This document shows positions 1-64,000 of a DNA stretch of 64,000 bases, piece by piece. The position numbers and the translations under genes were made by a program. Numbering within the stretch: position 1 is the first letter of the stretch; each line of letters begins with the position of its first letter. Source of the stretch: Microbacteriaceae bacterium (GTDB lineage Bacteria; Actinomycetota; Actinomycetes; Actinomycetales; Microbacteriaceae). The stretch spans positions 279,038 through 343,037 of the forward strand of contig JAIYCT010000002.1 in the NCBI GenBank assembly GCA_027487865.1, read 5' to 3'. A model generated the notes under the pieces. That model saw nothing but the letters and a program-made list of their open reading frames with translations. It was not told the DNA's origin and made no database searches.

Positions 1-139
1 GCACGATCCAGGCAAGGTCATGTTCGCAATTTTGATGTTCATCGGCCGTGTTGGCCCGGTGTCGATGGCAACAGCTTTGGCGCTTAGAAAAGCTAAGCGT
101 CACTTTGAATATCCAAAAGAGAGCCCACTTATCGGGTAG
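1..139 (+). CDS. TrkH/KtrB-type potassium transporter, C-terminal end (partial)
   Basis: Only the last 45 codons lie in the window, read in the frame starting at base 2 and ending at TAG 137-139. The fragment holds a final hydrophobic helix followed by a basic tail (ALALRKAKRHFEYP) and ends in PLIG. This resembles the last transmembrane helix and C-terminus of TrkH/KtrB K+ translocating subunits. The next gene, 30 nt downstream, is a TrkA-type RCK protein, the usual partner that gates this channel from the cytoplasm. The family assignment rests on that pairing as much as on the short sequence. Confidence 0.75.
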   Translation, partial: HDPGKVMFAILMFIGRVGPVSMATALALRKAKRHFEYPKESPLIG

Positions 140-169
140 TAGTACCCAATAAAAAGAAAGAAGCTAGAA

Positions 170-853
170 ATGGGAAACAGCAAGCCAAAGGTGAAGCGCA
201 GATTCCACAGCGCAAACGTGGCGGTAATTGGTTTGGGCCGCTTCGGTTCAGCGTTGGCAACCGAATTAGTGAATTCCGGTCACCAGGTTTTGGGCATCGA
301 CAGCGATGATCGAATTATTCAGCACCTTGCACCAACGCTTACCCACGTGGTTGCTGCTGACACCACAGACGAAGAGAATCTTCGCGAACTAGGCATTGCG
401 GAAATGGATAGCGCCGTTGTTGCCATCGGTGCCGACCTAGAGGCCTCGATTCTGACCGCGTCACTGCTACTACAGATCGGAGTCAAGCAGGTTTGGGCAA
501 AGGCCAACTCAGCATCTCACGGTCGCATCCTGACTCAAATTGGTGTCCACCACGTGATCTTCCCTGAGTACGAGATGGGCCGACGAGTCGCCCACCAGGT
601 TTCGGGTGAGTCTTTGGATTACGTCCACATCGATGAGGACTTTGTAATGGTGAAAACCTATGTCCCAGTCGTTTTTGAGGAACAGCCACTTTCGGAGGCG
701 AAGATTCGTGCCAGCTATGGCGTCACAGTAGTCGCCGTAAACGACGGTTCCGGCTACAAGCCAGCCTTCCCAGATACCGTGCTTCGCAAGGGAAATACCA
801 TCGTTATCGCCGGGCCTAAGGGACCACTAGACCAGTTCTGCCAGCTGGATTAA
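170..853 (+). CDS. trkA: TrkA/KtrA family potassium uptake regulatory protein
   Basis: This 227-aa cytoplasmic protein has an N-terminal Rossmann RCK domain with GLGRFG at residues 21-26 and the NAD-binding acidic residue D44 at the end of the second strand (GIDSD). A C-terminal RCK_C domain occupies about residues 145-227. Proteins of this size bind nucleotides and gate a TrkH/KtrB channel, and such a channel ends 30 nt upstream, so the two form a Ktr-like K+ uptake operon. Another small membrane protein follows after 7 nt. The identification is firm. Whether it responds to ATP/ADP or NAD(H) cannot be told from sequence. Confidence 0.95.
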   Translation: MGNSKPKVKRRFHSANVAVIGLGRFGSALATELVNSGHQVLGIDSDDRIIQHLAPTLTHVVAADTTDEENLRELGIAEMDSAVVAIGADLEASILTASLLLQIGVKQVWAKANSASHGRILTQIGVHHVIFPEYEMGRRVAHQVSGESLDYVHIDEDFVMVKTYVPVVFEEQPLSEAKIRASYGVTVVAVNDGSGYKPAFPDTVLRKGNTIVIAGPKGPLDQFCQLD

Positions 854-860
854 TCGCAAA

Positions 861-1223
861 TTGAGAACCACCATCTTTTGGATTGCTCAGGCAATCCTGC
901 TCGCTCTGTTGCAGTACCTCTATCACCCAAGCGTTGTTTTGGCAGCAGTTGGCCTAGCACTCATGCTTGGGCTAGTGCTTCTTTCGACCTGGAGTGCCAG
1001 GCGCAGTGCTAAGGGTGCTCGGGGAATGGTGATTGGTTTGATTGTCGCCGGAGTATCCGGCTTTATGTTCTCGCAAGCCATGGATGTGGCTTACGCCCTG
1101 CTTTCAGCCCCGGAGGGTTTGAGATTCACTGTGATTTTTGAGTCGCTCTTTGCAGGACTTTGGATTGCAGTCTCCTCGCTAGTTGCTAGGGCGTGGCTTC
1201 CGAGGGCGCAAAAACAGGAATAG
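861..1223 (+). CDS. Small integral membrane protein of unknown function
   Basis: This 120-aa protein starts at TTG 861, 7 nt after trkA, so it is probably translated from the same transcript. It has about four hydrophobic segments (roughly residues 5-22, 26-44, 56-76, 88-108) and basic loops (WSARRSAKGARG). I do not recognise a family. Its 3' end overlaps the end of the convergent copC-like gene by 45 nt. The operon position suggests a link to K+ transport or envelope function, but nothing in the sequence shows this. Confidence 0.65.
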   Translation: MRTTIFWIAQAILLALLQYLYHPSVVLAAVGLALMLGLVLLSTWSARRSAKGARGMVIGLIVAGVSGFMFSQAMDVAYALLSAPEGLRFTVIFESLFAGLWIAVSSLVARAWLPRAQKQE

Positions 1224-1703
1224 TCCAGCTGCTGCGAGCCCCAAAGACCCAAAGAGTAGCCAGTAGTTGGCTGGCTCTTGTGGAGCCGGTGCAGAGGTTG
1301 CAATCAGGCAAGGCTCGATGTTTGCACTTGCCACATAGCCTGAAGTGTTGAGAAGTTCAAATTTGTAGGTGCCCTCAATCGGGTGTCCATCGGACGACAC
1401 CACTCTCCAGGCAACGTTGTAAGTTCCTGCCTGGTCTAGATCGGTTTGGGCTGAAGCTAGCGTGCCATTCAGCGCAGCGCAGGTAGCAGCCGCCGGGCTG
1501 CCATCGGGTCCGGTCACCAGAATTTCCGCACCACTGCCAAGATCCAGTAGCTCATTAGAGAAGTCGAGTTTGATCTCAATCAGACCGGCTTCGACCTGAG
1601 AACCGGGCGCTGGAATCTGATCAATAACGTCATCGTGAGCTGTTGCGCCGGGTCCAACCAGCAGTGATACGAGCAATCCAAGGCCAATCAAGTTAAGCTT
1701 CAT
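1179..1703 (-). CDS. CopC-domain copper-binding protein, membrane anchored
   Basis: This 174-aa protein has a signal peptide ending in ATA just before HDDV, so the mature chain would begin with histidine. A CopC/YobA beta-sandwich follows (about residues 23-120) with the typical SSDGHPIEGTY motif. The N-terminal His and the DGH histidine are the expected Cu(II) ligands of CopC proteins. A C-terminal hydrophobic helix (about 148-167) and a basic tail would anchor it facing outwards. No CopD partner is adjacent. It overlaps the preceding gene tail-to-tail by 45 nt and lies only 24 bp from the divergent dacB. Confidence 0.88.
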   Translation of the reverse strand: MKLNLIGLGLLVSLLVGPGATAHDDVIDQIPAPGSQVEAGLIEIKLDFSNELLDLGSGAEILVTGPDGSPAAATCAALNGTLASAQTDLDQAGTYNVAWRVVSSDGHPIEGTYKFELLNTSGYVASANIEPCLIATSAPAPQEPANYWLLFGSLGLAAAGLFLFLRPRKPRPSN

Positions 1704-1710
1704 GGGTAAA

Positions 1711-1716
1711 AGCGTA
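1711..1716 (-). promoter_or_regulatory. Candidate leaderless -10 (TACGCT) of the copC-like gene
   Basis: TACGCT ends 7 nt before the ATG at 1703 on the minus strand, with no Shine-Dalgarno sequence between. It fits the TAnnnT-plus-6/7-nt layout seen at other genes in the window. The position is seen; promoter activity is inferred. Confidence 0.45.
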
Positions 1717-1727
1717 AGGCAGGTTTA

Positions 1728-3098
1728 ATGAAGCAGGCCCTTTATGGGATTTCCGGTGGCTTGGTAGCCGGGCTACTCTTTTTGTCAATTTTGTTTTTGG
1801 GACCGCTGTCGAACCGCCAGGACGCAGCGCCAGTTGAATCGCAGGCTGCAACCGTCTCTGCCGTTGCCACAAGTTCTGCCGTTGCAACCGAAAGCGCAAC
1901 TGTTAGCGCTGTGGTTTCACAGTCCTGCAGCGTCAAGGAGTTTTTAGAAGCTGACGGCATTTTGGATCTGCAGGCTCAGGTGGTGGATGTTTCAACCTCC
2001 GCTGTGTTGCTTGATGTGAACTCCAAGGTCGGCGCTAGAACTGCGTCGGTGCTAAAGCTGGTTACCGCTGCCGCAGCGCTGGAAACCCTTGGACCTAACT
2101 ATGTGGTCACCACCCGGGTTTATGTCGACTCTCTAGACCCAAGCATTTTGTATGTGGTTGGTGCAGGTGACGTCACTCTTTCTAGGACAGATGTGACAAG
2201 CCAAAGCGTCTATAAAAACGCTCCCAAGCTTGCAACTCTCATTCGTCAAATCACTAAGGCACTGCCTGGTCAAACCTTCAGCCAAATTGTCGTAGACAGT
2301 TCGCTCTACGGTGCCAAAAATGGCGACTGGAAGAACGATTGGGACAAGAAGGGCATTGCCGAGGGCTACATGTCCAGAGTCTCTGCGCTGCAGATCGATG
2401 GTGACCGAAACAACCCTGCCGGGAAGGACTCTGCTCGCGGTAGCGATCCGGTTGCTAGAGCAGGTAAGTGGTTTAGGGAAGCGCTTGGGGCGGCAGGAAC
2501 TAAAGCGGTTGTGGTAAATGGAATTGCTCCTACCACTGCACGGGAAATTGCCAAGGTCACATCTCGGCCGATCAAGGAGTGGATCGACTACATGCTCGTG
2601 GTCTCCGACAACACCTTGGCAGAAGCACTTGCGCGCTTGGTTGCCATCGACACTGGATTCGGAACCAGCTTTGCCTCGCTTGATGGGGCATACAAGCTTG
2701 CTTTGAAGAACACCGGCTTGGACCTTAGCTCCCTCAGAATCGAAGATGGTTCAGGACTATCGGATTACAACGCGGCATCGCCTGCGCTGATCAACTCGCT
2801 GCTGGGACTGATTCAGGCCGGCTATGGCGATTTCGAAGTAATCAAGGACGGTATGCCGGTGGCAGGAACACCCGGTTCACTCTCGTATCGTCTTGAGGAT
2901 GCCGCTGGAAAGATCACCGCCAAGACCGGCTGGATTCAAACCGGATACACCTTGGCTGGGTTTATGCAAACCCCAGACGGTGGCAACCTGCTGTTCACCA
3001 TCTACAACCTGGGCAAGGTAACAGAGGCAAATCGCGAAGCAATGGATGATCTAGCAATGGGCATCTATAACTGCGGAACGCTATTGGGTAATCAGTAG
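1728..3098 (+). CDS. dacB: D-alanyl-D-alanine carboxypeptidase/endopeptidase (PBP4, peptidase S13)
   Basis: This 456-aa protein has an N-terminal membrane helix or uncleaved signal (about residues 8-26). A low-complexity Ala/Val/Ser/Thr linker (about 38-66) follows, then the S13 penicillin-binding domain. All three active-site motifs are present: SVLK at 107-110 (nucleophile Ser107, Lys110), SDN at 293-295 and KTG at 399-401. The enzyme trims or cleaves D-Ala cross-links in peptidoglycan outside the membrane. pncA follows after 2 nt, so the pair is co-transcribed. Length is normal for actinobacterial PBP4. The linker is rich in repeated codons for AVAT/TVSAV-type runs. Confidence 0.92.
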   Translation: MKQALYGISGGLVAGLLFLSILFLGPLSNRQDAAPVESQAATVSAVATSSAVATESATVSAVVSQSCSVKEFLEADGILDLQAQVVDVSTSAVLLDVNSKVGARTASVLKLVTAAAALETLGPNYVVTTRVYVDSLDPSILYVVGAGDVTLSRTDVTSQSVYKNAPKLATLIRQITKALPGQTFSQIVVDSSLYGAKNGDWKNDWDKKGIAEGYMSRVSALQIDGDRNNPAGKDSARGSDPVARAGKWFREALGAAGTKAVVVNGIAPTTAREIAKVTSRPIKEWIDYMLVVSDNTLAEALARLVAIDTGFGTSFASLDGAYKLALKNTGLDLSSLRIEDGSGLSDYNAASPALINSLLGLIQAGYGDFEVIKDGMPVAGTPGSLSYRLEDAAGKITAKTGWIQTGYTLAGFMQTPDGGNLLFTIYNLGKVTEANREAMDDLAMGIYNCGTLLGNQ

Positions 3099-3100
3099 CA

Positions 3101-3685
3101 ATGTCTAAGGCTCTGTTCGTTATTGATGTGCAGAACGACTTTTGCGAGGGTGGTGCTTTGGCCTGCCTGGGTGGCGCTCAAGTTGCAGGCAGTATCACCA
3201 ACTATCTCAGGGGTAACAAATCCCAATACGACATTGTGATTGCATCCCGGGATTGGCACACGCCAAATAGTGCCAACGGCGGTCATTTTCCAGCAGCCGG
3301 TACTGACCCGGATTTTGTGAACACCTGGCCGCTGCACTGCATTGCCGGCACCCCCGGTGCCGAATATCATCCGAATCTAGATCTTTCGCTGATAGACAGC
3401 CACATCAAAAAAGGTCAGGATCAGCCTGGCTACTCCATCTTTGAGGGCGTCACGGATGCTGACGAAAAGATTCAGGACTTGCTCACTCGCTTGAGGATTA
3501 CCGAGGTTGATGTGGTTGGCATTGCAACCGACTACTGCGTTCGAGCCTCTTCACTTGATGCCAAGAAGTTCGGTTTGGATGTTCGGGTGATTACCTCTTT
3601 GACCGCCGGCGTATCGGCAGGATCCACTGAGGCTGCGATTGATGAGCTGGTTGATGCTGGCGTTGCAGTTGCGGCAACTGTTTAG
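3101..3685 (+). CDS. pncA: Nicotinamidase (isochorismatase family)
   Basis: This 194-aa hydrolase converts nicotinamide to nicotinate for NAD salvage. The N-terminal FVIDVQNDF carries the catalytic Asp. DWHTPNSANGGHF supplies the metal-binding Asp and His residues. HIKKGQ carries the catalytic Lys, and GIATDYCVRASS carries the nucleophilic Cys. The metal-site and K/C motifs separate PncA from other cysteine hydrolases. It starts 2 nt after dacB and overlaps the end of galK tail-to-tail by 4 nt. Confidence 0.93.
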   Translation: MSKALFVIDVQNDFCEGGALACLGGAQVAGSITNYLRGNKSQYDIVIASRDWHTPNSANGGHFPAAGTDPDFVNTWPLHCIAGTPGAEYHPNLDLSLIDSHIKKGQDQPGYSIFEGVTDADEKIQDLLTRLRITEVDVVGIATDYCVRASSLDAKKFGLDVRVITSLTAGVSAGSTEAAIDELVDAGVAVAATV

Positions 3686-4821
3686 AGCTCTCGCTTAGCA
3701 CCTTCAGATGGGGTCACAGAGAATACCCTTGGCGCTTTGAATCCAGCCTTTGCAAAAGCCAGCTCGCAGTTGTTTGCAAGTTCCGCAAGCTTGTCTTTGT
3801 GGATGATCGCAATTGCTGCCCCACCAAAGCCACCTCCGGTCATGCGAGCACCGATTGCGCCGGTTGCCATTGCAGTCTCAACCGCTAGGTCCAACTCGGC
3901 AACCGAGATTTCAAAGTCATCCCGCATCGAGGCGTGGGATTCCAAAAGCAATCTGCCCAAAGACGCAAGGTGGCCTTCGCGCAGCGCAATTAGAGTGTCG
4001 AGCACTCTTTGGTTCTCGGTGATGATGTGACGCACTCGCCTGAAGGTTTCGTCGTCAAGCTGGGATTGAGCTCTTGGGAGATCAGAGAGCGAGAGTTCTC
4101 GAAGCGATGAAACTCCAAGTTCCTTGGCACCAACTTCGCAGGAGGTTCTTCTTGAACCATAACCACCGTGAGCATGTGAGTGGGAGACCTGGGTGTCGAT
4201 CACCGCAACCACTAGGTCGTGCTTACTGAGTCCTAGGTCAACCACTGTGATTTCCAAACTTTGGCAGTCAATTAAGACAGCGGCATCGTTTTGAGCCATC
4301 ATCGAAGCGGTTTGGTCCATGATGCCGGTTGGGGCACCAACGACCTGGTTCTCAGCCTGCTGGCCAATAAGTGCGAGCTCTTTGCGGCTAAGTCCTGCAC
4401 CCCAAAGTTCATTTAGCGCGCTCGCCATGGAGCTTTCGATTGCGGCAGAGGAGGAGAGCCCTGCACCAATTGGCACATCTGAGGTGATGTAGCAATCAAA
4501 ACCAGATGTTGCCTTATCTCTCATTACCCATGCGACGCCAAGAGGGTAAAGCGCCCAGTCCAATCCGGTTGGCTTTGGGTCATCGAGTGAAATCTCATAG
4601 ACCCTGCTGTCAATTTCACTCACCACTTTGCAGATGCGATCAGTGCGCAAGGACACCGCCGCATAGGTGCGGAAGTTGATGCCAAAGGGAAGCACGAAAC
4701 CATTGTTGTAATCGGTGTGTTCGCCAATTAGGTTAGCTCTTCCTGGAGCAGACCAAACACCGGTTGGTGCGTAGCCAAAACTTGATAGAAATCCCGCTTG
4801 GGCATTTGCAGTTAGATTCAC
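3682..4821 (-). CDS. galK: Galactokinase
   Basis: This 379-aa GHMP kinase phosphorylates alpha-D-galactose at C1 (Leloir pathway, cytoplasm). The galactokinase signature GRANLIGEHTDYNN is at 27-40, the phosphate-binding PIGAGLSSSAA at 117-127, catalytic Asp169 in GAPTGIMDQTAS, and the C-terminal GGGFGG motif is present. Its start overlaps the end of galT by 4 nt, so the two are translationally coupled. UDP-galactose 4-epimerase (galE) is not in this window. Confidence 0.96.
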   Translation of the reverse strand: MNLTANAQAGFLSSFGYAPTGVWSAPGRANLIGEHTDYNNGFVLPFGINFRTYAAVSLRTDRICKVVSEIDSRVYEISLDDPKPTGLDWALYPLGVAWVMRDKATSGFDCYITSDVPIGAGLSSSAAIESSMASALNELWGAGLSRKELALIGQQAENQVVGAPTGIMDQTASMMAQNDAAVLIDCQSLEITVVDLGLSKHDLVVAVIDTQVSHSHAHGGYGSRRTSCEVGAKELGVSSLRELSLSDLPRAQSQLDDETFRRVRHIITENQRVLDTLIALREGHLASLGRLLLESHASMRDDFEISVAELDLAVETAMATGAIGARMTGGGFGGAAIAIIHKDKLAELANNCELAFAKAGFKAPRVFSVTPSEGAKREL

Positions 4822-5897
4822 TGCATTACCTCACGGAGCCTTTGAGCCGTTGCCTCCGGAGTCACATCTCCCACCCAAGCGCCCATGGCTGCCTCGGAAC
4901 CGGCTAGATACTTCAACTTGTCTGCAGCTCGACGAGGAGAAGTGATTTGCAGCATCAGGCGGAACTGGTTCCGCTTCTCCACCTTCGGGGCCTGGTGCCA
5001 TGCGGCTATGTAGGGAGTAGGGGAGTCGTAGATCTTGTCGACAGCCTGTAGCAGCGTCTTGTAGAAACCTGCCAAATCGGCAATCTCGTATTCATTTAGC
5101 TCAGAGAAATCCGGCACTGCTCGCTTTGGCAGTGCGTGAATCTCAATTGGCCACCGAGCTGCAAATGGCACGAAAGCGATGAAGTGCTCGCTCTCGAGAA
5201 TCACCCTCTCACCTTCGGATTCAAAGTCGTAGAGGTCCTGGAAAAAGTTAGGGCCGTAGCTTTCGATGGCAGCCAAAAGCTGCTTGGTCTTAGGGGTGAC
5301 AAAGGGGTAGCTGTAGATCTGACCGTGCGGGTGGTGGAGGGTGACTCCAATTTCCTGACCGCGGTTTTCGAATGGGAACACCTGCACCACACCCGGCTGG
5401 TTGTAGAGATCGCGAGTGCGATCACTCCAAGCTCGAATCACAGTTTCGATTCGGCTCACCGGCATCGATCCCAGGCTTCCCTCATGCTGGGGGCTAAAGA
5501 CCACAACTTCGCAGCGACCAAAAGCGGTGGTGGAAAATCCAAAGGGCTGATCTCCAGCTGGAGTAATTTCACCGGTCTCAGGACCAAAGGCTGGACCCTT
5601 ATTTTCAAAGACCGCAACATCGAAGTTGTCAGGTAGCTCAGAGAGGTTAGTAGCTGTTGTTGGGCACAGCGGGCAGATGTTTGCCGGAGGTAAAAATGCT
5701 CGAGTCTGCCGGTGACTGGCAACGGTGATGTAGTCGCCGGTTAGCGCATCAAACCTAAGTTCTGCGGTCTGTGGTCGAGATTCTTTTTCTCTTTGATCAG
5801 CCTTGCGAATGGGTGGCAGCGATGACCCCTGGTCGTCAAAATAGTAGAGGTCACGGCCATCGAAAAGCTTCGCTTCGATTCGCTCTCTGGCACTCAA
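4818..5897 (-). CDS. galT: Galactose-1-phosphate uridylyltransferase
   Basis: This 359-aa HIT-superfamily enzyme exchanges UMP between UDP-glucose and galactose-1-phosphate. The active site HPHGQ is at 189-193 and a zinc-type CPLC at 75-78. Translation starts at TTG 5897, supported by AGGAG about 6 nt upstream. It is the first gene of the galT-galK operon and is divergent from araA across a 211-bp gap. A pair of -10-like sequences (TATCCT, TATAGAT) lies 20-35 nt upstream of the start. Confidence 0.95.
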   Translation of the reverse strand: MSARERIEAKLFDGRDLYYFDDQGSSLPPIRKADQREKESRPQTAELRFDALTGDYITVASHRQTRAFLPPANICPLCPTTATNLSELPDNFDVAVFENKGPAFGPETGEITPAGDQPFGFSTTAFGRCEVVVFSPQHEGSLGSMPVSRIETVIRAWSDRTRDLYNQPGVVQVFPFENRGQEIGVTLHHPHGQIYSYPFVTPKTKQLLAAIESYGPNFFQDLYDFESEGERVILESEHFIAFVPFAARWPIEIHALPKRAVPDFSELNEYEIADLAGFYKTLLQAVDKIYDSPTPYIAAWHQAPKVEKRNQFRLMLQITSPRRAADKLKYLAGSEAAMGAWVGDVTPEATAQRLREVMQ

Positions 5898-6056
5898 AAT
5901 GACTCCTGATTCGGTTATCTATAAAGGATAGGCTCAAAATCAAACAAATTCGATGCTGCAAATCCTGAAATCAATTCGCATTCAAAGGCCTCCATTTGGC
6001 ATGCAGTGAAATGAAACTGTTATGCCAGATACAAACTTCTCCTTTTGAACCACTCG

Positions 6057-6072
6057 ATGTGAACGCTAACAT
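6057..6072 (+). promoter_or_regulatory. LacI-type operator upstream of araA (candidate AraR box)
   Basis: ATGTGAACGCTAACAT is an imperfect palindrome, 36 nt before the araA start. It shares CGCTAACAT with the site upstream of araB and has the central CG typical of LacI-family operators. A LacI-family regulator is encoded at 9255-10265 in the same cluster. Repressor identity is inferred from this proximity. Confidence 0.7.
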
Positions 6073-6108
6073 GGCAGCTATTACGCAGCGTTGCAGTGAG
6101 GGAGTGTC

Positions 6109-7608
6109 ATGTCAGAGCACAAGTTTGAGATTTGGTTTGTGACCGGAAGTCAAAACCTTTACGGAGATGAAACCCTTCGCCAAGTTGCCGAGCAGTCTCA
6201 GCTGGTAACGGACCAGCTCGCTAAGGGCCTGAGCGCAGATGTCGCTCTGGTTTGGAAGCCGGTTGTGAAGACCAACGATGAGATCCGCGCCACTTTGATG
6301 GCGGCTACCGCGAGCGATGCGTGCGTCGGTGTAATCACCTGGATGCACACTTTCTCTCCGGCCAAGATGTGGATCAACGGCCTAGAAGTTTTGAATAAGC
6401 CACTGCTTCACCTGCACACCCAGGCCGGACAGTCTTTGCCATGGGCAACCATCGACATGGACTTCATGAACCTCAACCAAGCTGCCCACGGTGACCGTGA
6501 GTACGCCCACATTCTCAGCCGCATGGATGTTGCTCGCAAGGTGGTGGTTGGACACCCAACCGATAGCCGCGTTCAGCAGGAGGTCGATGCTTGGGCATTT
6601 GCGACCCTGGGTTGGCAGAAGTCTCAGCACCTAAAGCTTGCTCGCTTCGGAGACAACATGCGCTATGTCGCAGTTACCGATGGTGACAAGGTTTCGGCGC
6701 AAATGACTTTCGGTATGTCTATTGAGCAGCTCGGTGTGAACACCCTGGTCGACGCAGTAAACGCGGTTAGCGATGCAGATGCTGAGAAGCTTTGCCTCAC
6801 TTACGGCGAGCTCTACGAATTGGCACCGGAACTTAAGCCGAGCGGAGCGAGACGTGACTCCCTGGTCTATGGCGCAAAGATTGAGATTGCGCTTCGTGGC
6901 ATTTTGGAGACTGGCGGTTACTCGGCCTTCACTTCAAACTTCGAGGACCTTGGTGCCCTTCGCCAGTTGCCTGGCCTTGCGGTCCAGCGACTGATGGCAG
7001 ACGGTTATGGCTTTGGTGGCGAAGGTGACTGGAAGACCTCCGCACTTTTGGCAATCATGAAGGCGATGACCCCGGTCAATGGCGGAACATCTTTCATGGA
7101 GGACTACACCTATCACTTCGGTCCAGGAACCCCAAAGGTTCTGGGTGCTCACATGCTCGAGGTTTGCCCTTCGATCTCAGGCCAGAAGCCACGCATTGAA
7201 ATTCACCCGCTAGGTATTGGCGGCAAGGAAGATCCAGTTCGCATGGTCTTCACCGCGAAGCCGGCATCCGGTCGCGTGGTCTGTCTCACCGATCTAGGTG
7301 GCCGCTTCCGCATGATCTCGAATGAGATCAAGATTGTTGAGCCAACTCAAGACCTACCTAACCTTCCAGTTGCCAGAGCGGTTTGGGAGCCAGCTCCAAG
7401 CCTTGAGGTTTCAGCTGAGGCATGGATGTTGGCTGGCGGTAGCCACCACACCGTTTTGACCAACTCGGTTTCCGATGCAACCATTCAGGACTTCGCTCGC
7501 ATCGCAGGTGTGGAACTGGTGAACATCGATCACAGCACCACCTCGGTTTCAATTCGCAAGGAACTGCAGTGGTCATCGGCTTACTACCGGTTGGCTTCTA
7601 AGTTTTAA
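6109..7608 (+). CDS. araA: L-arabinose isomerase
   Basis: This 499-aa enzyme interconverts L-arabinose and L-ribulose, the first step of the AraABD pathway. The N-terminal FEIWFVTGSQNLYGDE and the central GEGDWKTSALLAIMKAM blocks are characteristic of the family. Length matches the usual ~500 aa. A good ribosome site (GGGAG) precedes ATG 6109. It is followed after 2 nt by galM, and a LacI-type operator lies just upstream, so arabinose-dependent control is likely. Confidence 0.97.
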   Translation: MSEHKFEIWFVTGSQNLYGDETLRQVAEQSQLVTDQLAKGLSADVALVWKPVVKTNDEIRATLMAATASDACVGVITWMHTFSPAKMWINGLEVLNKPLLHLHTQAGQSLPWATIDMDFMNLNQAAHGDREYAHILSRMDVARKVVVGHPTDSRVQQEVDAWAFATLGWQKSQHLKLARFGDNMRYVAVTDGDKVSAQMTFGMSIEQLGVNTLVDAVNAVSDADAEKLCLTYGELYELAPELKPSGARRDSLVYGAKIEIALRGILETGGYSAFTSNFEDLGALRQLPGLAVQRLMADGYGFGGEGDWKTSALLAIMKAMTPVNGGTSFMEDYTYHFGPGTPKVLGAHMLEVCPSISGQKPRIEIHPLGIGGKEDPVRMVFTAKPASGRVVCLTDLGGRFRMISNEIKIVEPTQDLPNLPVARAVWEPAPSLEVSAEAWMLAGGSHHTVLTNSVSDATIQDFARIAGVELVNIDHSTTSVSIRKELQWSSAYYRLASKF

Positions 7609-7610
7609 GA

Positions 7611-8474
7611 ATGGCTAATCCCACCCACACCCTCACCCATGGCGATGCCGAAGCGGTAATCAACTTGGTTGGCTCGGCGCTGGTGGGATTGCGTTTTGGA
7701 AATCACATAGTGATTCCAGAGCTAAACCTCGAGCCTAAAACTTATGCTGGCAGCCTCTTGGCACCTTGGCCTAACCGTATCGCCCAGGGTCGCTACGTAT
7801 TTGAGGGCAATCAGTATCAGCTTGAGGTTCGAGATGGTCTGGGAAATGCGATGCACGGCTTGGTTGATGAGGCGACCTTCGAGATAATCGAGACCAGAGC
7901 CGGTTTTCTAAAACTTTCCACCAAGGTTGAAGCTTCTACTGGTTACCCTTGGAACTTGCTCGTGGAGGCCAGCTTCGAGCTAACTGCAGATGAATTAGTC
8001 ATTAGCTACTTTGTGACCAATGTGGGATCTGGCAATGCACCCGTTGGCATTGGCACACACCCCTACTTCCCATTTAGTGATGACACCACCATTGAGGTAA
8101 ACGCCGATACCGCTTCTGTTCACGGCTCCGACATGCTTCCGGTTTCGCAGACCCCGGCAGCCGAGATTGGATTGGGTTCGGGCAATGCCGTTTTGGCGAG
8201 GGAGTTTCAGTTGGACACTCAATTCACCTCGGTTACCAATCCGGTGGTAACCTTGAAAACCGGCGATCACGCGCTTGATATCTGGCATGACAATGCCCCC
8301 TGGCTGATGATTTACACAACAAATAAGTTTCCATGGGCGGATGGTCCTGGTAACGCAATTGCCATCGAGCCGCAAACCTGTCCGGCGGATGCCTTCAACA
8401 CCGGGGAAGACTTGCGGATTCTTGCCAGTGGCGAATCGACTTGGATGCGCTTTGGCCTAAAGCATCGAGGCTAA
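7611..8474 (+). CDS. galM: Aldose 1-epimerase (mutarotase)
   Basis: This 287-aa member of the galactose mutarotase-like fold interconverts alpha and beta anomers of free sugars. NAMHGLV, GIGTHPYFPF (catalytic His) and AIEPQTCPADAFN (catalytic Glu) are the expected family blocks. It sits 2 nt after araA and so is part of the arabinose operon. An arabinose-specific role, supplying the anomer used by AraA, is inferred from position; a role with the adjacent gal genes is equally possible. Confidence 0.9.
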   Translation: MANPTHTLTHGDAEAVINLVGSALVGLRFGNHIVIPELNLEPKTYAGSLLAPWPNRIAQGRYVFEGNQYQLEVRDGLGNAMHGLVDEATFEIIETRAGFLKLSTKVEASTGYPWNLLVEASFELTADELVISYFVTNVGSGNAPVGIGTHPYFPFSDDTTIEVNADTASVHGSDMLPVSQTPAAEIGLGSGNAVLAREFQLDTQFTSVTNPVVTLKTGDHALDIWHDNAPWLMIYTTNKFPWADGPGNAIAIEPQTCPADAFNTGEDLRILASGESTWMRFGLKHRG

Positions 8475-8486
8475 GGTTTAAATCCT

Positions 8487-8843
8487 ATGAAGTGGACGAT
8501 TTTCGGCAAACGACCAAACACTCCGGCCCCTAGTTGGACCCCGGTGATTTTGGCATTTATCTTTGCCAGTCAAACCTTTATAGATTCTTCGGCCGGCTAC
8601 CCGGCTTACATGAGCTACCTAGCATTTGTTTCTGGGCTCTGGTTTTTCTATCTCGGGCTAAGGGCCAAAGCGCTCATCGGGTTTTTGTTTGTGCCAGTTG
8701 CTGGGGCCTGGCTGCTACCGCTAATGGGAATCGACCCGTTTACGCAAATGAACGCGGTCACCTTTGGCGCTCACTCGCTTCTGGCCTTGCTGTTTGGCGT
8801 TGCGTCTTACACATATGCCGCTCGTGAGAGAGTCAAGAAATGA
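8487..8843 (+). CDS. Small membrane protein of unknown function in the ara operon
   Basis: This 118-aa protein has about four hydrophobic segments (approximately residues 18-30, 40-57, 62-80, 88-108), a basic N-terminus and a basic C-terminus (ERVKK). No family is recognised. It starts 12 nt after galM and overlaps the next gene by 4 nt (ATGA), so it belongs to the araA transcript. No catalytic motif is visible. Confidence 0.7.
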   Translation: MKWTIFGKRPNTPAPSWTPVILAFIFASQTFIDSSAGYPAYMSYLAFVSGLWFFYLGLRAKALIGFLFVPVAGAWLLPLMGIDPFTQMNAVTFGAHSLLALLFGVASYTYAARERVKK

Positions 8844-9262
8844 GCGACAATTTCGTTGGCTTTGCTCAGTCCCCAAAGCTTGATCCGATGCGTGAAGTTG
8901 TGACAAAGACTGTGGAGCTTTCAGCCAGCTCGGAGATTAAGCTTGCGATTCAACTGATCTCAACCGAAGCGGGACTTTCCAGTTGGCTCGGGAAATTGGC
9001 CAAGTTTGATTTTCGCCAGGGGGCAAAACTCAAATACGGCGAAGCGGGTCATGGCGCAACATTTGCCCTTATTCAAATCCCAAAGCGTTTTGTGGTGGTC
9101 GCCGAGACCTTGGGCGAGGTTGACTTTCGATTCAAAGAGCAAAAGGCAAGCTACCAGCTCAACATCACGGTGAGAAAAGCCCTATTGACTTCAGAGCGTG
9201 AAGCGTGGGAGCAGGATGTCGCAAAGCTGGAGCAGGTGTTTAGGGGGGTAGTAAATGGCTAA
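8840..9262 (+). CDS. SRPBCC/AHSA1-like small protein in the ara operon
   Basis: This 140-aa soluble protein has a general pattern that resembles the START/AHSA1 helix-grip fold. Features are an early strand (VELSASSEIKLAIQLIS), a Trp-containing helix (LSSWLGKLAKFDF), alternating strands (GATFALIQIPKRFVVV) and a long C-terminal amphipathic helix (REAWEQDVAKLEQVFRGV). The assignment is tentative. It is coupled to the preceding gene by a 4-nt overlap and to the LacI-family regulator by an 8-nt overlap. Its ligand and role are unknown. Confidence 0.65.
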   Translation: MSDNFVGFAQSPKLDPMREVVTKTVELSASSEIKLAIQLISTEAGLSSWLGKLAKFDFRQGAKLKYGEAGHGATFALIQIPKRFVVVAETLGEVDFRFKEQKASYQLNITVRKALLTSEREAWEQDVAKLEQVFRGVVNG

Positions 9263-10265
9263 TCCCAAACAGGCGAATATCTATGACGTTGCGCGCCTTG
9301 CCAAAGTCTCACACCAGACCGTTTCGCGAGTTTTGAACAACAACCCTTCGATTCGCCCGGAGACCAAGACTCGAGTTCTAAAAGCAATGGAGTCTTTGGG
9401 CTATCGGCCATCGCTTGCTGCCAGGGCATTGGCATCTTCCAAAACCAAGATGCTTGGAATCCTGTCCTCCGACACCGATTTCACAGGCCCTGCGGCAATG
9501 GTTCACTACATGGAGGCGGCGGCTCGTGCGCAGGGTTACTTCGTTGTGACGGTTGGGATTGATGCCAACGATGAGCAATCTGTTCAGTCCGGTATCGATC
9601 ACCTGATGAAACTTGGTATCGAAGGTCTTGCTCTAGTAACGCCACAGTTGCGTGCGGTTGAAATTGCCAGGGGCGCAGTCACGGGAATTCCGGTTGTCAC
9701 TTTAGACAGCATGTATCGCATGGATGAGCTTGCGGTATCGGTAGATAACTTTGCCGGCGGTGCGACAGCGACTCAGCACCTTATTGATTTGGGTCACAAA
9801 AACATCGTTCACATTTCTGGACCTCAGGGCTGGTTTGAATCAACCACCAGAGCTGCCGGCTACACCGCCACCATGCTCAATGCCAACCTGGTTCCGCAGG
9901 TAATAGATGGAGATTGGCAACTGACAACCGGTTATCGAATCGGTAAGAAACTGGATATCGATTCCAAGGACATAACTGCTTTGTTTATCGCCAACGACAG
10001 AATGTCAATCGGCTTTTTGCACGCGATGCGGGAGCGTGGAATTGATGTTCCAAAACGGTTGAGCGTGGTCGGTTTTGATGACCTTGAGGAAACCGGCTAC
10101 ACGTCCCCGCCGCTAACCACCCTGCGTCAAGACTTCAAAGAGCTCGGAAAGCGTGCCATGAACCTACTGCTTTCAGAGATTGCCGGCACCTCGACCAAAA
10201 AGCTTGAGCGATTGATCCCAGACCTGGTTTTGAGATCCTCAACCGCAGCACCACCAAAGTTATAA
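9255..10265 (+). CDS. LacI-family transcriptional regulator, probable arabinose regulator
   Basis: This 336-aa protein has an N-terminal helix-turn-helix (about 9-30, YDVARLAKVSHQTVSRVL) with the hinge helix SLAARALASSKT. A periplasmic-binding-protein-like sugar domain follows, ending in the usual VVGFDD and PPLTTLRQD segments. It is encoded between araA and araB, overlapping the preceding gene by 8 nt. Three similar palindromes in front of araA, araB and chvE are its likely operators. It would act as a repressor released by arabinose or a metabolite; the effector is inferred. Confidence 0.88.
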   Translation: MANPKQANIYDVARLAKVSHQTVSRVLNNNPSIRPETKTRVLKAMESLGYRPSLAARALASSKTKMLGILSSDTDFTGPAAMVHYMEAAARAQGYFVVTVGIDANDEQSVQSGIDHLMKLGIEGLALVTPQLRAVEIARGAVTGIPVVTLDSMYRMDELAVSVDNFAGGATATQHLIDLGHKNIVHISGPQGWFESTTRAAGYTATMLNANLVPQVIDGDWQLTTGYRIGKKLDIDSKDITALFIANDRMSIGFLHAMRERGIDVPKRLSVVGFDDLEETGYTSPPLTTLRQDFKELGKRAMNLLLSEIAGTSTKKLERLIPDLVLRSSTAAPPKL

Positions 10266-10297
10266 AAGCGTAATGGTTTTTGCCCTTATTTGAAGGG

Positions 10298-10313
10298 ATG
10301 TTATCGCTAACAT
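10298..10313 (+). promoter_or_regulatory. LacI-type operator upstream of araB
   Basis: ATGTTATCGCTAACAT has perfect inverted half-sites ATGTTA/TAACAT around a TCGC centre. It lies 22 nt before the araB start in the 70-bp gap after the regulator gene. It matches the araA site in CGCTAACAT. It could repress araB and, by roadblock, also influence read-through from araA. Confidence 0.75.
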
Positions 10314-10335
10314 TAGGAGCAAGGACGGAGTTGTC

Positions 10336-11997
10336 ATGCCCAGTAGTAAGTACACCATTGGCGTTGATTACGGCACACTCTCAGGCCGAGCCGTCGTGGT
10401 AGATGTTTCAGATGGCACAGAGCTAGCATCCGCAGTTTTTGAGTATCCAAATGCCGTCATGGACCAGGTGCTAAATCGCACCGGAGAGAAGCTCCCTCCC
10501 GAGTGGGCACTTCAAGATCCAAACGACTACGTCGAGGTTCTAAAGCACGCCGTTCCAGAGGCGGTTCGAGCCTCCGGAATCGACCCGAAGGATGTCATTG
10601 GCATCGCCACCGACTTCACCGCCTGCACCATGGTTCCGGTCAAAATCGATGGCACCCCGCTAAACCAGGTGGCAGGTTTTGAAACCAATAAGCACGCCTA
10701 CGTAAAGCTTTGGAAACATCACGCTGCCCAGCCACACGCTGACCGTGTCAACCAGGTAGCTCGCGAGCGAGGCGAGTCATGGCTAAATCGCTACGGTGGA
10801 CAGATTTCCTCCGAGTGGGAGCTGGCAAAGGGCTTGCAAATTCTTGAGGAAGCGCCTGAGGTTTATCAGGCGATGGACAAGTTTGTTGAGGCGGCGGACT
10901 GGATCGTCTGGCAGCTCTGTGGCGTTTACTCGCGCAATGCCTGCACCGCCGGCTATAAGGGAAACCTGCAGGATGGCGCTTATCCATCGAGGGATTACTT
11001 CGCAGCCCTAAACCCAGATTTTGCTGGCTTTGCAGAGGACAAGATTGAGCACCCAATTGGACAGCTCGGCGATGCTGCCGGTTATCTCACCAAAGAGGCT
11101 GCCGAGTGGACCGGCCTTACCGAGGGCATTGCGGTTGCGGTTGGAAATGTGGATGCTCACGTGACCGCTCCAGCTGCCAAGGCAACCGAGCCAGGCCAAA
11201 TGGTTGCAATCATGGGAACCTCTACCTGTCACGTGATGAACGGTGATGTCTTGGCAGAGGTGCCGGGCATGTGCGGTGTGGTTGATGGCGGAATCGTTTC
11301 CGGATACTACGGCTACGAGGCTGGCCAGTCAGGCGTCGGCGACATCTTCGCTTGGTACGTCAAGAACCAAGTCCCACAACGCTATTTCGATGATGCCCAG
11401 AAGGCCGGCAAGTCAATCCACCAGTTCCTAACCGATCTATCTGCCACCCAGGCTGTTGGTGAGCACGGACTTGTGGCACTTGATTGGCACAGCGGTAACC
11501 GCTCGGTTTTGGTCGACCACGAACTATCCGGCATTTTGCTTGGTGCCACTTTGACCACCAAGGCAGAAGATGGCTACCGAGCACTTTTGGAATCAACCGC
11601 TTTTGGAACCCGCAAGATTGTGGAAACCTTTGCGGCATCTGGAGTTCCGGTCAAGGAGTTCATCGTTGCCGGAGGGCTGATCAAGAACCACTTCTTGATG
11701 CAGCTTTACTCCGACATCACTCGCTTGCCACTTAGTGTTTTGGAATCCGAGCAGGGTCCGGCGCTAGGTTCTGCAATTCACGCAGCGGTAGCAGCCAAGG
11801 CTTACCCAAGCGTTCGCGAAGCGGCGGACAAAATGGGCCGAGTATCCAAGGCGCTTTACGTTCCGAATGAAGAGCGTGCCAAGCAGTACGACAGGCTTTA
11901 CGCAGAGTACGAGCTGCTGCACGACTACTTCGGTCGCGGAGTAAATGACGTGATGAAGCGACTAAAGGCGATGCGTCGGGAGGTGCTTGGTGCTTAG
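10336..11997 (+). CDS. araB: Ribulokinase
   Basis: This 553-aa FGGY-family kinase phosphorylates L-ribulose to L-ribulose-5-phosphate using ATP. Visible blocks are the N-terminal phosphate loop GVDYGTLSGRAVVVD, the IGIATDFTACT segment, the ATP-site IMGTSTCHVM, and GYEAGQSGVGDIFAW, which is typical of AraB. Length agrees with the family (~550 aa). A ribosome site (AAGGACGGAG) precedes the ATG. It ends within the start of araD. Confidence 0.97.
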   Translation: MPSSKYTIGVDYGTLSGRAVVVDVSDGTELASAVFEYPNAVMDQVLNRTGEKLPPEWALQDPNDYVEVLKHAVPEAVRASGIDPKDVIGIATDFTACTMVPVKIDGTPLNQVAGFETNKHAYVKLWKHHAAQPHADRVNQVARERGESWLNRYGGQISSEWELAKGLQILEEAPEVYQAMDKFVEAADWIVWQLCGVYSRNACTAGYKGNLQDGAYPSRDYFAALNPDFAGFAEDKIEHPIGQLGDAAGYLTKEAAEWTGLTEGIAVAVGNVDAHVTAPAAKATEPGQMVAIMGTSTCHVMNGDVLAEVPGMCGVVDGGIVSGYYGYEAGQSGVGDIFAWYVKNQVPQRYFDDAQKAGKSIHQFLTDLSATQAVGEHGLVALDWHSGNRSVLVDHELSGILLGATLTTKAEDGYRALLESTAFGTRKIVETFAASGVPVKEFIVAGGLIKNHFLMQLYSDITRLPLSVLESEQGPALGSAIHAAVAAKAYPSVREAADKMGRVSKALYVPNEERAKQYDRLYAEYELLHDYFGRGVNDVMKRLKAMRREVLGA

Positions 11998-12649
11998 CGA
12001 GAAAAAGGTAAGAAAGCAGCTTTCTTTACTGCACGCTCAACTTTGGGATGCCGGGCTGGTTGTTTGGTCGGGCGGAAACATCTCGCAGCGCATCGAGGGC
12101 GGATTTCTGATTAAGCCTTCGGGCCTGGCTTACGACGAACTAACCCCTGAGTCGATGGTGCTTTGCGATCTTGACGGCAATGCCAAAGACAAGTCGCTAA
12201 CCCCATCTTCAGATACCGCTGCCCACGCTTACGTCTATCGAAACATGCCGGATGTCGGGGGAGTAGTTCACACTCACTCGAATTACGCCTGTGGCTGGGC
12301 GGCTGCGGGAAAGCCAATTCCTTGCGTGCTAACCGCTATCGCTGATGAGTTTGGTGGCGAGATTCCACTTGGTCCATTTGCCAAGATTGGTGACGACTCG
12401 ATTGGCCGCGGAATTGTGGAAACTCTTGCCGGGCACCGCTCCAAAGCGGTGTTGATGAAGCAGCACGGAGTATTCACAATCGGCAAGGATGCTAAGGATG
12501 CGCTAAAGGCCGCGGTGATGTGTGAGGACAATGCCAAGAGTGCATTTATCGCCCAGCAGCTCGGCGGCGGATTGCCAATTGCGCAGGCAGACGTCGACGC
12601 TTTATTCAGTCGTTACCAAAATGTATACGGACAGTTATCAAATGAGTGA
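11990..12649 (+). CDS. araD: L-ribulose-5-phosphate 4-epimerase
   Basis: This 219-aa class II aldolase-fold enzyme converts L-ribulose-5-phosphate to D-xylulose-5-phosphate, which enters the pentose phosphate pathway. Zinc-binding HTHS in VVHTHSNYACGW and the KQHGVFTIGKD block are characteristic. GTG 11990 is preferred over TTG 11987 because GGGAGG lies 6 nt upstream of the GTG. The gene overlaps the araB end by 8 nt. Confidence 0.95.
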   Translation: MLSEKKVRKQLSLLHAQLWDAGLVVWSGGNISQRIEGGFLIKPSGLAYDELTPESMVLCDLDGNAKDKSLTPSSDTAAHAYVYRNMPDVGGVVHTHSNYACGWAAAGKPIPCVLTAIADEFGGEIPLGPFAKIGDDSIGRGIVETLAGHRSKAVLMKQHGVFTIGKDAKDALKAAVMCEDNAKSAFIAQQLGGGLPIAQADVDALFSRYQNVYGQLSNE

Positions 12650-12690
12650 GCTTGGCTCGATGACGCATGCGAGACTGTTCCCTGTGGCAA

Positions 12691-12706
12691 ATGTGAGCGG
12701 TAACTT
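12691..12706 (+). promoter_or_regulatory. Weaker LacI-type operator upstream of the sugar-binding protein
   Basis: ATGTGAGCGGTAACTT keeps ATGTGA, the central CG and TAAC of the araA/araB sites but differs at three or four positions. It lies about 150 nt before the chvE start in the 203-bp intergenic gap. A direct repeat GGTAACT (12699 and 12710) overlaps it. This suggests the transporter shares control with the catabolic genes, possibly with lower affinity. Confidence 0.5.
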
Positions 12707-12852
12707 TTTGGTAACTGCCACTGCTATTGCATCAAAAGTTTCGCAGAACCGCTTCCCATTCCGGGCAGTGGCTGCGGGAAGAAATCTGAGCGAGATGGAC
12801 ACGCTCAGATCAAAATCATTCGGAGGTCCGACCGAGAACGAAAGGAACAGAG

Positions 12853-13977
12853 TTGTTTAAGAAACTACTCGGATTCGCAGCTGTAGCTACTGCATCTGCA
12901 ATGGTCCTAGCCGGTTGCGCAAGCACCGCTACCGAGACCACTGAAGGCGGCGAAGAGGCTGTCGCAGGCGGCCTAATCGGTGTATCCATGCCAACCCAGT
13001 CCTCAACCCGTTGGATCTCTGACGGCGAGAGCATCAAGGCTGAAATGGAAGCTCAGGGCTTCGAAGTTGACCTTCAGTACGCTGAAGACGACATCCCAAC
13101 CCAGGTTGCACAGCTTGAGGGCATGCTAACCAAGGGCGCAAAGGCACTGATCATTGCAGCTATCGATGGTACTCAGCTAACTGACGTACTACAGGCTGCA
13201 GCAGATGCTGGCGTTCCAGTTATCTCCTACGACCGTCTAATCCGTGACAGCGCGAACGTTGACTACTACGCAACCTTCGACAACTTCAAGGTTGGCGTTC
13301 AGCAGGCTACTTCGATGCTAGTTGGCATGGGCGTATACGCAACTGAGGACTCCACCTCAGCTGACGGCGCTAACGCTGCTGGTCCATGGAACGTAGAGCT
13401 ATTTGCTGGTTCCCTAGACGACAACAACGCATTCTTCTTCTTCAACGGTGCGATGAGCGTTCTACAGCCACTAATCGACTCTGGCGTACTAGTCGTCAAG
13501 TCTGGTCAGACCACCATCGAGCAGGTTGCAACCCTTCGTTGGGACGGCGCTGTAGCTCAGAAGCGTATGGAAGACATCTTGGTAGGTAACTACGCAGATG
13601 GCTCCATCGTGAACGGTGTGCTATCTCCTTACGACGGTCTAAGCCGCGGTATCATCGCAGCTTTGACTGACGCTGGTTACACCGATCTTCCTACCATCGT
13701 TGGTCAGGACGCTGAGGTTCTATCAGTCAAGGCAATGCTTGCAGGCGAGCAGTACTCAACCATCTTCAAGGACACTCGTGAACTTGCAAAGGTTGCAGCA
13801 GGCATGGCAGTCGCAATTCTCAACGGCACTGAGCCAGAGATCAACGACACCACCACTTACGACAACGGTGTAAAGGTAGTTCCTTCTTACCTACTAACCC
13901 CATACATCGTCACCGTAGACAACTACAAGGAATTGCTAATCGACTCCGGCTACATTGCCGAAGCCGACCTAGGCTAA
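12853..13977 (+). CDS. chvE: ChvE-type multiple sugar-binding lipoprotein
   Basis: This 374-aa protein starts at TTG 12853 with AAAGG upstream. A lipoprotein signal peptide ends in LAGC with Cys22 as the lipid anchor. The mature part is a type I periplasmic binding fold ([40 protein letters not shown]) matching the ChvE/xylose-arabinose-binding family. It captures sugar outside the membrane and delivers it to GguA-GguB encoded next. Leucine is mostly CTA here, which suggests codon adaptation for high expression. A strong stem-loop follows the stop codon. Confidence 0.93.
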
Positions 13978-13994
13978 TCACCCTTGATCCGATG

Positions 13995-14024
13995 ATTGAC
14001 CCCCGGGGTAACCCGGGGGTCAAT
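13995..14024 (+). other. Intercistronic stem-loop between chvE and gguA
   Basis: A perfect 13-bp inverted repeat (ATTGACCCCCGGG, loop GTAA, then its complement) lies 18 nt after the chvE stop and 44 nt before the gguA start. No T-tract follows, so it is unlikely to be a full terminator. Such GC-rich hairpins often protect the upstream mRNA from 3' exonucleases, giving more binding protein than ATPase or permease; this function is inferred. Confidence 0.8.
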
Positions 14025-14067
14025 CTTCCAAGTAACCTGTCAGTTAAAAAGAAACAAAGGAGCGCAA

Positions 14068-15603
14068 ATGTCCAACTCAATTCTTGAGATGCGCAGCATC
14101 ACCAAAACCTTCCCAGGTGTAGTGGCATTGGACAAGGTCACCCTGACTGTAGAGCGCGGCGAGATTCACGCGATCTGTGGCGAGAACGGTGCTGGAAAAT
14201 CAACCCTGATGAAGGTTCTCTCCGGGGTTTATCCATTCGGTACTTACAGCGGCGACATCGTTTTTGAAAACAACATCAAGAAGTTTTCCAACATTCGTGA
14301 TTCCGAGGCCGAGGGTATCGTAATCATTCACCAGGAGCTAGCCCTTAGCCCTTATCTTTCGATTGCCGAGAACATCTTTCTGGGCAATGAGATCAAGACC
14401 TTTGGTCTGATCGACTGGAACAAGACCAACCAGGAAGCCGCCAAGCTAATGGCGCGAGTTGGCCTTGAGGAAAACCCAGTCACCGCCATCAAGGACATTG
14501 GTGTTGGTAAGCAGCAGCTTGTTGAGATTGCCAAGGCACTTTCCAAGCGGGTAAAGCTTCTAATTCTGGACGAACCAACCGCCGCCTTGAACGACGAAGA
14601 CTCAGCTCACCTTTTGGACCTGCTTCGTCACCTAAAGGGTCAAGGCATCACCTCGATCATCATCTCTCACAAGCTAAATGAGATTGAGGCGGTTGCTGAC
14701 ACCACAACCATCATTCGCGATGGAAACGCTATCGAGTCGCTCCACATGAAGCAGGATTCGGTTAGCCAGGAGCGCATCATCAAGGGCATGGTTGGTCGCG
14801 AGATGGAGAACCGCTACCCAGCTCGTAACCCAGAAATTGGTGAGGAGATTCTGCGCGTTGAGCACTGGAATGCCTATCACCCAATCGACCGCAACCGCAT
14901 CGTGGTTGATGACATCTCAATGAATGTTCGCCGCGGCGAGATTGTCGGCCTTGCCGGCATCATGGGTGCTGGAAGAACTGAGTTTGCAAGAAGCCTCTTT
15001 GGTCACTCCTACGGAACCAACATCACCGGCAAGGTATTCAAATCCGGTAAAGAGATCAAGGTCAAGACCATCTCCGAGGCGATCGACAACGGCCTGGCTT
15101 ATGCCACCGAAGACCGCAAGAGATACGGCCTGAACCTAATCGAGGACATCAAGCGAAACATCTCTTTGGCATCGCTGAAGTCTTTTGTCTCGATGGGCCT
15201 TGTGAACAACAACGAGGAGTTCAAAAAGGCCAGCGAATATCGCGACTCGATGAACATCAAGGCACCGAGCGTGCTTTCAATCACCGGCCAGCTCTCTGGT
15301 GGAAACCAGCAGAAGGTTGTGCTTTCAAAGTGGATCAACGTAAACCCAGATGTTTTGATTCTGGACGAACCGACCCGTGGAATCGACGTTGGTGCGAAGT
15401 ACGAGATCTACTTAATCATTCAAAGACTTGCAGCCGAGGGTAAGGGAATCATCGTGATCTCTTCTGAGCTGCCAGAACTATTGGGCATCTGCGACCGCAT
15501 TTATGCAATCGCAGAAGGTCGAATCACCGGGGAAGTGCTCCGCAAGGACGCAACCCCAGAACTACTTATGAAATACATGACTATGGAGAAGGGTAGGAGC
15601 TGA
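14068..15603 (+). CDS. gguA: Sugar ABC transporter ATP-binding protein (GguA/MmsA type)
   Basis: This 511-aa protein has two fused ABC ATPase domains. The first has Walker [14 protein letters not shown] and Walker [12 protein letters not shown]. The second has a degenerate Walker A region ([16 protein letters not shown]), signature LSGGNQQKV and [12 protein letters not shown]. It powers the sugar importer with ChvE and GguB. ATG 14068 is chosen because AAAGGAG lies 7 nt upstream and the family begins here; a longer in-frame extension to 13996 would run through the stem-loop. It overlaps gguB by 1 nt (TGATG). Confidence 0.95.
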
Positions 15604-16853
15604 TGTCAGCTTTTATTGAACGCAGTAAAGGTTTCTTCGACTCGATCGGAGACAGACTGCAGGGTGTAAACCTCAGACAGAACGGTATTTTCCTAGCGCT
15701 GATTGCTTTGGTGTTGTTCTTTGCAGCCACCACTCCAAACGCCGCTTCGATTACCCCAACCAACTTCTCTAACCTGGTGGTGCAGAACGGTTACATTCTG
15801 GTTCTCGCCATCGGTATGGTCATGGTCATTATCGCCGGTCACATTGACCTGTCGGTTGGATCGGTTGCCGCCTTTATTGGTGGAGTTGCCGGTATTTTGA
15901 CCGTTCGACCGCTCGAGCAAGATGGCTGGGACTGGCTTCCAGCGCTGCCTTGGTGGGCCGGCATCATCGGTGCCATCCTGGTCGGCGCGATAGTCGGTGT
16001 CTGGCAAGGTTTCTGGGTGGCATACGTCGGTATTCCGGCATTCATCGTGACCCTGGCGGGTATGTTGCTGTTCCGTGGAATGGCGCTTCTTACTTTGCAG
16101 AACTCCAACATTGGTCCATTCCCTGACGAGTTCCGTGCCATCGGTAACGGTTTTCTGGACAAGGAAAAGAACTTCAATGCTCTGATTGGTTTTCCGATTG
16201 ATTACAACCTCACCGCTTTGGTTGTTACCGCGCTCGGTGTAGTTGTTCTTTGGATTGCGGTGCTTCGCCAGCGCAGCGGAAAGATCAAGTACGGACAGAT
16301 CGTTGAGCCTCGCACCTGGTTCTACATCAAGAACATCATTCTTAGCGCCATGGTGCTCTACGTTGGCTTCCAGCTTTCCCAGGCAAACGGTATCCCGATC
16401 ACCTTGATCGTGTTGGCTGTATTGATTGGCGCGTACACCGTGGTGATGAACCGCACCCCATTTGGTCGCTACATCTATGCAATCGGTGGAAACCTTCACG
16501 CTGCAGTGCTCTCCGGTATCGATGTTCGTAAGGTCAACTTCTGGTTGTTCGTGAACATGGGTGCCCTGGCGGCCCTATCCGGTGTGCTAATCGCCGCTCG
16601 TATGAACTCGGCAGTGCCTAAGGCCGGAGACGGTTTCGAGCTAGATGCCATCTCATCGGTATTCATCGGTGGTGCTGCGGTTCAGGGTGGTGTCGGTACC
16701 GTTACCGGCTCCATGATCGGTGGTTTGATCCAGGGTGTCTTGGCAAACGGCATGAACCTAAACTCGGTCGGTATCGACATCCAGATGACCATCAAGGGTC
16801 TGGTATTGCTACTGGCTGTTGCGTTCGACGTTTGGTCAAAGCGCCGCAAGTAA
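15603..16853 (+). CDS. gguB: Sugar ABC transporter permease (GguB/MmsB type)
   Basis: This 416-aa polytopic membrane protein of the BPD_transp_2 (RbsC/XylH) family has about ten hydrophobic helices. Typical blocks are GMVMVIIAGHIDLSVGSV and YAIGGNLHAAVLSGIDV, and the C-terminal AISSVFIGGAAVQGGVG. The longer-than-RbsC length, with a cytoplasmic insert near the middle, is normal for the ChvE-GguAB subgroup. It is the last gene of the arabinose block and is followed by a strong bidirectional terminator. Confidence 0.94.
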   Translation: MSAFIERSKGFFDSIGDRLQGVNLRQNGIFLALIALVLFFAATTPNAASITPTNFSNLVVQNGYILVLAIGMVMVIIAGHIDLSVGSVAAFIGGVAGILTVRPLEQDGWDWLPALPWWAGIIGAILVGAIVGVWQGFWVAYVGIPAFIVTLAGMLLFRGMALLTLQNSNIGPFPDEFRAIGNGFLDKEKNFNALIGFPIDYNLTALVVTALGVVVLWIAVLRQRSGKIKYGQIVEPRTWFYIKNIILSAMVLYVGFQLSQANGIPITLIVLAVLIGAYTVVMNRTPFGRYIYAIGGNLHAAVLSGIDVRKVNFWLFVNMGALAALSGVLIAARMNSAVPKAGDGFELDAISSVFIGGAAVQGGVGTVTGSMIGGLIQGVLANGMNLNSVGIDIQMTIKGLVLLLAVAFDVWSKRRK

Positions 16854-16863
16854 TTCGGATAGC

Positions 16864-16897
16864 AAAAACCCGGGAGGCGAAAGCTTCCCGGGTTTTT
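16864..16897. terminator. Bidirectional terminator between gguB and whiB
   Basis: The inverted repeat AAAAACCCGGGAGGC / GCTTCCCGGGTTTTT with a GAAA loop and T-tracts on both strands ends the ara/ggu transcript and the convergent whiB transcript. Confidence 0.93.
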
Positions 16898-16909
16898 CTT
16901 TAGGTTCTA

Positions 16910-17164
16910 TTAGCTGGCGCGACGAGCTCTTGCGTAGCGACGCTTTAGTGAGCGACGCTCATCCTCAGAAAGACCGCCCCAAACACCAGTGTCCTGGTTC
17001 TCTTTGATGGCGTATTCGAGGCAGTTGGCAGCTACGTTGCACTGGCGGCAAATGGATTTGGCTTGCTCGATTTGCTCCAGCGCTGGTCCGGTGTTGCCCA
17101 CTGGGAAGAAGAGCTCAGGGTCCTCATTGAGGCAACGGGCCTGGTTTAGCCAAGTCATATCCAT
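16910..17164 (-). CDS. whiB: WhiB-family iron-sulfur regulator (WhiB1-like)
   Basis: This 84-aa protein has the four Fe-S cysteines C11, C39, C42 and C48 (C-x27-C-x2-C-x5-C). The GVWGG turn is at 60-64, followed by SEDERRSLKRR and a basic tail that binds DNA. WhiB proteins are found in actinobacteria and their phages; they carry a redox/NO-sensitive [4Fe-4S] cluster and bind the primary sigma factor. The DPELFFPVG segment and size match WhiB1 best. It stands alone, ending at a shared bidirectional terminator. Confidence 0.94.
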   Translation of the reverse strand: MDMTWLNQARCLNEDPELFFPVGNTGPALEQIEQAKSICRQCNVAANCLEYAIKENQDTGVWGGLSEDERRSLKRRYARARRAS

Positions 17165-17277
17165 AATGTTCTGTTATTCCTAAGTTTTCAAACCGAAATC
17201 CCGCCAATCAAGCGGGTAAAGTCAATGTTGCAACCCCCAAATGGTTTCACAACTGGGAGAGGAAATCAAGACCCAAA

Positions 17278-17658
17278 ATGTCTAACCCAGGACTCAAGTT
17301 GGTTATTTCCGCGAGTGTTATTGCGATTCAGTCCCTAGCTATCTGGGGTTTACTGGCGTGGGTAGTAGTCCTGATTTTTGTTGAGACTCCAACATCCTTG
17401 GTGTCTGCACTGTTTCTGGTCGGCCTTTTGATTGCAGCTGGATTGTGGAGCAGCAACATTGTGCTCGGGCTTTGGCGCAGGTCACGCTGGGCTCACACGC
17501 CAGCCATGGTGCTTCAGCTTTTGATCGCCTCTATCGGAGTTGCCAGCTTTGCGGGAGAGTTTGGCAATTTACTCATCGGTGTTTTGCTTTTGGTTCCAGC
17601 GACGGCAGTTTTTGTCCTGCTGTTTAGTAAGTCAGTTCGAGAGCTGTTTCAGCGCTGA
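17278..17658 (+). CDS. Membrane protein of unknown function
   Basis: This 126-aa protein has four predicted helices (about 8-34, 38-62, 74-95, 98-116) and a short basic C-terminus. A ribosome site GGGAGAGGAAA lies about 15 nt upstream. No recognised family or motif. It is divergent from whiB (113-bp gap) and overlaps the end of the convergent peroxiredoxin by 10 nt. Confidence 0.7.
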   Translation: MSNPGLKLVISASVIAIQSLAIWGLLAWVVVLIFVETPTSLVSALFLVGLLIAAGLWSSNIVLGLWRRSRWAHTPAMVLQLLIASIGVASFAGEFGNLLIGVLLLVPATAVFVLLFSKSVRELFQR

Positions 17659-18128
17659 TTGATTCGTTTTAGCAGCATATCAACGTGACCGGTTGATTTG
17701 ACGCTGTAGTAAGCGGCTATAACCGTAAAGCTCTCATCAACGATCACAGTTGAGCGAAGCACGCCCTTATAGGTTCTGCCGTAGAGCGTCTTGGTGCCAA
17801 ATGCCCCATAGGCCTTGTGGGCGATAAAGTCCGGGTCACTCAAAAGCGGGAACGTTAGCTGTTGGGCGTCTTCAAAGTCTTTTAGTTTTGCCGGCTCGTC
17901 AGGAGAGATTCCTATTACCGCATAGCCTTTAGCGGTGAATTCGGAAATGCGATCTTGGAAATCTGCCGCTTCTTTGGAGCAGCCAGGTGACCCAGCTGCG
18001 GGGTAGAAGTACAAAACGGCCTTCTGGCCAGCCAGTTTCTCCGAGGAAAACTCTTGGCCATTTTGGTCCAGCAGGCTAAAGGAAGGCGCTTTCGACCCTT
18101 CGGTCAAGCGGAATTCCTGATCGCTCAT
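17649..18128 (-). CDS. Peroxiredoxin, BCP/AhpC-TSA family, single-cysteine form
   Basis: This 159-aa thioredoxin-fold peroxidase has peroxidatic Cys50 in SPGCSKEA. It reduces H2O2 and organic hydroperoxides. Cys50 is the only cysteine in the protein, so it must work by a 1-Cys mechanism or with an external thiol. The paralogue at 28069-28536 has the usual second Cys five residues later. Start ATG 18128 is preceded by GAGGGTCAA. It overlaps the convergent membrane gene by 10 nt. Confidence 0.92.
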   Translation of the reverse strand: MSDQEFRLTEGSKAPSFSLLDQNGQEFSSEKLAGQKAVLYFYPAAGSPGCSKEAADFQDRISEFTAKGYAVIGISPDEPAKLKDFEDAQQLTFPLLSDPDFIAHKAYGAFGTKTLYGRTYKGVLRSTVIVDESFTVIAAYYSVKSTGHVDMLLKRINQR

Positions 18129-18302
18129 TTGACCCTCACATTCGAATACAAGGCTAGGGGTGAAATCTGACTAATGCCTGATAGTTCGCCAATAGCGTTG
18201 CTGTCCCCAATAAAAAAGTGTCGGGCTGTGGTTGCATAATTCTTGTGGCTCAAGTTGGGCCTAGGGTTGAGAATAGAGGTTGAAAGTAGATTGGGGCGTC
18301 TA

Positions 18303-19913
18303 GTGATCAAGCGGTGGATTGCAGCTAGCGCAGCTGCCCTGTTGTCTTTGGTTTTACTGACTAACCCTGCTTCAGCGGCTATTCAGAACTATCAAGAGTC
18401 ACCGGCTGACACTTATACCCAAGCCGGCACACCGGCAAACTTCAATGTTTTGAATGTCTCCTACGCAGAATTCTCAGAGGCACCGGATTTCCATTACTTC
18501 TACATCGATTTTGCGGCCCCACTTCAGGCGGCTCAGTTCAACGACCGGTTGGGCTCCTGGGCCATGGTGATGATCGATTCCAATAACGACGGAGCTGAGG
18601 ATTTCAGGGTAGAAACCGGCTTGGAAACCTTGGACGGAAGCTTTGGTTCTCCCGCTTATGTCCACGATGAGAAGCGCGATCGGGAAGTGTCCGGTTGTTC
18701 GGCGGTTTTCTTTAGCAATCTCAAGGAAAAGGTTTCTTGGGTGGGCTTCAAGCTGCCATACAACTGCCTAAAGCTTCCCAAGACCTTCGGAATTCAGGCT
18801 TACGCGGACTACAACGAGAACGACAATTCCGGGTTTGACTACGTGCCAGAGGATAGTTTCTTCAAGGTCACACACAAGCTCAATAGCGCAGCAACTGTAA
18901 CCGGCCTAGCACTGCCAGCTTTGGCATCGCAAGCCCTTTACTCGGTCAATAGCCCGGGGGCTGCTCCCAATGACCTAGTAGCCCTAAGTCCTGAGGTTCT
19001 GAAGTCTGTGGTCACAGTCTTCTGCGATCAGGGGCTTGGCACCGGTTGGGCGGCCAAGGTGTCGATCCCAGCCTCGGTAACTGCCCAGGGCATGAAGACC
19101 TTCCTAGTTACCAACCACCACGTGGTTGAGGACTGCATAAGTGCAGGTGAGGTAACCCTCACAGACAATGCCGGCAACTCCGCCATTGGCTACATCGCCT
19201 CGGCAGACGCAACCAAAGACCTAGCCGGGATCTACACCAAGATGGTGCTGCCGAGCCTTAGCTTCCGTGGTGAGCGGCCTACGCAGGGCTGGTGGGTTGG
19301 CGTATTGGGATCCCCGAGAGGCCTTGATGGCTACCTAACAACCGGACTTGTTGCCAAAGTGGTTGCAGACGGAAGTGAGTTTGGAGTTTCGGCCTCGCTG
19401 AACCCTGGTAACTCAGGTGGTCCGATCTTCGATCGCGATGGCCGAGTCTTGGGAATCGCCACATACAAGCTTTTGGAATCTGAGGGGCTTGGTTTTGCAC
19501 GAAGTGCAACCCTGCTCTGCACGATTGTCGTGAAGTGCGACTCGGCTAACCCAATCTGGTCAACCCAGCTAGCAGCCAAGCCAGGTAGCGAGGTAGGTGG
19601 CGGCACCGCTGCGGGACAACTCAAATCCGCAACCCTGCCTTCCTTTAGCGCAAAATCCTCAAAGCTCAGCGCGACCCAGCAGAACTCAGTTAATCGCCTT
19701 TTGATTCTCAATAGCTGGACCACAAAGTTTGTTTGCAGCGGGATCATCTCCACCAAAGCAACCAGCACAGAGAAGTCCTTGGCAAAATCTAGAGCCAAAG
19801 CGACCTGCGATTTTGCAAAGAAGCAAAACCCAAGCCTGTCGACTTTCTATCAGGTGAAGACTTCGACCTCAACCTCGACAATCGGCAAAGTTCTGGTGAC
19901 GCTCAAGAACTAA
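18303..19913 (+). CDS. Secreted trypsin-like serine protease with C-terminal Cys-pair module
   Basis: GTG 18303 gives a 536-aa protein with a clean signal peptide (basic MIKRW start, hydrophobic core, PASA cleavage). A longer in-frame start at 18243 would bury that signal. Residues ~25-190 have no recognised fold but contain acidic DSNNDG/DYNENDNSG loops. The protease domain has H273 (TNHHVV), D306 (KDLAGI) and S371 (NPGNSGGP), a complete S1 triad. The final ~90 residues (about 447-536) carry F-C-S-G and RAKATCDFA, matching the N-terminal module of the next gene. It likely acts outside the cell; the substrate is unknown. Confidence 0.85.
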   Translation: MIKRWIAASAAALLSLVLLTNPASAAIQNYQESPADTYTQAGTPANFNVLNVSYAEFSEAPDFHYFYIDFAAPLQAAQFNDRLGSWAMVMIDSNNDGAEDFRVETGLETLDGSFGSPAYVHDEKRDREVSGCSAVFFSNLKEKVSWVGFKLPYNCLKLPKTFGIQAYADYNENDNSGFDYVPEDSFFKVTHKLNSAATVTGLALPALASQALYSVNSPGAAPNDLVALSPEVLKSVVTVFCDQGLGTGWAAKVSIPASVTAQGMKTFLVTNHHVVEDCISAGEVTLTDNAGNSAIGYIASADATKDLAGIYTKMVLPSLSFRGERPTQGWWVGVLGSPRGLDGYLTTGLVAKVVADGSEFGVSASLNPGNSGGPIFDRDGRVLGIATYKLLESEGLGFARSATLLCTIVVKCDSANPIWSTQLAAKPGSEVGGGTAAGQLKSATLPSFSAKSSKLSATQQNSVNRLLILNSWTTKFVCSGIISTKATSTEKSLAKSRAKATCDFAKKQNPSLSTFYQVKTSTSTSTIGKVLVTLKN

Positions 19914-19974
19914 GCCAGGTATGTCATCCTTGCTGGTTTTCTAGTTAGAGTTTTATCAACGGCTAGGGGAAACT

Positions 19975-21456
19975 ATGTGCTTTGTTTGCACCACGGTGGC
20001 AGCAACGCTAATCATTTCCAGTCAAATAGTCCCGGTCGATGCCATAAGTGCTGCGCCGACTACCCAGCTCACGCTCACTTCTTATGCAGCAAACGCCGTA
20101 CCCCTGAGTAATCGGCAAAAATCCGAGATTGAGGCACTGGTTGAGAGTCAACCGGCTGCAGAAAAATTCATCTGCACCGGAATCCGTTTAGCCTCTGCTC
20201 CAGCTTCTGAGAACGTGCTGTTGAGAAAGCGAGCCCAGGCCGCTTGTGACTATGCCCAAAAGCTAAACCCAAAACTCGCCATCTGGTTCCAGAACAAGCC
20301 CACCACGGTTAGAAGCTTTGCGGGCAAGGTGCTAATCACCGTCAAGAATTCAACAACCTCAACTCTTCCCGTCACCAATCCGGGCTCACCAAGCCAAAGT
20401 GACCTAAGCACCCATCCCTCAATCACAAATCAAGCTCTGTTGTCGCCGGTAGAGGTTTGCAAAACCTCAGATGTATCATTTCGCCCCGATACCTCCAATG
20501 GTTTCCCACGGCCCACCACAGCCAAGACCGGAACCGTATCCGCTCGGATTCTGCTAGTCCCAATCATCTTTAGTGATCTGCCCTACACCGACTTTGACAA
20601 TCTGAGGCTGAAGACCGCCACCGATCAGGTGAGAGAGTTCTATCAGAAGACCTCTTACGGCAGGGTTTCGCTCACCTACGAGTTTCTCCCGAAGCAGTAC
20701 TGGATAACCATGTCCAAGTCAGCCGCCGAGTATCGACTGCCAGAAAACATCCCCCAATACAACAAAACATTCTTGGTTGAGGACGCCTTTGCGTTAGCGG
20801 ATCCCTCAATCAACTTCGGCCTTTACGACGGAGTTGCACTGACTACCGGCTATTCCACAAGAGTCAATGGCGGGCAGGGTTTTCCAGGAGTCTCCTTTAC
20901 GACCAAGAATGGAATTGCGAAGGGAGTCACCCTAGAGCTAGGAAGTGCCGCAGCTAATAGTGAAGTTATGGCCCATGAACTCGGTCATTCTCTATTTGGA
21001 CTAGAAGACCTATACGTTTTTCTAAACTCCAATCGCCCCTCGGTCCCAGAACCTGTTCCAGCCGGATCCTGGGACATTATGAGCTCTCTAGGGCGAGAGT
21101 TCTTTGGCTGGAACAAGCTTTTAATGGGGTGGCTCGAGCCGAATCAAATTCGATGCCTCAGCAATCAAGCCGCTTCCTCGCACTTCATCGAAACAATCGA
21201 CACTGCAAGCAATAAACCAAAACTTGTTTTGATCAATCTCGAAGCGGGTGTAACTCTGGCAGTTGAAGGCCGGAGCCAATGGACCAGCGGCGTTCTCGTC
21301 TACAAAATTGATAGTCGCATCAATCACGGCGATGGTCCCATCATCGCCCAGAAGAACCTGCTGAGTTCGGGTCAGCAGCTAACGCTGGACGGTTGGACAA
21401 TCAAGGTAGCTGCAGTTGACCCCAGCGGCTTCTTGGTCGATGTTGTAAAGGGCTAG
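19975..21456 (+). CDS. Secreted zinc metalloprotease (M6-like) with N-terminal Cys-pair module
   Basis: This 493-aa protein has a signal peptide (about 1-26, DAISA). Residues ~33-125 repeat the module found at the C-terminus of the preceding protease (KFICTG, RAQAACDYA, GKVLITVKN). The peptidase has the zinc motif HELGH at 334-338 followed by SLFGLEDLY, resembling immune-inhibitor-A-type (M6) enzymes with one extra residue before the Gly. AGGGGAAACT precedes the ATG. It lies 61 nt after the serine protease and probably forms a secreted pair with it. It ends at a bidirectional hairpin terminator. Confidence 0.82.
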   Translation: MCFVCTTVAATLIISSQIVPVDAISAAPTTQLTLTSYAANAVPLSNRQKSEIEALVESQPAAEKFICTGIRLASAPASENVLLRKRAQAACDYAQKLNPKLAIWFQNKPTTVRSFAGKVLITVKNSTTSTLPVTNPGSPSQSDLSTHPSITNQALLSPVEVCKTSDVSFRPDTSNGFPRPTTAKTGTVSARILLVPIIFSDLPYTDFDNLRLKTATDQVREFYQKTSYGRVSLTYEFLPKQYWITMSKSAAEYRLPENIPQYNKTFLVEDAFALADPSINFGLYDGVALTTGYSTRVNGGQGFPGVSFTTKNGIAKGVTLELGSAAANSEVMAHELGHSLFGLEDLYVFLNSNRPSVPEPVPAGSWDIMSSLGREFFGWNKLLMGWLEPNQIRCLSNQAASSHFIETIDTASNKPKLVLINLEAGVTLAVEGRSQWTSGVLVYKIDSRINHGDGPIIAQKNLLSSGQQLTLDGWTIKVAAVDPSGFLVDVVKG

Positions 21457-21462
21457 CTCAAC

Positions 21463-21497
21463 AAAAAACGTGACCTGCTGTGCAGATCACGTTTTCT
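21463..21497. terminator. Bidirectional terminator after the metalloprotease gene
   Basis: AAAACGTGACCTGC (21465-21478) pairs with GCAGATCACGTTTT (21482-21495) with one C-A mismatch and a 3-nt loop. T-runs on both strands serve this gene and the convergent acidic-protein gene. Confidence 0.88.
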
Positions 21498-21508
21498 TTG
21501 AGTTCGAA

Positions 21509-21718
21509 TTACTCGTCTTCGTCAACTTCCTCAGCGGCCTCTGCAGGCTCTTCAAGCTCTGCCTCATCGCCTTCAAGCTCTGCCTCATCGCCTTCAAGCT
21601 CTGCCTCATCGCCTTCAAGCTCGTCCTCAATGAACATGGCCTCGTGAATATCGCTAAGCATGTTGTGAATATCTGCCAGCATTTGAATCTCAGTTAGTTC
21701 CAGCTCTTGCTTCTCCAT
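21509..21718 (-). CDS. Small highly acidic protein with tandem AELEGDE repeats
   Basis: ATG 21718 has GGAG 6 nt upstream and gives 69 aa; an in-frame TTG at 21787 would give 92 aa. The N-terminal half is a short amphipathic segment (LADIHNMLSDIHEAM). The rest is almost all Glu/Asp/Ala, with AELEGDE repeated in tandem and an EEVDEDE end. No signal peptide is visible in the shorter form. I do not recognise it. The composition suggests a disordered polyanionic tail, possibly binding cations or a basic partner. It is convergent with the metalloprotease gene. Confidence 0.7.
   Translation of the reverse strand: MEKQELELTEIQMLADIHNMLSDIHEAMFIEDELEGDEAELEGDEAELEGDEAELEEPAEAAEEVDEDE
21551..21613. 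repeat. Three perfect copies of a 21-bp tandem repeat inside the acidic-protein gene
   Basis: The unit TTCAAGCTCTGCCTCATCGCC occurs at 21551, 21572 and 21593, and the first 9 bases recur at 21614. It encodes a seven-residue unit in frame, so copy-number change would lengthen the acidic tail without breaking the gene. Confidence 0.97.
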
Positions 21719-21893
21719 GATTTCTCCAATCGACAATTCCCCTGCGGAAGCCGGGACTTCATGTTGTTCTGAGGTGATGAATTTCAAGTGTCGAATCCCT
21801 TACCAGAGGCTGTATCGAGTGTGAAAGTTTGGCTGGGGCAAGTTGTTGGTAACTAGGAAGTCGAGTCAAAAACTGCTAGGATTTTGCGCTGTC

Positions 21894-21969
21894 GCACCTC
21901 TAGCTCAATCGGCAGAGCAACTGACTCTTAATCAGTGGGTTCTGGGTTCAAGTCCCAGGGGGTGCACCA
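21894..21969 (+). tRNA. tRNA-Lys (CTT)
   Basis: A 76-nt cloverleaf including an encoded CCA. Acceptor stem GCACCTC/GGGGTGC, anticodon arm ACTGA-CTCTTAA-TCAGT with anticodon CTT, T-arm CTGGG-TTCAAGT-CCCAG. A TAGGAT -10-like hexamer lies at 21877-21882, and a run of eight T follows the CCA. A partial copy of its 3' half lies at 23837-23882. Confidence 0.96.
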
Positions 21970-22020
21970 TTTTTTTTGAGTTAATCCCTCAGCTGCAGAC
22001 AAAGACAACATTTCAAGGGG

Positions 22021-22965
22021 TTAGCCCCTTTTCGATGATGCTCCCAGCGCTTCAGCCAACCAGCTGGTTGCCTTTGACATGTAATCCTTGGATAGCTGAG
22101 ATTCTGGCGCTAAACCTTCAAAGGCGTGCGGAGCACCCGATACGATGTCCAGTTCACAGTCCACGCCGGCAGCTTTCAATCGTTCGGCGTAGGCCCTATC
22201 TTCTTCGAAGAACAGCTCAACATCCCCGACCCCGACCCAGGCTTTTGGCAGTCCACTCAGGTCTTTGCGTCTCGCAGGAGCGGCGTAGTCCGCAACCTTT
22301 TCGGTTCCGAAGTTCGCTCCGAGATATGAACCCCAGCCAACGAGGTTCATGCTGTTGTTCCAGATGAAATGCTCAACACCATCCAAAGATCTGTCTTGTG
22401 CGGTGCGGTCATCAAGCATCGGGCAGAACAGCCATTGGGCTACCGGCTGAACCCCAGCCTCATCGTGCAGCCTGAGAACCAACCCAGCGGCAAGGCCACC
22501 ACCGGCACTCTCGCCACCGATCGCGATGCGATTCACGTCGAAGCCTCGTGGGGCGGAATTCTCTAGCATCCAGGTCCAAGCAGCGTGGCAGTCATCAACC
22601 GGCGCAGGATATGGGTGCTCTGGAGCAAGCCTGTAATCGGGAGACACAACGACCACACCTAGCTCTGAGGCGATACTTGCCAATCGAGCATCGTCCATCT
22701 TTGGAGAGCCGATGATCATGCCGCCGCCGTGGATATAAAGCAGTGCGGCAGCAGTTTTTTGCTTGGCGGGAGAGTAAATCCTGAGCTTCAGACCGCCTGA
22801 AGTTGTCAGTTGCTCAATTTGAACACCCGCTGGAATCTTGACCTTAGGCACCAAAGCGGTGAGCAAAAGTCTGGTGAGCGCCCTGCCAAACCCGCTTTGA
22901 ATCGGAAGCTTGGGCATCGAGGTTGTGCTTTTTCTAAGGTCTGGATGAATGAGGTTAACGTCCAT
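22021..22965 (-). CDS. Alpha/beta hydrolase, hormone-sensitive-lipase family esterase
   Basis: ATG 22965 (AAGGAG 8 nt upstream) gives 314 aa. The HSL oxyanion motif YIHGGGMIIG, the PDYRLAPEHPYPAPVDD block and the nucleophile elbow GGESAGGGLAAG (catalytic Ser) are clear. The catalytic Asp (WVGVGDVELF) and His (SGAPHAFEG) are also present. It is a short-chain carboxylester hydrolase; the substrate is unknown. It lies directly downstream of tRNA-Lys, inside the segment bracketed by the tRNA 3'-end copy, so it may be acquired cargo. Confidence 0.92.
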   Translation of the reverse strand: MDVNLIHPDLRKSTTSMPKLPIQSGFGRALTRLLLTALVPKVKIPAGVQIEQLTTSGGLKLRIYSPAKQKTAAALLYIHGGGMIIGSPKMDDARLASIASELGVVVVSPDYRLAPEHPYPAPVDDCHAAWTWMLENSAPRGFDVNRIAIGGESAGGGLAAGLVLRLHDEAGVQPVAQWLFCPMLDDRTAQDRSLDGVEHFIWNNSMNLVGWGSYLGANFGTEKVADYAAPARRKDLSGLPKAWVGVGDVELFFEEDRAYAERLKAAGVDCELDIVSGAPHAFEGLAPESQLSKDYMSKATSWLAEALGASSKRG

Positions 22966-23210
22966 TTTGCTTACTCCTTCGAGGTCCCATTGCCAGGGAC
23001 CGCAATCTTTAGGCCGGCATTCCAAACGCTTCGTCTTTGAAGAGCGGGAGTACATGTCAACCTTCCACGATCATCATTCAACTCTTGATTATGCCCTCCC
23101 ACAAGGGGGGGGAGTCCTGGAGAGTGTCGAGCCAAAGCAATGGGCTTTGACCGGATTGGTCAGGGAGGTATTTTTTGAGAGTAGAAGTCTTTCAATGTAG
23201 GGCGTTTAGT
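22966..23210. other. Non-coding or degraded stretch inside the tRNA-bracketed segment
   Basis: About 245 bp without a convincing gene. It holds the ribosome site of the hydrolase and a run of eight G (23105-23112). A short open frame around 23072-23200 (STFHDHHSTLDY start) has no recognisable homology to me. No promoter or hairpin stands out. Confidence 0.5.
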
Positions 23211-23672
23211 TTAACTCACAATTTGGGGAGCACTTGCTTCGGCAATACCTGACTTCGCTTGTTTTTCAAGTCCGACCGTCACAGCAAAAGTATCTTCATA
23301 AACATCAAAGTCATAAGCTTTACCCCACCGCAATTTGATTACGTGAATGCCTGGATTTATGTAGGGCTCTCCGTTTTCAAGAGTGCATGTCGCTACCCAG
23401 CGGGCAAATACTGTTGTGTTCCATGGCCCACCGTGGACTAGGACACTTGTTACGTTGAATTCAAGTTCTGGAAGAACTGTTCCCACCCTCATAAACCACC
23501 GACGCATTGCCTCTTTGTCATGTCGAATACCACCTAGTGAATTAGGACCCGCAAAACGATGGGTGAGGTTCTTAGAGGACAGGCCACCTAACACCTGTTC
23601 GTAATCATGATTTTGCACGGCAAGAAATGTTTTACGAACTAACCTCTCGACAATGGAGCTGTAAATCAGCAT
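23211..23672 (-). CDS. SnoaL/NTF2-like protein
   Basis: ATG 23672 gives 153 aa; AAGGG lies about 10 nt upstream, and an in-frame TTG at 23705 is less likely. The helical start (SIVERLVRKTFLAVQNHDYEQVLGGL), the strand-rich middle (LEFNVTSVLVHG, TVFARWVATC) and HVIKLRWGKAYDFDVYED are typical of the NTF2-like/SnoaL cone fold. Members are small-ligand enzymes or binders; the role here cannot be assigned. It sits between tRNA-Lys and its partial copy. Confidence 0.75.
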   Translation of the reverse strand: MLIYSSIVERLVRKTFLAVQNHDYEQVLGGLSSKNLTHRFAGPNSLGGIRHDKEAMRRWFMRVGTVLPELEFNVTSVLVHGGPWNTTVFARWVATCTLENGEPYINPGIHVIKLRWGKAYDFDVYEDTFAVTVGLEKQAKSGIAEASAPQIVS

Positions 23673-23836
23673 GTGCTTCAAACCCTTCGAATTCCTTATT
23701 TCCAATAATCATAGGTAGAGTCTCCACCTTTGGACACACGGCCAGCCAGCAGGCTCTAAAGATCAGCAATACCTGTTCACTATCCCGCTTGTGACGGTTG
23801 GTGAGGCCCTTAGCGGCCTTGCAGAAACTACAGACG

Positions 23837-23882
23837 TGACTCTTAATCATTGGGTTCTCGGTTCAAGTCCGATGGGGTGCAC
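23837..23882 (+). pseudogene. 3'-half copy of tRNA-Lys (probable integration-site relic)
   Basis: This 46-nt stretch aligns without gaps to 21922-21967 of tRNA-Lys with 42 identities, covering the anticodon loop (CTCTTAA), T-arm and 3' acceptor strand. Two of the four differences keep a T-stem pair (G-C to C-G). The upstream bases only loosely resemble a D-arm and cannot form the 5' acceptor strand, so it should not fold as a working tRNA. The encoded CCA is ACGA instead. Confidence 0.85.
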
Positions 23883-23883
23883 G

Positions 23884-23918
23884 AAAAACCCAGCTCTTAT
23901 CGCGAGAGCTGGGTTTTT
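23884..23918. terminator. Bidirectional terminator after the tRNA-Lys fragment
   Basis: A perfect 14-bp inverted repeat, AAAAACCCAGCTCT and its complement, with loop TATCGCG, lies 1 nt past the tRNA-like sequence. T-tracts on both strands also serve the convergent amidotransferase gene. Confidence 0.93.
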
Positions 23919-23967
23919 ACTTTCTGGGGTTTTCTTCTTGGTTACAACTAGTCCAAGAAATCTTGAA

Positions 23968-24699
23968 CTAACGATTGTGGAATTCAAGAACCTGCTTTGC
24001 AAAAGCCGCGGATAAGTCCCACGCTTGCTTGCGGTAGCTCGCTGCAAGCTTGTGCGATTTGGCAATCTGCTCATCAATGTCGATTCCCTCGCGAAGAAAA
24101 GCTCCGCGGTAAGTGCTTAGCCATGCCAACTGCTGAGAAAGGCCGACCTCGGGATGAAACTGGGTTGCCCAAGCGCTTGAGCCAACTCTGAAAGCTTCGA
24201 TTGTGCCGTTGCTTTCGCCCAGCAGAACTGCGTTTTCCGGTAGATCAAAGCTGTCATAGTGGAACTGGAACGCGTCGGCGGTATCACCCAAAGCCCCGAT
24301 CACTGGATCGTTAGAGGCTTCTGGCAACATGTCAACTTTTGTCCAAGCAAATTCGCCAGTCTCGGCTTTATAGACTCGACCTCCGGCAGCCGAGGCGAGC
24401 AGCTGCGAACCAAAGCAAAGTCCAAGCAGTGGAGTCTCGGAGACTAGCGCCCATTGCATAATCTTGCGCTCATGGCTCATCCAAGGATGTTTCTCTTCTT
24501 CGAGAACGCCCGCGTGAGCACCGAGTGAAATGACTCCCGAATACTGCTCGAGCTTTTCTAAGTCTGGGCGGCCGACACTGTCATTTTGCACATCCCAGGT
24601 GTCCATGAGAATTCCGGCCTCAGCGATTGGGTTAGCCATCTCATTGAGATGGTCATCGATGTCGTGCACCACAACAAGAATCTTCGGCATGCTTTTCAT
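23968..24699 (-). CDS. Class I glutamine amidotransferase-like protein
   Basis: About 243 aa from ATG 24699 (alternatives ATG 24690 or GTG 24723). The GATase1 triad is present: the nucleophile elbow PLLGLCFGSQLLA (Cys) and TQFHPEVGLS (His and Glu). These stand-alone GMP-synthase-like domains hydrolyse glutamine or gamma-glutamyl compounds; no synthetase partner is adjacent, so the substrate is unknown. A good -10 (TAGTAT) lies just upstream of the GTG, which leaves the exact start uncertain. Confidence 0.88.
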   Translation of the reverse strand: MKSMPKILVVVHDIDDHLNEMANPIAEAGILMDTWDVQNDSVGRPDLEKLEQYSGVISLGAHAGVLEEEKHPWMSHERKIMQWALVSETPLLGLCFGSQLLASAAGGRVYKAETGEFAWTKVDMLPEASNDPVIGALGDTADAFQFHYDSFDLPENAVLLGESNGTIEAFRVGSSAWATQFHPEVGLSQQLAWLSTYRGAFLREGIDIDEQIAKSHKLAASYRKQAWDLSAAFAKQVLEFHNR

Positions 24700-24777
24700 T
24701 GGGCCCCAAACGTTTGTTCCCACAAAGATACTATCCCTAGGCTCAACTTGGTTTCTTGGGCTAGAAATTTCTCGAGG

Positions 24778-25002
24778 CTAGTCAGAACTTTTGCGCCATT
24801 TGCGGATTGCTGTCCGCACCAGACCGACAACAACGAGCACAAAGCCCACCGGCAACGTGAAAAACATGAACCAGATGTATCCACCGGTGCCGTTACCCTC
24901 ATCCCACATCGAGACACCTTGGATGATGGATGTCACAAATGCCAGAGCTAATGGCGAGAAAGCAAAAATTAACCCCACACGCGCAAACGGGAATGGTTTC
25001 AA
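24778..25002 (-). CDS. Small two-helix membrane protein (tentative)
   Basis: This 74-aa frame from TTG 25002 has two hydrophobic segments (about 6-28 and 42-64), a short extracytoplasmic loop (WDEGNGTGGY) and a basic C-terminus (RTAIRKWRKSSD), a sensible topology. No family is recognised and the ribosome site is poor. It follows the TMEM175-like gene by 23 nt on the same strand. Confidence 0.5.
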   Translation of the reverse strand: MKPFPFARVGLIFAFSPLALAFVTSIIQGVSMWDEGNGTGGYIWFMFFTLPVGFVLVVVGLVRTAIRKWRKSSD

Positions 25003-25025
25003 GAGAATCGATCTCGAATTTGCAA

Positions 25026-25706
25026 CTACTGTTTGTGCTCCGGGGAGACATTCGCAAATCGACCCAGTCGAGCCACTGCAGAGTTGAGAGACCCTACCGG
25101 GTTCACCATAGTGAATAGGAAGAGTCCGAAGAGGGCGAGCGCAGCCCAGGGCGCGAAGAGCGCTGTGGTCAAGGCAATCGCTCCGAAGACGGTCTTGATC
25201 ACACTGTAGACCGAACCCATTCGCAGTAATTCCTCACCCGTGAATGGTGAGTCGCTTGTCACGGTCAGAGGTCGTTTTTTCATTGCGACCAAGAACAGCA
25301 ATGCAATCGGTCCTTCAATGAAAATTAAAACGCCAAAGTAAAACACGGCCCATGCCATGTTGGGGGTATTGATGCTCTCGCCCAGTAGCGCAGCTCCTGC
25401 TGGGACCAGCGCCGCAACCATGAATCCAAGTCCGTGTTGCCAGACCATTAGCGCATGCGGCTTGCCGGCGAATTGCGAGTACACGTGGTACTGATACCAA
25501 ACCGCGAAGAGCACAAAGAAGCCCAAAACAAAAGCTAGCAAAATCGGCCATTCGTGCAGCAGGGCACTATTCAAATCAGGCTCTTCCGCAATGTGCATAA
25601 CTGCACCGACAACATCTAGACCTAAAAGCGTCAGGGCTATGGCATAAATACCGTCACCCAAAGCATCAATGCGAGAGTGTTCGATGTCAGGAAACTTCTT
25701 TGCCAT
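25026..25706 (-). CDS. TMEM175/DUF1211-family membrane protein (putative K+ channel)
   Basis: This 226-aa protein has about six hydrophobic helices. The start RIDALGDGIYAIALTLLGLDV matches the TMEM175 (DUF1211) helix-1 signature (FSDGxFAIxxTLL in the family, with Ala-Leu for Phe-Ser here). Bacterial homologues form potassium channels. AGGAG precedes the ATG, and TAGTAT about 15 nt further up looks like its -10. Function is inferred from family only. Confidence 0.8.
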   Translation of the reverse strand: MAKKFPDIEHSRIDALGDGIYAIALTLLGLDVVGAVMHIAEEPDLNSALLHEWPILLAFVLGFFVLFAVWYQYHVYSQFAGKPHALMVWQHGLGFMVAALVPAGAALLGESINTPNMAWAVFYFGVLIFIEGPIALLFLVAMKKRPLTVTSDSPFTGEELLRMGSVYSVIKTVFGAIALTTALFAPWAALALFGLFLFTMVNPVGSLNSAVARLGRFANVSPEHKQ

Positions 25707-25828
25707 AACGACTCCTAATTTTGAAAAAATACTAGCAGTGCATTGAGGGCCATAAGCAGCGCCGAACAGTTAGAACGGGGCAAGTCCTCGCCACTGGATA
25801 ACTGTTCCGGAAATCTCAAATCTCAGCA

Positions 25829-25988
25829 TTAGCGAAACAGTGCTGGGACCATGCATGCGACCAGCAAGATACCTGCGGTCCAGTTGAAGATTTTGCACCG
25901 GATGCGAGTAGGTAGGTGTTGTTCGGCCCGGAGCGATTGCGGTCACAAATCCGAAGGTTGCAACTGCAACCAAAAGCTCTACTGGCAC
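25829..25988 (-). pseudogene. LysE-family exporter pseudogene with frameshift and internal deletion
   Basis: The minus strand begins GTG 25988 with a normal LysE start (VAVATFGFVTAIAPG). A one-base loss after GGGCC shifts the frame; restoring it gives PGPNNTYLLASGA, the conserved LysE helix-1 motif. This runs directly, in another frame, into KIFNWTAGILLVACMVPALFR and a TAA at 25829, which resembles a LysE C-terminal helix. Roughly 130-150 residues between the two are missing. The rest of 25707-26043 holds only the TMEM175 and 26044 promoters. Confidence 0.75.
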
Positions 25989-26043
25989 CTCGTCATTCCC
26001 CCACTATTTGGGCAATAGGCTAAAACGACTTGAAAGGTAGAAC

Positions 26044-26547
26044 ATGTCCAAGGCGCTAGTCATTGTCGATGTCCAGGTAAGCCTGTTCCTTGGTCCTTGG
26101 CCTGTGCCGGGGGCGGCGGACTTACTCCAGCGCATCGGGGACCGCCTGCTGAAAGCACGGCTTGAGAATGAGCAGGTTATCCACGTTCAAAACGATGGCC
26201 CGGATGACGAAATGGATGCTCCAGGGGAACCTTGGTGGGAACTGGTGCTGCATCCAAAGGACAACGAGCTAGTGGTTCGTAAGACCACCCAAAATGTTTT
26301 TGAGTCCAATCCAGAACTCGCCTCAGAACTCAGGGCCAAGGGGATCACGGAGCTGGAATTTGCAGGTGTCCAGTCGGATATGTGTCTTGGCGCATCCGCT
26401 CGAGCAGCACACGAATTGGGTTTCAAGATTTCGGTTGAGAGAAACATGCATGCCACCTACGACGGTGGCTACCCTGGTTCTGAAGACCCGACCCCTGCTT
26501 CTGAGATTTCTGATCGAATCCAGCTGGAACTTGAAGCGCTCAAATGA
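26044..26547 (+). CDS. Isochorismatase-family cysteine hydrolase
   Basis: This 167-aa protein starts ALVIVDVQVSLF (catalytic Asp), has VVRKTTQNVF (Lys position) and AGVQSDMCLGASARAA (nucleophile Cys). It lacks the nicotinamidase DxHxxxH metal site, so it is not a second PncA; substrates in this subgroup are usually small amides. TAGGCT and GAAAGG provide a promoter and ribosome site. It overlaps the next gene by 4 nt (ATGA) and heads a three-gene operon. Confidence 0.88.
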   Translation: MSKALVIVDVQVSLFLGPWPVPGAADLLQRIGDRLLKARLENEQVIHVQNDGPDDEMDAPGEPWWELVLHPKDNELVVRKTTQNVFESNPELASELRAKGITELEFAGVQSDMCLGASARAAHELGFKISVERNMHATYDGGYPGSEDPTPASEISDRIQLELEALK

Positions 26548-27464
26548 ACAATTTCGTCAGCTTAGAGCCCAAGCAGATCCCCGCCTATCTAGAGGCGATT
26601 GAATCTGCCGGCGCGAAGGTTGTTCCGGTCGGTCCCGAGGTCAAAGCATTGGTCTGGACTGACTACGCAAATCCTCAGGGCTTAGCCGATACCTTGAAGG
26701 CAAACCCGCAGCTTGAGTGGGTGCAGCTTCCTTTTGCCGGTGTCGATGCTTTCAAAGAGATCATCCAGTCGAGTCCTGTTTTCACCTCTGCCAAGCGCTC
26801 TTACTCTGAGCCTGTTGCGGAGCATGCTTTGATGCTTTGCATGGCCCTAGGGCGAGTTCTTCCCGAGCGGATTCGCGCCAAAAGCTGGGGCAAGAAGCAC
26901 GCCGACTCACTCTTTGATGCCGAGGTCTTGCTGATCGGTGGTGGCGGAATCTCTGAACAATTAGCTGAGTTTCTGATCCCATTTAGATCCAAGGTGACGG
27001 TGGTCAGAAAACATCCTGAACAGCCATTCCCTGAGAGTTTTACCGGCAAGATAGTGGGCTTCGATAGCTTTGACGCAGAACTATCAAAGGCTCAGTTCGT
27101 GGTTTTGGCCTGCGCGCTAACGGATGAAACAAGATTCCTTTTCAACCGCGAGCGTTTTGCTTCGATGCGAAGCGACTCCTACCTGGTGAACATCGCCAGG
27201 GGAGAGGTTGTAGATCAAGAAGCTTTGCTTGAGGCTTTGGCTTCTGGGCAGATTGCTGGTGCGGCAACCGATGTTACCTACCCAGAACCACTGCCTGAAG
27301 GTCACCCGATGTGGAGTGAACCAAGACTTATCATCACCCCTCACACGGCAGACACTTTGCCCCAGGTGACCAGGCTTTTCTCGGATCGCTTGAGAGTTAA
27401 TGTGAGTGCCTGGTTAGCCGGAGGTCAGTTGACCGGCATCGTGGACAAAGCGCTGGGCTACTAG
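26544..27464 (+). CDS. D-isomer 2-hydroxyacid dehydrogenase family protein
   Basis: This 306-aa NAD(P)-dependent dehydrogenase has the Rossmann loop LLIGGGGISEQLAEFL and the conserved VNIARGEVVDQEALLEAL block. The C-terminal PRLIITPHTADT carries the catalytic His. The nucleotide loop GGGGIS and the KHPEQPF segment after it suggest NADP preference (basic after beta-2), a weak inference. It is coupled to the hydrolase upstream (4-nt overlap) and to the LysE-type exporter downstream (1-nt overlap). The substrate is unknown. Confidence 0.88.
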   Translation: MNNFVSLEPKQIPAYLEAIESAGAKVVPVGPEVKALVWTDYANPQGLADTLKANPQLEWVQLPFAGVDAFKEIIQSSPVFTSAKRSYSEPVAEHALMLCMALGRVLPERIRAKSWGKKHADSLFDAEVLLIGGGGISEQLAEFLIPFRSKVTVVRKHPEQPFPESFTGKIVGFDSFDAELSKAQFVVLACALTDETRFLFNRERFASMRSDSYLVNIARGEVVDQEALLEALASGQIAGAATDVTYPEPLPEGHPMWSEPRLIITPHTADTLPQVTRLFSDRLRVNVSAWLAGGQLTGIVDKALGY

Positions 27465-28072
27465 TGGACTTTGGAACCTGGGCCCTCTACGCAGCAGCGG
27501 CGGTTGGGCTGTCTTTGACTCCAGGTCCTAACGGTTTACTCGCCCTAACCCACGGAGCGCTTTACGGAACCAAGAAAACCCTGGCGACCATCTTTGGCGG
27601 TCTGCTCGGTTTTGCGGTGGTTATCGGCATGAGCATGTTTGGTATTGGTGCTCTACTACAGGCGTCTGCTGAACTACTGACTGTGCTGAAGTGGGTAGGA
27701 GGTGCATACCTGGTCTGGCTTGGTATTCAAGTCTGGAGATCTGAGCCATTGGGGATTGCCGACACGGTAAGCCGAACCAGCCTTGGATCATCGAAGCTAT
27801 TCAGCCAGGGCTTTTTATCGGCAGTCACGAACCCAAAGGGAATCTTGTTCTTCGTGGCATTTCTGCCGCAGTTCATCGACCCAAACGCATCACTTTTCTT
27901 GCAGTTCGTGATTATGGCCGCGACATTTGTGTTCGTCGAGTTTTGGTATGAGCTGATGGTTGCAACCTTGGCGGATCGAATTCAGCCGTGGCTAAAAAAG
28001 GTAGGCAAAAACTTCAACCGATTCTTCGGCTCAGTGTTTATGGCAATCGGAGTATTGCTGCCGCTTCGTTAG
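27464..28072 (+). CDS. LysE/RhtB-family amino acid exporter
   Basis: This 202-aa inner-membrane protein has the family start motif SLTPGPNGLLALTHGALYG and about six helices. SAVTNPKGILFFVAFLPQF is typical of RhtB-like exporters. It starts at GTG 27464, overlapping the TAG of the dehydrogenase by one base, so it is translationally coupled. It overlaps the end of the convergent peroxiredoxin by 4 nt. It probably exports an amino acid or hydroxy acid linked to the two upstream enzymes (inference). Confidence 0.9.
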   Translation: MDFGTWALYAAAAVGLSLTPGPNGLLALTHGALYGTKKTLATIFGGLLGFAVVIGMSMFGIGALLQASAELLTVLKWVGGAYLVWLGIQVWRSEPLGIADTVSRTSLGSSKLFSQGFLSAVTNPKGILFFVAFLPQFIDPNASLFLQFVIMAATFVFVEFWYELMVATLADRIQPWLKKVGKNFNRFFGSVFMAIGVLLPLR

Positions 28073-28536
28073 AAGCCGATCTGCTTTCTAAGCATCTCGA
28101 TGTGTCCCTTGGCCTTCACGTTGTAGAAGACGTTCGAGAGCACACCCTTCTCATCCACCACGAAGGTTGAGCGAATGGTGCCCATGTAGGTCTTGCCATA
28201 CATGCTCTTCTCGCCGTATGCGCCATAGGCATTCTGAACCGCGTTGTCCGGGTCACTCAGAAGCTCAAAGTTGAGACCTTCTTTGTCCTTGAACTTCTTC
28301 AGCTTCCCTGGCTCATCAGGTGAGATGCCCAGCACGGTGTAGCCGGCGGACTTGAGGGAGTTGATGTTGTCTCTAAGCTCGCAAGCCTGAGTGGTGCAAC
28401 CCGGAGTGGAGGCGGCAGGGTAGAAGTAAACAACTACCTTCTGACCCAAGGTCGAAGCCAAAGAAATCTCTTGGCCGTCCTGGTTCTTTAGTGTGAACTG
28501 CGGTGCCTTGGCACCAATCTCTAGTGTTGAAGTCAT
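28069..28536 (-). CDS. bcp: Thiol peroxidase, BCP-type peroxiredoxin
   Basis: 155 aa from ATG 28536, where the family begins (MTSTLEIGAKAPQF). Peroxidatic Cys47 and resolving Cys52 are in STPGCTTQACELRD, the classical atypical 2-Cys BCP arrangement. It reduces peroxides using thioredoxin. It is a paralogue of the single-Cys protein at 17649-18128. Its start is 38 bp from the divergent exporter gene. Confidence 0.94.
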   Translation of the reverse strand: MTSTLEIGAKAPQFTLKNQDGQEISLASTLGQKVVVYFYPAASTPGCTTQACELRDNINSLKSAGYTVLGISPDEPGKLKKFKDKEGLNFELLSDPDNAVQNAYGAYGEKSMYGKTYMGTIRSTFVVDEKGVLSNVFYNVKAKGHIEMLRKQIGF

Positions 28537-28562
28537 GAGGAAAATAACTTTCTGAGCCCCGA

Positions 28563-28568
28563 TACAAT
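28563..28568 (+). promoter_or_regulatory. Candidate leaderless -10 (TACAAT) of the LysE/ArgO gene
   Basis: TACAAT ends exactly 6 nt before ATG 28575 and no ribosome site intervenes. This is one of the better -10 matches of the set. Confidence 0.6.
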
Positions 28569-28574
28569 TCCCAC

Positions 28575-29174
28575 ATGTTCGCATCAGTTGCCGGCTTCTT
28601 CACCGGCCTTTCCTTGATCATCGCCATCGGTGCACAAAATGCCTATGTGCTCAGGCTTGGATTGATGCGTCACCATGTGTTTGCAGTGGTGCTTTTTTGT
28701 GCGGTCTCAGATGCAGTTTTGATCATTGCGGGAGTTGCGGGCTTAGGTGCTTTAATCCAACAACTTCCCTTACTTCTTGAAATCTTCCGATACGCAGGAG
28801 CTGCCTACCTTATTTGGTTCGGTATCGGTGCGGTTCGCAGAGCAATCAACCCGAAGACCCTTGAGGCTCAGGGTGAAGCGCTGCCGCTAATCAAAACCTT
28901 GGGCACCATGGCGGCCCTGACCTGGCTAAACCCCCATGTTTATCTAGACACCGTCATTCTCCTGGGCTCGATTGGAAACCAATTTCAGCCAAATCAGTGG
29001 TGGTTTGCCCTCGGTGGGGCTTTGGCCAGTTTCGTGTGGTTCTTTTCTCTAGGTTATGGAGCAAAGCTCTTGTCCCGTTTCATGTCCTCGGTTCGATTCT
29101 GGCAGGTGCTGGATGTCGCTATCGCGGCGGTTATGTTCAGCATCGCGGGAACACTACTTTTTAGTTCGCTGTAA
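28575..29174 (+). CDS. LysE/ArgO-type basic amino acid exporter
   Basis: This 199-aa membrane protein carries GLSLIIAIGAQNAYVLRLGL, the signature of the LysE/ArgO subfamily (lysine/arginine export), distinct from the RhtB-type gene at 27464. TWLNPHVYLDTVILLGSIG is also typical. About six helices. No LysG/ArgP regulator is adjacent. Confidence 0.92.
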   Translation: MFASVAGFFTGLSLIIAIGAQNAYVLRLGLMRHHVFAVVLFCAVSDAVLIIAGVAGLGALIQQLPLLLEIFRYAGAAYLIWFGIGAVRRAINPKTLEAQGEALPLIKTLGTMAALTWLNPHVYLDTVILLGSIGNQFQPNQWWFALGGALASFVWFFSLGYGAKLLSRFMSSVRFWQVLDVAIAAVMFSIAGTLLFSSL

Positions 29175-29202
29175 CTAGCAAGCTCATGTTTGATAAATCG
29201 GG

Positions 29203-29208
29203 CATAAT
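29203..29208 (+). promoter_or_regulatory. Candidate leaderless -10 (CATAAT) of the PatB-like gene
   Basis: CATAAT ends 6 nt before GTG 29215; TTTGAT lies upstream as a possible -35. No ribosome site is present. Confidence 0.55.
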
Positions 29209-29214
29209 CAAAGC

Positions 29215-30354
29215 GTGAACCCAGACAGTTTTGGCAATTTTGCGAATCGCTCCAGCTCAAAGTGGCGCAGGTTCCCTGAAGATGTTCTTCCAATGCACGT
29301 TGCAGAGATGGACTTTGATGTCGCGCCTGCAATTCGCGATCGAATCAAAGATCTAACTGACCGCTCTGACCTTGGTTACACCGGCCCAGTTCCAGAGGTT
29401 GCAAAGGCATTTGAGGCATTTGCGCTAGAGCGCTGGAGTTGGCAGATTGCACCTGAACAGCTAAAGCTTGCTACCGATGTTGGAGTTGCAGCAGTTGAGA
29501 TTTTGCGAGTGCTGACCAAGCCTGGCGACAAGGTCCTGCTCAACAGCCCAGTCTACTCAAGTTTCTACCACTGGATCGAAGAGGTTCACGCCGAGGTGTC
29601 GGATGTTCCTTTGGTGCTCAAGGGTGATGATTGGGTGCTAGATATCGCAGGTATCGAGAGCGCATTTAAGGACGGCGTCAAGGTTTACCTGCTTTGCTCG
29701 CCGCAGAACCCGGTGGGCCGAGTCCACACCGCCAAGGAACTTACCGAGATTGCCGAATTGGCAGACAGGTACGGCGTAACCGTGGTCAGCGACGAGATTC
29801 ACGCGCCACTTAGCTGGGTGCCGTTTACCCCATACCTTGCGCTAGGACCCGCTGCCCAGCACACCGGCGTGACCATTAGCTCGAGTTCAAAGGCTTGGAA
29901 TGTTGCCGGCCTAAAGGCCGCCTTTTATATCACGCAAGGTCCTGAAGTTCAGGCCAGACTTAGGGCAATCCCAGAGGCTTTGCACTGGCGCACCTCGCTG
30001 ATTGGTGCCTTTGCGATGGAGAGTGCCTACTCGGACTCTGTGCAGTGGCTGGACGATACTGTCGAGCAGATCCAAGAGAACCTGGCCTTCTTCCAGCACG
30101 AGGTCGCACAAAAGCTACCAAAGGCAAAGCTTTTCAACATGGAGAGCACCTATTTGGTGTGGGTCGATCTAGCCGGCTACAAAGTAGATAAAGTCCAGCA
30201 TGTGCTTTTGCAACAGGCCAAGGTGGCGGTGGTGCCGGGTAACGATCATGCCCCTGAAGATCAATACTCGAACTTCATTCGATTCAACATCGCAACCTCA
30301 AAAGCCAGAATCAGTGAGGCCATCTCGAGAATCTCAAAGGTTCTCGAGGGCTAA
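29215..30354 (+). CDS. MalY/PatB-family PLP enzyme (probable cystathionine beta-lyase)
   Basis: This 379-aa fold-type I aminotransferase-like protein has the MalY/PatB start FPEDVLPMHVAEMDF, YSSFYHWI, and SSSSKAWNVAGLKAAF with the PLP-binding Lys. MalY/PatB proteins have C-S lyase activity toward cystathionine. GTG start with no ribosome site, so probably leaderless. The SprT gene follows 9 nt later. Confidence 0.88.
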   Translation: MNPDSFGNFANRSSSKWRRFPEDVLPMHVAEMDFDVAPAIRDRIKDLTDRSDLGYTGPVPEVAKAFEAFALERWSWQIAPEQLKLATDVGVAAVEILRVLTKPGDKVLLNSPVYSSFYHWIEEVHAEVSDVPLVLKGDDWVLDIAGIESAFKDGVKVYLLCSPQNPVGRVHTAKELTEIAELADRYGVTVVSDEIHAPLSWVPFTPYLALGPAAQHTGVTISSSSKAWNVAGLKAAFYITQGPEVQARLRAIPEALHWRTSLIGAFAMESAYSDSVQWLDDTVEQIQENLAFFQHEVAQKLPKAKLFNMESTYLVWVDLAGYKVDKVQHVLLQQAKVAVVPGNDHAPEDQYSNFIRFNIATSKARISEAISRISKVLEG

Positions 30355-30357
30355 TCT
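30352..30357 (+). promoter_or_regulatory. Candidate leaderless -10 (TAATCT) of the SprT-like gene
   Basis: TAATCT ends 6 nt before GTG 30364 and contains the stop codon of the preceding gene. This would give the SprT-like gene its own leaderless transcript. Confidence 0.5.
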
Positions 30358-30363
30358 TGTCTC

Positions 30364-30804
30364 GTGTTTGACCAGGTAAATCAGTTAGCCCAGCAGCTGT
30401 TTCAGCAGCATGGGCTGGTCAACTATTCGTTTGGATTCGATAGGGCAATTCGTCGAGCCGGGCTGTGCAACTACTCACAAAAGCGCATCACCATCTCAAG
30501 GCACCTAGTTGAAGCTGGAGACATGCATGTGGTGGAGCAGGTTTTGCTTCATGAGATTGCCCACGCCCTAACCGGACAGGCAGCTGGTCACGGCAAGATC
30601 TGGAAGGCGAAGGCTAGCGAGCTGGGCTACCTTCACCAAAGAATCGATGGCACACCACTTGCCAAGCAGGTCGCGAAATACAAAGGTGTTTGCCCCGGTG
30701 GCCACGAGCACTTTCGTTCACGGCAACCAGCAAGAATGCTCAGTTGCAAACTCTGCGCCCCGAGTTTTTCTCGCCGCTATCTAATTAGCTGGAGCGAAAA
30801 CTAA
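30364..30804 (+). CDS. SprT-like zinc metallopeptidase domain protein
   Basis: This 146-aa protein has the zinc motif HEIAHALTG (HExxH) and, further on, GHGKIWKAKASELG supplying the third ligand region, as in SprT/SPRTN domains. A C-terminal Cys pair region (MLSCKLCAPSF) suggests a small zinc ribbon. Bacterial SprT-like proteins are poorly characterised; the eukaryotic relative cleaves DNA-protein crosslinks. It overlaps crtEb tail-to-tail by 4 nt. Confidence 0.85.
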   Translation: MFDQVNQLAQQLFQQHGLVNYSFGFDRAIRRAGLCNYSQKRITISRHLVEAGDMHVVEQVLLHEIAHALTGQAAGHGKIWKAKASELGYLHQRIDGTPLAKQVAKYKGVCPGGHEHFRSRQPARMLSCKLCAPSFSRRYLISWSEN

Positions 30805-31655
30805 GCGCTTGGACCAATCAGTAGCGAGCAGATGACTGCACCTGCAAAAAAGTTCAGCCAGATAAACACTTTCCAACCGCGGTTGGCTCGCTCACAATTC
30901 TGATCGGTGATGTTTAGCTCTCTACCAACCACAAATAGGTAGGGGATTGCTGCCAAGGCCGCAAAAGCAAAGCGATCTGGCAGGCTCAAGGCCAGAACTC
31001 CGGCCACAATGTAAAAACCAAAGGCGATTCGGGTTGTAAGCCTTGCGCCAAGTGCGGTGGCAATCGATGCAATCTTGGCCTCACGATCTGCCCGGACATC
31101 CTGCACCGCACCAAAGGCGTGAGAGGCCATGCCCCAAATCAAAAAGGCAGCAATTCCAGTCACCAGAGCACCGGTGATCTCAACCTCAGCCATCGCAAGG
31201 CCAACCACTAGGGGCCCAACAAAGTGCCAGCTGCTGGTTAGCGAATCCAAGAATGGAATCTCTTTGAACCTAAGGCCCTTGACGCTGTATGCCACCACTG
31301 CAAATAGCGTCAGCCACAGCCAGAAAGTTGAGTTTGGGTTCACAAGCGAGAGCGCAATTGCAAAGGGAATCGCAATTCCAAAAGCCCAGAACAGCGTTAG
31401 TCGGTGGTATTTGGGATCTAGCAGTGCTCCTTCGATGCCACCTTTTCTGGGGTTTCGAAGATCACTCTCGTAGTCAAAAACATCATTTACGCCATACATC
31501 AAAAAGTTGTAGGGGACTAAAAAGAAAAAACATCCCAGCCAGAAGATCCAATCGATCGCTCCGGTTGAGAAAAAGTAAGCGGCACCAAATGGGAAAGCGG
31601 TATTGACCCAGGAGATTGGCCTGGATGCCACAAACAGTTTGGCTACAGCGCTCAC
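30801..31655 (-). CDS. crtEb: UbiA-family prenyltransferase, probable lycopene elongase
   Basis: This 284-aa membrane protein has about nine helices and the two Asp-rich prenyl diphosphate sites NDVFDYESD and DVRADREA. Members next to split lycopene cyclases (CrtEb in Corynebacterium) add C5 units to both ends of lycopene to give C50 flavuxanthin-type products. It is the last gene of the crt operon and overlaps crtYf by 4 nt. Assignment as a lycopene elongase rests on that context. Confidence 0.88.
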   Translation of the reverse strand: MSAVAKLFVASRPISWVNTAFPFGAAYFFSTGAIDWIFWLGCFFFLVPYNFLMYGVNDVFDYESDLRNPRKGGIEGALLDPKYHRLTLFWAFGIAIPFAIALSLVNPNSTFWLWLTLFAVVAYSVKGLRFKEIPFLDSLTSSWHFVGPLVVGLAMAEVEITGALVTGIAAFLIWGMASHAFGAVQDVRADREAKIASIATALGARLTTRIAFGFYIVAGVLALSLPDRFAFAALAAIPYLFVVGRELNITDQNCERANRGWKVFIWLNFFAGAVICSLLIGPSA

Positions 31656-31951
31656 TTCTTCCTTCCCAATAGTTCCCAGGTGAGTGGAATCAATACCAAT
31701 CCAACAAGTGTGTAAGAGAAGTCCTCAATCGGTGCGACTCCTAGTTTTACACCTGATATCAGAGCTTCGTCATAGCCAACTATGCCAAACAGGATGATTA
31801 AGTTATCAAACACCAATGTCATCACGAGCGTGAGAATGGCCGCCAGTCCAAGGGCTCTGAGGTTAAGGCGCTTTCTAAAAAGCAGCGCTAGAACACCGAA
31901 GAACAAAACCGGTGGGAGCGCAATCGCGAGGTAGCTCAACTCTTGCGCCAT
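31652..31951 (-). CDS. crtYf: Lycopene/C50 carotenoid cyclase subunit
   Basis: This 99-aa protein has three hydrophobic helices and the lycopene-cyclase-domain C-terminal motif APIEDFSYTLVGL. It is one half of the heterodimeric cyclase found in Gram-positive C50 pathways; the other half is encoded immediately upstream with a 16-nt overlap. Position after CrtYe and before CrtEb matches the Corynebacterium order. Confidence 0.9.
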   Translation of the reverse strand: MAQELSYLAIALPPVLFFGVLALLFRKRLNLRALGLAAILTLVMTLVFDNLIILFGIVGYDEALISGVKLGVAPIEDFSYTLVGLVLIPLTWELLGRKK

Positions 31952-32244
31952 TTAGCAAACCCTAGGTAGGCGATCAAAATCGTGTAGCTCAAAAGCGTTA
32001 GGAAAAACACCTCTTCGATGGGAAGTTCCGGTGCGATTGTTATGCCGGTGAGGTAGGGGCCTTCACCTCGGAAAAAGATGCCCTGGGAAATGCCAACCAG
32101 ATCCCAAATCAAAAACACGGTTACTGCCACCCCGATAGTTATTGCTGATCTAACGGGCTGCGCAAACAGCGCTAGCTTGTGCTTGAAATCAATTAGCCCC
32201 ATTCCCAATAGGGAAACGGTTAGGGCCGCAAGATAAAGAATCAA
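31936..32244 (-). CDS. crtYe: Lycopene/C50 carotenoid cyclase subunit
   Basis: This 102-aa protein has three helices (TVSLLGMGLIDF at the start) and the cyclase-domain signature LPIEEVFFLTLLSY, parallel to PIEDFSYTLVG in the partner. It overlaps crtI by 4 nt and crtYf by 16 nt, so the two cyclase halves are tightly co-translated. Ring type (epsilon, gamma or beta) cannot be predicted from sequence. Confidence 0.9.
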   Translation of the reverse strand: MILYLAALTVSLLGMGLIDFKHKLALFAQPVRSAITIGVAVTVFLIWDLVGISQGIFFRGEGPYLTGITIAPELPIEEVFFLTLLSYTILIAYLGFAKWRKS

Positions 32245-33803
32245 GCCAAGCCTTTCCAGACCTTGACTGGCTTTAGCTCGCCCTTGATAGGGCCTGCGCT
32301 TCTGTCATCGGTTAGGTGCTTGTAAACCAGCTCGGCACCAATTAGGCACATCGGTAAGCCGATGCCTGGAATGGTGTTGTGGCCAACGTAGAACAGGTTC
32401 TTGAGCTTCTTGGAGTAGTTCTTAGGTCTGAAGAAGGCGCTCTGTCGCAGGGTGTGGGCCATGCCCAGTGCGGTGCCGTTCCAAGCGTTTAGCTCGTTCT
32501 GGAAATCACGCGGTCCCATGGTCTTTCGAACCACGATGCGCTCCTTGAGATCTGGAATATCACACCAGGTGGCAATCTGGTCAATCACCTTGTCAGCTGC
32601 CTGCTCAAAGCTTTCGTCTCCTGAGCCACCAATGCCGACATCCGCTGCGGCTGGAACCAAAACGAAGATGTTCTCCATGCCTTCAGGCGCAACGCTCGAG
32701 TCGGTCTTGGAGGGGTTGCAGATGTACAGGCTGGCTGGGTTCGGAACCTCTGATTTACCATCAGCCTTGCGGAAGACCTTGGCGAAGTTCTTGCCCCAGT
32801 CCTCGGTGTACAACAGGGTGTGGTGATTGAGCTGATCGATCTTGCCCTTGACCCCTAGGTACATCAACAGTGCCGAAGGTCCAGCAACGCGCTTGTCCCA
32901 CCAGGACTGCGGGAATGACTGATCTTTGCGCTCTAGCAACTTGGTCTCTACAAAGTGCAGGTCGGCGCTCGCAACCACTACATCGGCGCGGTATTCGGCT
33001 GCTCCAACCTGAACTCCGACGGCCTTGCCATTTTCGGTAAGGATCTTGGTCACTGGAGACGAGGTGTGAATTTCAGCGCCGTGCGCTCTGGCAAGTCCAG
33101 CAATCGATTCAATCAAGGTGTAGAAACCACCCTGCGGGTAAAAGACGCCCTGATTCATATCCACATGGGTCATCAGGTGATACATGCTCGGGGTGTTGTA
33201 TGGGGATGCACCCAAGAAGACCGCCGGGAAGTTGAGCATCTTTTTGAGGCGGTCGTCTTTGACAAACTGACCAGAGAAGTCATACAGCGAGGTGGTCAAA
33301 AGCTTTATGAACTTGCCAAGCTTCGCAAGCACCTCTGGGTGCAGAAAGGACCTTAGGTCTTTGAAGTTGGTGTACAAGAAGTGCTTGATGGATAACTCAT
33401 AAGCCTCTTGAGCGCTGTCTAGGTACTTCTGGAGCTGCTCACCGCTACCTTCTTCAATCGACTCAAACATCGCCTTGATCTCTGGAAGCTTTTCGCTCAT
33501 GACAAGGCGGTCGCCCAAGCCCTCATTGCGAGTTTGGTAGGCCGGGGTAAGTCGAACGAGGTCTAGCTCGTTATCTGCGGTGGTGCCCATCAGGTTGTAA
33601 AACTGTTCGAAGGCATCCGGCATTAGGTACCAGCTCGGACCCATATCGAATCTAAAGCCATCCTTTTCCCAAAGGTAAGCGCGACCGCCAAGGCCCTCTC
33701 TGCCCTCGAAAAGCTTCACCTGCATGCCGGCCTTAGCCAATAGCGCAGCGGTCGAAAGACCTGCAATGCCACCGCCAATCACGATTGCGGTTTTTTGGCT
33801 CAT
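32241..33803 (-). CDS. crtI: Phytoene desaturase (lycopene-forming)
   Basis: This 520-aa FAD-dependent CrtI-type enzyme has the dinucleotide fold AIVIGGGIAGLSTAALLAKAG, GGRAYLWEKDGFRFDMGPSW, and the C-terminal YVGHNTIPGIGLPMCLIGAE, the bacterial phytoene desaturase signature. It converts phytoene to lycopene at the membrane. Translational overlaps of 4 nt join it to crtB and crtYe. Confidence 0.95.
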   Translation of the reverse strand: MSQKTAIVIGGGIAGLSTAALLAKAGMQVKLFEGREGLGGRAYLWEKDGFRFDMGPSWYLMPDAFEQFYNLMGTTADNELDLVRLTPAYQTRNEGLGDRLVMSEKLPEIKAMFESIEEGSGEQLQKYLDSAQEAYELSIKHFLYTNFKDLRSFLHPEVLAKLGKFIKLLTTSLYDFSGQFVKDDRLKKMLNFPAVFLGASPYNTPSMYHLMTHVDMNQGVFYPQGGFYTLIESIAGLARAHGAEIHTSSPVTKILTENGKAVGVQVGAAEYRADVVVASADLHFVETKLLERKDQSFPQSWWDKRVAGPSALLMYLGVKGKIDQLNHHTLLYTEDWGKNFAKVFRKADGKSEVPNPASLYICNPSKTDSSVAPEGMENIFVLVPAAADVGIGGSGDESFEQAADKVIDQIATWCDIPDLKERIVVRKTMGPRDFQNELNAWNGTALGMAHTLRQSAFFRPKNYSKKLKNLFYVGHNTIPGIGLPMCLIGAELVYKHLTDDRSAGPIKGELKPVKVWKGLA

Positions 33804-34693
33804 GGCTTTGCTCCTAAGAATGATTTGATAACCAGCGACAACTTCTTGAAGTTGCCAACGCTGATACGTGTCTCAATCAACTTGGTGGCTTCGGTATTTC
33901 CAATTTTGTGGTTTAGCTCGGTAAATAAAAGCTGCGCTGCGGTAACTGCGGCCCTGGCGGATTTTGGAAGAAGCGGCAGTGACTGAGCACTTAGCTTGAG
34001 GTCCTGGTTGATATCCGCCACCAGGCGGGCCTTGGTTTGCTCGTCGAAGTTTGAGACGTTGACGTTTGGGAAGTAGCTGCGGCCAAGTCTCTTGAAATCT
34101 GCACTTAGGTCTCTAAGAAAGTTCACCTTTTGAAATGCGGAACCTAGGGCTCTAGCTCCCTTGACCAGGGTAATTTTCTCTTCTTTGGAGTAGGAGCCTC
34201 CGTGCACAAATGCCGCCAGGCACATCAAGCCAACTACCTCGGCGGAGCCATAAACGTAGGTGTCAAAAGTCTCTTGGGTGTGTTCGGTCTCGGTTAGGTC
34301 CTGGCGCATCGAGTAGAAAAAGGGCTCCACGATGTCCTTGCTGATTCCAACCTCGCGGGCTGTTACGGCGAAGGCGTGAATGATCAGGTTCGTGCTAAAT
34401 CCAAGTCGCATTGCGCGGTAGGTTTCCTGCTCAAATGCATTGAGCTCTACTTCCGGATCTATTTCCGGTGCGCTTAGTGCTGCATCCGCGGCAGAGCCAT
34501 CGACAATCTCATCTGCGACGCGTACCAGGGCGTAAATGTTCTCGACGTGGTGCCTGATGTCTTTGGATAAAAGTCTGGTTGCCATACCGAACGAGGTCGA
34601 GTAGCTGTAAATGACCTCTTTGCTGGCGCGATGCGCTGCCTGCGAGTAGAGGGTTAGCCCGGTCGGGACCTTTGTCGTATCTTGGCTTTCCAC
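33800..34693 (-). CDS. crtB: Phytoene synthase
   Basis: This 297-aa squalene/phytoene synthase-like enzyme condenses two GGPP. Asp-rich sites are VADEIVDG and NFLRDLSADFKRLGRSYF. The GTG start at 34693 follows TAGCCT by 6 nt, so the mRNA is probably leaderless. It is the first gene of crtB-crtI-crtYe-crtYf-crtEb. GGPP synthase (crtE) is not in the window. The start lies only 38 bp from divergent ilvD. Confidence 0.94.
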   Translation of the reverse strand: MESQDTTKVPTGLTLYSQAAHRASKEVIYSYSTSFGMATRLLSKDIRHHVENIYALVRVADEIVDGSAADAALSAPEIDPEVELNAFEQETYRAMRLGFSTNLIIHAFAVTAREVGISKDIVEPFFYSMRQDLTETEHTQETFDTYVYGSAEVVGLMCLAAFVHGGSYSKEEKITLVKGARALGSAFQKVNFLRDLSADFKRLGRSYFPNVNVSNFDEQTKARLVADINQDLKLSAQSLPLLPKSARAAVTAAQLLFTELNHKIGNTEATKLIETRISVGNFKKLSLVIKSFLGAKP

Positions 34694-34699
34694 CCTTCT

Positions 34700-34705
34700 A
34701 GGCTA
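34700..34705 (-). promoter_or_regulatory. Candidate leaderless -10 (TAGCCT) of the crt operon
   Basis: TAGCCT on the minus strand ends 6 nt before GTG 34693. It faces the ilvD -10 at 34720-34725, 14 bp away. Confidence 0.6.
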
Positions 34706-34719
34706 CTAGCACTTATAGG

Positions 34720-34725
34720 TAGGAT
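34720..34725 (+). promoter_or_regulatory. Candidate leaderless -10 (TAGGAT) of ilvD
   Basis: TAGGAT ends 6 nt before ATG 34732; the intervening TGAACA is not a ribosome site. Confidence 0.6.
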
Positions 34726-34731
34726 TGAACA

Positions 34732-36423
34732 ATGCCTAGCTCGATGAAACCCCGCTCCTTTGCTGTTACCGATGGTCTAGAGAGAGCCGCTGCTCGCGGC
34801 ATGCTCCGCGCGGTCGGAATGGGCGATGAAGACTGGGAAAAGCCACAGATTGGTGTTGCCTCGTCTTGGAACGAAGTCACTCCCTGCAACCTTTCGCTTG
34901 ATCGATTAGCAGATGCCGCCAAGATGGGCGTGCACGCAGCCAAGGGTTACCCGTTGGAATTTGGCACCATCTCGGTTTCCGACGGAATTTCCATGGGACA
35001 CGAGGGCATGCACTTTTCGCTAGTTTCTCGCGAGGTAATCGCAGATTCGGTTGAGACCGTGATGCAGGCTGAGCGTCTGGACGGATCTGTGCTTTTGGCT
35101 GGTTGCGATAAGTCGCTGCCGGGCATGATGATGGCTGCCGCTCGTTTGGATTTGGCTTCCGTATTTCTATACGCAGGTTCGATTGCACCGGGCTGGGTCA
35201 AGCTTTCTGACGGAACTGAGAAGCAGGTCACCATTATTGACGCCTTCGAGGCGGTTGGTGCATGCAAGGCCGGCAAGATGAGTCTTGAGGATGTTGACCG
35301 CATTGAGCGTGCAATTTGCCCAGGCGAAGGCGCTTGTGGCGGTATGTACACCGCTAACACCATGGCCTCAATTGGTGAGGCGCTAGGCCTAAGCCTTCCA
35401 GGCTCTGCATCCCCACCATCTGCCGACCGTCGCCGCGATGCTTGGGCACACCGCTCGGGTGAAGCAGTTGTGAACCTAATTGCAAAGGGCATCACCGCTC
35501 GCATGATTTTGACCAAGAAGGCTTTCGAGAATGCAATTGCGGTTCTTATGGCTTTTGGTGGTTCCACCAACGCTGTACTACACCTACTTGCAATTGCTCG
35601 CGAGGCCGAGGTGGACCTTCAGCTTTCGGACTTCAACCGCATCGCTGACAAGGTTCCGCACCTTGGAGATCTCAAGCCTTTTGGTCAGTACGTAATGAAC
35701 GACGTGGACCGCGTTGGCGGAGTACCGGTAGTAATGAAGGCGCTTTTGGATGCAGGACTCATTCACGGAGACTGCCTGACCGTTACCGGCAAGACCGTTG
35801 CCGAGAACCTTGCGGATATCAACCCACCTGACCCAGACGGCAAGATCATTCGTGCCATGGACAACCCAATTCACAAAGACGGTGGCATCGCTGTGCTGCA
35901 CGGAAGCATCGCTCCAGATGGAGCGGTCGTGAAGACCGCTGGCTTCGACCTTGCCTTCTTCGAAGGCCCGGCTCGCGTTTTTGAGCGTGAGGGCGCAGCC
36001 ATGGAGGCACTGTCTCGCGGCGAGATTAAGTCTGGCGACGTAGTGGTTATTCGCTACGAGGGCCCTAAGGGTGGCCCGGGTATGCGCGAGATGCTTGCTA
36101 TTACCGGTGCGATTAAGGGTGCCGGTTTAGGTAAAGATGTCCTACTATTGACGGACGGACGATTCTCGGGCGGCACAACCGGCCTATGTATCGGACACAT
36201 TGCACCAGAGGCCACCGACGGTGGACCTATTTCCCTGGTGCGTGATGGAGACCTGATTCGGGTTGACATCAAAGCTCGTTCGCTTGACTTACTGGTCGAC
36301 GATGAAGAGTTGGCTCGCCGAAAGACTGACTGGCAGCCGCTGCCACCGCGTTACACCCGCGGTGTTCTCGCTAAGTACTCCAAGCTCGTGCACTCCGCCG
36401 CAGAAGGCGCTTACTGCGGTTAG
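34732..36423 (+). CDS. ilvD: Dihydroxy-acid dehydratase
   Basis: This 563-aa Fe-S dehydratase is third in the valine/isoleucine pathway. GCDKSLPGM and [14 protein letters not shown] carry cluster cysteines, and [13 protein letters not shown] and [18 protein letters not shown] are conserved ILVD/EDD signatures. First gene of ilvD-ilvB-ilvN-ilvC. No attenuator or leader peptide can fit in the 38-bp upstream gap. Confidence 0.97.
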
Positions 36424-36450
36424 TTGCACACCACGAACGAAGAAGGTCAA

Positions 36451-38205
36451 ATGTCTAAGGAAATGCTCACCGGAGCACAGGCAATCATCCGCTCGCTTGA
36501 GATGTTGGGTGTTGACACTATCTTCGGCCTGCCAGGTGGTGCAATTCTGCCAACCTATGACCCATTGATGGACAGCAAAAAGATTCGTCACATTTTGGTG
36601 CGCCACGAGCAGGGTGCCGGTCACGCTGCAGAGGGATACGCAGCTGCCAGCGGCAAACTCGGTGTCTGCATCGCGACCAGTGGACCTGGAGCCACCAACC
36701 TGGTCACCCCGATCATGGACGCCATGATGGACTCCGTTCCACTTCTTGCAATCACCGGTCAGGTGAACTCGCACGCTATTGGAACCGACGCTTTCCAAGA
36801 GGCAGACATCGTTGGTATCACAATGCCAATCACCAAGCACAGCTTCTTGGTTACCGATGCATCGCAAATCCCAGCGACTATGGCCGCGGCCTATGAGCTT
36901 GCAACCACCGGTCGCCCAGGTCCGGTTTTGGTTGACGTTGCCAAGGATGCTCAGAACAAGAAGTTTGAATTCTCTTGGCCACCAAAGGTAGAACTCCCTG
37001 GCTATAAGCCGGTTACCGACCCACACGGCAAGCAGGTCCAGGCTGCTGCCGAAATGATTCTTGCCTCACACAAGCCAATCTTCTACGTCGGCGGCGGAGT
37101 AATTCGTGCCGAGGCTCACGCAGAGCTTGCTCGCCTAGTTGAGCTGGTCGGTGCGCCAGTGACCACCACCTTGATGGCACGCGGTGCTTTCCCAGATTCT
37201 CACCCAAACCACCTCGGCATGCCGGGAATGCACGGCACCGTTCCTGCGGTGACCGCTTTGCAGAAGGCTGATTTGCTAATCACCTTGGGCGCTCGTTTTG
37301 ATGACCGCGTTACCGGTGACGTGAAGAGCTTTGCGCCGGGTGCCAAGGTAATCCACGTGGACATCGACCCTGCAGAGATTGGCAAGATTCGTCATGCAGA
37401 TGTTCCAATCGTTGGTGATGCCAAGGTCGTAATCGCAATGCTTACCGCGGAGCTTGAGAAGCAACTTTCCGGCAAGAAGCCAGACTTTGCTTCCTGGTGG
37501 CAGTTCCTCAACGGCCTCAAAGAGCGCTACCCACTGGGTTATGTCGATACTGACGACGGCAAGTTGTCACCTCAGCTAGTTATCAAGCGAATCGGTGAAC
37601 TTTCGGGTCCAGATGCGACCTACTGTGCGGGAGTGGGTCAGCACCAGATGTGGGCGGCACAGTTTATTAAGTACGAGCGTCCAAACTCCTGGTTGAACTC
37701 TGGTGGTGCGGGAACCATGGGTTACTCGGTGCCGGCGGCCATGGGTGCAAAGGTTGCTGAGCCAGATCGTTTGGTCTGGGCAATCGATGGCGATGGCTGT
37801 TTCCAAATGACCAACCAAGAACTAGCAACCTGTGCGATCAACAACATTCCAATCAAGGTTGCGATTATCAACAACTCTTCTTTGGGTATGGTTCGCCAGT
37901 GGCAGACCCTGTTCTATGACAAGCGCTACTCGAACACCGACCTTCACACCGGCACTGACACCGTGATGATTCCGGACTTTGTGAAACTCGCTGACGCCTA
38001 CGGCTGCCTTGCGATTCGCGTTGAGAGGGAAGACGAGATTGATGCCGCCATCAAGCTGGCAATCGAAACCAACGACCGTCCGGTGGTAATCGACTTCATT
38101 GTCGGAAGAGATGCCATGGTTTGGCCAATGGTTCCAGCAGGTGTTTCCAATGATGCGGTGCAGTATGCCCGCGACGCAGCTCCGATCTGGGATGGGGAGG
38201 AGTAG
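36451..38205 (+). CDS. ilvB: Acetolactate synthase large subunit
   Basis: 584 aa from ATG 36451 (GAAGAAGG upstream); TTG 36424 immediately after ilvD is a weaker start. ThDP enzyme with activating Glu in [17 protein letters not shown]-domain [11 protein letters not shown], and the ThDP-binding [18 protein letters not shown]. It makes acetolactate and acetohydroxybutyrate with the small subunit IlvN encoded 2 nt downstream. Confidence 0.97.
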
Positions 38206-38207
38206 AA

Positions 38208-38714
38208 ATGTCTCAGCACGTACTCTCACTGTTGGTTGAAGATAAGCCTGGTATTTTGACTCGCGTTGCAGCGCTTTTTGCTCGTCGTGGCTTCAACATC
38301 GAATCGCTTGCGGTGGGAACCACCGAGGTCGAGGGCCTATCTCGCATTACCGCGGTGGTCAGCCTTGATGGTCAGCCACTCGAGCAGGTAACGAAGCAGC
38401 TGAACAAGCTGATCAATGTTCTGAAGGTTGTTGAGCTGGAGCAGGATGCTTCGATCGCTCGCGATCACATGCTTATCAAGGTAAAAACTGATGCCGCGAC
38501 TCGCTCACAGGTGCTAGAAGCCGTTACGCTATTCAGAGCCCGAGTTGTCGATGTTGTTAGCGACTCGGTTGTAATCGAAGTCACCGGCGACTCAGCAAAG
38601 TGCAAGGCGTTTCTAAAGGTGCTCGAGCCATTCGGCATCAAAGAACTAGTTCAATCTGGAGCAATCGCGATTTCGCGTGGCTCTAAGTCCATGAGCGAAA
38701 AAGTACTTCGCTAA
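38208..38714 (+). CDS. ilvN: Acetolactate synthase small (regulatory) subunit
   Basis: 168 aa: an N-terminal ACT domain (LSLLVEDKPGILTRVAALFA, RRGFNIESLAVG) and a C-terminal ALS_ss_C domain (about 85-160). It activates IlvB and confers feedback inhibition by branched-chain amino acids. A strong GGGAGGAG ribosome site straddles the ilvB end. Confidence 0.96.
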   Translation: MSQHVLSLLVEDKPGILTRVAALFARRGFNIESLAVGTTEVEGLSRITAVVSLDGQPLEQVTKQLNKLINVLKVVELEQDASIARDHMLIKVKTDAATRSQVLEAVTLFRARVVDVVSDSVVIEVTGDSAKCKAFLKVLEPFGIKELVQSGAIAISRGSKSMSEKVLR

Positions 38715-38731
38715 AAACAGCTTCCCCATAA

Positions 38732-39778
<1,047 letters not shown>

Positions 39779-39787
39779 AACTCAATC

Positions 39788-39816
39788 AAAAGCCCCCGAG
39801 AAATCGGGGGTTTTTG
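39788..39816 (+). terminator. Rho-independent terminator after ilvC
   Basis: CCCCCGA-GAAA-TCGGGGG (39793-39810) followed by TTTTT. It lies in the short gap between ilvC and serA and separates their transcripts. Confidence 0.92.
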
Positions 39817-39903
39817 GCTTATCTGGGTCAACGCCAAAGTCACTTTTCTTCGGCTAGACTTTCTCCAATCCCATCGCTGTCGATAACGACGTTAGGTTTG
39901 CCA

Positions 39904-41499
39904 TTGTCTAAGCCAGTTGTTCTAATTGCCGAAGAGCTTTCGCCTGCCACGGTTGAAGCCCTCGGTCCAGATTTTGAAATTCGCCACGTAGATGGTGCGG
40001 ATCGTTCCAAGCTGCTTCCAGCACTTGCCGATGCCAATGCAGTACTGATTCGCTCAGCCACCAAGATGGACGAAGAGGCGATTGCTGCAGCTCCAAAGCT
40101 CAAGGTCATCGCCCGAGCAGGTGTGGGTCTAGACAACGTAGACATCAAAGCTTCAACAAATGCTGGCGTCATGGTTGTGAACGCACCAACCTCAAACGTG
40201 ATTTCCGCAGCCGAGCTCGCGATTACCCAGCTCATGGCGCTTTCCCGTCACATCCCAGATGCCAATGCATCTCTCAAAAACGGCGAGTGGAAGCGAAGCA
40301 AATACACCGGTGTCGAGCTTTACGAGAAGACCATCGGAATCATCGGACTTGGCCGCATCGGAACCTTAGTTGCCCAGCGTCTAGCCGGTTTTGGTGTGAC
40401 GCTGATTGGTTATGACCCTTATGTCACTCAGGCTCGTGCCGAGCAAATCGGCGTTGAGCTGGTTGATATGGATCAGATGATGAAGCGTGCTGATTACATC
40501 ACCATTCACATTCCAAAGACCCCTGAGACCACCGGCATGATCTCCACCGATCAGTTTGCAATCGCGAAGTCAAACCTTCGCATCGTGAACTGCTCGCGCG
40601 GTGGAATCATCGACGAGGCTGCGCTCTACGCGGCGCTTAAGACAAACCGCATCGCAGGTGCTGGTCTGGATGTGTTCGTAAACGAGCCTCCAACGGATTC
40701 ACCACTTCTAACTTTGGAAAACATTCTGGTTACCCCACACCTTGGCGCATCTACCGATGAGGCCCAGGAAAAGGCTGGTATCTCGGTTGCTCGCTCGGTG
40801 CGCCTTGCTCTGGCTGGTGACCTAGTTCCAGATGCTGTGAACGTTGCAGGCGGCGTGATCGATGCATCGGTCAAGCCAGGCATTCCATTGGCTGAGAAAC
40901 TCGGCCAGATTGTTGCCGGTCTTGCCCACACCTCGATTGTCTCGGTTGAGTTTGAGGCCAGGGGAGAGATTGCGGCTCACGATGTCACCGTTTTGAAACT
41001 CGCTGCTCTAAAGGGCTTGTTCCAGACCATGGTCACCGAGCAGGTCTCATACGTGAATGCTCCGCTTATGGCAGAGCAGCGTGGTGTTGAGGTTCGGCTG
41101 ACTCAGGCAACTGAGAGCGATGAATACCGCAATGTCACCACCTTGAAAGCTGTGCTTTCAGATGGCTCGGTAGTTTCTGCCGGCGGCACGGTTATTGGAC
41201 CTAAGCACCACCAGAAGGTTGTCTCCATCAACGGTTACGACGTTGAGATTTCGATGGCCGATCACATGGTTGTCATGGTCTACCAGGACCGTCCGGGAAT
41301 CGTTGCCGTTTACGGCAAGGCATTTGCCGAGGCATCAGTAAACATCGCAGCTATGACGATTGCTCGTCAGCAAAAAGGAGGCAAGGCACTCAGCGTTGTT
41401 ACCGTTGACTCTCCAGTCGCACCTGAGATTTTGGAGAAGCTCCGCACTGAGATCAAGGCGGACGTTATGCAGGCAATCTCGATCTCTGAGGCCTACTAA
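39904..41499 (+). CDS. serA: D-3-phosphoglycerate dehydrogenase (long form)
   Basis: TTG 39904 gives 531 aa, the usual length for actinobacterial SerA, which starts MSKPVVLIAEEL. It contains the catalytic/NAD domains (IGIIGLGRIGTLVAQRLAG, NCSRGGIIDEAALY, TPHLGASTDEAQ), the extra allosteric substrate-binding domain, and a C-terminal ACT domain (VYQDRPGIVAVYGKAF) for serine feedback. First step of serine synthesis. TAGACT (39855-39860) and TAGGTT just before the TTG are possible -10s, the latter implying a nearly leaderless mRNA. Confidence 0.95.
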   Translation: MSKPVVLIAEELSPATVEALGPDFEIRHVDGADRSKLLPALADANAVLIRSATKMDEEAIAAAPKLKVIARAGVGLDNVDIKASTNAGVMVVNAPTSNVISAAELAITQLMALSRHIPDANASLKNGEWKRSKYTGVELYEKTIGIIGLGRIGTLVAQRLAGFGVTLIGYDPYVTQARAEQIGVELVDMDQMMKRADYITIHIPKTPETTGMISTDQFAIAKSNLRIVNCSRGGIIDEAALYAALKTNRIAGAGLDVFVNEPPTDSPLLTLENILVTPHLGASTDEAQEKAGISVARSVRLALAGDLVPDAVNVAGGVIDASVKPGIPLAEKLGQIVAGLAHTSIVSVEFEARGEIAAHDVTVLKLAALKGLFQTMVTEQVSYVNAPLMAEQRGVEVRLTQATESDEYRNVTTLKAVLSDGSVVSAGGTVIGPKHHQKVVSINGYDVEISMADHMVVMVYQDRPGIVAVYGKAFAEASVNIAAMTIARQQKGGKALSVVTVDSPVAPEILEKLRTEIKADVMQAISISEAY

Positions 41500-41517
41500 G
41501 CCTTAGTTTCAAGCGAT

Positions 41518-41835
41518 TTAGAGGCTAGGGTCTAGCGAAACTTCTTTGCCTGCCGAAATCCAGCTGCCAGTGCCACCGGCAACCGAAACGACATCAAAGC
41601 CCTGTGCCTCTAAGTATTCTGCGGCTTTCATGCTGCGAACACCACCCTGGCAGATAATCCAAATGGTCTCGCCCTGCGGCAACAGTTCGGTGTTGTCGGG
41701 GACTGTGCTCAGTGGAATGTGATGGGCCTGAGGGACGTGTCCGGCTTCGAATTCGTGGTCCTCTCGAACATCGACAACAAATGCTCCATTAGAGATTGCG
41801 CCTTCTAGTTCGTCGATGGTTACTTCATTAGCCAT
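41518..41835 (-). CDS. Rhodanese-like domain protein
   Basis: This 105-aa single-domain sulfurtransferase has the active-site loop ICQGGVRSMKAAEYL (nucleophile Cys) and the DVREDHEFEAGHVPQAHHIP start typical of rhodanese/GlpE-type domains. It transfers sulfane sulfur to cyanide or a thiol; the physiological acceptor is unknown. GAAAGGGATGAC lies upstream of the ATG. Confidence 0.93.
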   Translation of the reverse strand: MANEVTIDELEGAISNGAFVVDVREDHEFEAGHVPQAHHIPLSTVPDNTELLPQGETIWIICQGGVRSMKAAEYLEAQGFDVVSVAGGTGSWISAGKEVSLDPSL

Positions 41836-41855
41836 TAGTCATCCCTTTCAAAAAT

Positions 41856-41870
41856 CTGGTTCCTAACCAG
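41856..41870. promoter_or_regulatory. Inverted repeat upstream of the rhodanese gene
   Basis: CTGGTT-CCT-AACCAG, about 20 nt before the rhodanese start. It could be an operator or a small leader hairpin. Confidence 0.4.
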
Positions 41871-41932
41871 AAAGACTTGCTCTAGTTTGCCACGTCTATG
41901 CAGGACTTAGCCCTGTAAGCAATGGGAAAAGG

Positions 41933-41951
41933 GTTTAGGGTTGTCCTAAAC
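41933..41951. promoter_or_regulatory. Inverted repeat upstream of leuB
   Basis: GTTTAGG-GTTGT-CCTAAAC, ending 18 nt before GTG 41970. It may be an operator overlapping the promoter (TAGGGT resembles a -10) or a leader hairpin. Confidence 0.5.
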
Positions 41952-41969
41952 AATCTGTGAGGTTCAGTA

Positions 41970-42998
41970 GTGAAATCCATCAATCTTGCCGTTATCGCCG
42001 GAGACGGCATTGGCCCTGAGGTCACCTCGGTTGGCATTGCTGCCTTGGAGAAGGCCCTTGGTGGAGTGGAACTCGACATCACAAGCTATGACCTGGGTTC
42101 AGATCGCTACCTGGAAACCGGTGAGGCACTGACCGAAAACGACCTTGAGCAGTTGGCCAAGCACGATGCTATTTTGCTCGGTGCCATTGGAGACCCAAGG
42201 GTCCCATCGGGAGTTTTGGAACGTGGGCTATTGCTAAAGCTTCGCTTTGCATTTGATCACCACATCAACCTTCGTCCTTCGAAGTTGTTCGAAGGTGTTG
42301 TTTCTCCGCTTTCTAATGCCAAGAACATTGATTTTGTTGTGGTGCGCGAAGGCACCGAGGGTCCATACGTTGGTAACGGTGGCGCTATCCGCCAGGGCAC
42401 CGACCAAGAGGTCGCCAACGAGGTGTCGGTGAATACCGCCTTTGGTGTTCGCAGAGCGGTTGAATACGCTTTCGACCTAGCTTCGAATCGCGAGCGCAAG
42501 CACGTCACCCTGGTTCACAAAACCAACGTTTTGGTTCACGCCGGCAAAATCTGGCTTCGCATGGTCGAAGAGGTTGCGAAGCAGTATCCAAAGGTGACCC
42601 ACGACTACATGCACATCGATGCGGCCACCATTCACATGGTGAATTCCCCTGAGCGTTTCGATGTGATTGTCACGGACAACCTCTTTGGTGACATCATCAC
42701 CGACCTTGCAGCCGCTATTTGCGGTGGCATTGGCTTGGCTGCTTCGGCTAACCTAAATCCAACCGGTGCTTTCCCCTCCATGTTCGAACCCGTTCATGGC
42801 TCAGCACCGGACATCGCGGGCAAAAACCTCGCTGATCCAACTGCAGCAATCCTTTCTGCAGCGCTAATGGCTAGAACCCTCGGCTACACCGAGGCGGCAG
42901 CCAAAATTGAAAAAGCGGTAGCGCAAGACCTATCTAGCCGCGGGGATTCAAAGCGTTCGACCGATCAGGTTGCTCAAAGCATCCTGGAACTTATTTAG
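41970..42998 (+). CDS. leuB: 3-Isopropylmalate dehydrogenase
   Basis: This 342-aa isocitrate/isopropylmalate dehydrogenase starts [31 protein letters not shown] and [19 protein letters not shown] are the substrate/metal signatures, and [18 protein letters not shown] binds NAD. Third enzyme of leucine synthesis. GTG start with GTGAGG upstream. It leads a leuB-ilvE-FAH-gltX run. Confidence 0.96.
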
Positions 42999-43007
42999 GT
43001 GACAAGC

Positions 43008-44093
43008 ATGGATTTCAAGGTAACCAAAAACCCAAACCCAACTCCAAAGAGCGAACGTGATGAGATTCTCGCAAATCCAGTGTTTGGGGCAAAGCTCACC
43101 GACCACCAGGTGGTTGTCGTGTGGGAGAAGGACAAGGGTTGGCACTCCGCCGAGGTAATCCCTTACGGGCCAATCATGATGGACCCGTCCTCGGCAGTTT
43201 TGCACTACGGCCAGGAGATCTTCGAGGGCATCAAGGCTTACCGTCACCAGGACGGTTCGATTTGGACTTTTAGACCAGAGGCAAACGCCAAGCGTTTGCA
43301 GCGCTCTGCTCACCGCATGGCACTTCCTGAGCTGCCTACCGAGTTGTTTATCGAGTCACTCAGACAGCTCATTGCGGTAGATGGCGATTGGGTTCCAGCT
43401 CCTGAGGGCGAGAAAACGCTTTATTTCAGACCGTTTGAGATCGCTGCCGAGAACTTCCTAGGCGTTCGTGCTGCTCAGCGCGTGGAGTACCGCGTTATTG
43501 CATCTCCAGTTGGTCCTTATTTCACCGGTGGGCTCAAGCCGGTCGCTATTTGGATTGCACTGGATTCCGCTCGTGCTGGAAAGCACGGCACCGGTGAGGC
43601 AAAGACCGGTGGCAACTATGCGGCATCTTTGCTAGCCCAGTCCAAGGGTCTCGAAAACGGCTGCAGCCAGGTGATGTTCCTAGACGCTGAGAGCGCGACC
43701 TACATCGAAGAACTTGGTGGCATGAACCTGTTCTTTGTCTACAAAGATGGTCACGTTGTAACCCCTGCGCTTGATGGCACAATTTTGCGAGGTATCACCA
43801 GGGACTCCTTGGTAACCCTGCTTCGCGATCGTGGGCTTGAGGTTCAAGAGCGCAAGGTCACGCTCGATGAGGTTCGCAACGGCGTCAAGGCCAACGACAT
43901 CGTCGAAGTATTTGCCTGTGGCACAGCCGCAGTGATTACCCCGGTTGGCATTTTCAAGTCCGAGCAGGAGGAAATCGTTGTTGGCGGTAACGAACCAGGA
44001 AAACTCACTGCTCAGATGAGAGCGGAGTTGACTGGAATTCAGTATGGAACTGTTCCAGATCGTCACAACTGGATGCACAAGCTGGCAGACTAA
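43008..44093 (+). CDS. ilvE: Branched-chain amino acid aminotransferase
   Basis: 361 aa from ATG 43008; AGGTGA 7 nt upstream favours it over GTG 42999. Fold-type IV PLP enzyme with the PLP Lys in KTGGNYAASLLAQSKG and the EELGGMNLFFV block. It performs the last transamination for Val, Ile and Leu. Directly downstream of leuB, so the pathway ends are co-expressed. Confidence 0.96.
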   Translation: MDFKVTKNPNPTPKSERDEILANPVFGAKLTDHQVVVVWEKDKGWHSAEVIPYGPIMMDPSSAVLHYGQEIFEGIKAYRHQDGSIWTFRPEANAKRLQRSAHRMALPELPTELFIESLRQLIAVDGDWVPAPEGEKTLYFRPFEIAAENFLGVRAAQRVEYRVIASPVGPYFTGGLKPVAIWIALDSARAGKHGTGEAKTGGNYAASLLAQSKGLENGCSQVMFLDAESATYIEELGGMNLFFVYKDGHVVTPALDGTILRGITRDSLVTLLRDRGLEVQERKVTLDEVRNGVKANDIVEVFACGTAAVITPVGIFKSEQEEIVVGGNEPGKLTAQMRAELTGIQYGTVPDRHNWMHKLAD

Positions 44094-44097
44094 GCGA

Positions 44098-44850
44098 ATG
44101 AGAATTGCAAGATTCAGTCTCAACGGTGAGATTAGATTCGGCTCGGTAGTTGGAGATCAGGTAACCCTTTTTACAGGTAACCCATTTGAATCCAAGGAAC
44201 TATCCGGGCAAACGGTCACTTTGGACCAAATTCAACTTTTGGCACCGGTTGCTCCAAGCAAAATCATCTGCATCGGCATGAACTTCGCCGCTCACGCAGC
44301 TGAAATTTCGCAGGATGTGCCAGATGAGCCACTTATGTTCTTCAAGCCGGTAAGCGCCATCATTGGACCTGGAGACACCATCGTGTTGCCACACCAGTCT
44401 GACCAGGTTGAGGTGGAAGTTGAGCTTGCGGTCGTGATCGGTAAGCAGGCGAAGAACATCTCCAAGGGTGAGGTAAAAAGCCACATCTTCGGCTACACCA
44501 TTGGCAATGACATCACTGCTAGAGATATTCAGTTCTCCGACTTGCAGTGGGCAAGAGCCAAGGGTTTTGACACCTTCTGCCCGCTGGGTCCATGGATTGA
44601 GACCGACTTCGACCCAAGGGGTAAGCGTCTGGATTCGCGTATTCACGATGAACAGCGTCAGCATGCCAACACTAAAGACATGATCTTCGACGTGGAAACC
44701 CTGGTTTCCTACGTATCGGAAAACGTCACCCTTTTCCCAGGTGATGTCATTCTCACCGGCTCTCCAGCGGGAATCTCTCGCATGAATCACGGCGATTCGG
44801 TTGAGTGTGAGATTGAGGGTATTGGCGTTTTACGCAACCAAGTTGCCTAA
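44098..44850 (+). CDS. Fumarylacetoacetate hydrolase (FAH) family protein
   Basis: 250 aa from ATG 44098, 4 nt after ilvE. The FAH-fold metal site is visible as [13 protein letters not shown] and [14 protein letters not shown], and the C-terminal [15 protein letters not shown] is typical. These enzymes hydrolyse or decarboxylate 1,3-dicarbonyl acids, for example oxaloacetate or acylpyruvates. The same ilvE/leuB-FAH-gltX order is common in actinobacteria; the substrate is not known. Confidence 0.92.
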
Positions 44851-44864
44851 GCTTGTCAGTTGTT

Positions 44865-46370
44865 ATGACCCTAATTACCGCACCTACCACTTCCGCTTCG
44901 GGCTCCGAGATCAGAGTCCGCTTTTGCCCATCGCCAACAGGAACCCCACACGTTGGGTTGGTTAGAACCGCCCTTTTCAACTGGGCTTATGCCAGACGCG
45001 TCGGCGGCACATTTGTTTTCCGCATCGAGGACACCGATGCCGCGCGTGACTCTGAGGAGAGCTACCACCAGATCATTGACGCCTTGCGCTGGTTGGGCAT
45101 GGATTGGGACGAGGGTGTTGAGGTCGGTGGCCCGCACGAGCCATACCGTCAGTCGCAGCGCACCGAGATTTACATGGATGTGATCGACAAGCTCAAAGAG
45201 TCTGGGCACGTCTACGAGTCATTCCTAAGCGCCGAAGAAATCGAAGAGCGCAACAAGGCCAACGGCAGAGCAGTTCAACTTGGCTATGACAATTCGGAGC
45301 GCGAACTTTCACAAGCCGATCGTGAGCGCTACTTGGCGGAGGGTCGTGAGCCTGCACTTCGCCTTAGAGTTCCTGACCAAGACATCACCTTTGATGACCT
45401 AGTTCGCGGCGAAATCACTTTTCCAGCCGGCTCTTTCCCGGACTTCGTGGTGGTTCGCCCTGGCGGTCAACCGCTCTACACGCTGGTGAACCCGGTTGAC
45501 GATGCGCTGATGGGCATTACACACGTGCTGCGTGGTGAAGACCTGCTGTCATCCACCCCACGCCAGATTGCGCTTTACAACGCGATGTTTGAGGCGGGAA
45601 TCACCAAGTTCATCCCACGCTTTGGCCACCTGCCATTTGTGATGGGAGAGGGAAACAAGAAGCTTTCTAAGCGCAACCCAGAGAGCAACCTCTTTTTACA
45701 CAAAGACCGTGGCTTTATCCCAGAGGGTCTTCTAAACTACCTCTCGCTTTTGGGTTGGTCGATTGCCGCAGATCGCGACATCTTTACCCTCGATGAGCTT
45801 TGCGCAAACTTCGATGTGGCAAATGTGAACCCAAACCCGGCTCGCTTTGATCAGAAGAAGGCGGACTCCATCAACGCCTCACACATTCGCATGCTCGAGC
45901 CAGCCGACTTTGAGGCAAGAATTCTGCCCTACCTGCAGTCCGCAGGGGTATTGCCTGCCTCACCAAGCCCCGAGCAGTTAGAGCTGCTGCACAAGCTTTC
46001 CCCGCTGGTTCAAGAGCGCATCACGGTGCTTTCTGAGGCAGCCGGCATGTTGGGATTCATGTTCCAATCCGACGATCAGCTGCACTATGAGGCGGATGCT
46101 CTCGAGCAGCTTCCAGAGAATGCAAAGTTGATTATCGAGACTGCAATTTCGGCCCTTCGCGACCTCACTGATTTCACCACCGATGCCATTCAGGCCAAGC
46201 TCAGCGAGGCTTTGGTTGAGGGTCTAGGCGAGAAGCCTAGAAATGCTTTTGGTCCAATCCGAACCGCATTCTCGGGAAGAAGGGTCACCCCACCGCTTTT
46301 TGAATGCATGGAGTTTTTGGGCAGGGAAAGAAGCATTTCTCGACTAGAGGCTTTCGCATCCGCGCACTAA
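44865..46370 (+). CDS. gltX: Glutamyl-tRNA synthetase
   Basis: 501 aa from ATG 44865 (an in-frame TTG 44853 is possible). Class I synthetase with [10 protein letters not shown] at 22-31 (HIGH-like), the glutamate-binding [11 protein letters not shown], and KKLSKRNPE (KMSKS). It charges tRNA-Glu; a tRNA-Glu gene is in this window at 48502 and tRNA-Gln 29 nt downstream. No GlnRS is visible here. Confidence 0.96.
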
Positions 46371-46399
46371 GATAGAGCGTCGGGCCTAGGCCCAACCAT

Positions 46400-46471
46400 T
46401 GGGATATGGTGTAATTGGCAACACGAAGGTTTCTGGTTCCTTTGTTCTTGGTTCGAGTCCAGGTATCCCAG
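46400..46471 (+). tRNA. tRNA-Gln (CTG)
   Basis: 72-nt cloverleaf without encoded CCA. Acceptor TGGGATA/TATCCCA, T-arm CTTGG-TTCGAGT-CCAGG, anticodon loop TTCTGGT (anticodon CTG). The pair closing the anticodon loop is T-T rather than Watson-Crick. It lies 29 nt after gltX. Confidence 0.92.
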
Positions 46472-46493
46472 CAATTTAGATCCGGAGGTAAAA

Positions 46494-46877
46494 ATGCTTG
46501 ATGCATTTGCCTCCGGTTTTCTAGTTTTTGCCTTCACTGCAACCGCACTTTTTCAATTGGCTCTCGCCTTTGGTTCACCGATGGGGGAGTATGCCTACGG
46601 TGGTCAAATGCCTGGCAAACTGCCAACCGGCTACCGAATTGCAAGCAGTATCTCCTTTTTACTAACCCTTGCCATCGCTGGTCACTACCTCGCTCAACTT
46701 GGGGTCGTGCCAAAGCTATTGAGCCCGGAACTAAATCAGTGGGTCAACTGGGGACTTGTTGGCTTCTCAGTCCTTGCTGCGGTGATGAACAACATCACCA
46801 GATCAAAAAAAGAAAAGCGACTCTGGGGTTCAACCACCATCGCGATGCTGATCGCAGCAGTTATTGTCGCGCTCTAA
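46494..46877 (+). CDS. Membrane protein of unknown function
   Basis: This 127-aa protein has four helices (about 5-24, 43-64, 79-97, 107-126), an outward loop GSPMGEYAYGGQMPG, and a cytoplasmic RSKKEKR between helices 3 and 4. No family name that I can defend. CGGAGG 6 nt before ATG is a strong ribosome site. It lies just after tRNA-Gln and overlaps the next, convergent gene by 4 nt. Confidence 0.8.
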   Translation: MLDAFASGFLVFAFTATALFQLALAFGSPMGEYAYGGQMPGKLPTGYRIASSISFLLTLAIAGHYLAQLGVVPKLLSPELNQWVNWGLVGFSVLAAVMNNITRSKKEKRLWGSTTIAMLIAAVIVAL

Positions 46878-47509
46878 GCGTTTATTGACTCACCAGGCAG
46901 CAGGTAGCTGAATTCTCCGCCGTGCTTTGCTACATACTCTCGAATCCGACTGTTTTGGAGCTGGTGGCCATTGTCATTCAAGATCGCGTTGTGGGTCGCA
47001 AAGGCTCGCTTGGGCCTTACCGCCTCCAGGTAATCAATCAGATCTGAGATCTTCATCCATGGCGCAGCAGATGGGCAAGCCAATACTTCAAATGGGTAGT
47101 CGCACCGGGTGTAGCTATCGCCGGGGTAGTAGAGCTTGGAATTGACAAGCACTCCAACGTTCTGCACCAATGGGATCGAGCGGTGGATTTCCTGGTGCAG
47201 GTCTCCAAAAAAGTCCAGTTGGAATTCACCAACTGTGACGTGCGAACCGTGGGTTACCACCTCACAGCTAATCTCACCCAGCTTCGCTGCAACATCCTGG
47301 GGTCCGAATATCTTGAGGTTTGGGAATTTCTCTTTGATTGCTTCGATGTGCGGAAGGTAACTGTGGTCATCGTGCAGGTGAGTCAGCACGATTCCAACTA
47401 CGTTTTCTAGTTCTGGAAGTGTCGGTGAGTAAATACCCGGGTCAACTAAAAGCTGCTGCGAAGATTCTTCGAGAAGTAAAAAAGCATGTTCGAATTTGTT
47501 GATTTTCAT
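46874..47509 (-). CDS. Metallo-beta-lactamase-fold hydrolase
   Basis: This 211-aa protein has the metal-binding THLHDDHS motif at 43-50 and later His/Asp positions (VTHGSHV, YPGDSYTR, ATHNAI) in the order of the UlaG/UPF0173-like branch. It starts with KFEHAFLLLEESSQQLLVDPG, typical of that branch. Substrate unknown. GAGGCGG lies upstream, and TAGACT is a possible -10. Confidence 0.85.
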   Translation of the reverse strand: MKINKFEHAFLLLEESSQQLLVDPGIYSPTLPELENVVGIVLTHLHDDHSYLPHIEAIKEKFPNLKIFGPQDVAAKLGEISCEVVTHGSHVTVGEFQLDFFGDLHQEIHRSIPLVQNVGVLVNSKLYYPGDSYTRCDYPFEVLACPSAAPWMKISDLIDYLEAVRPKRAFATHNAILNDNGHQLQNSRIREYVAKHGGEFSYLLPGESINA

Positions 47510-47562
47510 GGTTACCGCCTCAAAGAACAGTCTATGTTTGTGTCATCTGTGAAAGGTCGGCA

Positions 47563-48456
47563 ATGAAGCCAATTGGAGTTCTGGTAAACCCTGCGGCAAA
47601 TCGAGGTCGCGGAAACCAGGTTGGTGAACAGGTTTTCCACCAGCTTTCTAAGGCAGGCATCCCTGCCATAAACCTCTCCGCCGAGTCAGCAATAGCTGCA
47701 GCATCCAAGGCCCAAGTTGCAATCAGCGACCAGGAGATTTCTGGCGTGATCGCCGTCGGTGGCGACGGCACCGCGCAGTTGGGTGTGAACATTTGCGTTC
47801 CCAATCAAATCCCACTGGGCATAGTCCCTGCCGGTACCGGAAACGATCAGGCCAGAGAGCTAAAGATCCCACTCGGTGATCCGGCAGCGGCTATCGAAAA
47901 CATCCTTGCTGCGTTGGACGCTCCTAAGCGAGTAGACGTAATGCGGGTGGTAACCGGTGAGCGCGAGTTTTGGTCTTTCGGATCTATTTCTGCAGGTTTT
48001 GATGCCATCTGCGCCAAGCGAGCCAATGGTTTGAAGTGGCCCAAGGGTCCAAATTCCTATGTGGCGGCGATGCTGCTGGAGCTGCCAAGTTTCAAGCCAA
48101 TCGAGTATCGGCTAACCGTGGATGGTGAACACCGAACCGTTAGGGCGATGCTCTGCGGTGTTGCAAATATCCAAAACTTTGGCGGAGGCATGAGAATCTC
48201 TCCGGAATCCGACTGTCACGATGGTGAGCTAGAGGTCTTTATCCTGCACGAGGTATCCAGGCCTCGCTTGCTCAGGATCTTCCCAACTGTCTACAAAGGC
48301 GAACACGTCAAGTTTCCAGAGATTGAGATTTTCAAAGCCAAATCCATTCGCCTGGAAAATGACAACTACCCGATTTCTTGCGATGGCGAGATAGTCGGAC
48401 ACGCGCCATTTAGTGTTGAAATCCACCCGGGAGTGTTGCAGGTCTTTAGCCGTTAG
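47563..48456 (+). CDS. Diacylglycerol kinase-family lipid kinase (YegS/DgkB type)
   Basis: This 297-aa protein has the N-terminal NPAANRGRG start, catalytic-loop GVIAVGGDGTAQLGVN and GIVPAGTGNDQARE, all DAGKc hallmarks. The C-terminal beta-sandwich carries ISCDGEIVGHAPF. It phosphorylates a lipid such as diacylglycerol at the inner membrane. AAAGG precedes the ATG. Confidence 0.93.
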   Translation: MKPIGVLVNPAANRGRGNQVGEQVFHQLSKAGIPAINLSAESAIAAASKAQVAISDQEISGVIAVGGDGTAQLGVNICVPNQIPLGIVPAGTGNDQARELKIPLGDPAAAIENILAALDAPKRVDVMRVVTGEREFWSFGSISAGFDAICAKRANGLKWPKGPNSYVAAMLLELPSFKPIEYRLTVDGEHRTVRAMLCGVANIQNFGGGMRISPESDCHDGELEVFILHEVSRPRLLRIFPTVYKGEHVKFPEIEIFKAKSIRLENDNYPISCDGEIVGHAPFSVEIHPGVLQVFSR

Positions 48457-48501
48457 ATTGCCAAGCTCTTGGTTTTGTGGCAAACTTCTCAGGTTGCTTT
48501 C

Positions 48502-48574
48502 GGCTCCATCGTTTAGCGGCCTAGGACGCTGCCCTCTCACGGCAGTAGCGCGGGTTCAAATCCCGCTGGAGTCA
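48502..48574 (+). tRNA. tRNA-Glu (CTC)
   Basis: 73-nt cloverleaf. Acceptor GGCTCCA/TGGAGTC with one G-T pair, anticodon arm CTGCC-CTCTCAC-GGCAG (anticodon CTC), T-arm GCGGG-TTCAAAT-CCCGC. No encoded CCA. A hairpin terminator follows 5 nt later. Confidence 0.96.
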
Positions 48575-48579
48575 CGAAT

Positions 48580-48621
48580 TCCGCCCCTGATTGACCTTCT
48601 GGTCTTAGGGGCGGATTTCTT
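48580..48621. terminator. Terminator after tRNA-Glu, shared with the MFS gene
   Basis: TCCGCCCCTGA pairs with TTAGGGGCGGA across a 14-nt loop, followed by TTTCTTTT. The convergent MFS gene ends just beyond. Confidence 0.82.
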
Positions 48622-49860
48622 TTATCCGCGCCAGCGTCTTGAGAAGCTGGTTGCCACCACGATAAACACCACTGGAATCAGTGCCGCTGCGTTTAGCCCA
48701 CCGAAGGTGTAGAGCAGCAAGATGGTGCCCGATACCGCGCCACCAAATGCTCCCGATAGGTTCATTAGAGAATCGCTAAAGCCCTGCACCTTGGTCTTCT
48801 CATCAGTTGGCAGCACCTCGGTCAGTAGTGCACTGCCGGCAACTGTTGCGGCTGACCAGCCAAGCCCCAAAAGGAATAGGCCGACTATCACCATTTCAAA
48901 GTTGTTCTGGCCAAGACCTGCAATAGCGATGGCTGCAAAGAAGATGAATTGCCCGAGCACAATGGTTCTTACCGAGCCAATTCGATCAGCGAGCATTCCG
49001 AATACCGGAGCAAACGCATACATGCCAGCGATGTGCAGTGAGATGGTTAGGCCAACGTCTGAAAGTGAATGGCCGCCAGCACTCAGATGTGCCGGGGTCA
49101 TGCTCATCACCGACACCATGACCATGTGGCTGAGGGCAATAGTCAGAACCGCATAGCCAGCCATCGGGCGTTCGCGAATCACCTCAATGGCTGCCCTCAA
49201 GCCTGGGTTTACTCGTCTCGCAGGAAGCCCCGCAATTTCCTTGGCAATCAAAAGCGGATCGGGTCTTAGGCCAAACCAGAAAATCAAGGTCGAGGTTAGC
49301 TGGGCAACAATCGTGAATAGGAAAGGCCCCGCTAAATGTGGCAGGCCTATTGCTAAGCCAAGGTTTTCTCCCGGGGCAATCAAGTTCGGCCCGACAACAG
49401 CGCCAATCGTTGTTGCCCAAACCACCAGTGAAAGGTCTTTGCCTCGAGGCCCTGATACCGGAATATCCGCCGCTGCGAATCTGGCTTGCAGTGAGACGGC
49501 GGAGCCTGCACCCAACAAAAACAGTGCGAGAAGTTCGATGGGGAAAGAGCGCAGCGATGCCGCCAAAATCATGGTCATTGCCCCTGTGATTGCTATCGCA
49601 GCGCCAGTTGCTAGGGCGACTCGACGTCCCAAGCGATAGGCCAAGTTGGCCAGCGGAATGGCGCTGGCTGCGCTTCCCAGGGTGCTCAAAGTTGCTGCTG
49701 CGCCAGCCCAGGCGGTGGTGCCGGAAAGCTCGACTGCCATTAGGGCACCTACAGACCAGGTGGCTCCTAGCCCAAAACCACCGAATGCCTGGCCTAATGC
49801 CAATACCTTTACGGTTCGCTTTTGAAGCCTAGAAAGCTGTTCTGGCTGATAGTTGCTCAT
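48622..49860 (-). CDS. Major facilitator superfamily transporter
   Basis: This 412-aa protein has about twelve hydrophobic helices. The loop 2-3 motif is LAYRLGRRVALATG, and its repeat in the second half is GMLADRIGSVRTIVLG, both typical MFS signatures. The substrate cannot be assigned; drug/metabolite efflux is the commonest role for such actinobacterial members. It reads divergently from leuC and its ATG follows TAGGTT by 6 nt. Confidence 0.93.
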   Translation of the reverse strand: MSNYQPEQLSRLQKRTVKVLALGQAFGGFGLGATWSVGALMAVELSGTTAWAGAAATLSTLGSAASAIPLANLAYRLGRRVALATGAAIAITGAMTMILAASLRSFPIELLALFLLGAGSAVSLQARFAAADIPVSGPRGKDLSLVVWATTIGAVVGPNLIAPGENLGLAIGLPHLAGPFLFTIVAQLTSTLIFWFGLRPDPLLIAKEIAGLPARRVNPGLRAAIEVIRERPMAGYAVLTIALSHMVMVSVMSMTPAHLSAGGHSLSDVGLTISLHIAGMYAFAPVFGMLADRIGSVRTIVLGQFIFFAAIAIAGLGQNNFEMVIVGLFLLGLGWSAATVAGSALLTEVLPTDEKTKVQGFSDSLMNLSGAFGGAVSGTILLLYTFGGLNAAALIPVVFIVVATSFSRRWRG

Positions 49861-49866
49861 TACCTA

Positions 49867-49872
49867 AACCTA
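49867..49872 (-). promoter_or_regulatory. Candidate leaderless -10 (TAGGTT) of the MFS gene
   Basis: TAGGTT ends 6 nt before ATG 49860 on the minus strand; the intervening TAGGTA is not a good ribosome site. Confidence 0.55.
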
Positions 49873-49916
49873 CAGCTTGCGGTAAACTCGTAACCTACGC
49901 ACTCGCGAGGTGAAAC

Positions 49917-51332
49917 ATGTCAAACAAGCCAATAACTCTGGCTGAAAAGCTCTGGAGAGACCACTTGGTGGTCAAGGGCGAAAACGGCGCGCCAGATTTG
50001 ATCTACATCGACCTTCACCTAATCCACGAGGTAACAAGCCCACAAGCTTTTGACGGCCTAAGACTTGCCGGTCGTGAACTGCGCCGCAAAGACCTAACGA
50101 TTGCAACCGAGGACCACAACACCCCGACCCAAGACATTCACCTGCCAATTGCGGATTTGACCTCAAGAACTCAGGTTCAGGCGCTGCGCGATAACACCGC
50201 AGAATTCGGCGTTCGCATTCACTCCCTGGGAGATAAGAACCAAGGAATCGTGCACGTGGTGGGCCCGCAGCTTGGCTTGACCATGCCTGGACTAACCATT
50301 GTCTGTGGCGACTCTCACACCTCGACCCACGGAGCCTTTGGTTCTTTAGGCATCGGCATCGGCACCAGTGAAGTCGAGCACGTAATGGCAACTCAGACTT
50401 TGCCGCTTGCTCCTTTCAAGACCATGGCAATCAATGTCGAGGGAACACTGCGTCCGGGCGTTAGCGCTAAGGACATCATCTTGGCCGTAATCGCCAAGAT
50501 CACCGCCAGCGGTGGCCAGGGATACGTTTTGGAGTATCGCGGTAGCGCGATTCGCTCGCTTTCGATGGAAGGTCGCATGACCATCTGCAACATGTCCATC
50601 GAGGCAGGCGCTCGTGCCGGAATGGTTGCCCCAGACCAGATCACTTTCGACTATCTAGAAGGCCGCCCACATGCACCTACCGGTGCCGAATGGGAAGCGG
50701 CTGTTCAATACTGGAAGACCCTGCAAACTGACGAAGGCGCTGTCTTTGACGCCGAGATCTTTATCGATGCAGACAAGTTGGATCCATTTGTCACCTGGGG
50801 AACCAACCCTGGCCAAGGTGTCTCTCTCATGGACAGCGTTCCAGACCCAAGTTCAATTTCTGATTCCAGTGAGCGCGCAGCCGCAGAGCGTGCCCTGGAG
50901 TACATGGATCTAAGACCCGGCACCAAGATGAAGGACATCCCAGTAAACACCGTGTTCCTTGGTTCTTGCACCAATGCTCGCATCGAGGATCTACGCGCTG
51001 CGGCAGCTGTCGTAAAGGGTCGCAAGAAGGCCGATGGTGTTCGCATGATGGTGGTGCCAGGTTCGGCAATGGTGCGTTTGCAAGCGGAAGCCGAAGGACT
51101 AGACAAGGTTTTCAAGGACTTTGGTGCGGAGTGGCGCTTTGCCGGTTGCTCGATGTGTTTGGGTATGAACCCAGACCAACTAGGAGTGGGCGAACGTGCA
51201 GCTTCTACCTCGAACCGAAACTTTGAGGGACGCCAGGGTAAGGGTGCTAGAACCCACCTGGTCTCTCCAGTGGTTGCTGCTGCAACCGCAGTTCGAGGAA
51301 CCCTTTCCGCTCCTTCGGACCTGGAGGCGTAA
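49917..51332 (+). CDS. leuC: 3-Isopropylmalate dehydratase large subunit
   Basis: This 471-aa aconitase-family protein has 4Fe-4S cluster cysteines in [16 protein letters not shown] and [15 protein letters not shown], and substrate residues in [14 protein letters not shown]. It isomerises isopropylmalate with LeuD. GAGGTGA precedes the ATG and TAAACT at 49883-49888 is a plausible -10, so this mRNA has a normal leader. First gene of a six-gene operon. Confidence 0.97.
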
Positions 51333-51938
51333 ATGGAAAAGATTTCAGTTTTCGAGGGTGTTGCAGCGCCACTAAAGCGTTCCAGTGTCGACACCGACCA
51401 GATCATTCCTGCGGTTTACCTAAAACGAATTACCAAGACCGGTTTCGAAGACGGACTATTCGCCCACTGGCGCGCTCAGGAACCGGATTTTGTTTTGAAT
51501 CAGACGATATTTCAGAACGCGGAGATTTTGGTGACCGGTCCAGATTTTGGTACCGGTTCATCACGTGAGCACGCGGTTTGGGCACTTCGAGACTTTGGAT
51601 TCAAAGCGGTATTCAGTCCTAAGTTTGCCGATATCTTCAGGGGCAACTCCGGCAAGCAGGGCCTAATCGCAGGCGTGATTTCCGAGAGTGATATGGAAGC
51701 GATGTGGGCTGCCATCGATGCCAACCCCGGTATCCAGGCCAAGATTGACCTGCCTGCCCAGTTGGTCACCATCGGTGAGCTAAGCGTCAGTTTTGAAATC
51801 GACGAATACACTAAGTGGCGTCTCACAGAGGGTCTCGATGACATCGGGATCACCTTGCAAAACGAGGCAGCAATAGCCGCGTTTGAGGCTAAGCGAGAGG
51901 CTTGGAGACCCAAGACTCTTCCGGCCAAAGGAGTCTAA
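51333..51938 (+). CDS. leuD: 3-Isopropylmalate dehydratase small subunit
   Basis: This 201-aa swivel-domain subunit has [14 protein letters not shown] and [18 protein letters not shown], the standard LeuD signatures. It begins at the base after the leuC stop, with GGAGG inside the leuC end. Confidence 0.96.
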
Positions 51939-53255
51939 GTGAGCGAAATCACTATCAACGGTGGCAAGCCACTTGCCGGCCGCGTGGACCTCAAGGGCGC
52001 GAAAAACCTCGTTACCAAGGCGATGGTTGCATCGCTTTTAGGTGAGACCCCATCCATTCTCAAAGATGTTCCACACATCTCGGATGTTGAGGTGGTCTCG
52101 CGTCTTTTGCAACTGCACGGAGTGACAATTGCTCACGATTCAGTAACCGGCGACATGGTGCTTGACCCGTCAAATGTTGAGCAGGCTCGCATGGTGGACA
52201 TCGATGCTCATGCCGGTAGCTCGCGTATTCCGATTTTGTTCTGCGGACCACTACTTCACCGACTGGGTGAGGCGTTCATCCCGGGTCTGGGTGGCTGCGA
52301 GATCGGTGACCGTCCGGTTGACTTCCACTTCGATGTCTTGCGTGCCTTTGGTGCGGTAATCGAAAAGCTTCCAACCGGAACCAGGCTAAGTGCGCCTGAT
52401 GGGCTCAAGGGAGCAAAGATTTCTCTTCCTTATCCATCGGTGGGTGCAACCGAGCAGGTATTGCTATCTGCAACCACCGCGTCTGGTCTTACTGAGCTCT
52501 CGGGCGCAGCAATTGAGCCTGAGATCATCGACCTGATTTCGATTTTGCAGAAGATGGGCGCCATCATTTCGGTGGACACCGATCGCGTGATTCGCATCGA
52601 AGGCGTGAAGTCCCTAACTGGCTTTACTCACCAGGCGCTATTTGACCGCAATGAGGCCGCCAGCTGGGCAGCAGCGGCGCTTGCGACCAAGGGTGACATC
52701 TTTGTCGGTGGAGCTCGCCAGGTTGAAATGATGACCTTCCTAAACGTCTATCGCAAGGTCGGCGGTCAGTTTGATATCGAAGACGACGGAATTCGCTTCT
52801 ACCACCCGGGCACCGAGCTGCAGCCGGTGGTTATTGAGACCGATGTCCACCCAGGATTTATGACTGACTGGCAGCAACCGCTGGTGGTTGCGCTGACCCA
52901 GGCCAAAGGAATCTCAATTGTTCACGAGACGGTTTATGAGAACCGCTTTGGTTTCACCGATGCCCTGAACCAAATGGGTGCTCAAATTCAGATTTACCGC
53001 GAGTGCCTGGGCGGTAACCCGTGCCGCTTTGGTCAGCGTAACTTCAATCACTCGGCGGTTATCTCCGGACCAACACCACTTCGCGGAGCGGATATTCGCG
53101 TTCCCGATCTCCGCGGAGGGTTTAGTCACGTCGTGGCGGCCCTTGCTGCCGAGGGCACCTCGAACGTTTCAAACGTCCAACTGATTTCCCGCGGTTACGA
53201 ACGCTTCATCGACAAGCTCGGTGCCCTAGGTGCCGACTTCAAGATCGAAGGTTAG
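51939..53255 (+). CDS. murA: UDP-N-acetylglucosamine 1-carboxyvinyltransferase
   Basis: This 438-aa EPSP-synthase-fold enzyme transfers enolpyruvate from PEP to UDP-GlcNAc, the first committed peptidoglycan step. Lys/Asn in VDLKGAKNLVTKAM and catalytic Cys in GLGGCEIGDRPVDFH match MurA; the Cys form is the fosfomycin-sensitive type. GTG start right after leuD with AAAGGAG upstream. Confidence 0.94.
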   Translation: MSEITINGGKPLAGRVDLKGAKNLVTKAMVASLLGETPSILKDVPHISDVEVVSRLLQLHGVTIAHDSVTGDMVLDPSNVEQARMVDIDAHAGSSRIPILFCGPLLHRLGEAFIPGLGGCEIGDRPVDFHFDVLRAFGAVIEKLPTGTRLSAPDGLKGAKISLPYPSVGATEQVLLSATTASGLTELSGAAIEPEIIDLISILQKMGAIISVDTDRVIRIEGVKSLTGFTHQALFDRNEAASWAAAALATKGDIFVGGARQVEMMTFLNVYRKVGGQFDIEDDGIRFYHPGTELQPVVIETDVHPGFMTDWQQPLVVALTQAKGISIVHETVYENRFGFTDALNQMGAQIQIYRECLGGNPCRFGQRNFNHSAVISGPTPLRGADIRVPDLRGGFSHVVAALAAEGTSNVSNVQLISRGYERFIDKLGALGADFKIEG

Positions 53256-53259
53256 GAAC

Positions 53260-54021
53260 GTGGCAGAGGCTAAGTTGCCAAAAGTTCTTCGCGAGAAGAG
53301 CTTTGTTTTTACCTTGGTCGCATCAATCCTGGCCCCACTTATCCGATTGATGTTTCGAGTCAAAACCGAGGGTGTAGAAAATCTGCCAAAGGGTGGCTAC
53401 ATCTTGGTTGCCAATCACGTGAACTACCTAGACCCATTAGCTTTTGCCTACTCCGTTTTTATTTCAATGAAGCGCACTCCGCACTACCTTGCCAAAGAGT
53501 CGCTGTTTCGGCTTCCGGTAATCGGGGCACTACTTCCAAAGGTCGGACAGATTCCGGTGTATCGCACCGGTCGCTCTAATGAAGAGCCGCTTCGAGCAGC
53601 CGTGGATTTTCTAAAAGCTGGCCAGGTGGTTGTGGTTTTCCCGGAGGGAACCCTGACTCGTGATCCAGATCTTTGGCCAATGCGTGGAAAATCTGGTGCT
53701 ATTCGACTTGCAATCGAACTTGGCTTGCCAATTGTTCCAGCCGGTCACTGGGGAATCGAAAAGATCATGGGGACTTATTCAAAGAAGCTCCGTCCAAATC
53801 CTTTTCATGTTGTTCGAGTGAAAATTGGCAAACCTATGCGCTTTGACGAACTTCGCAAGGATGGCGTGAGTGCTCAAGAGGTGAACCAGGCCACCGAGAA
53901 GGTCATGCGAGCTATCTCCGCAATCGTGGGCGAGCTTCGGGGAGAGACGCCACCTAAGGAGCTTTGGGATCCTGCCAAGCATGGTCAGGCTGAGATCGGT
54001 AACTTTAGGAAAACCAAGTGA
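53260..54021 (+). CDS. plsC: 1-Acyl-sn-glycerol-3-phosphate acyltransferase
   Basis: 253 aa from GTG 53260. PlsC motifs are NHVNYLD at 52-58 (HX4D) and VVVFPEGTLTRD. An N-terminal hydrophobic stretch associates with the membrane. It makes phosphatidic acid from lysophosphatidate. It lies between murA and gpsA (4-nt overlap), so phospholipid and wall synthesis share one operon. Confidence 0.93.
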   Translation: MAEAKLPKVLREKSFVFTLVASILAPLIRLMFRVKTEGVENLPKGGYILVANHVNYLDPLAFAYSVFISMKRTPHYLAKESLFRLPVIGALLPKVGQIPVYRTGRSNEEPLRAAVDFLKAGQVVVVFPEGTLTRDPDLWPMRGKSGAIRLAIELGLPIVPAGHWGIEKIMGTYSKKLRPNPFHVVRVKIGKPMRFDELRKDGVSAQEVNQATEKVMRAISAIVGELRGETPPKELWDPAKHGQAEIGNFRKTK

Positions 54022-55019
54022 GTCGCTTGGTAGTCATGGGCGCGGGTTCCTGGGGAACCACAATCGCCAAGGTCATTGCCGATGCCGGTCACGAGGTTGT
54101 GCTTTGGTCAAGGCGTGATGAGGTTGCGGTTGAGATAAATGAGACCAAGCGCAACAGCGACTACCTACCCGGCATCGATCTTCCTTCAAACCTCACCGCC
54201 ACCAGCGATTTAGCTTTTGCTCTCAAAGACGCCGAGCAGATTTACCTGGCGATTCCATCTCAGAGCTTGCGCCAAAGTCTTGAGTCTTGGAAAGAGTTCA
54301 TTCCAAAAAACGCAACCCTCATCAGTCTGATCAAGGGCCTTGAGCAGGGTACCGGCTTGCGTATGAGCGAGGTAATGGCCTCTGCCACCGGCTTGCCAAT
54401 GAGTCACATGGCTGTGGTTTCCGGCCCGAACCTAGCTCTAGAGATTGCAAAGCAGGAGCCTGCAGCTTCGGTTTGTGCCTGTGCTGATGTCGATCGTGCA
54501 AACGAGGTCGCTAGAACCTGCTCGAACGACTACTTCACGGTGTTTACCAACCAGGACGTCATCGGTACTGAGCTGGGCGGGGTCCTCAAGAACCTGATCG
54601 CCGTTGCAATTGGAATTGTGAACGGCTTGGGCTATGGCCAAAACACCAAGGCCTCGATCATGACCAGAGGTCTGACGGAGATCACAAAGTTTGCAGTTGC
54701 TCACGGGGCGAGGCGCAGGACCATGTTTGGACTTGCTGGCCTCGGCGACCTAATTGCAACCAGCGAGTCATCGCTTTCTCGTAACTTTAGAGCAGGTGAA
54801 ATGCTGGGTCAGGGCTTCACTAAGCGCGAGGTGCTAAAGCGCATGGGCACGACTGCCGAGGGTCTAGGCTCTGTCGAACCGGTTTTGGAAAGTGCAGTTC
54901 AAAAGGGTATCGAAATGCCAATCGTGGCCCAGGTTAGCGATGTGCTAAACGGACGCATGAAGCCGCAGGACTTTGGTCGCCAGCTAAACCTCGCGGATGA
55001 TGTCGAGGTCGAATTTTGA
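54018..55019 (+). CDS. gpsA: Glycerol-3-phosphate dehydrogenase [NAD(P)+]
   Basis: 333 aa. N-terminal GAGSWGTT at 8-15 binds NAD(P). The conserved SGPNLALEIAKQEPAA, the catalytic Lys region GVLKNLIAVAIGIV and the GLAGLGDLIAT block are present. It reduces DHAP to glycerol-3-phosphate, feeding PlsC. GTG start inside the plsC end, and a 4-nt overlap with ddl. Confidence 0.96.
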   Translation: MSRLVVMGAGSWGTTIAKVIADAGHEVVLWSRRDEVAVEINETKRNSDYLPGIDLPSNLTATSDLAFALKDAEQIYLAIPSQSLRQSLESWKEFIPKNATLISLIKGLEQGTGLRMSEVMASATGLPMSHMAVVSGPNLALEIAKQEPAASVCACADVDRANEVARTCSNDYFTVFTNQDVIGTELGGVLKNLIAVAIGIVNGLGYGQNTKASIMTRGLTEITKFAVAHGARRRTMFGLAGLGDLIATSESSLSRNFRAGEMLGQGFTKREVLKRMGTTAEGLGSVEPVLESAVQKGIEMPIVAQVSDVLNGRMKPQDFGRQLNLADDVEVEF

Positions 55020-56077
55020 TTCGGCTGGCTTTGATTTACGGCGGTGCCTCGTCTGAGCACAGCGTTTCTTGCGTCACTGCCCTAGGCGTTTACTCGGCAA
55101 TCGACAAATCCAAGTATGAGGTGATTCCAATTGGGATTACACCTGCCGGAAAGTTCGTGCTGAACCCTATTTCAACCGACTGGAAGCTGACTGACAGCCC
55201 AACCGTTAGAGACGGGATAGAGGTCTACCCAGCCTTAGGCGGGGGCCGCTGGAGAATGGCGGATGGCACCGACCTAGGCGTTATTGACATCGCATTCCCA
55301 GTGCTGCACGGTCCAAACGGTGAGGACGGTTCGATCCAGGGGCTACTTCAGCTGTGTGAAGTTCCATACGTTGGAAATGGTGTGTTGGCATCTGCGGTGG
55401 CCATGGAGAAGTCCAAGGCCAAAGCGCTGTTTCAAAATGCTGGCATTTCGGTGGCAGCTGGACTGGTAATCACCGAGAAAGAATTCGAACTCAACCCGCA
55501 AGGGTTTCTAAAGCAGTGCCAAGAGCACTTTGATCTGCCAGTTTTTGTAAAACCATCTCGCTCGGGGTCTTCAGTGGGCGTGAGAAAAGTGAAAGAGCTT
55601 GAAGATTTAGAAGCCGCCATAATCGAAGCTTTCACTCACGACAACACCGTTTTGGTCGAAACCGCGGTTGTGGGCCGTGAAGTCGAGTGTGCGGTTTTGG
55701 AACTTCCAACCGGTGAGCTAAAGGTTTCCTTGGCTGGCGAGATTGTGGTTACCGGTCGTGAGTTTTACGACTACGAAGCTAAGTACTTAGGTGGCGGAGC
55801 GGACCTATTGGTGCCAACCTCGCTGACAGATGCAGAGCTTGCTGAAATGCATGACTTGGCTACGCGAGCTTTTAGAGCGCTTGGATGTTCAGGTCTTGCC
55901 AGGACCGATTTCTTTTTGACTAGTTCTGGTTTTGTAATCACCGAGGTAAACACCATGCCGGGCTTTACGCCCATCTCGATGTATCCATCGCTTTGGCAGG
56001 CAACCGGGGTGAGCTACACCGAATTGGTTGACACTTTGATTCAGACTGGGCTAAGCCAAGGTACTCAGCCTCGCTAG
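55016..56077 (+). CDS. ddl: D-alanine--D-alanine ligase
   Basis: This 353-aa ATP-grasp ligase has GGASSEHSVS at the start, PVLHGPNGEDGSIQG, the ATP-site FVKPSRSGSSVGV, and ITEVNTMPGFTPISMYP. It makes the D-Ala-D-Ala dipeptide for peptidoglycan; the SMYP tail is typical of true Ddl. TTG start overlapping gpsA by 4 nt. Last gene of the leuC operon; it meets the DUF3515 gene tail-to-tail (4-nt overlap). Confidence 0.95.
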   Translation: MIRLALIYGGASSEHSVSCVTALGVYSAIDKSKYEVIPIGITPAGKFVLNPISTDWKLTDSPTVRDGIEVYPALGGGRWRMADGTDLGVIDIAFPVLHGPNGEDGSIQGLLQLCEVPYVGNGVLASAVAMEKSKAKALFQNAGISVAAGLVITEKEFELNPQGFLKQCQEHFDLPVFVKPSRSGSSVGVRKVKELEDLEAAIIEAFTHDNTVLVETAVVGREVECAVLELPTGELKVSLAGEIVVTGREFYDYEAKYLGGGADLLVPTSLTDAELAEMHDLATRAFRALGCSGLARTDFFLTSSGFVITEVNTMPGFTPISMYPSLWQATGVSYTELVDTLIQTGLSQGTQPR

Positions 56078-56517
56078 TTGGTAATCTCCGTGCAGACTTT
56101 GGTCGCTGGGATCTTTGAAACCGCGCTCGCTAGCGCCTCAAGAGCCGAAACCCCACTTGCCATATTCGAGTCAACAATTACCTCAACCGCAGGGTTTCTG
56201 GCGAAGCTGATAAACCGATAGTTCGGGGCTTTTGAGTCATCAACCAACCAGTCCACTCCAGCTGCGCTCACGCAGCTCAACTGTGAAACCTCAACGAGCT
56301 CAAGCCCACACCTTGCGATGATTGCGGCCGGTTCACCCCAGGCCGATGTGGCCTGGGCATTGGTGAAGCGCTGTGCAAGCTCCCCAATCGATGCAGGGTA
56401 GCGAACCGAAACCTCCGCACACGCAGGGTCATTTGCCATGGCTGCCGGCTCTAGGTTCACGGTTGCGGCACAGCCGCTAAGTAGCGGAATTAGCAGTAGA
56501 AGCAGAAGTTTTCGCAT
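56074..56517 (-). CDS. DUF3515-family lipoprotein
   Basis: ATG 56517 gives 147 aa with a short lipoprotein signal (RKLLLLLLIPLLSGC, Cys at about 16). The mature domain has scattered cysteines (PACAEVSV, RCGLELVEVSQLSC) and matches DUF3515, an actinobacterial family found next to ddl and thiL. Function unknown. A TAGCCT 7 nt upstream suggests a leaderless mRNA. Confidence 0.85.
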   Translation of the reverse strand: MRKLLLLLLIPLLSGCAATVNLEPAAMANDPACAEVSVRYPASIGELAQRFTNAQATSAWGEPAAIIARCGLELVEVSQLSCVSAAGVDWLVDDSKAPNYRFISFARNPAVEVIVDSNMASGVSALEALASAVSKIPATKVCTEITN

Positions 56518-56524
56518 CAAATAC

Positions 56525-56530
56525 AGGCTA
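56525..56530 (-). promoter_or_regulatory. Candidate leaderless -10 (TAGCCT) of the DUF3515 gene
   Basis: It ends 7 nt before ATG 56517 and overlaps the thiL -10 on the other strand by 2 bp. Confidence 0.6.
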
Positions 56531-56534
56531 GCGT
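56529..56534 (+). promoter_or_regulatory. Candidate leaderless -10 (TAGCGT) of thiL
   Basis: It ends 6 nt before GTG 56541. It shares TA (56529-56530) with the opposing -10, centred on palindromic GCTAGC. Confidence 0.6.
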
Positions 56535-56540
56535 TGGTTT

Positions 56541-57536
56541 GTGAATTATTCAGGCCCAACCGTATTTGAACTAGGCGAAGTTGCCGCACTCAAGCTTGCT
56601 GTGAAGAACTTTCGCAAGGTGGAGACAACCTTGGTTGGTTCCGGCGATGACGCTGCGGTAGTGGCAGTTAGCGATGGCCGCTTTGTGGTTACCACCGACA
56701 CCATGGTTGAGGGTCACGACTTTAGAAACGACTTCTCATCCGGCTACGACCTCGGGTTCAAAGCGGTAGCCAGCAACGTCGCAGATGTCGCCGCTATGGG
56801 AGCCAAGCCCATCGCGCTTGTTGTCGCGATGGTGATCCCTAAGAACACGACCCAGATGTGGTTGGAAGATTTTGCTCGCGGATTACAGTCCGGTTGCAAC
56901 CAGCTTGCGCCAGAGTGCGAGATTGTCGGGGGAGATCTAGCTTCCGGTGAGCAAATTGTGATTGCTGTGACTGCACACGGCCATCTCGCGGGTGCTAATC
57001 CGGTATTGCGCTCAGGTGCCAAACCGGGCGACAAAGTCGCTCTAGCCGGCACCTTGGGTCGTGCTGCGTGTGGCTTGGACCTTTTGCTACACCAAGATAA
57101 GTCGCTAGCCAAGGCTTATGACGAGTGGGTTGCGGTGCAGCTTCGCCCAACTCCACCGATTGAACTTGGAGCATTGGCCGCTAAGAGCGCAACAGCGATG
57201 CTGGATGTCTCGGATTCACTGGCTTTGGACTGCAACCGCTTGGCTGAGGCATCCGATGTATCAATCGAGCTGGACCGCACCAAGTTGGAGGGCTACGCAG
57301 CCGTTCTGGAGCTGGCCGCGCAATCTATGGACGCCCGAGACGACTTAGTTCGAGACCCAATGGATTGGGTGCTCTACGGCGGAGAAGATCACGCACTTTT
57401 GGCAACCTTCCCCAAAGACTCTGAGATCCCAAGGGGCTTCAAGGTAATTGGTGAGGTTGTAAAGCGCCAAAAGGATGCGGTAACTCTCGGGGGAGTTGTT
57501 TTGCAGGCGCGCGGTTGGGACTCGGTTAGTTCCTAG
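56541..57536 (+). CDS. thiL: Thiamine-monophosphate kinase
   Basis: 331 aa, AIRS/PurM-like fold. [21 protein letters not shown] and the DTMVEGHDF segment bind metal and phosphate, and [12 protein letters not shown] is a family hallmark. It converts thiamine monophosphate to thiamine diphosphate, the cofactor needed by IlvB among others. GTG start without a ribosome site. It ends 4 nt into the dapD end (convergent). Confidence 0.95.
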
Positions 57537-58483
57537 GCGTGTAATTCGCTGTTTAGCTCAATACCCTGACCCTCGCGGGCGATTGCCTCAACGGCTCCGG
57601 TTTGAGAGTTCCTTCTAAATAGCAGCCCCGGAAGCCCACTGAGTTCTGCAGCCTTTACGACCTGGCTTCTGCCGTCAACCTTCAGGGTCACCTTGGTGCC
57701 CGCGGTGATGTAAAGACCTGCCTCCACGGTGGAATCGTCGCCAATCGAAATACCCACACCGGAGTTAGCTCCAAGTAGCGCGCGCTTGCCGATTGAAACC
57801 TTGTGCTTTCCGCCACCGGAGAGGGTTCCCATGATCGATGCGCCACCACCAATGTCAGAGCCATCGCCAACCACAACACCCTGTGAGATGCGGCCCTCGA
57901 CCATGGAGGTTCCCAGGGTTCCGGCGTTGAAGTTCACAAAACCCTCGTGCATAACAGTTGTGCCGGGGGAGAGGTGGGCACCAAGGCGGACCCGATTGGC
58001 ATCGGCAATGCGGACCTTCTTAGGAACCACGTAGTCAATCAGTCTTGGAAACTTATCGATCGAGTGAGCGACAACTCCGTGGTTGCGAAGGGTTACAGTC
58101 TTGGCTTCAAAATCTTCGAGGGTCATCACACCGCGATTGGTAAATGCCACAATCGGAAGGTTTGGGATTAGGCCCTCAAGGTTGATGGTGTTTGGCTGCA
58201 CCAACAGGTGAGAAAGGAGTTGAAGACGTAGGTAGGCATCCTGGGTTGAGGTGACCGGATTGGAAAGTTCGATCTCCACGCGAATAACTTCGGTTCTCAC
58301 GTTGCGCAATTCGTCAACGCCAACCAGCTCGTCAAGTTCTCTTGGTGAAAACCACTGCAGGTCTGACTTCGGCGCTTCGCCAACGGCTGGTTCTGGGAAC
58401 CAGGCGTCCAAGACGGTGCCATCTTGGGCAATGGTTGCCAATCCGTGGCCCCAGGCCTTATCAGTTAGGTATGTCGCGCTCAT
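57533..58483 (-). CDS. dapD: Tetrahydrodipicolinate N-succinyltransferase (actinobacterial type)
   Basis: ATG 58483 gives 316 aa, the usual length, starting [18 protein letters not shown]. The C-terminal half is a left-handed hexapeptide-repeat domain ([29 protein letters not shown]). It succinylates tetrahydrodipicolinate on the way to DAP and lysine. It is divergent from dapE, the later step of the same branch, across 30 bp. Confidence 0.95.
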
Positions 58484-58490
58484 CCTCACC

Positions 58491-58496
58491 AGAATA
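58491..58496 (-). promoter_or_regulatory. Candidate -10 (TATTCT) of dapD
   Basis: It ends 7 nt before ATG 58483; the intervening GGTGAGG also looks like a ribosome site, so leaderless status is less certain here. Confidence 0.5.
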
Positions 58497-58500
58497 CAGG

Positions 58501-58506
58501 TAGCCT
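58501..58506 (+). promoter_or_regulatory. Candidate leaderless -10 (TAGCCT) of dapE
   Basis: It ends 7 nt before ATG 58514 and lies 4 bp from the opposing dapD -10. Confidence 0.55.
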
Positions 58507-58513
58507 TTTTGCC

Positions 58514-59584
58514 ATGGCACTTGATACTTCCAACCTTGTTGAGCTCACGATGGCGATTTGCGACATCGAATCGGTCTCCGGCAATGAGTCGGCGCTCGCC
58601 GATGAGGTTGAAAAGCTGCTTTCTTCTCGTGAGCACCTAAGCGTGGTTAGAGATGGAAACGCAGTTGTCGCCAGCACGAATCTTGGGCGTGAGTCCAGGG
58701 TTGTGATCGCAGGGCACCTAGATACCGTTCCGATCGCGAACAATCTTCCGACCAAGCTGCATCACTTTGAGCGCGAGCAGGTCATTGTTGGCCGCGGCAC
58801 GGTGGATATGAAGGCCGGCGTGGCTGTGATGCTGAAGCTTGCCGTTGAACTCACTGAACCAAAGTTTGATATCACGTGGGTGTTTTATGACAACGAAGAG
58901 GTTGCCAGTGACCTAAACGGTCTTGGCCGCCTAGTTCGCAACCGACCAGATATGATCCAGGGTGATTTTGCTGTGCTGTGTGAACCAACCAGCGCTCTGA
59001 TCGAGGGCGGGTGTAATGGCACCATTCGCATCGAGGTTTCAGCCACTGGCAAAAAGGCACACTCCGCAAGACCATGGATGGGCGAGAACGCAATCCACAA
59101 ACTCGCACCCATTCTCGAAAAGTTAGCTTCTTATCAGCCGGAAACGTTGAATGTCGACGGACTGGAATACCGCGAAAGCCTGAACGCAGTTTTGGCACAC
59201 GCTGGAATCGCCAGCAACGTAATTCCAGATCTGGCAACCCTTACGGTGAACTACCGCTTTGCTCCTTCTCGCTCCGGTGCGGAAGCAGAATCGCTGATGC
59301 GACAGTTTTTTGCAGGTTTTGAGGTGTCGGTTACTGACCTTGCCGTTGGCGCCAGACCGGGCCTGAACACCCCGCAGGCGCAGGCTTTTATTGCCGCACT
59401 CGGTTCAGAAGTAAAGCCAAAATATGGCTGGACGGACGTTGCGCGCTTTAGCGCTTTGGGAATCCCAGCGGTGAACTATGGACCGGGTGACCCATCTTTG
59501 GCTCACGCCGACAACGAAAACGTTCCAGTGGGGCATCTTTTTGACTGCGAAGCTGGTTTGCGAAGCTGGCTTAGCGGAAACTAA
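58514..59584 (+). CDS. dapE: Succinyl-diaminopimelate desuccinylase
   Basis: This 356-aa M20-family dizinc hydrolase has IAGHLDTVP and [10 protein letters not shown] (metal His/Asp), [12 protein letters not shown] (catalytic Glu) and a dimerisation lid domain around [14 protein letters not shown]. It releases succinate from N-succinyl-DAP. Its pathway partner dapD is immediately divergent, so the pair shares one control region. Confidence 0.94.
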
Positions 59585-59649
59585 TTTGGCTTTCTAGCCG
59601 TGTTTCTGGGATAATTGTTGCTTCCGCGCAATACCCAGGAGTAGTTCTT

Positions 59650-59823
59650 ATGGCAGCAATGAAGCCTCGCACCGGAGACGGTCCAATGGAGGCAGAACGC
59701 GAACCACGCGGCCTAATCATCCTTCGAGTCCCACTTGAGGGTGGCGGACGCCTAGTCGTTTCTGTAAATGAAGCCGAAGCAACTGAACTTCACAAAGTTC
59801 TAGCCGGCGCAATAAAGAAGTAG
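59650..59823 (+). CDS. DUF3117-family small protein
   Basis: This 57-aa protein starts MAAMKPRTGDGPMEA, continues RGLIILRVPLEGGGRLVV and ends AGAIKK. This is the highly conserved actinobacterial DUF3117 pattern, usually found between dapE and an O-methyltransferase, as here. CAGGAG precedes ATG 59650. Function unknown. Confidence 0.93.
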   Translation: MAAMKPRTGDGPMEAEREPRGLIILRVPLEGGGRLVVSVNEAEATELHKVLAGAIKK

Positions 59824-60453
59824 CTATTCGGCTTTTGCGATAAGCAGCAAGCCGTCTCCAACCATGGAGATGCTTGAGAAAAAACCAGTCACGTTTGAAA
59901 ATGATTTGATTGTCGCGCGCAATGCCGATGTCTCATCATCACGAAGAGTTGGGTTGGGGACGCGATCCCGCCACAGCGCGTGAGAGATAACCAAAGCACC
60001 ACCCGGTCGAATCAAGCCAACCGCAGTCGGAAGAAGTTCTTCTACCTCTAATGGATCGATGTCCAAAAACACCAGGTCGTAGCCGCTCTCGGCCATGTTT
60101 CCCATGACCGCCTTGGCCTTGCCGGTGATAACTCGAATCCGGCTGGCAGGAATATCTGCAGCCGCAAAGTTCTTGCGAGCAACATTTTGGTATTCCGGCT
60201 CATTGTCAATTGTGGTGAGGATCGAATCCTTTGAGGCACTGAGAAGCCAAAGTCCAGAGACACCAGCTCCTGTGCCGGCCTCAACAATGTTCTTGGCTTT
60301 CGAGATGGCAGCTAGAACTGCTAGCTGAGCTCCTGAGGCTGGGGTGATTGACTCGACTCCGAGTTGGTCGGCATGGTGCCTAGCTTCAGCAATCGCAGCG
60401 GGTTCGACGGCATAGTCTTCGGCGAATTTCCAGCTCGATATTTTGTCAATCAT
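59824..60453 (-). CDS. O-methyltransferase family protein
   Basis: ATG 60453 gives 209 aa (ATG 60468 would add five residues). Class I SAM-dependent methyltransferase of the COMT-like family 3: AKNIVEAGTGAGVSGLWLL binds SAM, TIDNEPEYQ is the acidic loop, and YDLVFLDIDPLEVEELLP holds the metal/catalytic Asp. Substrate unknown. It ends directly against the DUF3117 gene (convergent). TATGCT 10 nt upstream suggests a very short leader. Confidence 0.9.
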   Translation of the reverse strand: MIDKISSWKFAEDYAVEPAAIAEARHHADQLGVESITPASGAQLAVLAAISKAKNIVEAGTGAGVSGLWLLSASKDSILTTIDNEPEYQNVARKNFAAADIPASRIRVITGKAKAVMGNMAESGYDLVFLDIDPLEVEELLPTAVGLIRPGGALVISHALWRDRVPNPTLRDDETSALRATIKSFSNVTGFFSSISMVGDGLLLIAKAE

Positions 60454-60506
60454 GATGTCTCTAAGCATAGGTAGGTATTGCCTGCAAAGCCCGGATTCGA
60501 AAGCAG

Positions 60507-60512
60507 TAAACT
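60507..60512 (+). promoter_or_regulatory. Candidate leaderless -10 (TAAACT) of tatB
   Basis: TAAACT ends 6 nt before ATG 60519; the CAAAGG between could act as a weak ribosome site if transcription starts further upstream. Confidence 0.5.
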
Positions 60513-60518
60513 CAAAGG

Positions 60519-60869
60519 ATGTTTGGTCTAAGCGCTGAGAAACTCATTCTGCTCGCGCTGCTTGCTGTTTTGATTATTGGACCTGAACGTTTGCCACACT
60601 ACTCCAAGCAGCTAGCGGAGTGGATCAAGAAGGCCAGACGCATGGTGGACAATGCTCAGACTCAAATGAAGTCAGAGCTTGGCGATGGTTTTGAAGACCT
60701 GGACTGGAAAAAGCTAGACCCGCGTCAGTATGACCCTCGAAGAATTGTTCGCGATGCATTGCGAGAGCCGTTGCGTGAGCCAAATGCCGCCGAAAAGCTA
60801 AATCGTCCTAAGGTTCAAGAACCTCTGAATGTTGGCGAATCTGCGCCGTTTGACCGGGAAGCTACCTAA
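60519..60869 (+). CDS. tatB: Sec-independent protein translocase subunit TatB
   Basis: 116 aa: a single N-terminal helix (about 5-21, KLILLALLAVLIIGP) with the conserved GPERLP hinge, then an amphipathic helix (YSKQLAEWIKKARRMVDN) and a charged tail. It matches actinobacterial TatB rather than TatA in length and in the QMKSELGDGFEDLDWKKL segment. It recruits twin-arginine substrates with TatC, which is not in this window. Confidence 0.92.
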   Translation: MFGLSAEKLILLALLAVLIIGPERLPHYSKQLAEWIKKARRMVDNAQTQMKSELGDGFEDLDWKKLDPRQYDPRRIVRDALREPLREPNAAEKLNRPKVQEPLNVGESAPFDREAT

Positions 60870-62329
60870 ATCCACTTTGTGAGCTTGGTCATCAGCGGAG
60901 CCATGACCTTGTATTCCTTTGCCCTGGTGGGCAATCCAATCGGCAACTTATTTGCCACACCAATAGTGCGAGTCTCGGTGAAACGAAGTAGTCCATGAGG
61001 CCCGGAACGTCTTCCATTCCCAGACTGCTTCATACCGCCCATTGGGGCTGCCATAGAAGCCATGCTGGCTCGGTAACCCTCGTTGATATTCACCGAGCCG
61101 GCCATCAACCTAGGTGCGATCTCAAGTGCCTTGGAGCGATCTCCAACGACCGAGGCGTTTAGTCCAAACTCGGTCGCGTTAGCAAGCTCTACTGCTTCGT
61201 CCAGTGAGTCATACCCAACCAGGGCCATGACCGGTCCAAAGACTTCCTTGGTCATAATCTCTGCAGTCTTTGGAACTGCGGTCAAGACCGTTGGAGCGTA
61301 GAAGTTTGGACCTAGGTTCTCCAAGCGCTTGGCTCCGGTCAGCACCTTGGCACCCTCGGCAACCGCACGATCAACAAAACCAGAAACTCGATCCATCTGA
61401 GCTTTTGAGGTGAGGGATCCGACATCGTGCGAAAAGGTATCCGAAGATCCAACAGTCATGGACTCGATTCGGCGCTTCAAAATAGTTGCAAACTCAGCGA
61501 TTACCTTGTTTGGAACGTAAAGACGCTCGATAGACACACAGAGCTGACCGGCGTTACCAAAGGCTGAACCAAGAGCGATTTCTGCAGCCTGCTCGAGGTT
61601 TGCACCAGGAAGCACGATCATTGGATTCTTGCCACCAAGTTCCAGGCTGTAGCCGATGAGTCGCTTGGCAGCGCGCTCCGCGACGATGCGGCCGGTCGGA
61701 GTAGAACCGGTAAAAGCAACGTAATCAGCGTTGTCGGTTACGGCGTTGCCAACCTCATTGGCTTCACCTTGCACCACCTGCCAAATCGCTTCTGGGACTC
61801 CAGCCTTGATAGCCAATCCTCTGGCGAATGCGACGGTCTTGGCGGTTTGATTATCCGCCTTCTGGACCACGGCGTTGCCGGCCATTAGAGCTGGCAGGAC
61901 ATCCATCATGGTTAGCGCCAGCGGGTAATTCCAAGGGGTGATAATGCCTACCACGCCAACCGGCGCAGGCTCCACGAAAGCAGTCAACATGACTGGAACG
62001 CCGGACTTGACGCGCTTGCGTCGCATAAGCTTCGGGGCAACCTTGGCGTAATAGGAGATGGCACCAAGCGCTCCGGCAACCTCTTCGAAGGCGTGGGAGC
62101 GGGACTTACCGGTTTCTGCCTGGAGCTGGTCCATCATGACATCCTGCTCTTTTGCCAAGATCGCAGCCAATTTTTTGGCAACCAGTGAACGATTCTGAAC
62201 CGAGGTGGCCCAGCTGGGTTGCACCACTCGAGCAAGCTGAAATGCCTGCTTGACTTCGTCAGCGCTGAAGGCCTGAATGTCGTGGAGCTTCTCCCCGGTG
62301 AGCGGGCTTACGACCGAAATAAGATTCAT
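60866..62329 (-). CDS. NAD(P)-dependent aldehyde dehydrogenase (succinate-semialdehyde DH-like)
   Basis: This 487-aa ALDH has ITPWNYPLALTMMDVLPALMAG, the catalytic Glu in LELGGKNPMIV, the nucleophile Cys in AGQLCVSIERLY, and KEVFGPVMALVGY. Closest by pattern to actinobacterial GabD2-like succinate-semialdehyde dehydrogenases, but substrate calls in this family are unreliable. It starts 8 nt after mrp on the same strand. Confidence 0.9.
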   Translation of the reverse strand: MNLISVVSPLTGEKLHDIQAFSADEVKQAFQLARVVQPSWATSVQNRSLVAKKLAAILAKEQDVMMDQLQAETGKSRSHAFEEVAGALGAISYYAKVAPKLMRRKRVKSGVPVMLTAFVEPAPVGVVGIITPWNYPLALTMMDVLPALMAGNAVVQKADNQTAKTVAFARGLAIKAGVPEAIWQVVQGEANEVGNAVTDNADYVAFTGSTPTGRIVAERAAKRLIGYSLELGGKNPMIVLPGANLEQAAEIALGSAFGNAGQLCVSIERLYVPNKVIAEFATILKRRIESMTVGSSDTFSHDVGSLTSKAQMDRVSGFVDRAVAEGAKVLTGAKRLENLGPNFYAPTVLTAVPKTAEIMTKEVFGPVMALVGYDSLDEAVELANATEFGLNASVVGDRSKALEIAPRLMAGSVNINEGYRASMASMAAPMGGMKQSGNGRRSGPHGLLRFTETRTIGVANKLPIGLPTRAKEYKVMAPLMTKLTKWI

Positions 62330-62337
62330 AGCTCTAT

Positions 62338-63438
62338 CTAACGGGGTTTTAGCCCCAAAGATTTCCCATTTAGCCCAATTGGTATTGCTGCAATCTGCTT
62401 GGCGAGCTCGAATATTTGCTTGGAAATCTCGTGTTCTGGGTTTGAAGCCACCAGCGGCACACCGTTATCCGAGGACTCTCGCAGCTCGCTACTGATCGGC
62501 AGCTGGGCCAACAGCTCGACAGTTTGGCCACTAAGGGCACTCAAGCGATCTGCCACGGCTTGACCGCCGCCTTGGCCAAAGATGTATTGGTTTCCAGAAT
62601 CGCTTGGTAGGTAACTGAGATTCTCTATGACTCCGAGAATGTCCTGGCCGGTCTGCAAGCCAATCGCTCCGCTTCGCTCGGCCACTGTGGCAGCGGCAGA
62701 CTGCGGGGTGGTAATCACCAGCGAGCGTGCTTTTTTCAAAAGTTGGCCAAGGCTAATTGCAACATCTCCGGTGCCAGGAGGAAGATCTACCAGTAGGTAG
62801 TCCAGATCGCCCCAGTAAACATTAGTTAGAAACTGCTCAATTGCCCTGTGCAGCATGGGTCCTCGCCAACCAACCGGTTGGTTGTCGGTGACAAAGAATC
62901 CGATCGACATCACCTTCACGCCAAATGCGATCGGCGGCAAAATCAAATCGTCTAGCTGAGTCGGATTCTCGCTAATGCCCAGTTGCCCAGGGATTGAGTA
63001 TCCAAAAATGTCGGCATCTATCAGGCCAACCTTGTGGCCGAGGGAAGCCAGTGCAACCGAGATATTCGTGGTTAACGTGCTCTTTCCGACACCGCCTTTG
63101 CCGCTTCCAACAAAGATAACCTTGGTGAAGTTATCGTCTTGGGCGAACGGGTTGAAACGAACCGGTGCATCGCCGCGCAGCTTTACCTTCAGTTCATCGC
63201 GTTCTGCCTGGGTCATAACAGACATGGTTAGTTCAAAAGAAGAAAAGCTCTCACTCAGCACCTCGCGAACATCGCGCTCTATTTTCTGCGCTGCCGGGCA
63301 ACCTGCGATCGTGAGCTTTACGATGACCTGGGCTGTGGTGTTTGTTTCAGAGGTGATCTCCACCATCCCGAGCTCGGTGATTGGGGCTCTGAGTTCTGGG
63401 TCAATAACCAGCTTCAAAGCGGCTAGCGCTTTGCTCAT
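62338..63438 (-). CDS. mrp: Mrp/ApbC family P-loop iron-sulfur carrier
   Basis: 366 aa: an N-terminal DUF59/MIP18 domain (about 1-90, DPELRAPITELGMV, CPAA) and a C-terminal ParA/MinD-like ATPase with deviant Walker A GKGGVGKS at 113-120 and LIDADIFGYSIPGQLG. It helps deliver Fe-S clusters; several Fe-S enzymes are in this window (IlvD, LeuC, WhiB). It overlaps the DUF1003 gene by 4 nt. Confidence 0.94.
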   Translation of the reverse strand: MSKALAALKLVIDPELRAPITELGMVEITSETNTTAQVIVKLTIAGCPAAQKIERDVREVLSESFSSFELTMSVMTQAERDELKVKLRGDAPVRFNPFAQDDNFTKVIFVGSGKGGVGKSTLTTNISVALASLGHKVGLIDADIFGYSIPGQLGISENPTQLDDLILPPIAFGVKVMSIGFFVTDNQPVGWRGPMLHRAIEQFLTNVYWGDLDYLLVDLPPGTGDVAISLGQLLKKARSLVITTPQSAAATVAERSGAIGLQTGQDILGVIENLSYLPSDSGNQYIFGQGGGQAVADRLSALSGQTVELLAQLPISSELRESSDNGVPLVASNPEHEISKQIFELAKQIAAIPIGLNGKSLGLKPR

Positions 63439-63941
63439 TTGGTCTTTTTAGGCTTGGTCTGCAGCTCTTCTAAAAGCTCTCGCACCACATCGCGCAGTTC
63501 ATCCTTGACGAAATCCTTGGTGGCAACTTCATCCAGGGCAAGCTTTAGCGCTGCGACCTCACGGGCGAGGTATTCGGTGTCAGCTAGGTTTCGCTCAGCT
63601 CTCTGACGATCCTGCTCAAACTTCACTCGGTCTCGGTCATCCTGGCGGTTCTGGGCCAAAAGGATCAAAGGTGCTGCGTAGGAAGCCTGCAGCGAGAGGA
63701 TCAGTGTCAAAAGGCTGAAGTTCAAAGCTCTTGGGTCGTACTGAGCATCTACCGGCGCCAGGGTGTTCCAAGAGAGCCAGATCATCACGATGATGGTCAT
63801 CGTGATTAGGAACGCTCCGGTTCCCATCGCTCGGGCAAAGCTCTCCGAGATGCGGCCAACCGCCTCTTGGTTCATGCTTGGTGCACGGAATACTCTTCGA
63901 GACTTTGGAGTCTCGAGAGGTGATTGATTTCTAGCAATCAT
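63435..63941 (-). CDS. DUF1003-family membrane protein
   Basis: 168 aa: two helices (about 41-58 and 77-95) in the DUF1003 pattern (MTIIVMIWLSWNTLAP, FSLLTLILSLQASYAAPLIL, LAQNRQDDRDR). A coiled-coil-like charged tail follows. The start ATG 63941 overlaps the stop of the upstream gene (TGATG). In actinobacteria DUF1003 is often beside a CBS/MgtE-domain gene, as seems true here. Confidence 0.92.
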   Translation of the reverse strand: MIARNQSPLETPKSRRVFRAPSMNQEAVGRISESFARAMGTGAFLITMTIIVMIWLSWNTLAPVDAQYDPRALNFSLLTLILSLQASYAAPLILLAQNRQDDRDRVKFEQDRQRAERNLADTEYLAREVAALKLALDEVATKDFVKDELRDVVRELLEELQTKPKKTK

Positions 63942-64000
63942 CAGTCCTCACTTCTCCAGTCATCCGGTAGCAGGTGGTCCAAAACGTCGTCCACGGTAAC
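63941..64000 (-). CDS. C-terminal end of a CBS/MgtE-N domain protein (partial)
   Basis: Only 19 codons plus stop are present: VTVDDVLDHLLPDDWRSED. This tail matches the end of actinobacterial CBS-domain/MgtE-like magnesium-associated proteins that precede DUF1003 and mrp. The overlap with the DUF1003 start indicates an operon. Confidence 0.65.
   Translation of the reverse strand, partial: VTVDDVLDHLLPDDWRSED

Follow-up and report, generated by a model that had tools for sequence, protein, structure and literature searches.

TAnnnT hexamers ending 6 or 7 nt ahead of start codons are predicted, with a probability that we put at about 0.92, to be the -10 elements of leaderless genes in the Aquiluna-type genome (1.47 Mb) of a small freshwater-type actinobacterium, and tightly packed divergent genes would share a single -10 that fires either way, with their start codons 18 or 23-24 bases apart. 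Leaderless ("TA-led") genes are already known in Actinobacteria and Deinococcus-Thermus; the available excerpts of four papers describe them as having TANNNT ~12 bp ahead of the start codon without a Shine-Dalgarno (SD) sequence (PMC3160421, PMC3898074, PMC3890552, PMC12340547). Since such genes are known, the observation as such is ordinary for an actinobacterium, and the divergent pairs are its less ordinary part. The element, its spacing, its conservation and its sharing between genes can be read directly from the DNA.

Hexamers of the window

We scanned the window, the whole stretch of 64,000 nucleotides analysed here, for frames of at least 60 amino acids that open with ATG, GTG or TTG and have TAnnnT ending 6 or 7 nt upstream, which gave 20 entries. 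All 12 hexamers named by the first-pass annotation were found in place, 11 of them as exact TAnnnT with the spacers it had given. CATAAT, ahead of the patB-like gene, is a near match, as that annotation had also said, and is the weakest of the twelve. In the following list the spacer is the number of nucleotides between hexamer and start codon.

1711..1716, minus strand: TACGCT, spacer 7 to the ATG of a copC-type gene (first base 1703); CopC domain match
28563..28568, plus strand: TACAAT, spacer 6 to the ATG at 28575 of a LysE/ArgO-type exporter; LysE match
29203..29208, plus strand: CATAAT, near match only, spacer 6 to the GTG at 29215 of a PatB-like gene; PatB family match
30352..30357, plus strand: TAATCT, spacer 6 to the GTG at 30364 of a SprT-like gene
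34700..34705, minus strand: TAGCCT, spacer 6 to the GTG at 34693 of a crtB-type gene
34720..34725, plus strand: TAGGAT, spacer 6 to the ATG at 34732 of ilvD, back to back with crtB
49867..49872, minus strand: TAGGTT, spacer 6 to the ATG at 49860 of an MFS gene; MFS_1 match
56525..56530, minus strand: TAGCCT, spacer 7 to the ATG at 56517 of a DUF3515 gene
56529..56534, plus strand: TAGCGT, spacer 6 to the GTG at 56541 of thiL; thiL profile match
58491..58496, minus strand: TATTCT, spacer 7 to the ATG at 58483 of dapD; DapD_actino match
58501..58506, plus strand: TAGCCT, spacer 7 to the ATG at 58514 of dapE; dapE-gram_pos match
60507..60512, plus strand: TAAACT, spacer 6 to the ATG at 60519 of tatB; sec-independent translocase match

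The DUF3515 and thiL hexamers overlap, the TA at 56529-56530 being common to both, and the dapE hexamer lies 4 nt from that of dapD. Coding potential alone would start the patB-like gene at 29293; in favour of the start at 29215, which we consider plausible, the alignment to the NCBIfam PatB profile sets in at residue 13, against profile position 11. Nine scan entries lie beyond the eleven and include two called gene starts, 7611 and 31951, both inside tight same-strand gene series, which may be chance matches. A D-Ala-D-Ala carboxypeptidase-type gene (ATG 1728) faces copC and has only an imperfect TAAGGC at spacer 7, with TA in common. An Rfam search returned only three tRNAs in the window and two more in seven other stretches, and riboswitch-type leaders in none of them.

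Excess over chance and choice of start codon

The first-pass annotation had expected a genome-wide excess of TAnnnT at 6-7 nt over shuffled sequence, and such an excess is present in the 424 kb (29% of the genome) that we tabulated. The hexamer occurs at this distance ahead of 40 of 229 unit-leading starts, defined as those with an upstream neighbour that is either divergent or over 25 nt off, compared with 6.5±2.3 and a maximum of 13 in 200 dinucleotide shuffles. A perfect TAnnnT at 6 or 7 nt is found in only these 40, and most genes are arranged otherwise. In the window by itself, 8 of 38 leading starts match. Starts, which are not provable from DNA, were called with a home-made coding score rather than Prodigal, and genes at block edges or with starts no more than 60-70 nt from a block end were dropped from the counts. 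Using longest-ORF starts instead gave 45 matches in the same 424 kb, compared with 7.0 in shuffles. TAnnnT precedes 11 (spacer 6) and 29 (spacer 7) of 6229 in-frame start codons inside genes, and TANNNT 10-12 bp ahead of the start codon, where leaderless genes carry it, is above chance.

As spacer 6 puts TAG or TAA in frame, taking the first start after a stop could itself create the signal. TAR is in frame at this spacer and TAG accounts for 20 of the 29 spacer-6 matches; however, the per-position counts (TAGnnT 20 versus 1.5, TAGnnV 2 versus 3.0, TGAnnT 2 versus 1.0) give no peak for TAGnnV or TGAnnT, the out-of-frame spacer 7 is raised as well, and hexamer and spacer are kept across species. 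The TGA and sixth-base controls refute a longest-ORF artefact, to which we give practically no chance.

That good ribosome sites avoid this spacing, another claim of the first-pass annotation, held up. An SD sequence, taken as GGAG, GAGG or AGGA in the SD zone, is present in 0 of 40 matches and 61 of 189 non-matches (Fisher P 1.8e-6), while in the genus it is present in 7 of 179 matches and 464 of 1322 non-matches, the matches resembling leaderless genes in their lack of SD. TTG is found in 0 of 40 TAnnnT-led starts in the 424 kb of the window's genome, in 0 of 179 matches in four congeners (400-424 kb sampled from each) compared with 80 of 464 starts with SD and without a match, and in 0 of 115 compared with 15 of 353 in three larger genomes. 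The restriction to ATG or GTG is that of leaderless genes: in C. glutamicum leaderless mRNAs carry AUG in ~79% and GUG in ~21% of cases, according to the excerpted text of PMC3890552, and the TAnnnT-led genes here use these two codons only.

Within the genus, matches are concentrated at the heads of units (93 of 438 divergent, 40 of 425 far co-directional and 46 of 638 near co-directional starts), the contrast lying mainly between divergent starts and the rest; these counts include one doubtful pair (offset -14) from the window's genome. When any plausible start is allowed, 154 of 438 divergent starts match at spacer 6 or 7, compared with 16-31 of 438 at six control spacings. Spacer 6 occurs 95 times and spacer 7 38 times (n=133), and the genus -10 consensus is TAG(A/G)CT, which resembles the palindrome TAGNCTA. 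No position in the 36 nt ahead of the hexamer exceeds 0.12 bit in the genus set and no conserved -35 was seen there; three positions reach 0.13-0.26 bit when the window's genome is taken by itself (n=40), but these are not seen again in the genus set. M. tuberculosis promoters likewise have no conserved -35 in the excerpts of PMC3898074. As far as the excerpted sources go, the TANNNT placement, the lack of SD and the lack of a conserved -35 are those of actinobacterial leaderless genes, and the difference is only one of degree, in that a streamlined 1.47-Mb genome packs its putative leaderless promoters head to head or onto stop codons.

The same hexamers might be the -10s of promoters with very short leaders, where transcription begins within a few bases of the start codon on either side. 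Both spacers, 6 and 7, are seen, which may allow the start to shift by one base, and in three dapD/dapE loci a spacer of 8 lies ahead of one gene. The spacing is narrow, however, and the absence of TTG (0/179, 0/115) is expected if the first base of the codon is the initiating purine; we regard short leaders as improbable. The excess, the lack of SD and TTG, and conservation favour the leaderless-mRNA architecture that the first-pass annotation had proposed. Messages would begin at the start codon, from a -10 lying 6-7 nt upstream, and from this placement we infer leaderless translation.

Divergent pairs and a proposed shared -10

As a promoter of this kind would take up only ~12 bp, divergent genes can pack head to head. 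Packing could proceed until two -10s touch, share TA (start codons 23-25 bp apart) or merge into one palindrome, TAGNCTA, with start codons 18 bp apart. The single element would then be occupied by one polymerase at a time, facing either way, so that one gene or the other fires; such bidirectional firing and mutual exclusion are suggested by the layout.

In the genus, all 20 genomes read (window included) have TAnnnT 6 nt ahead of crtB and 6 or 7 nt ahead of ilvD. The DUF3515/thiL pair keeps a fixed 23-nt gap with the common core GGCTAGCGTT in 19 of 19 genomes (window included), a set that omits G021, whose thiL is a fragment at a contig end. For dapD/dapE both hexamers are present in 67 of 70 distinct loci, with 0-1 in controls. 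These loci come from 81 dapE loci found by tblastn, after removal of 6 that lacked a dapD match, 2 in which both genes lie on one strand and 3 duplicates; tblastn was used instead of anchor-motif detection, which caught 2 of the 81. Eight of the divergent pairs examined, two of them counted twice by orthology or likeness, have intergenic regions of 15-24 nt. A PfkB-family kinase pair with TA in common and a flank of 6 on each side was read in 11 of 22 genus genomes, and a twelfth pattern match, in G003, has an identical core. This one orthologous pair supplies 11 of the 24 forward matches to a looser 23-bp pattern, and we therefore do not use that count as a family-wide result; 12 of 18 loci of the pattern have ORFs of at least 60 aa on both sides.

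Because 2.8 Mb of sequence proved too sparse for a flank-length grid to demonstrate quantised distances, pattern counts were made across 199 Microbacteriaceae genomes, with start codons as a proxy for transcription start sites (TSSs). The palindrome TAGNCTA with flank 5, giving 18 bp between facing start codons, has 71 matches in 57 genomes, compared with 3 at flank 3 and 4 at flank 9. A shared CTAG with 23 bp between facing start codons has 80 matches in 70 genomes, compared with 3 at flank 10, both figures being counts of pattern matches. Genera with matches number 32 of 85 (18 bp) and 49 of 85 (23 bp), and by this proxy overlapping divergent -10s prefer 18 or 23 bp, as in bidirectional promoters. 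Both totals are sums over several count tables, and as orthologous pairs recur they are not independent events. Reading the TAGNCTA pattern backward gave 46 matches compared with 71 forward, but tens of matches turned up for reversed patterns at control flanks too, which makes them a poor composition control, so shifted flanks were preferred. Among 30 palindrome loci read, ORFs of at least 60 aa lie on both sides in 22, on one side only in 7 and on neither in 1. Pfam families were found on both sides in 8 of 9 loci scanned from the 22, and some two-sided loci may hold a spurious ORF, such as the minus strand of L240, which has no family.

The symmetrical cores could also be read as operators for dimeric repressors, given that TAGNCTA and the cores centred on CTAG are full or near palindromes and that many of the genes beside them have metabolic roles. 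Against this, the middle bases differ from locus to locus whereas T, A and the spacing to the two start codons are constant, the geometry is common to unrelated gene pairs, and the half sites are identical to the genus -10 consensus, making operators very improbable and favouring shared -10s.

Comparison with known bidirectional promoters

In the excerpts available, 18 bp is the commonest distance between divergent starts in E. coli, and 10 and 23 bp are frequent too (PMC12825309). The start codons here, 18 and 23 bp apart, flank the same kind of symmetry as in the E. coli bidirectional promoters with a symmetrical -10 from the Grainger group (PMC10268837, PMC12825309). Unlike the E. coli promoters as excerpted, both products here would apparently be leaderless mRNAs of protein genes, the promoter would be the whole intergenic region, and the geometry is fixed by two start codons and readable from DNA. 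Closely juxtaposed divergent promoters are described as a common feature of M. tuberculosis, where the prpD/Rv1129c pair was shown with leaderless starts, but the excerpted text describes no shared -10 or fixed start-codon distance (PMC3898074).

It is reasonably probable, judging from genome sequences, that Microbacteriaceae hold a class of divergent pairs in which a single symmetrical -10 is the entire regulatory region, both mRNAs are leaderless, the two start codons keep a fixed distance of 18 or 23 bp, expression of one gene excludes that of the other at each firing and is governed by small asymmetries, and streamlined genomes reuse stop codons as the -10 of the next gene. Since transcription of a leaderless gene starts at its start codon, which is visible in the DNA, bidirectional geometry could be read from genomes alone, which brings many genera within reach and lets conservation serve as a test; the published geometry, as excerpted, came from RNA maps. 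Such pairs show how small a working intergenic region may get and predict coupled or exclusive expression of linked genes, for example dapD/dapE at L265, whose start codons face each other 18 bp apart. Gene callers should score TAnnnT at 6-7 nt.

In 18 cases in the genus, the stop codon of an upstream gene doubles as the putative -10. The patB-like gene (ORF 29215-30354) likewise ends in the TAA of the sprT hexamer, but the SprT-like gene was missed by the gene caller and is therefore outside the 18. One of the cases recurs in G011, with near-identical N-termini of the downstream gene.

Hexamers ahead of start codons

The first-pass annotation had listed twelve genes in the window with a TAnnnT-like hexamer, resembling a -10 element, 6 or 7 nt before the start codon. 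All eleven hexamers given as exact are present with the spacings reported, while the twelfth, at patB, is a near match and not an exact TAnnnT. A check of the gene names confirmed CopC and gave a LysE/ArgO type product for the argO-type gene, a SprT-like protein, squalene/phytoene synthase (crtB), IlvD, an MFS protein, DUF3515, thiamine-phosphate kinase (thiL), DapD, DapE and a TatB-type translocase (tatB); the patB-like product falls in the PatB family with a score under that family's curated cut-off. Two hexamers in tight same-strand gene series, TAAGTT before the start at window 7611 (spacer 6, aldose-epimerase-type gene) and TAGGGT before the start at window 31951 (spacer 7, lycopene-cyclase-type gene), are either internal promoters or chance.

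That leaderless genes carry TANNNT is already published. Zheng et al. 2011 (PMC3160421) place it ~12 bp upstream of starts and class 19.2% of genes as leaderless on average, for 86 of 89 actinobacterial genomes, and leaderless mRNAs have been mapped by RNA in M. tuberculosis (PMC3898074) and C. glutamicum (PMC3890552). We found no literature on leaderless genes in Aquiluna.

The window's genome comprises 1.465 Mb in 13 contigs, with a G+C content of 53.5% in the portion read. Statistics rest on the window together with a further 360 kb of its genome, later extended by 2 kb (29% of the genome in all), where a purpose-written codon-pair score called 397 genes at 93% coverage. Gene-level counts describe samples of genomes, are inflated by related genomes and orthologous pairs, and use start codons as a proxy for transcription start sites (TSSs) throughout. 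The proposed genome-wide excess was borne out in this sample, where 40 of 229 unit-leading starts have the hexamer at spacer 6 or 7 (a match), against 6.5 in shuffles. Of the 130 starts with a divergent neighbour, 22 have TAnnnT at spacer 6 and 10 have it at spacer 7, with about 2 per position elsewhere; for gene-internal start codons (n=6229) the counts are 11 and 29. An in-frame TAG or TAA at spacer 6 could arise from picking the first start after a stop, but this artefact is ruled out as the cause of the peak because neither TGAnnT nor TAGnnV peaks while spacer 7 does.

An mRNA beginning at the codon is expected to have a purine as its first base, so TTG should be missing. TTG occurs at 0/40 matches and 43/189 non-matches in the window's genome (P 0.0002), some of the latter being starts called wrongly, and at 0/115 matches in three larger genomes; across four same-genus genomes (congeners) it is found at 0/179 matches versus 80/464 starts having a Shine-Dalgarno (SD) sequence. 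The suggestion that SD and hexamer exclude one another also held, with an SD at 0/40 matches and 61/189 non-matches of the window's genome. The base directly 5' of the start codon is most commonly C (33% in the window's genome, 38% in the genus, 60% in the larger genomes); M. tuberculosis TSSs prefer C at position -1 and T at position +2 (PMC3898074). The -10 consensus is TAG(A/G)CT. No conserved -35 was seen, since no position in the 36 nt upstream of the hexamer carries more than 0.12 bit across the genus (n=133); three positions reach 0.13-0.26 bit in the window genome's own set (n=40).

Divergent pairs with a probable common -10

In three divergent pairs of the window the hexamers have one TA in common (DUF3515/thiL) or lie 4 nt (dapD/dapE) or 14 nt (crtB/ilvD) apart. 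Across the four congeners both starts are leaderless-like in 32 of 219 divergent pairs (0-2 at control spacings), some of the 32 being orthologous, hence non-independent, and one doubtful. The hexamers overlap or lie at most 4 nt apart in 12 of these 32, versus 0 of 19 in the three larger genomes.

Among same-genus genomes read, several of them near-identical to the window's, the paired hexamers of crtB/ilvD are conserved in 20/20 (window counted) and those of DUF3515/thiL in 19/19, the latter with codons 23 nt apart and a TA common to both hexamers without exception. The core of the latter, GGCTAGCGTT, is invariant in all 19 and its spacers drift; ThiL identity falls to 55% among species with this core unchanged. 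Of 81 dapD/dapE loci, namely that of the window and 80 in named records (titles mostly Micrococcales, a few bins carrying other labels), 73 have the two genes divergent. Both starts have TAnnnT 6-7 nt upstream in 67 of 70 distinct regions, and nine control spacings give 0-1. The start-to-start distance ranges from 18 to 653 nt (another gene may sit between in the two cases above 600 nt), and the hexamer-to-codon distance is nonetheless kept. Full sharing is attained by the dap genes too: in two other genomes their start codons flank a single TAGNCTA-type core at a distance of 19 bp (locus L060) and 18 bp (locus L265).

Within the genus, an enoyl-CoA hydratase family gene and an enolase-like gene, probably menB/menC, diverge from starts 18 bp apart over TAGTCTA. 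A PfkB-family kinase gene and its divergent partner have starts 23 bp apart, read in 11 of 22 genomes of the genus; the facing protein has no Pfam family above cut-off.

A second palindromic TAGGCTA with 18-bp geometry lies at 433878-433900 of contig C10 of the window's genome (L268); the downstream ORF is presumably dihydrodipicolinate synthase-like, and the facing ORF, of only 57 aa, may not be a gene. At window 1704-1727, 24 nt separate the start codons of copC and a divergent D-Ala-D-Ala carboxypeptidase-type gene, which has only TAAGGC at spacer 7; this pair is possibly a degenerate member of the shared-TA class.

The 18- and 23-bp distances across the family

We scanned 199 Microbacteriaceae genomes (85 genera) for an 18-bp pattern, CAY, 5 nt, TAGNCTA, 5 nt, RTG, and found 71 matches in 57 genomes and 32 genera, while the same core gave 3 matches with flank 3 and 4 with flank 9. 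A 23-bp pattern over a shared CTAG gave 80 matches (70 genomes, 49 genera) and 3 at control flank 10. Reversed patterns, the built-in control of the search tool, matched 46 times (18-bp) and 14 times (23-bp). We consider the reversed 18-bp pattern a poor composition control because at flanks 3 and 9 it still matches tens of times, against 3 and 4 for the forward pattern. The 23-bp matches are pattern counts, with flanking genes read solely for the kinase pair in the genus. For 30 excised 18-bp loci, ORFs of at least 60 aa lie on both sides in 22, on one side in 7 and on neither in 1. A Pfam scan of nine of the 22 found families on both sides in eight and on one side alone in L240.

Two-sided 18-bp loci with Pfam families on both sides
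chorismate-binding enzyme / class IV aminotransferase
MsrA / aldo-keto reductase
DapD / DapE
polyprenyl synthetase / DUF3040
PdtaS-type kinase / hydrolase
M13 peptidase / MatE
HAD / glutaredoxin-like
enoyl-CoA hydratase pair (partner enolase-like)

In E. coli bidirectional promoters, 18 bp is the commonest distance between divergent TSSs, and 10 and 23 bp are frequent as well (PMC12825309); the 18-bp preference has been attributed to reciprocal pairing of positions -7 and -11 (PMC10268837). Since two of these TSS distances recur here between start codons, the sequence geometry fits shared bidirectional -10 elements whose products would both be leaderless. By analogy with the E. coli work we infer that the two directions may be mutually exclusive. 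Warman et al. 2021 reportedly deals with the symmetry of bidirectional promoters. In the literature consulted, we found no account of divergent leaderless pairs with a shared -10, or of stop codons serving as -10; Warman et al. 2021 may mention either.

Stop codons reading as -10-like elements

Of 35 co-directional neighbour pairs in the four congeners separated by 9 or 10 nt, 18 have an upstream stop codon that reads TARnnT and so supplies the TA for a -10 with a spacer of 6 or 7. The frequency is 1/29 at gaps 6-8, 5/36 at gaps 11-15 and 121/795 among remaining stop codons; it is somewhat high at gap 3 (7/21), and the 5/6 at gap 1 follows necessarily from the start codon's T. The three larger genomes have 2/13. 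The 18 cases include no TTG start and three with an SD, versus 5/17 and 11/17 in the rest at gaps 9-10. In the window, the TAATCT of sprT (30352-30357) overlies the TAA with which the patB-like gene ends, at gap 9, a case additional to the 18. TAG stops are very common in the sample of the window's genome G000 (164/397 genes) and in G001 (160/365) and G011 (144/370), an unusual frequency; genome G022 has 74/354.
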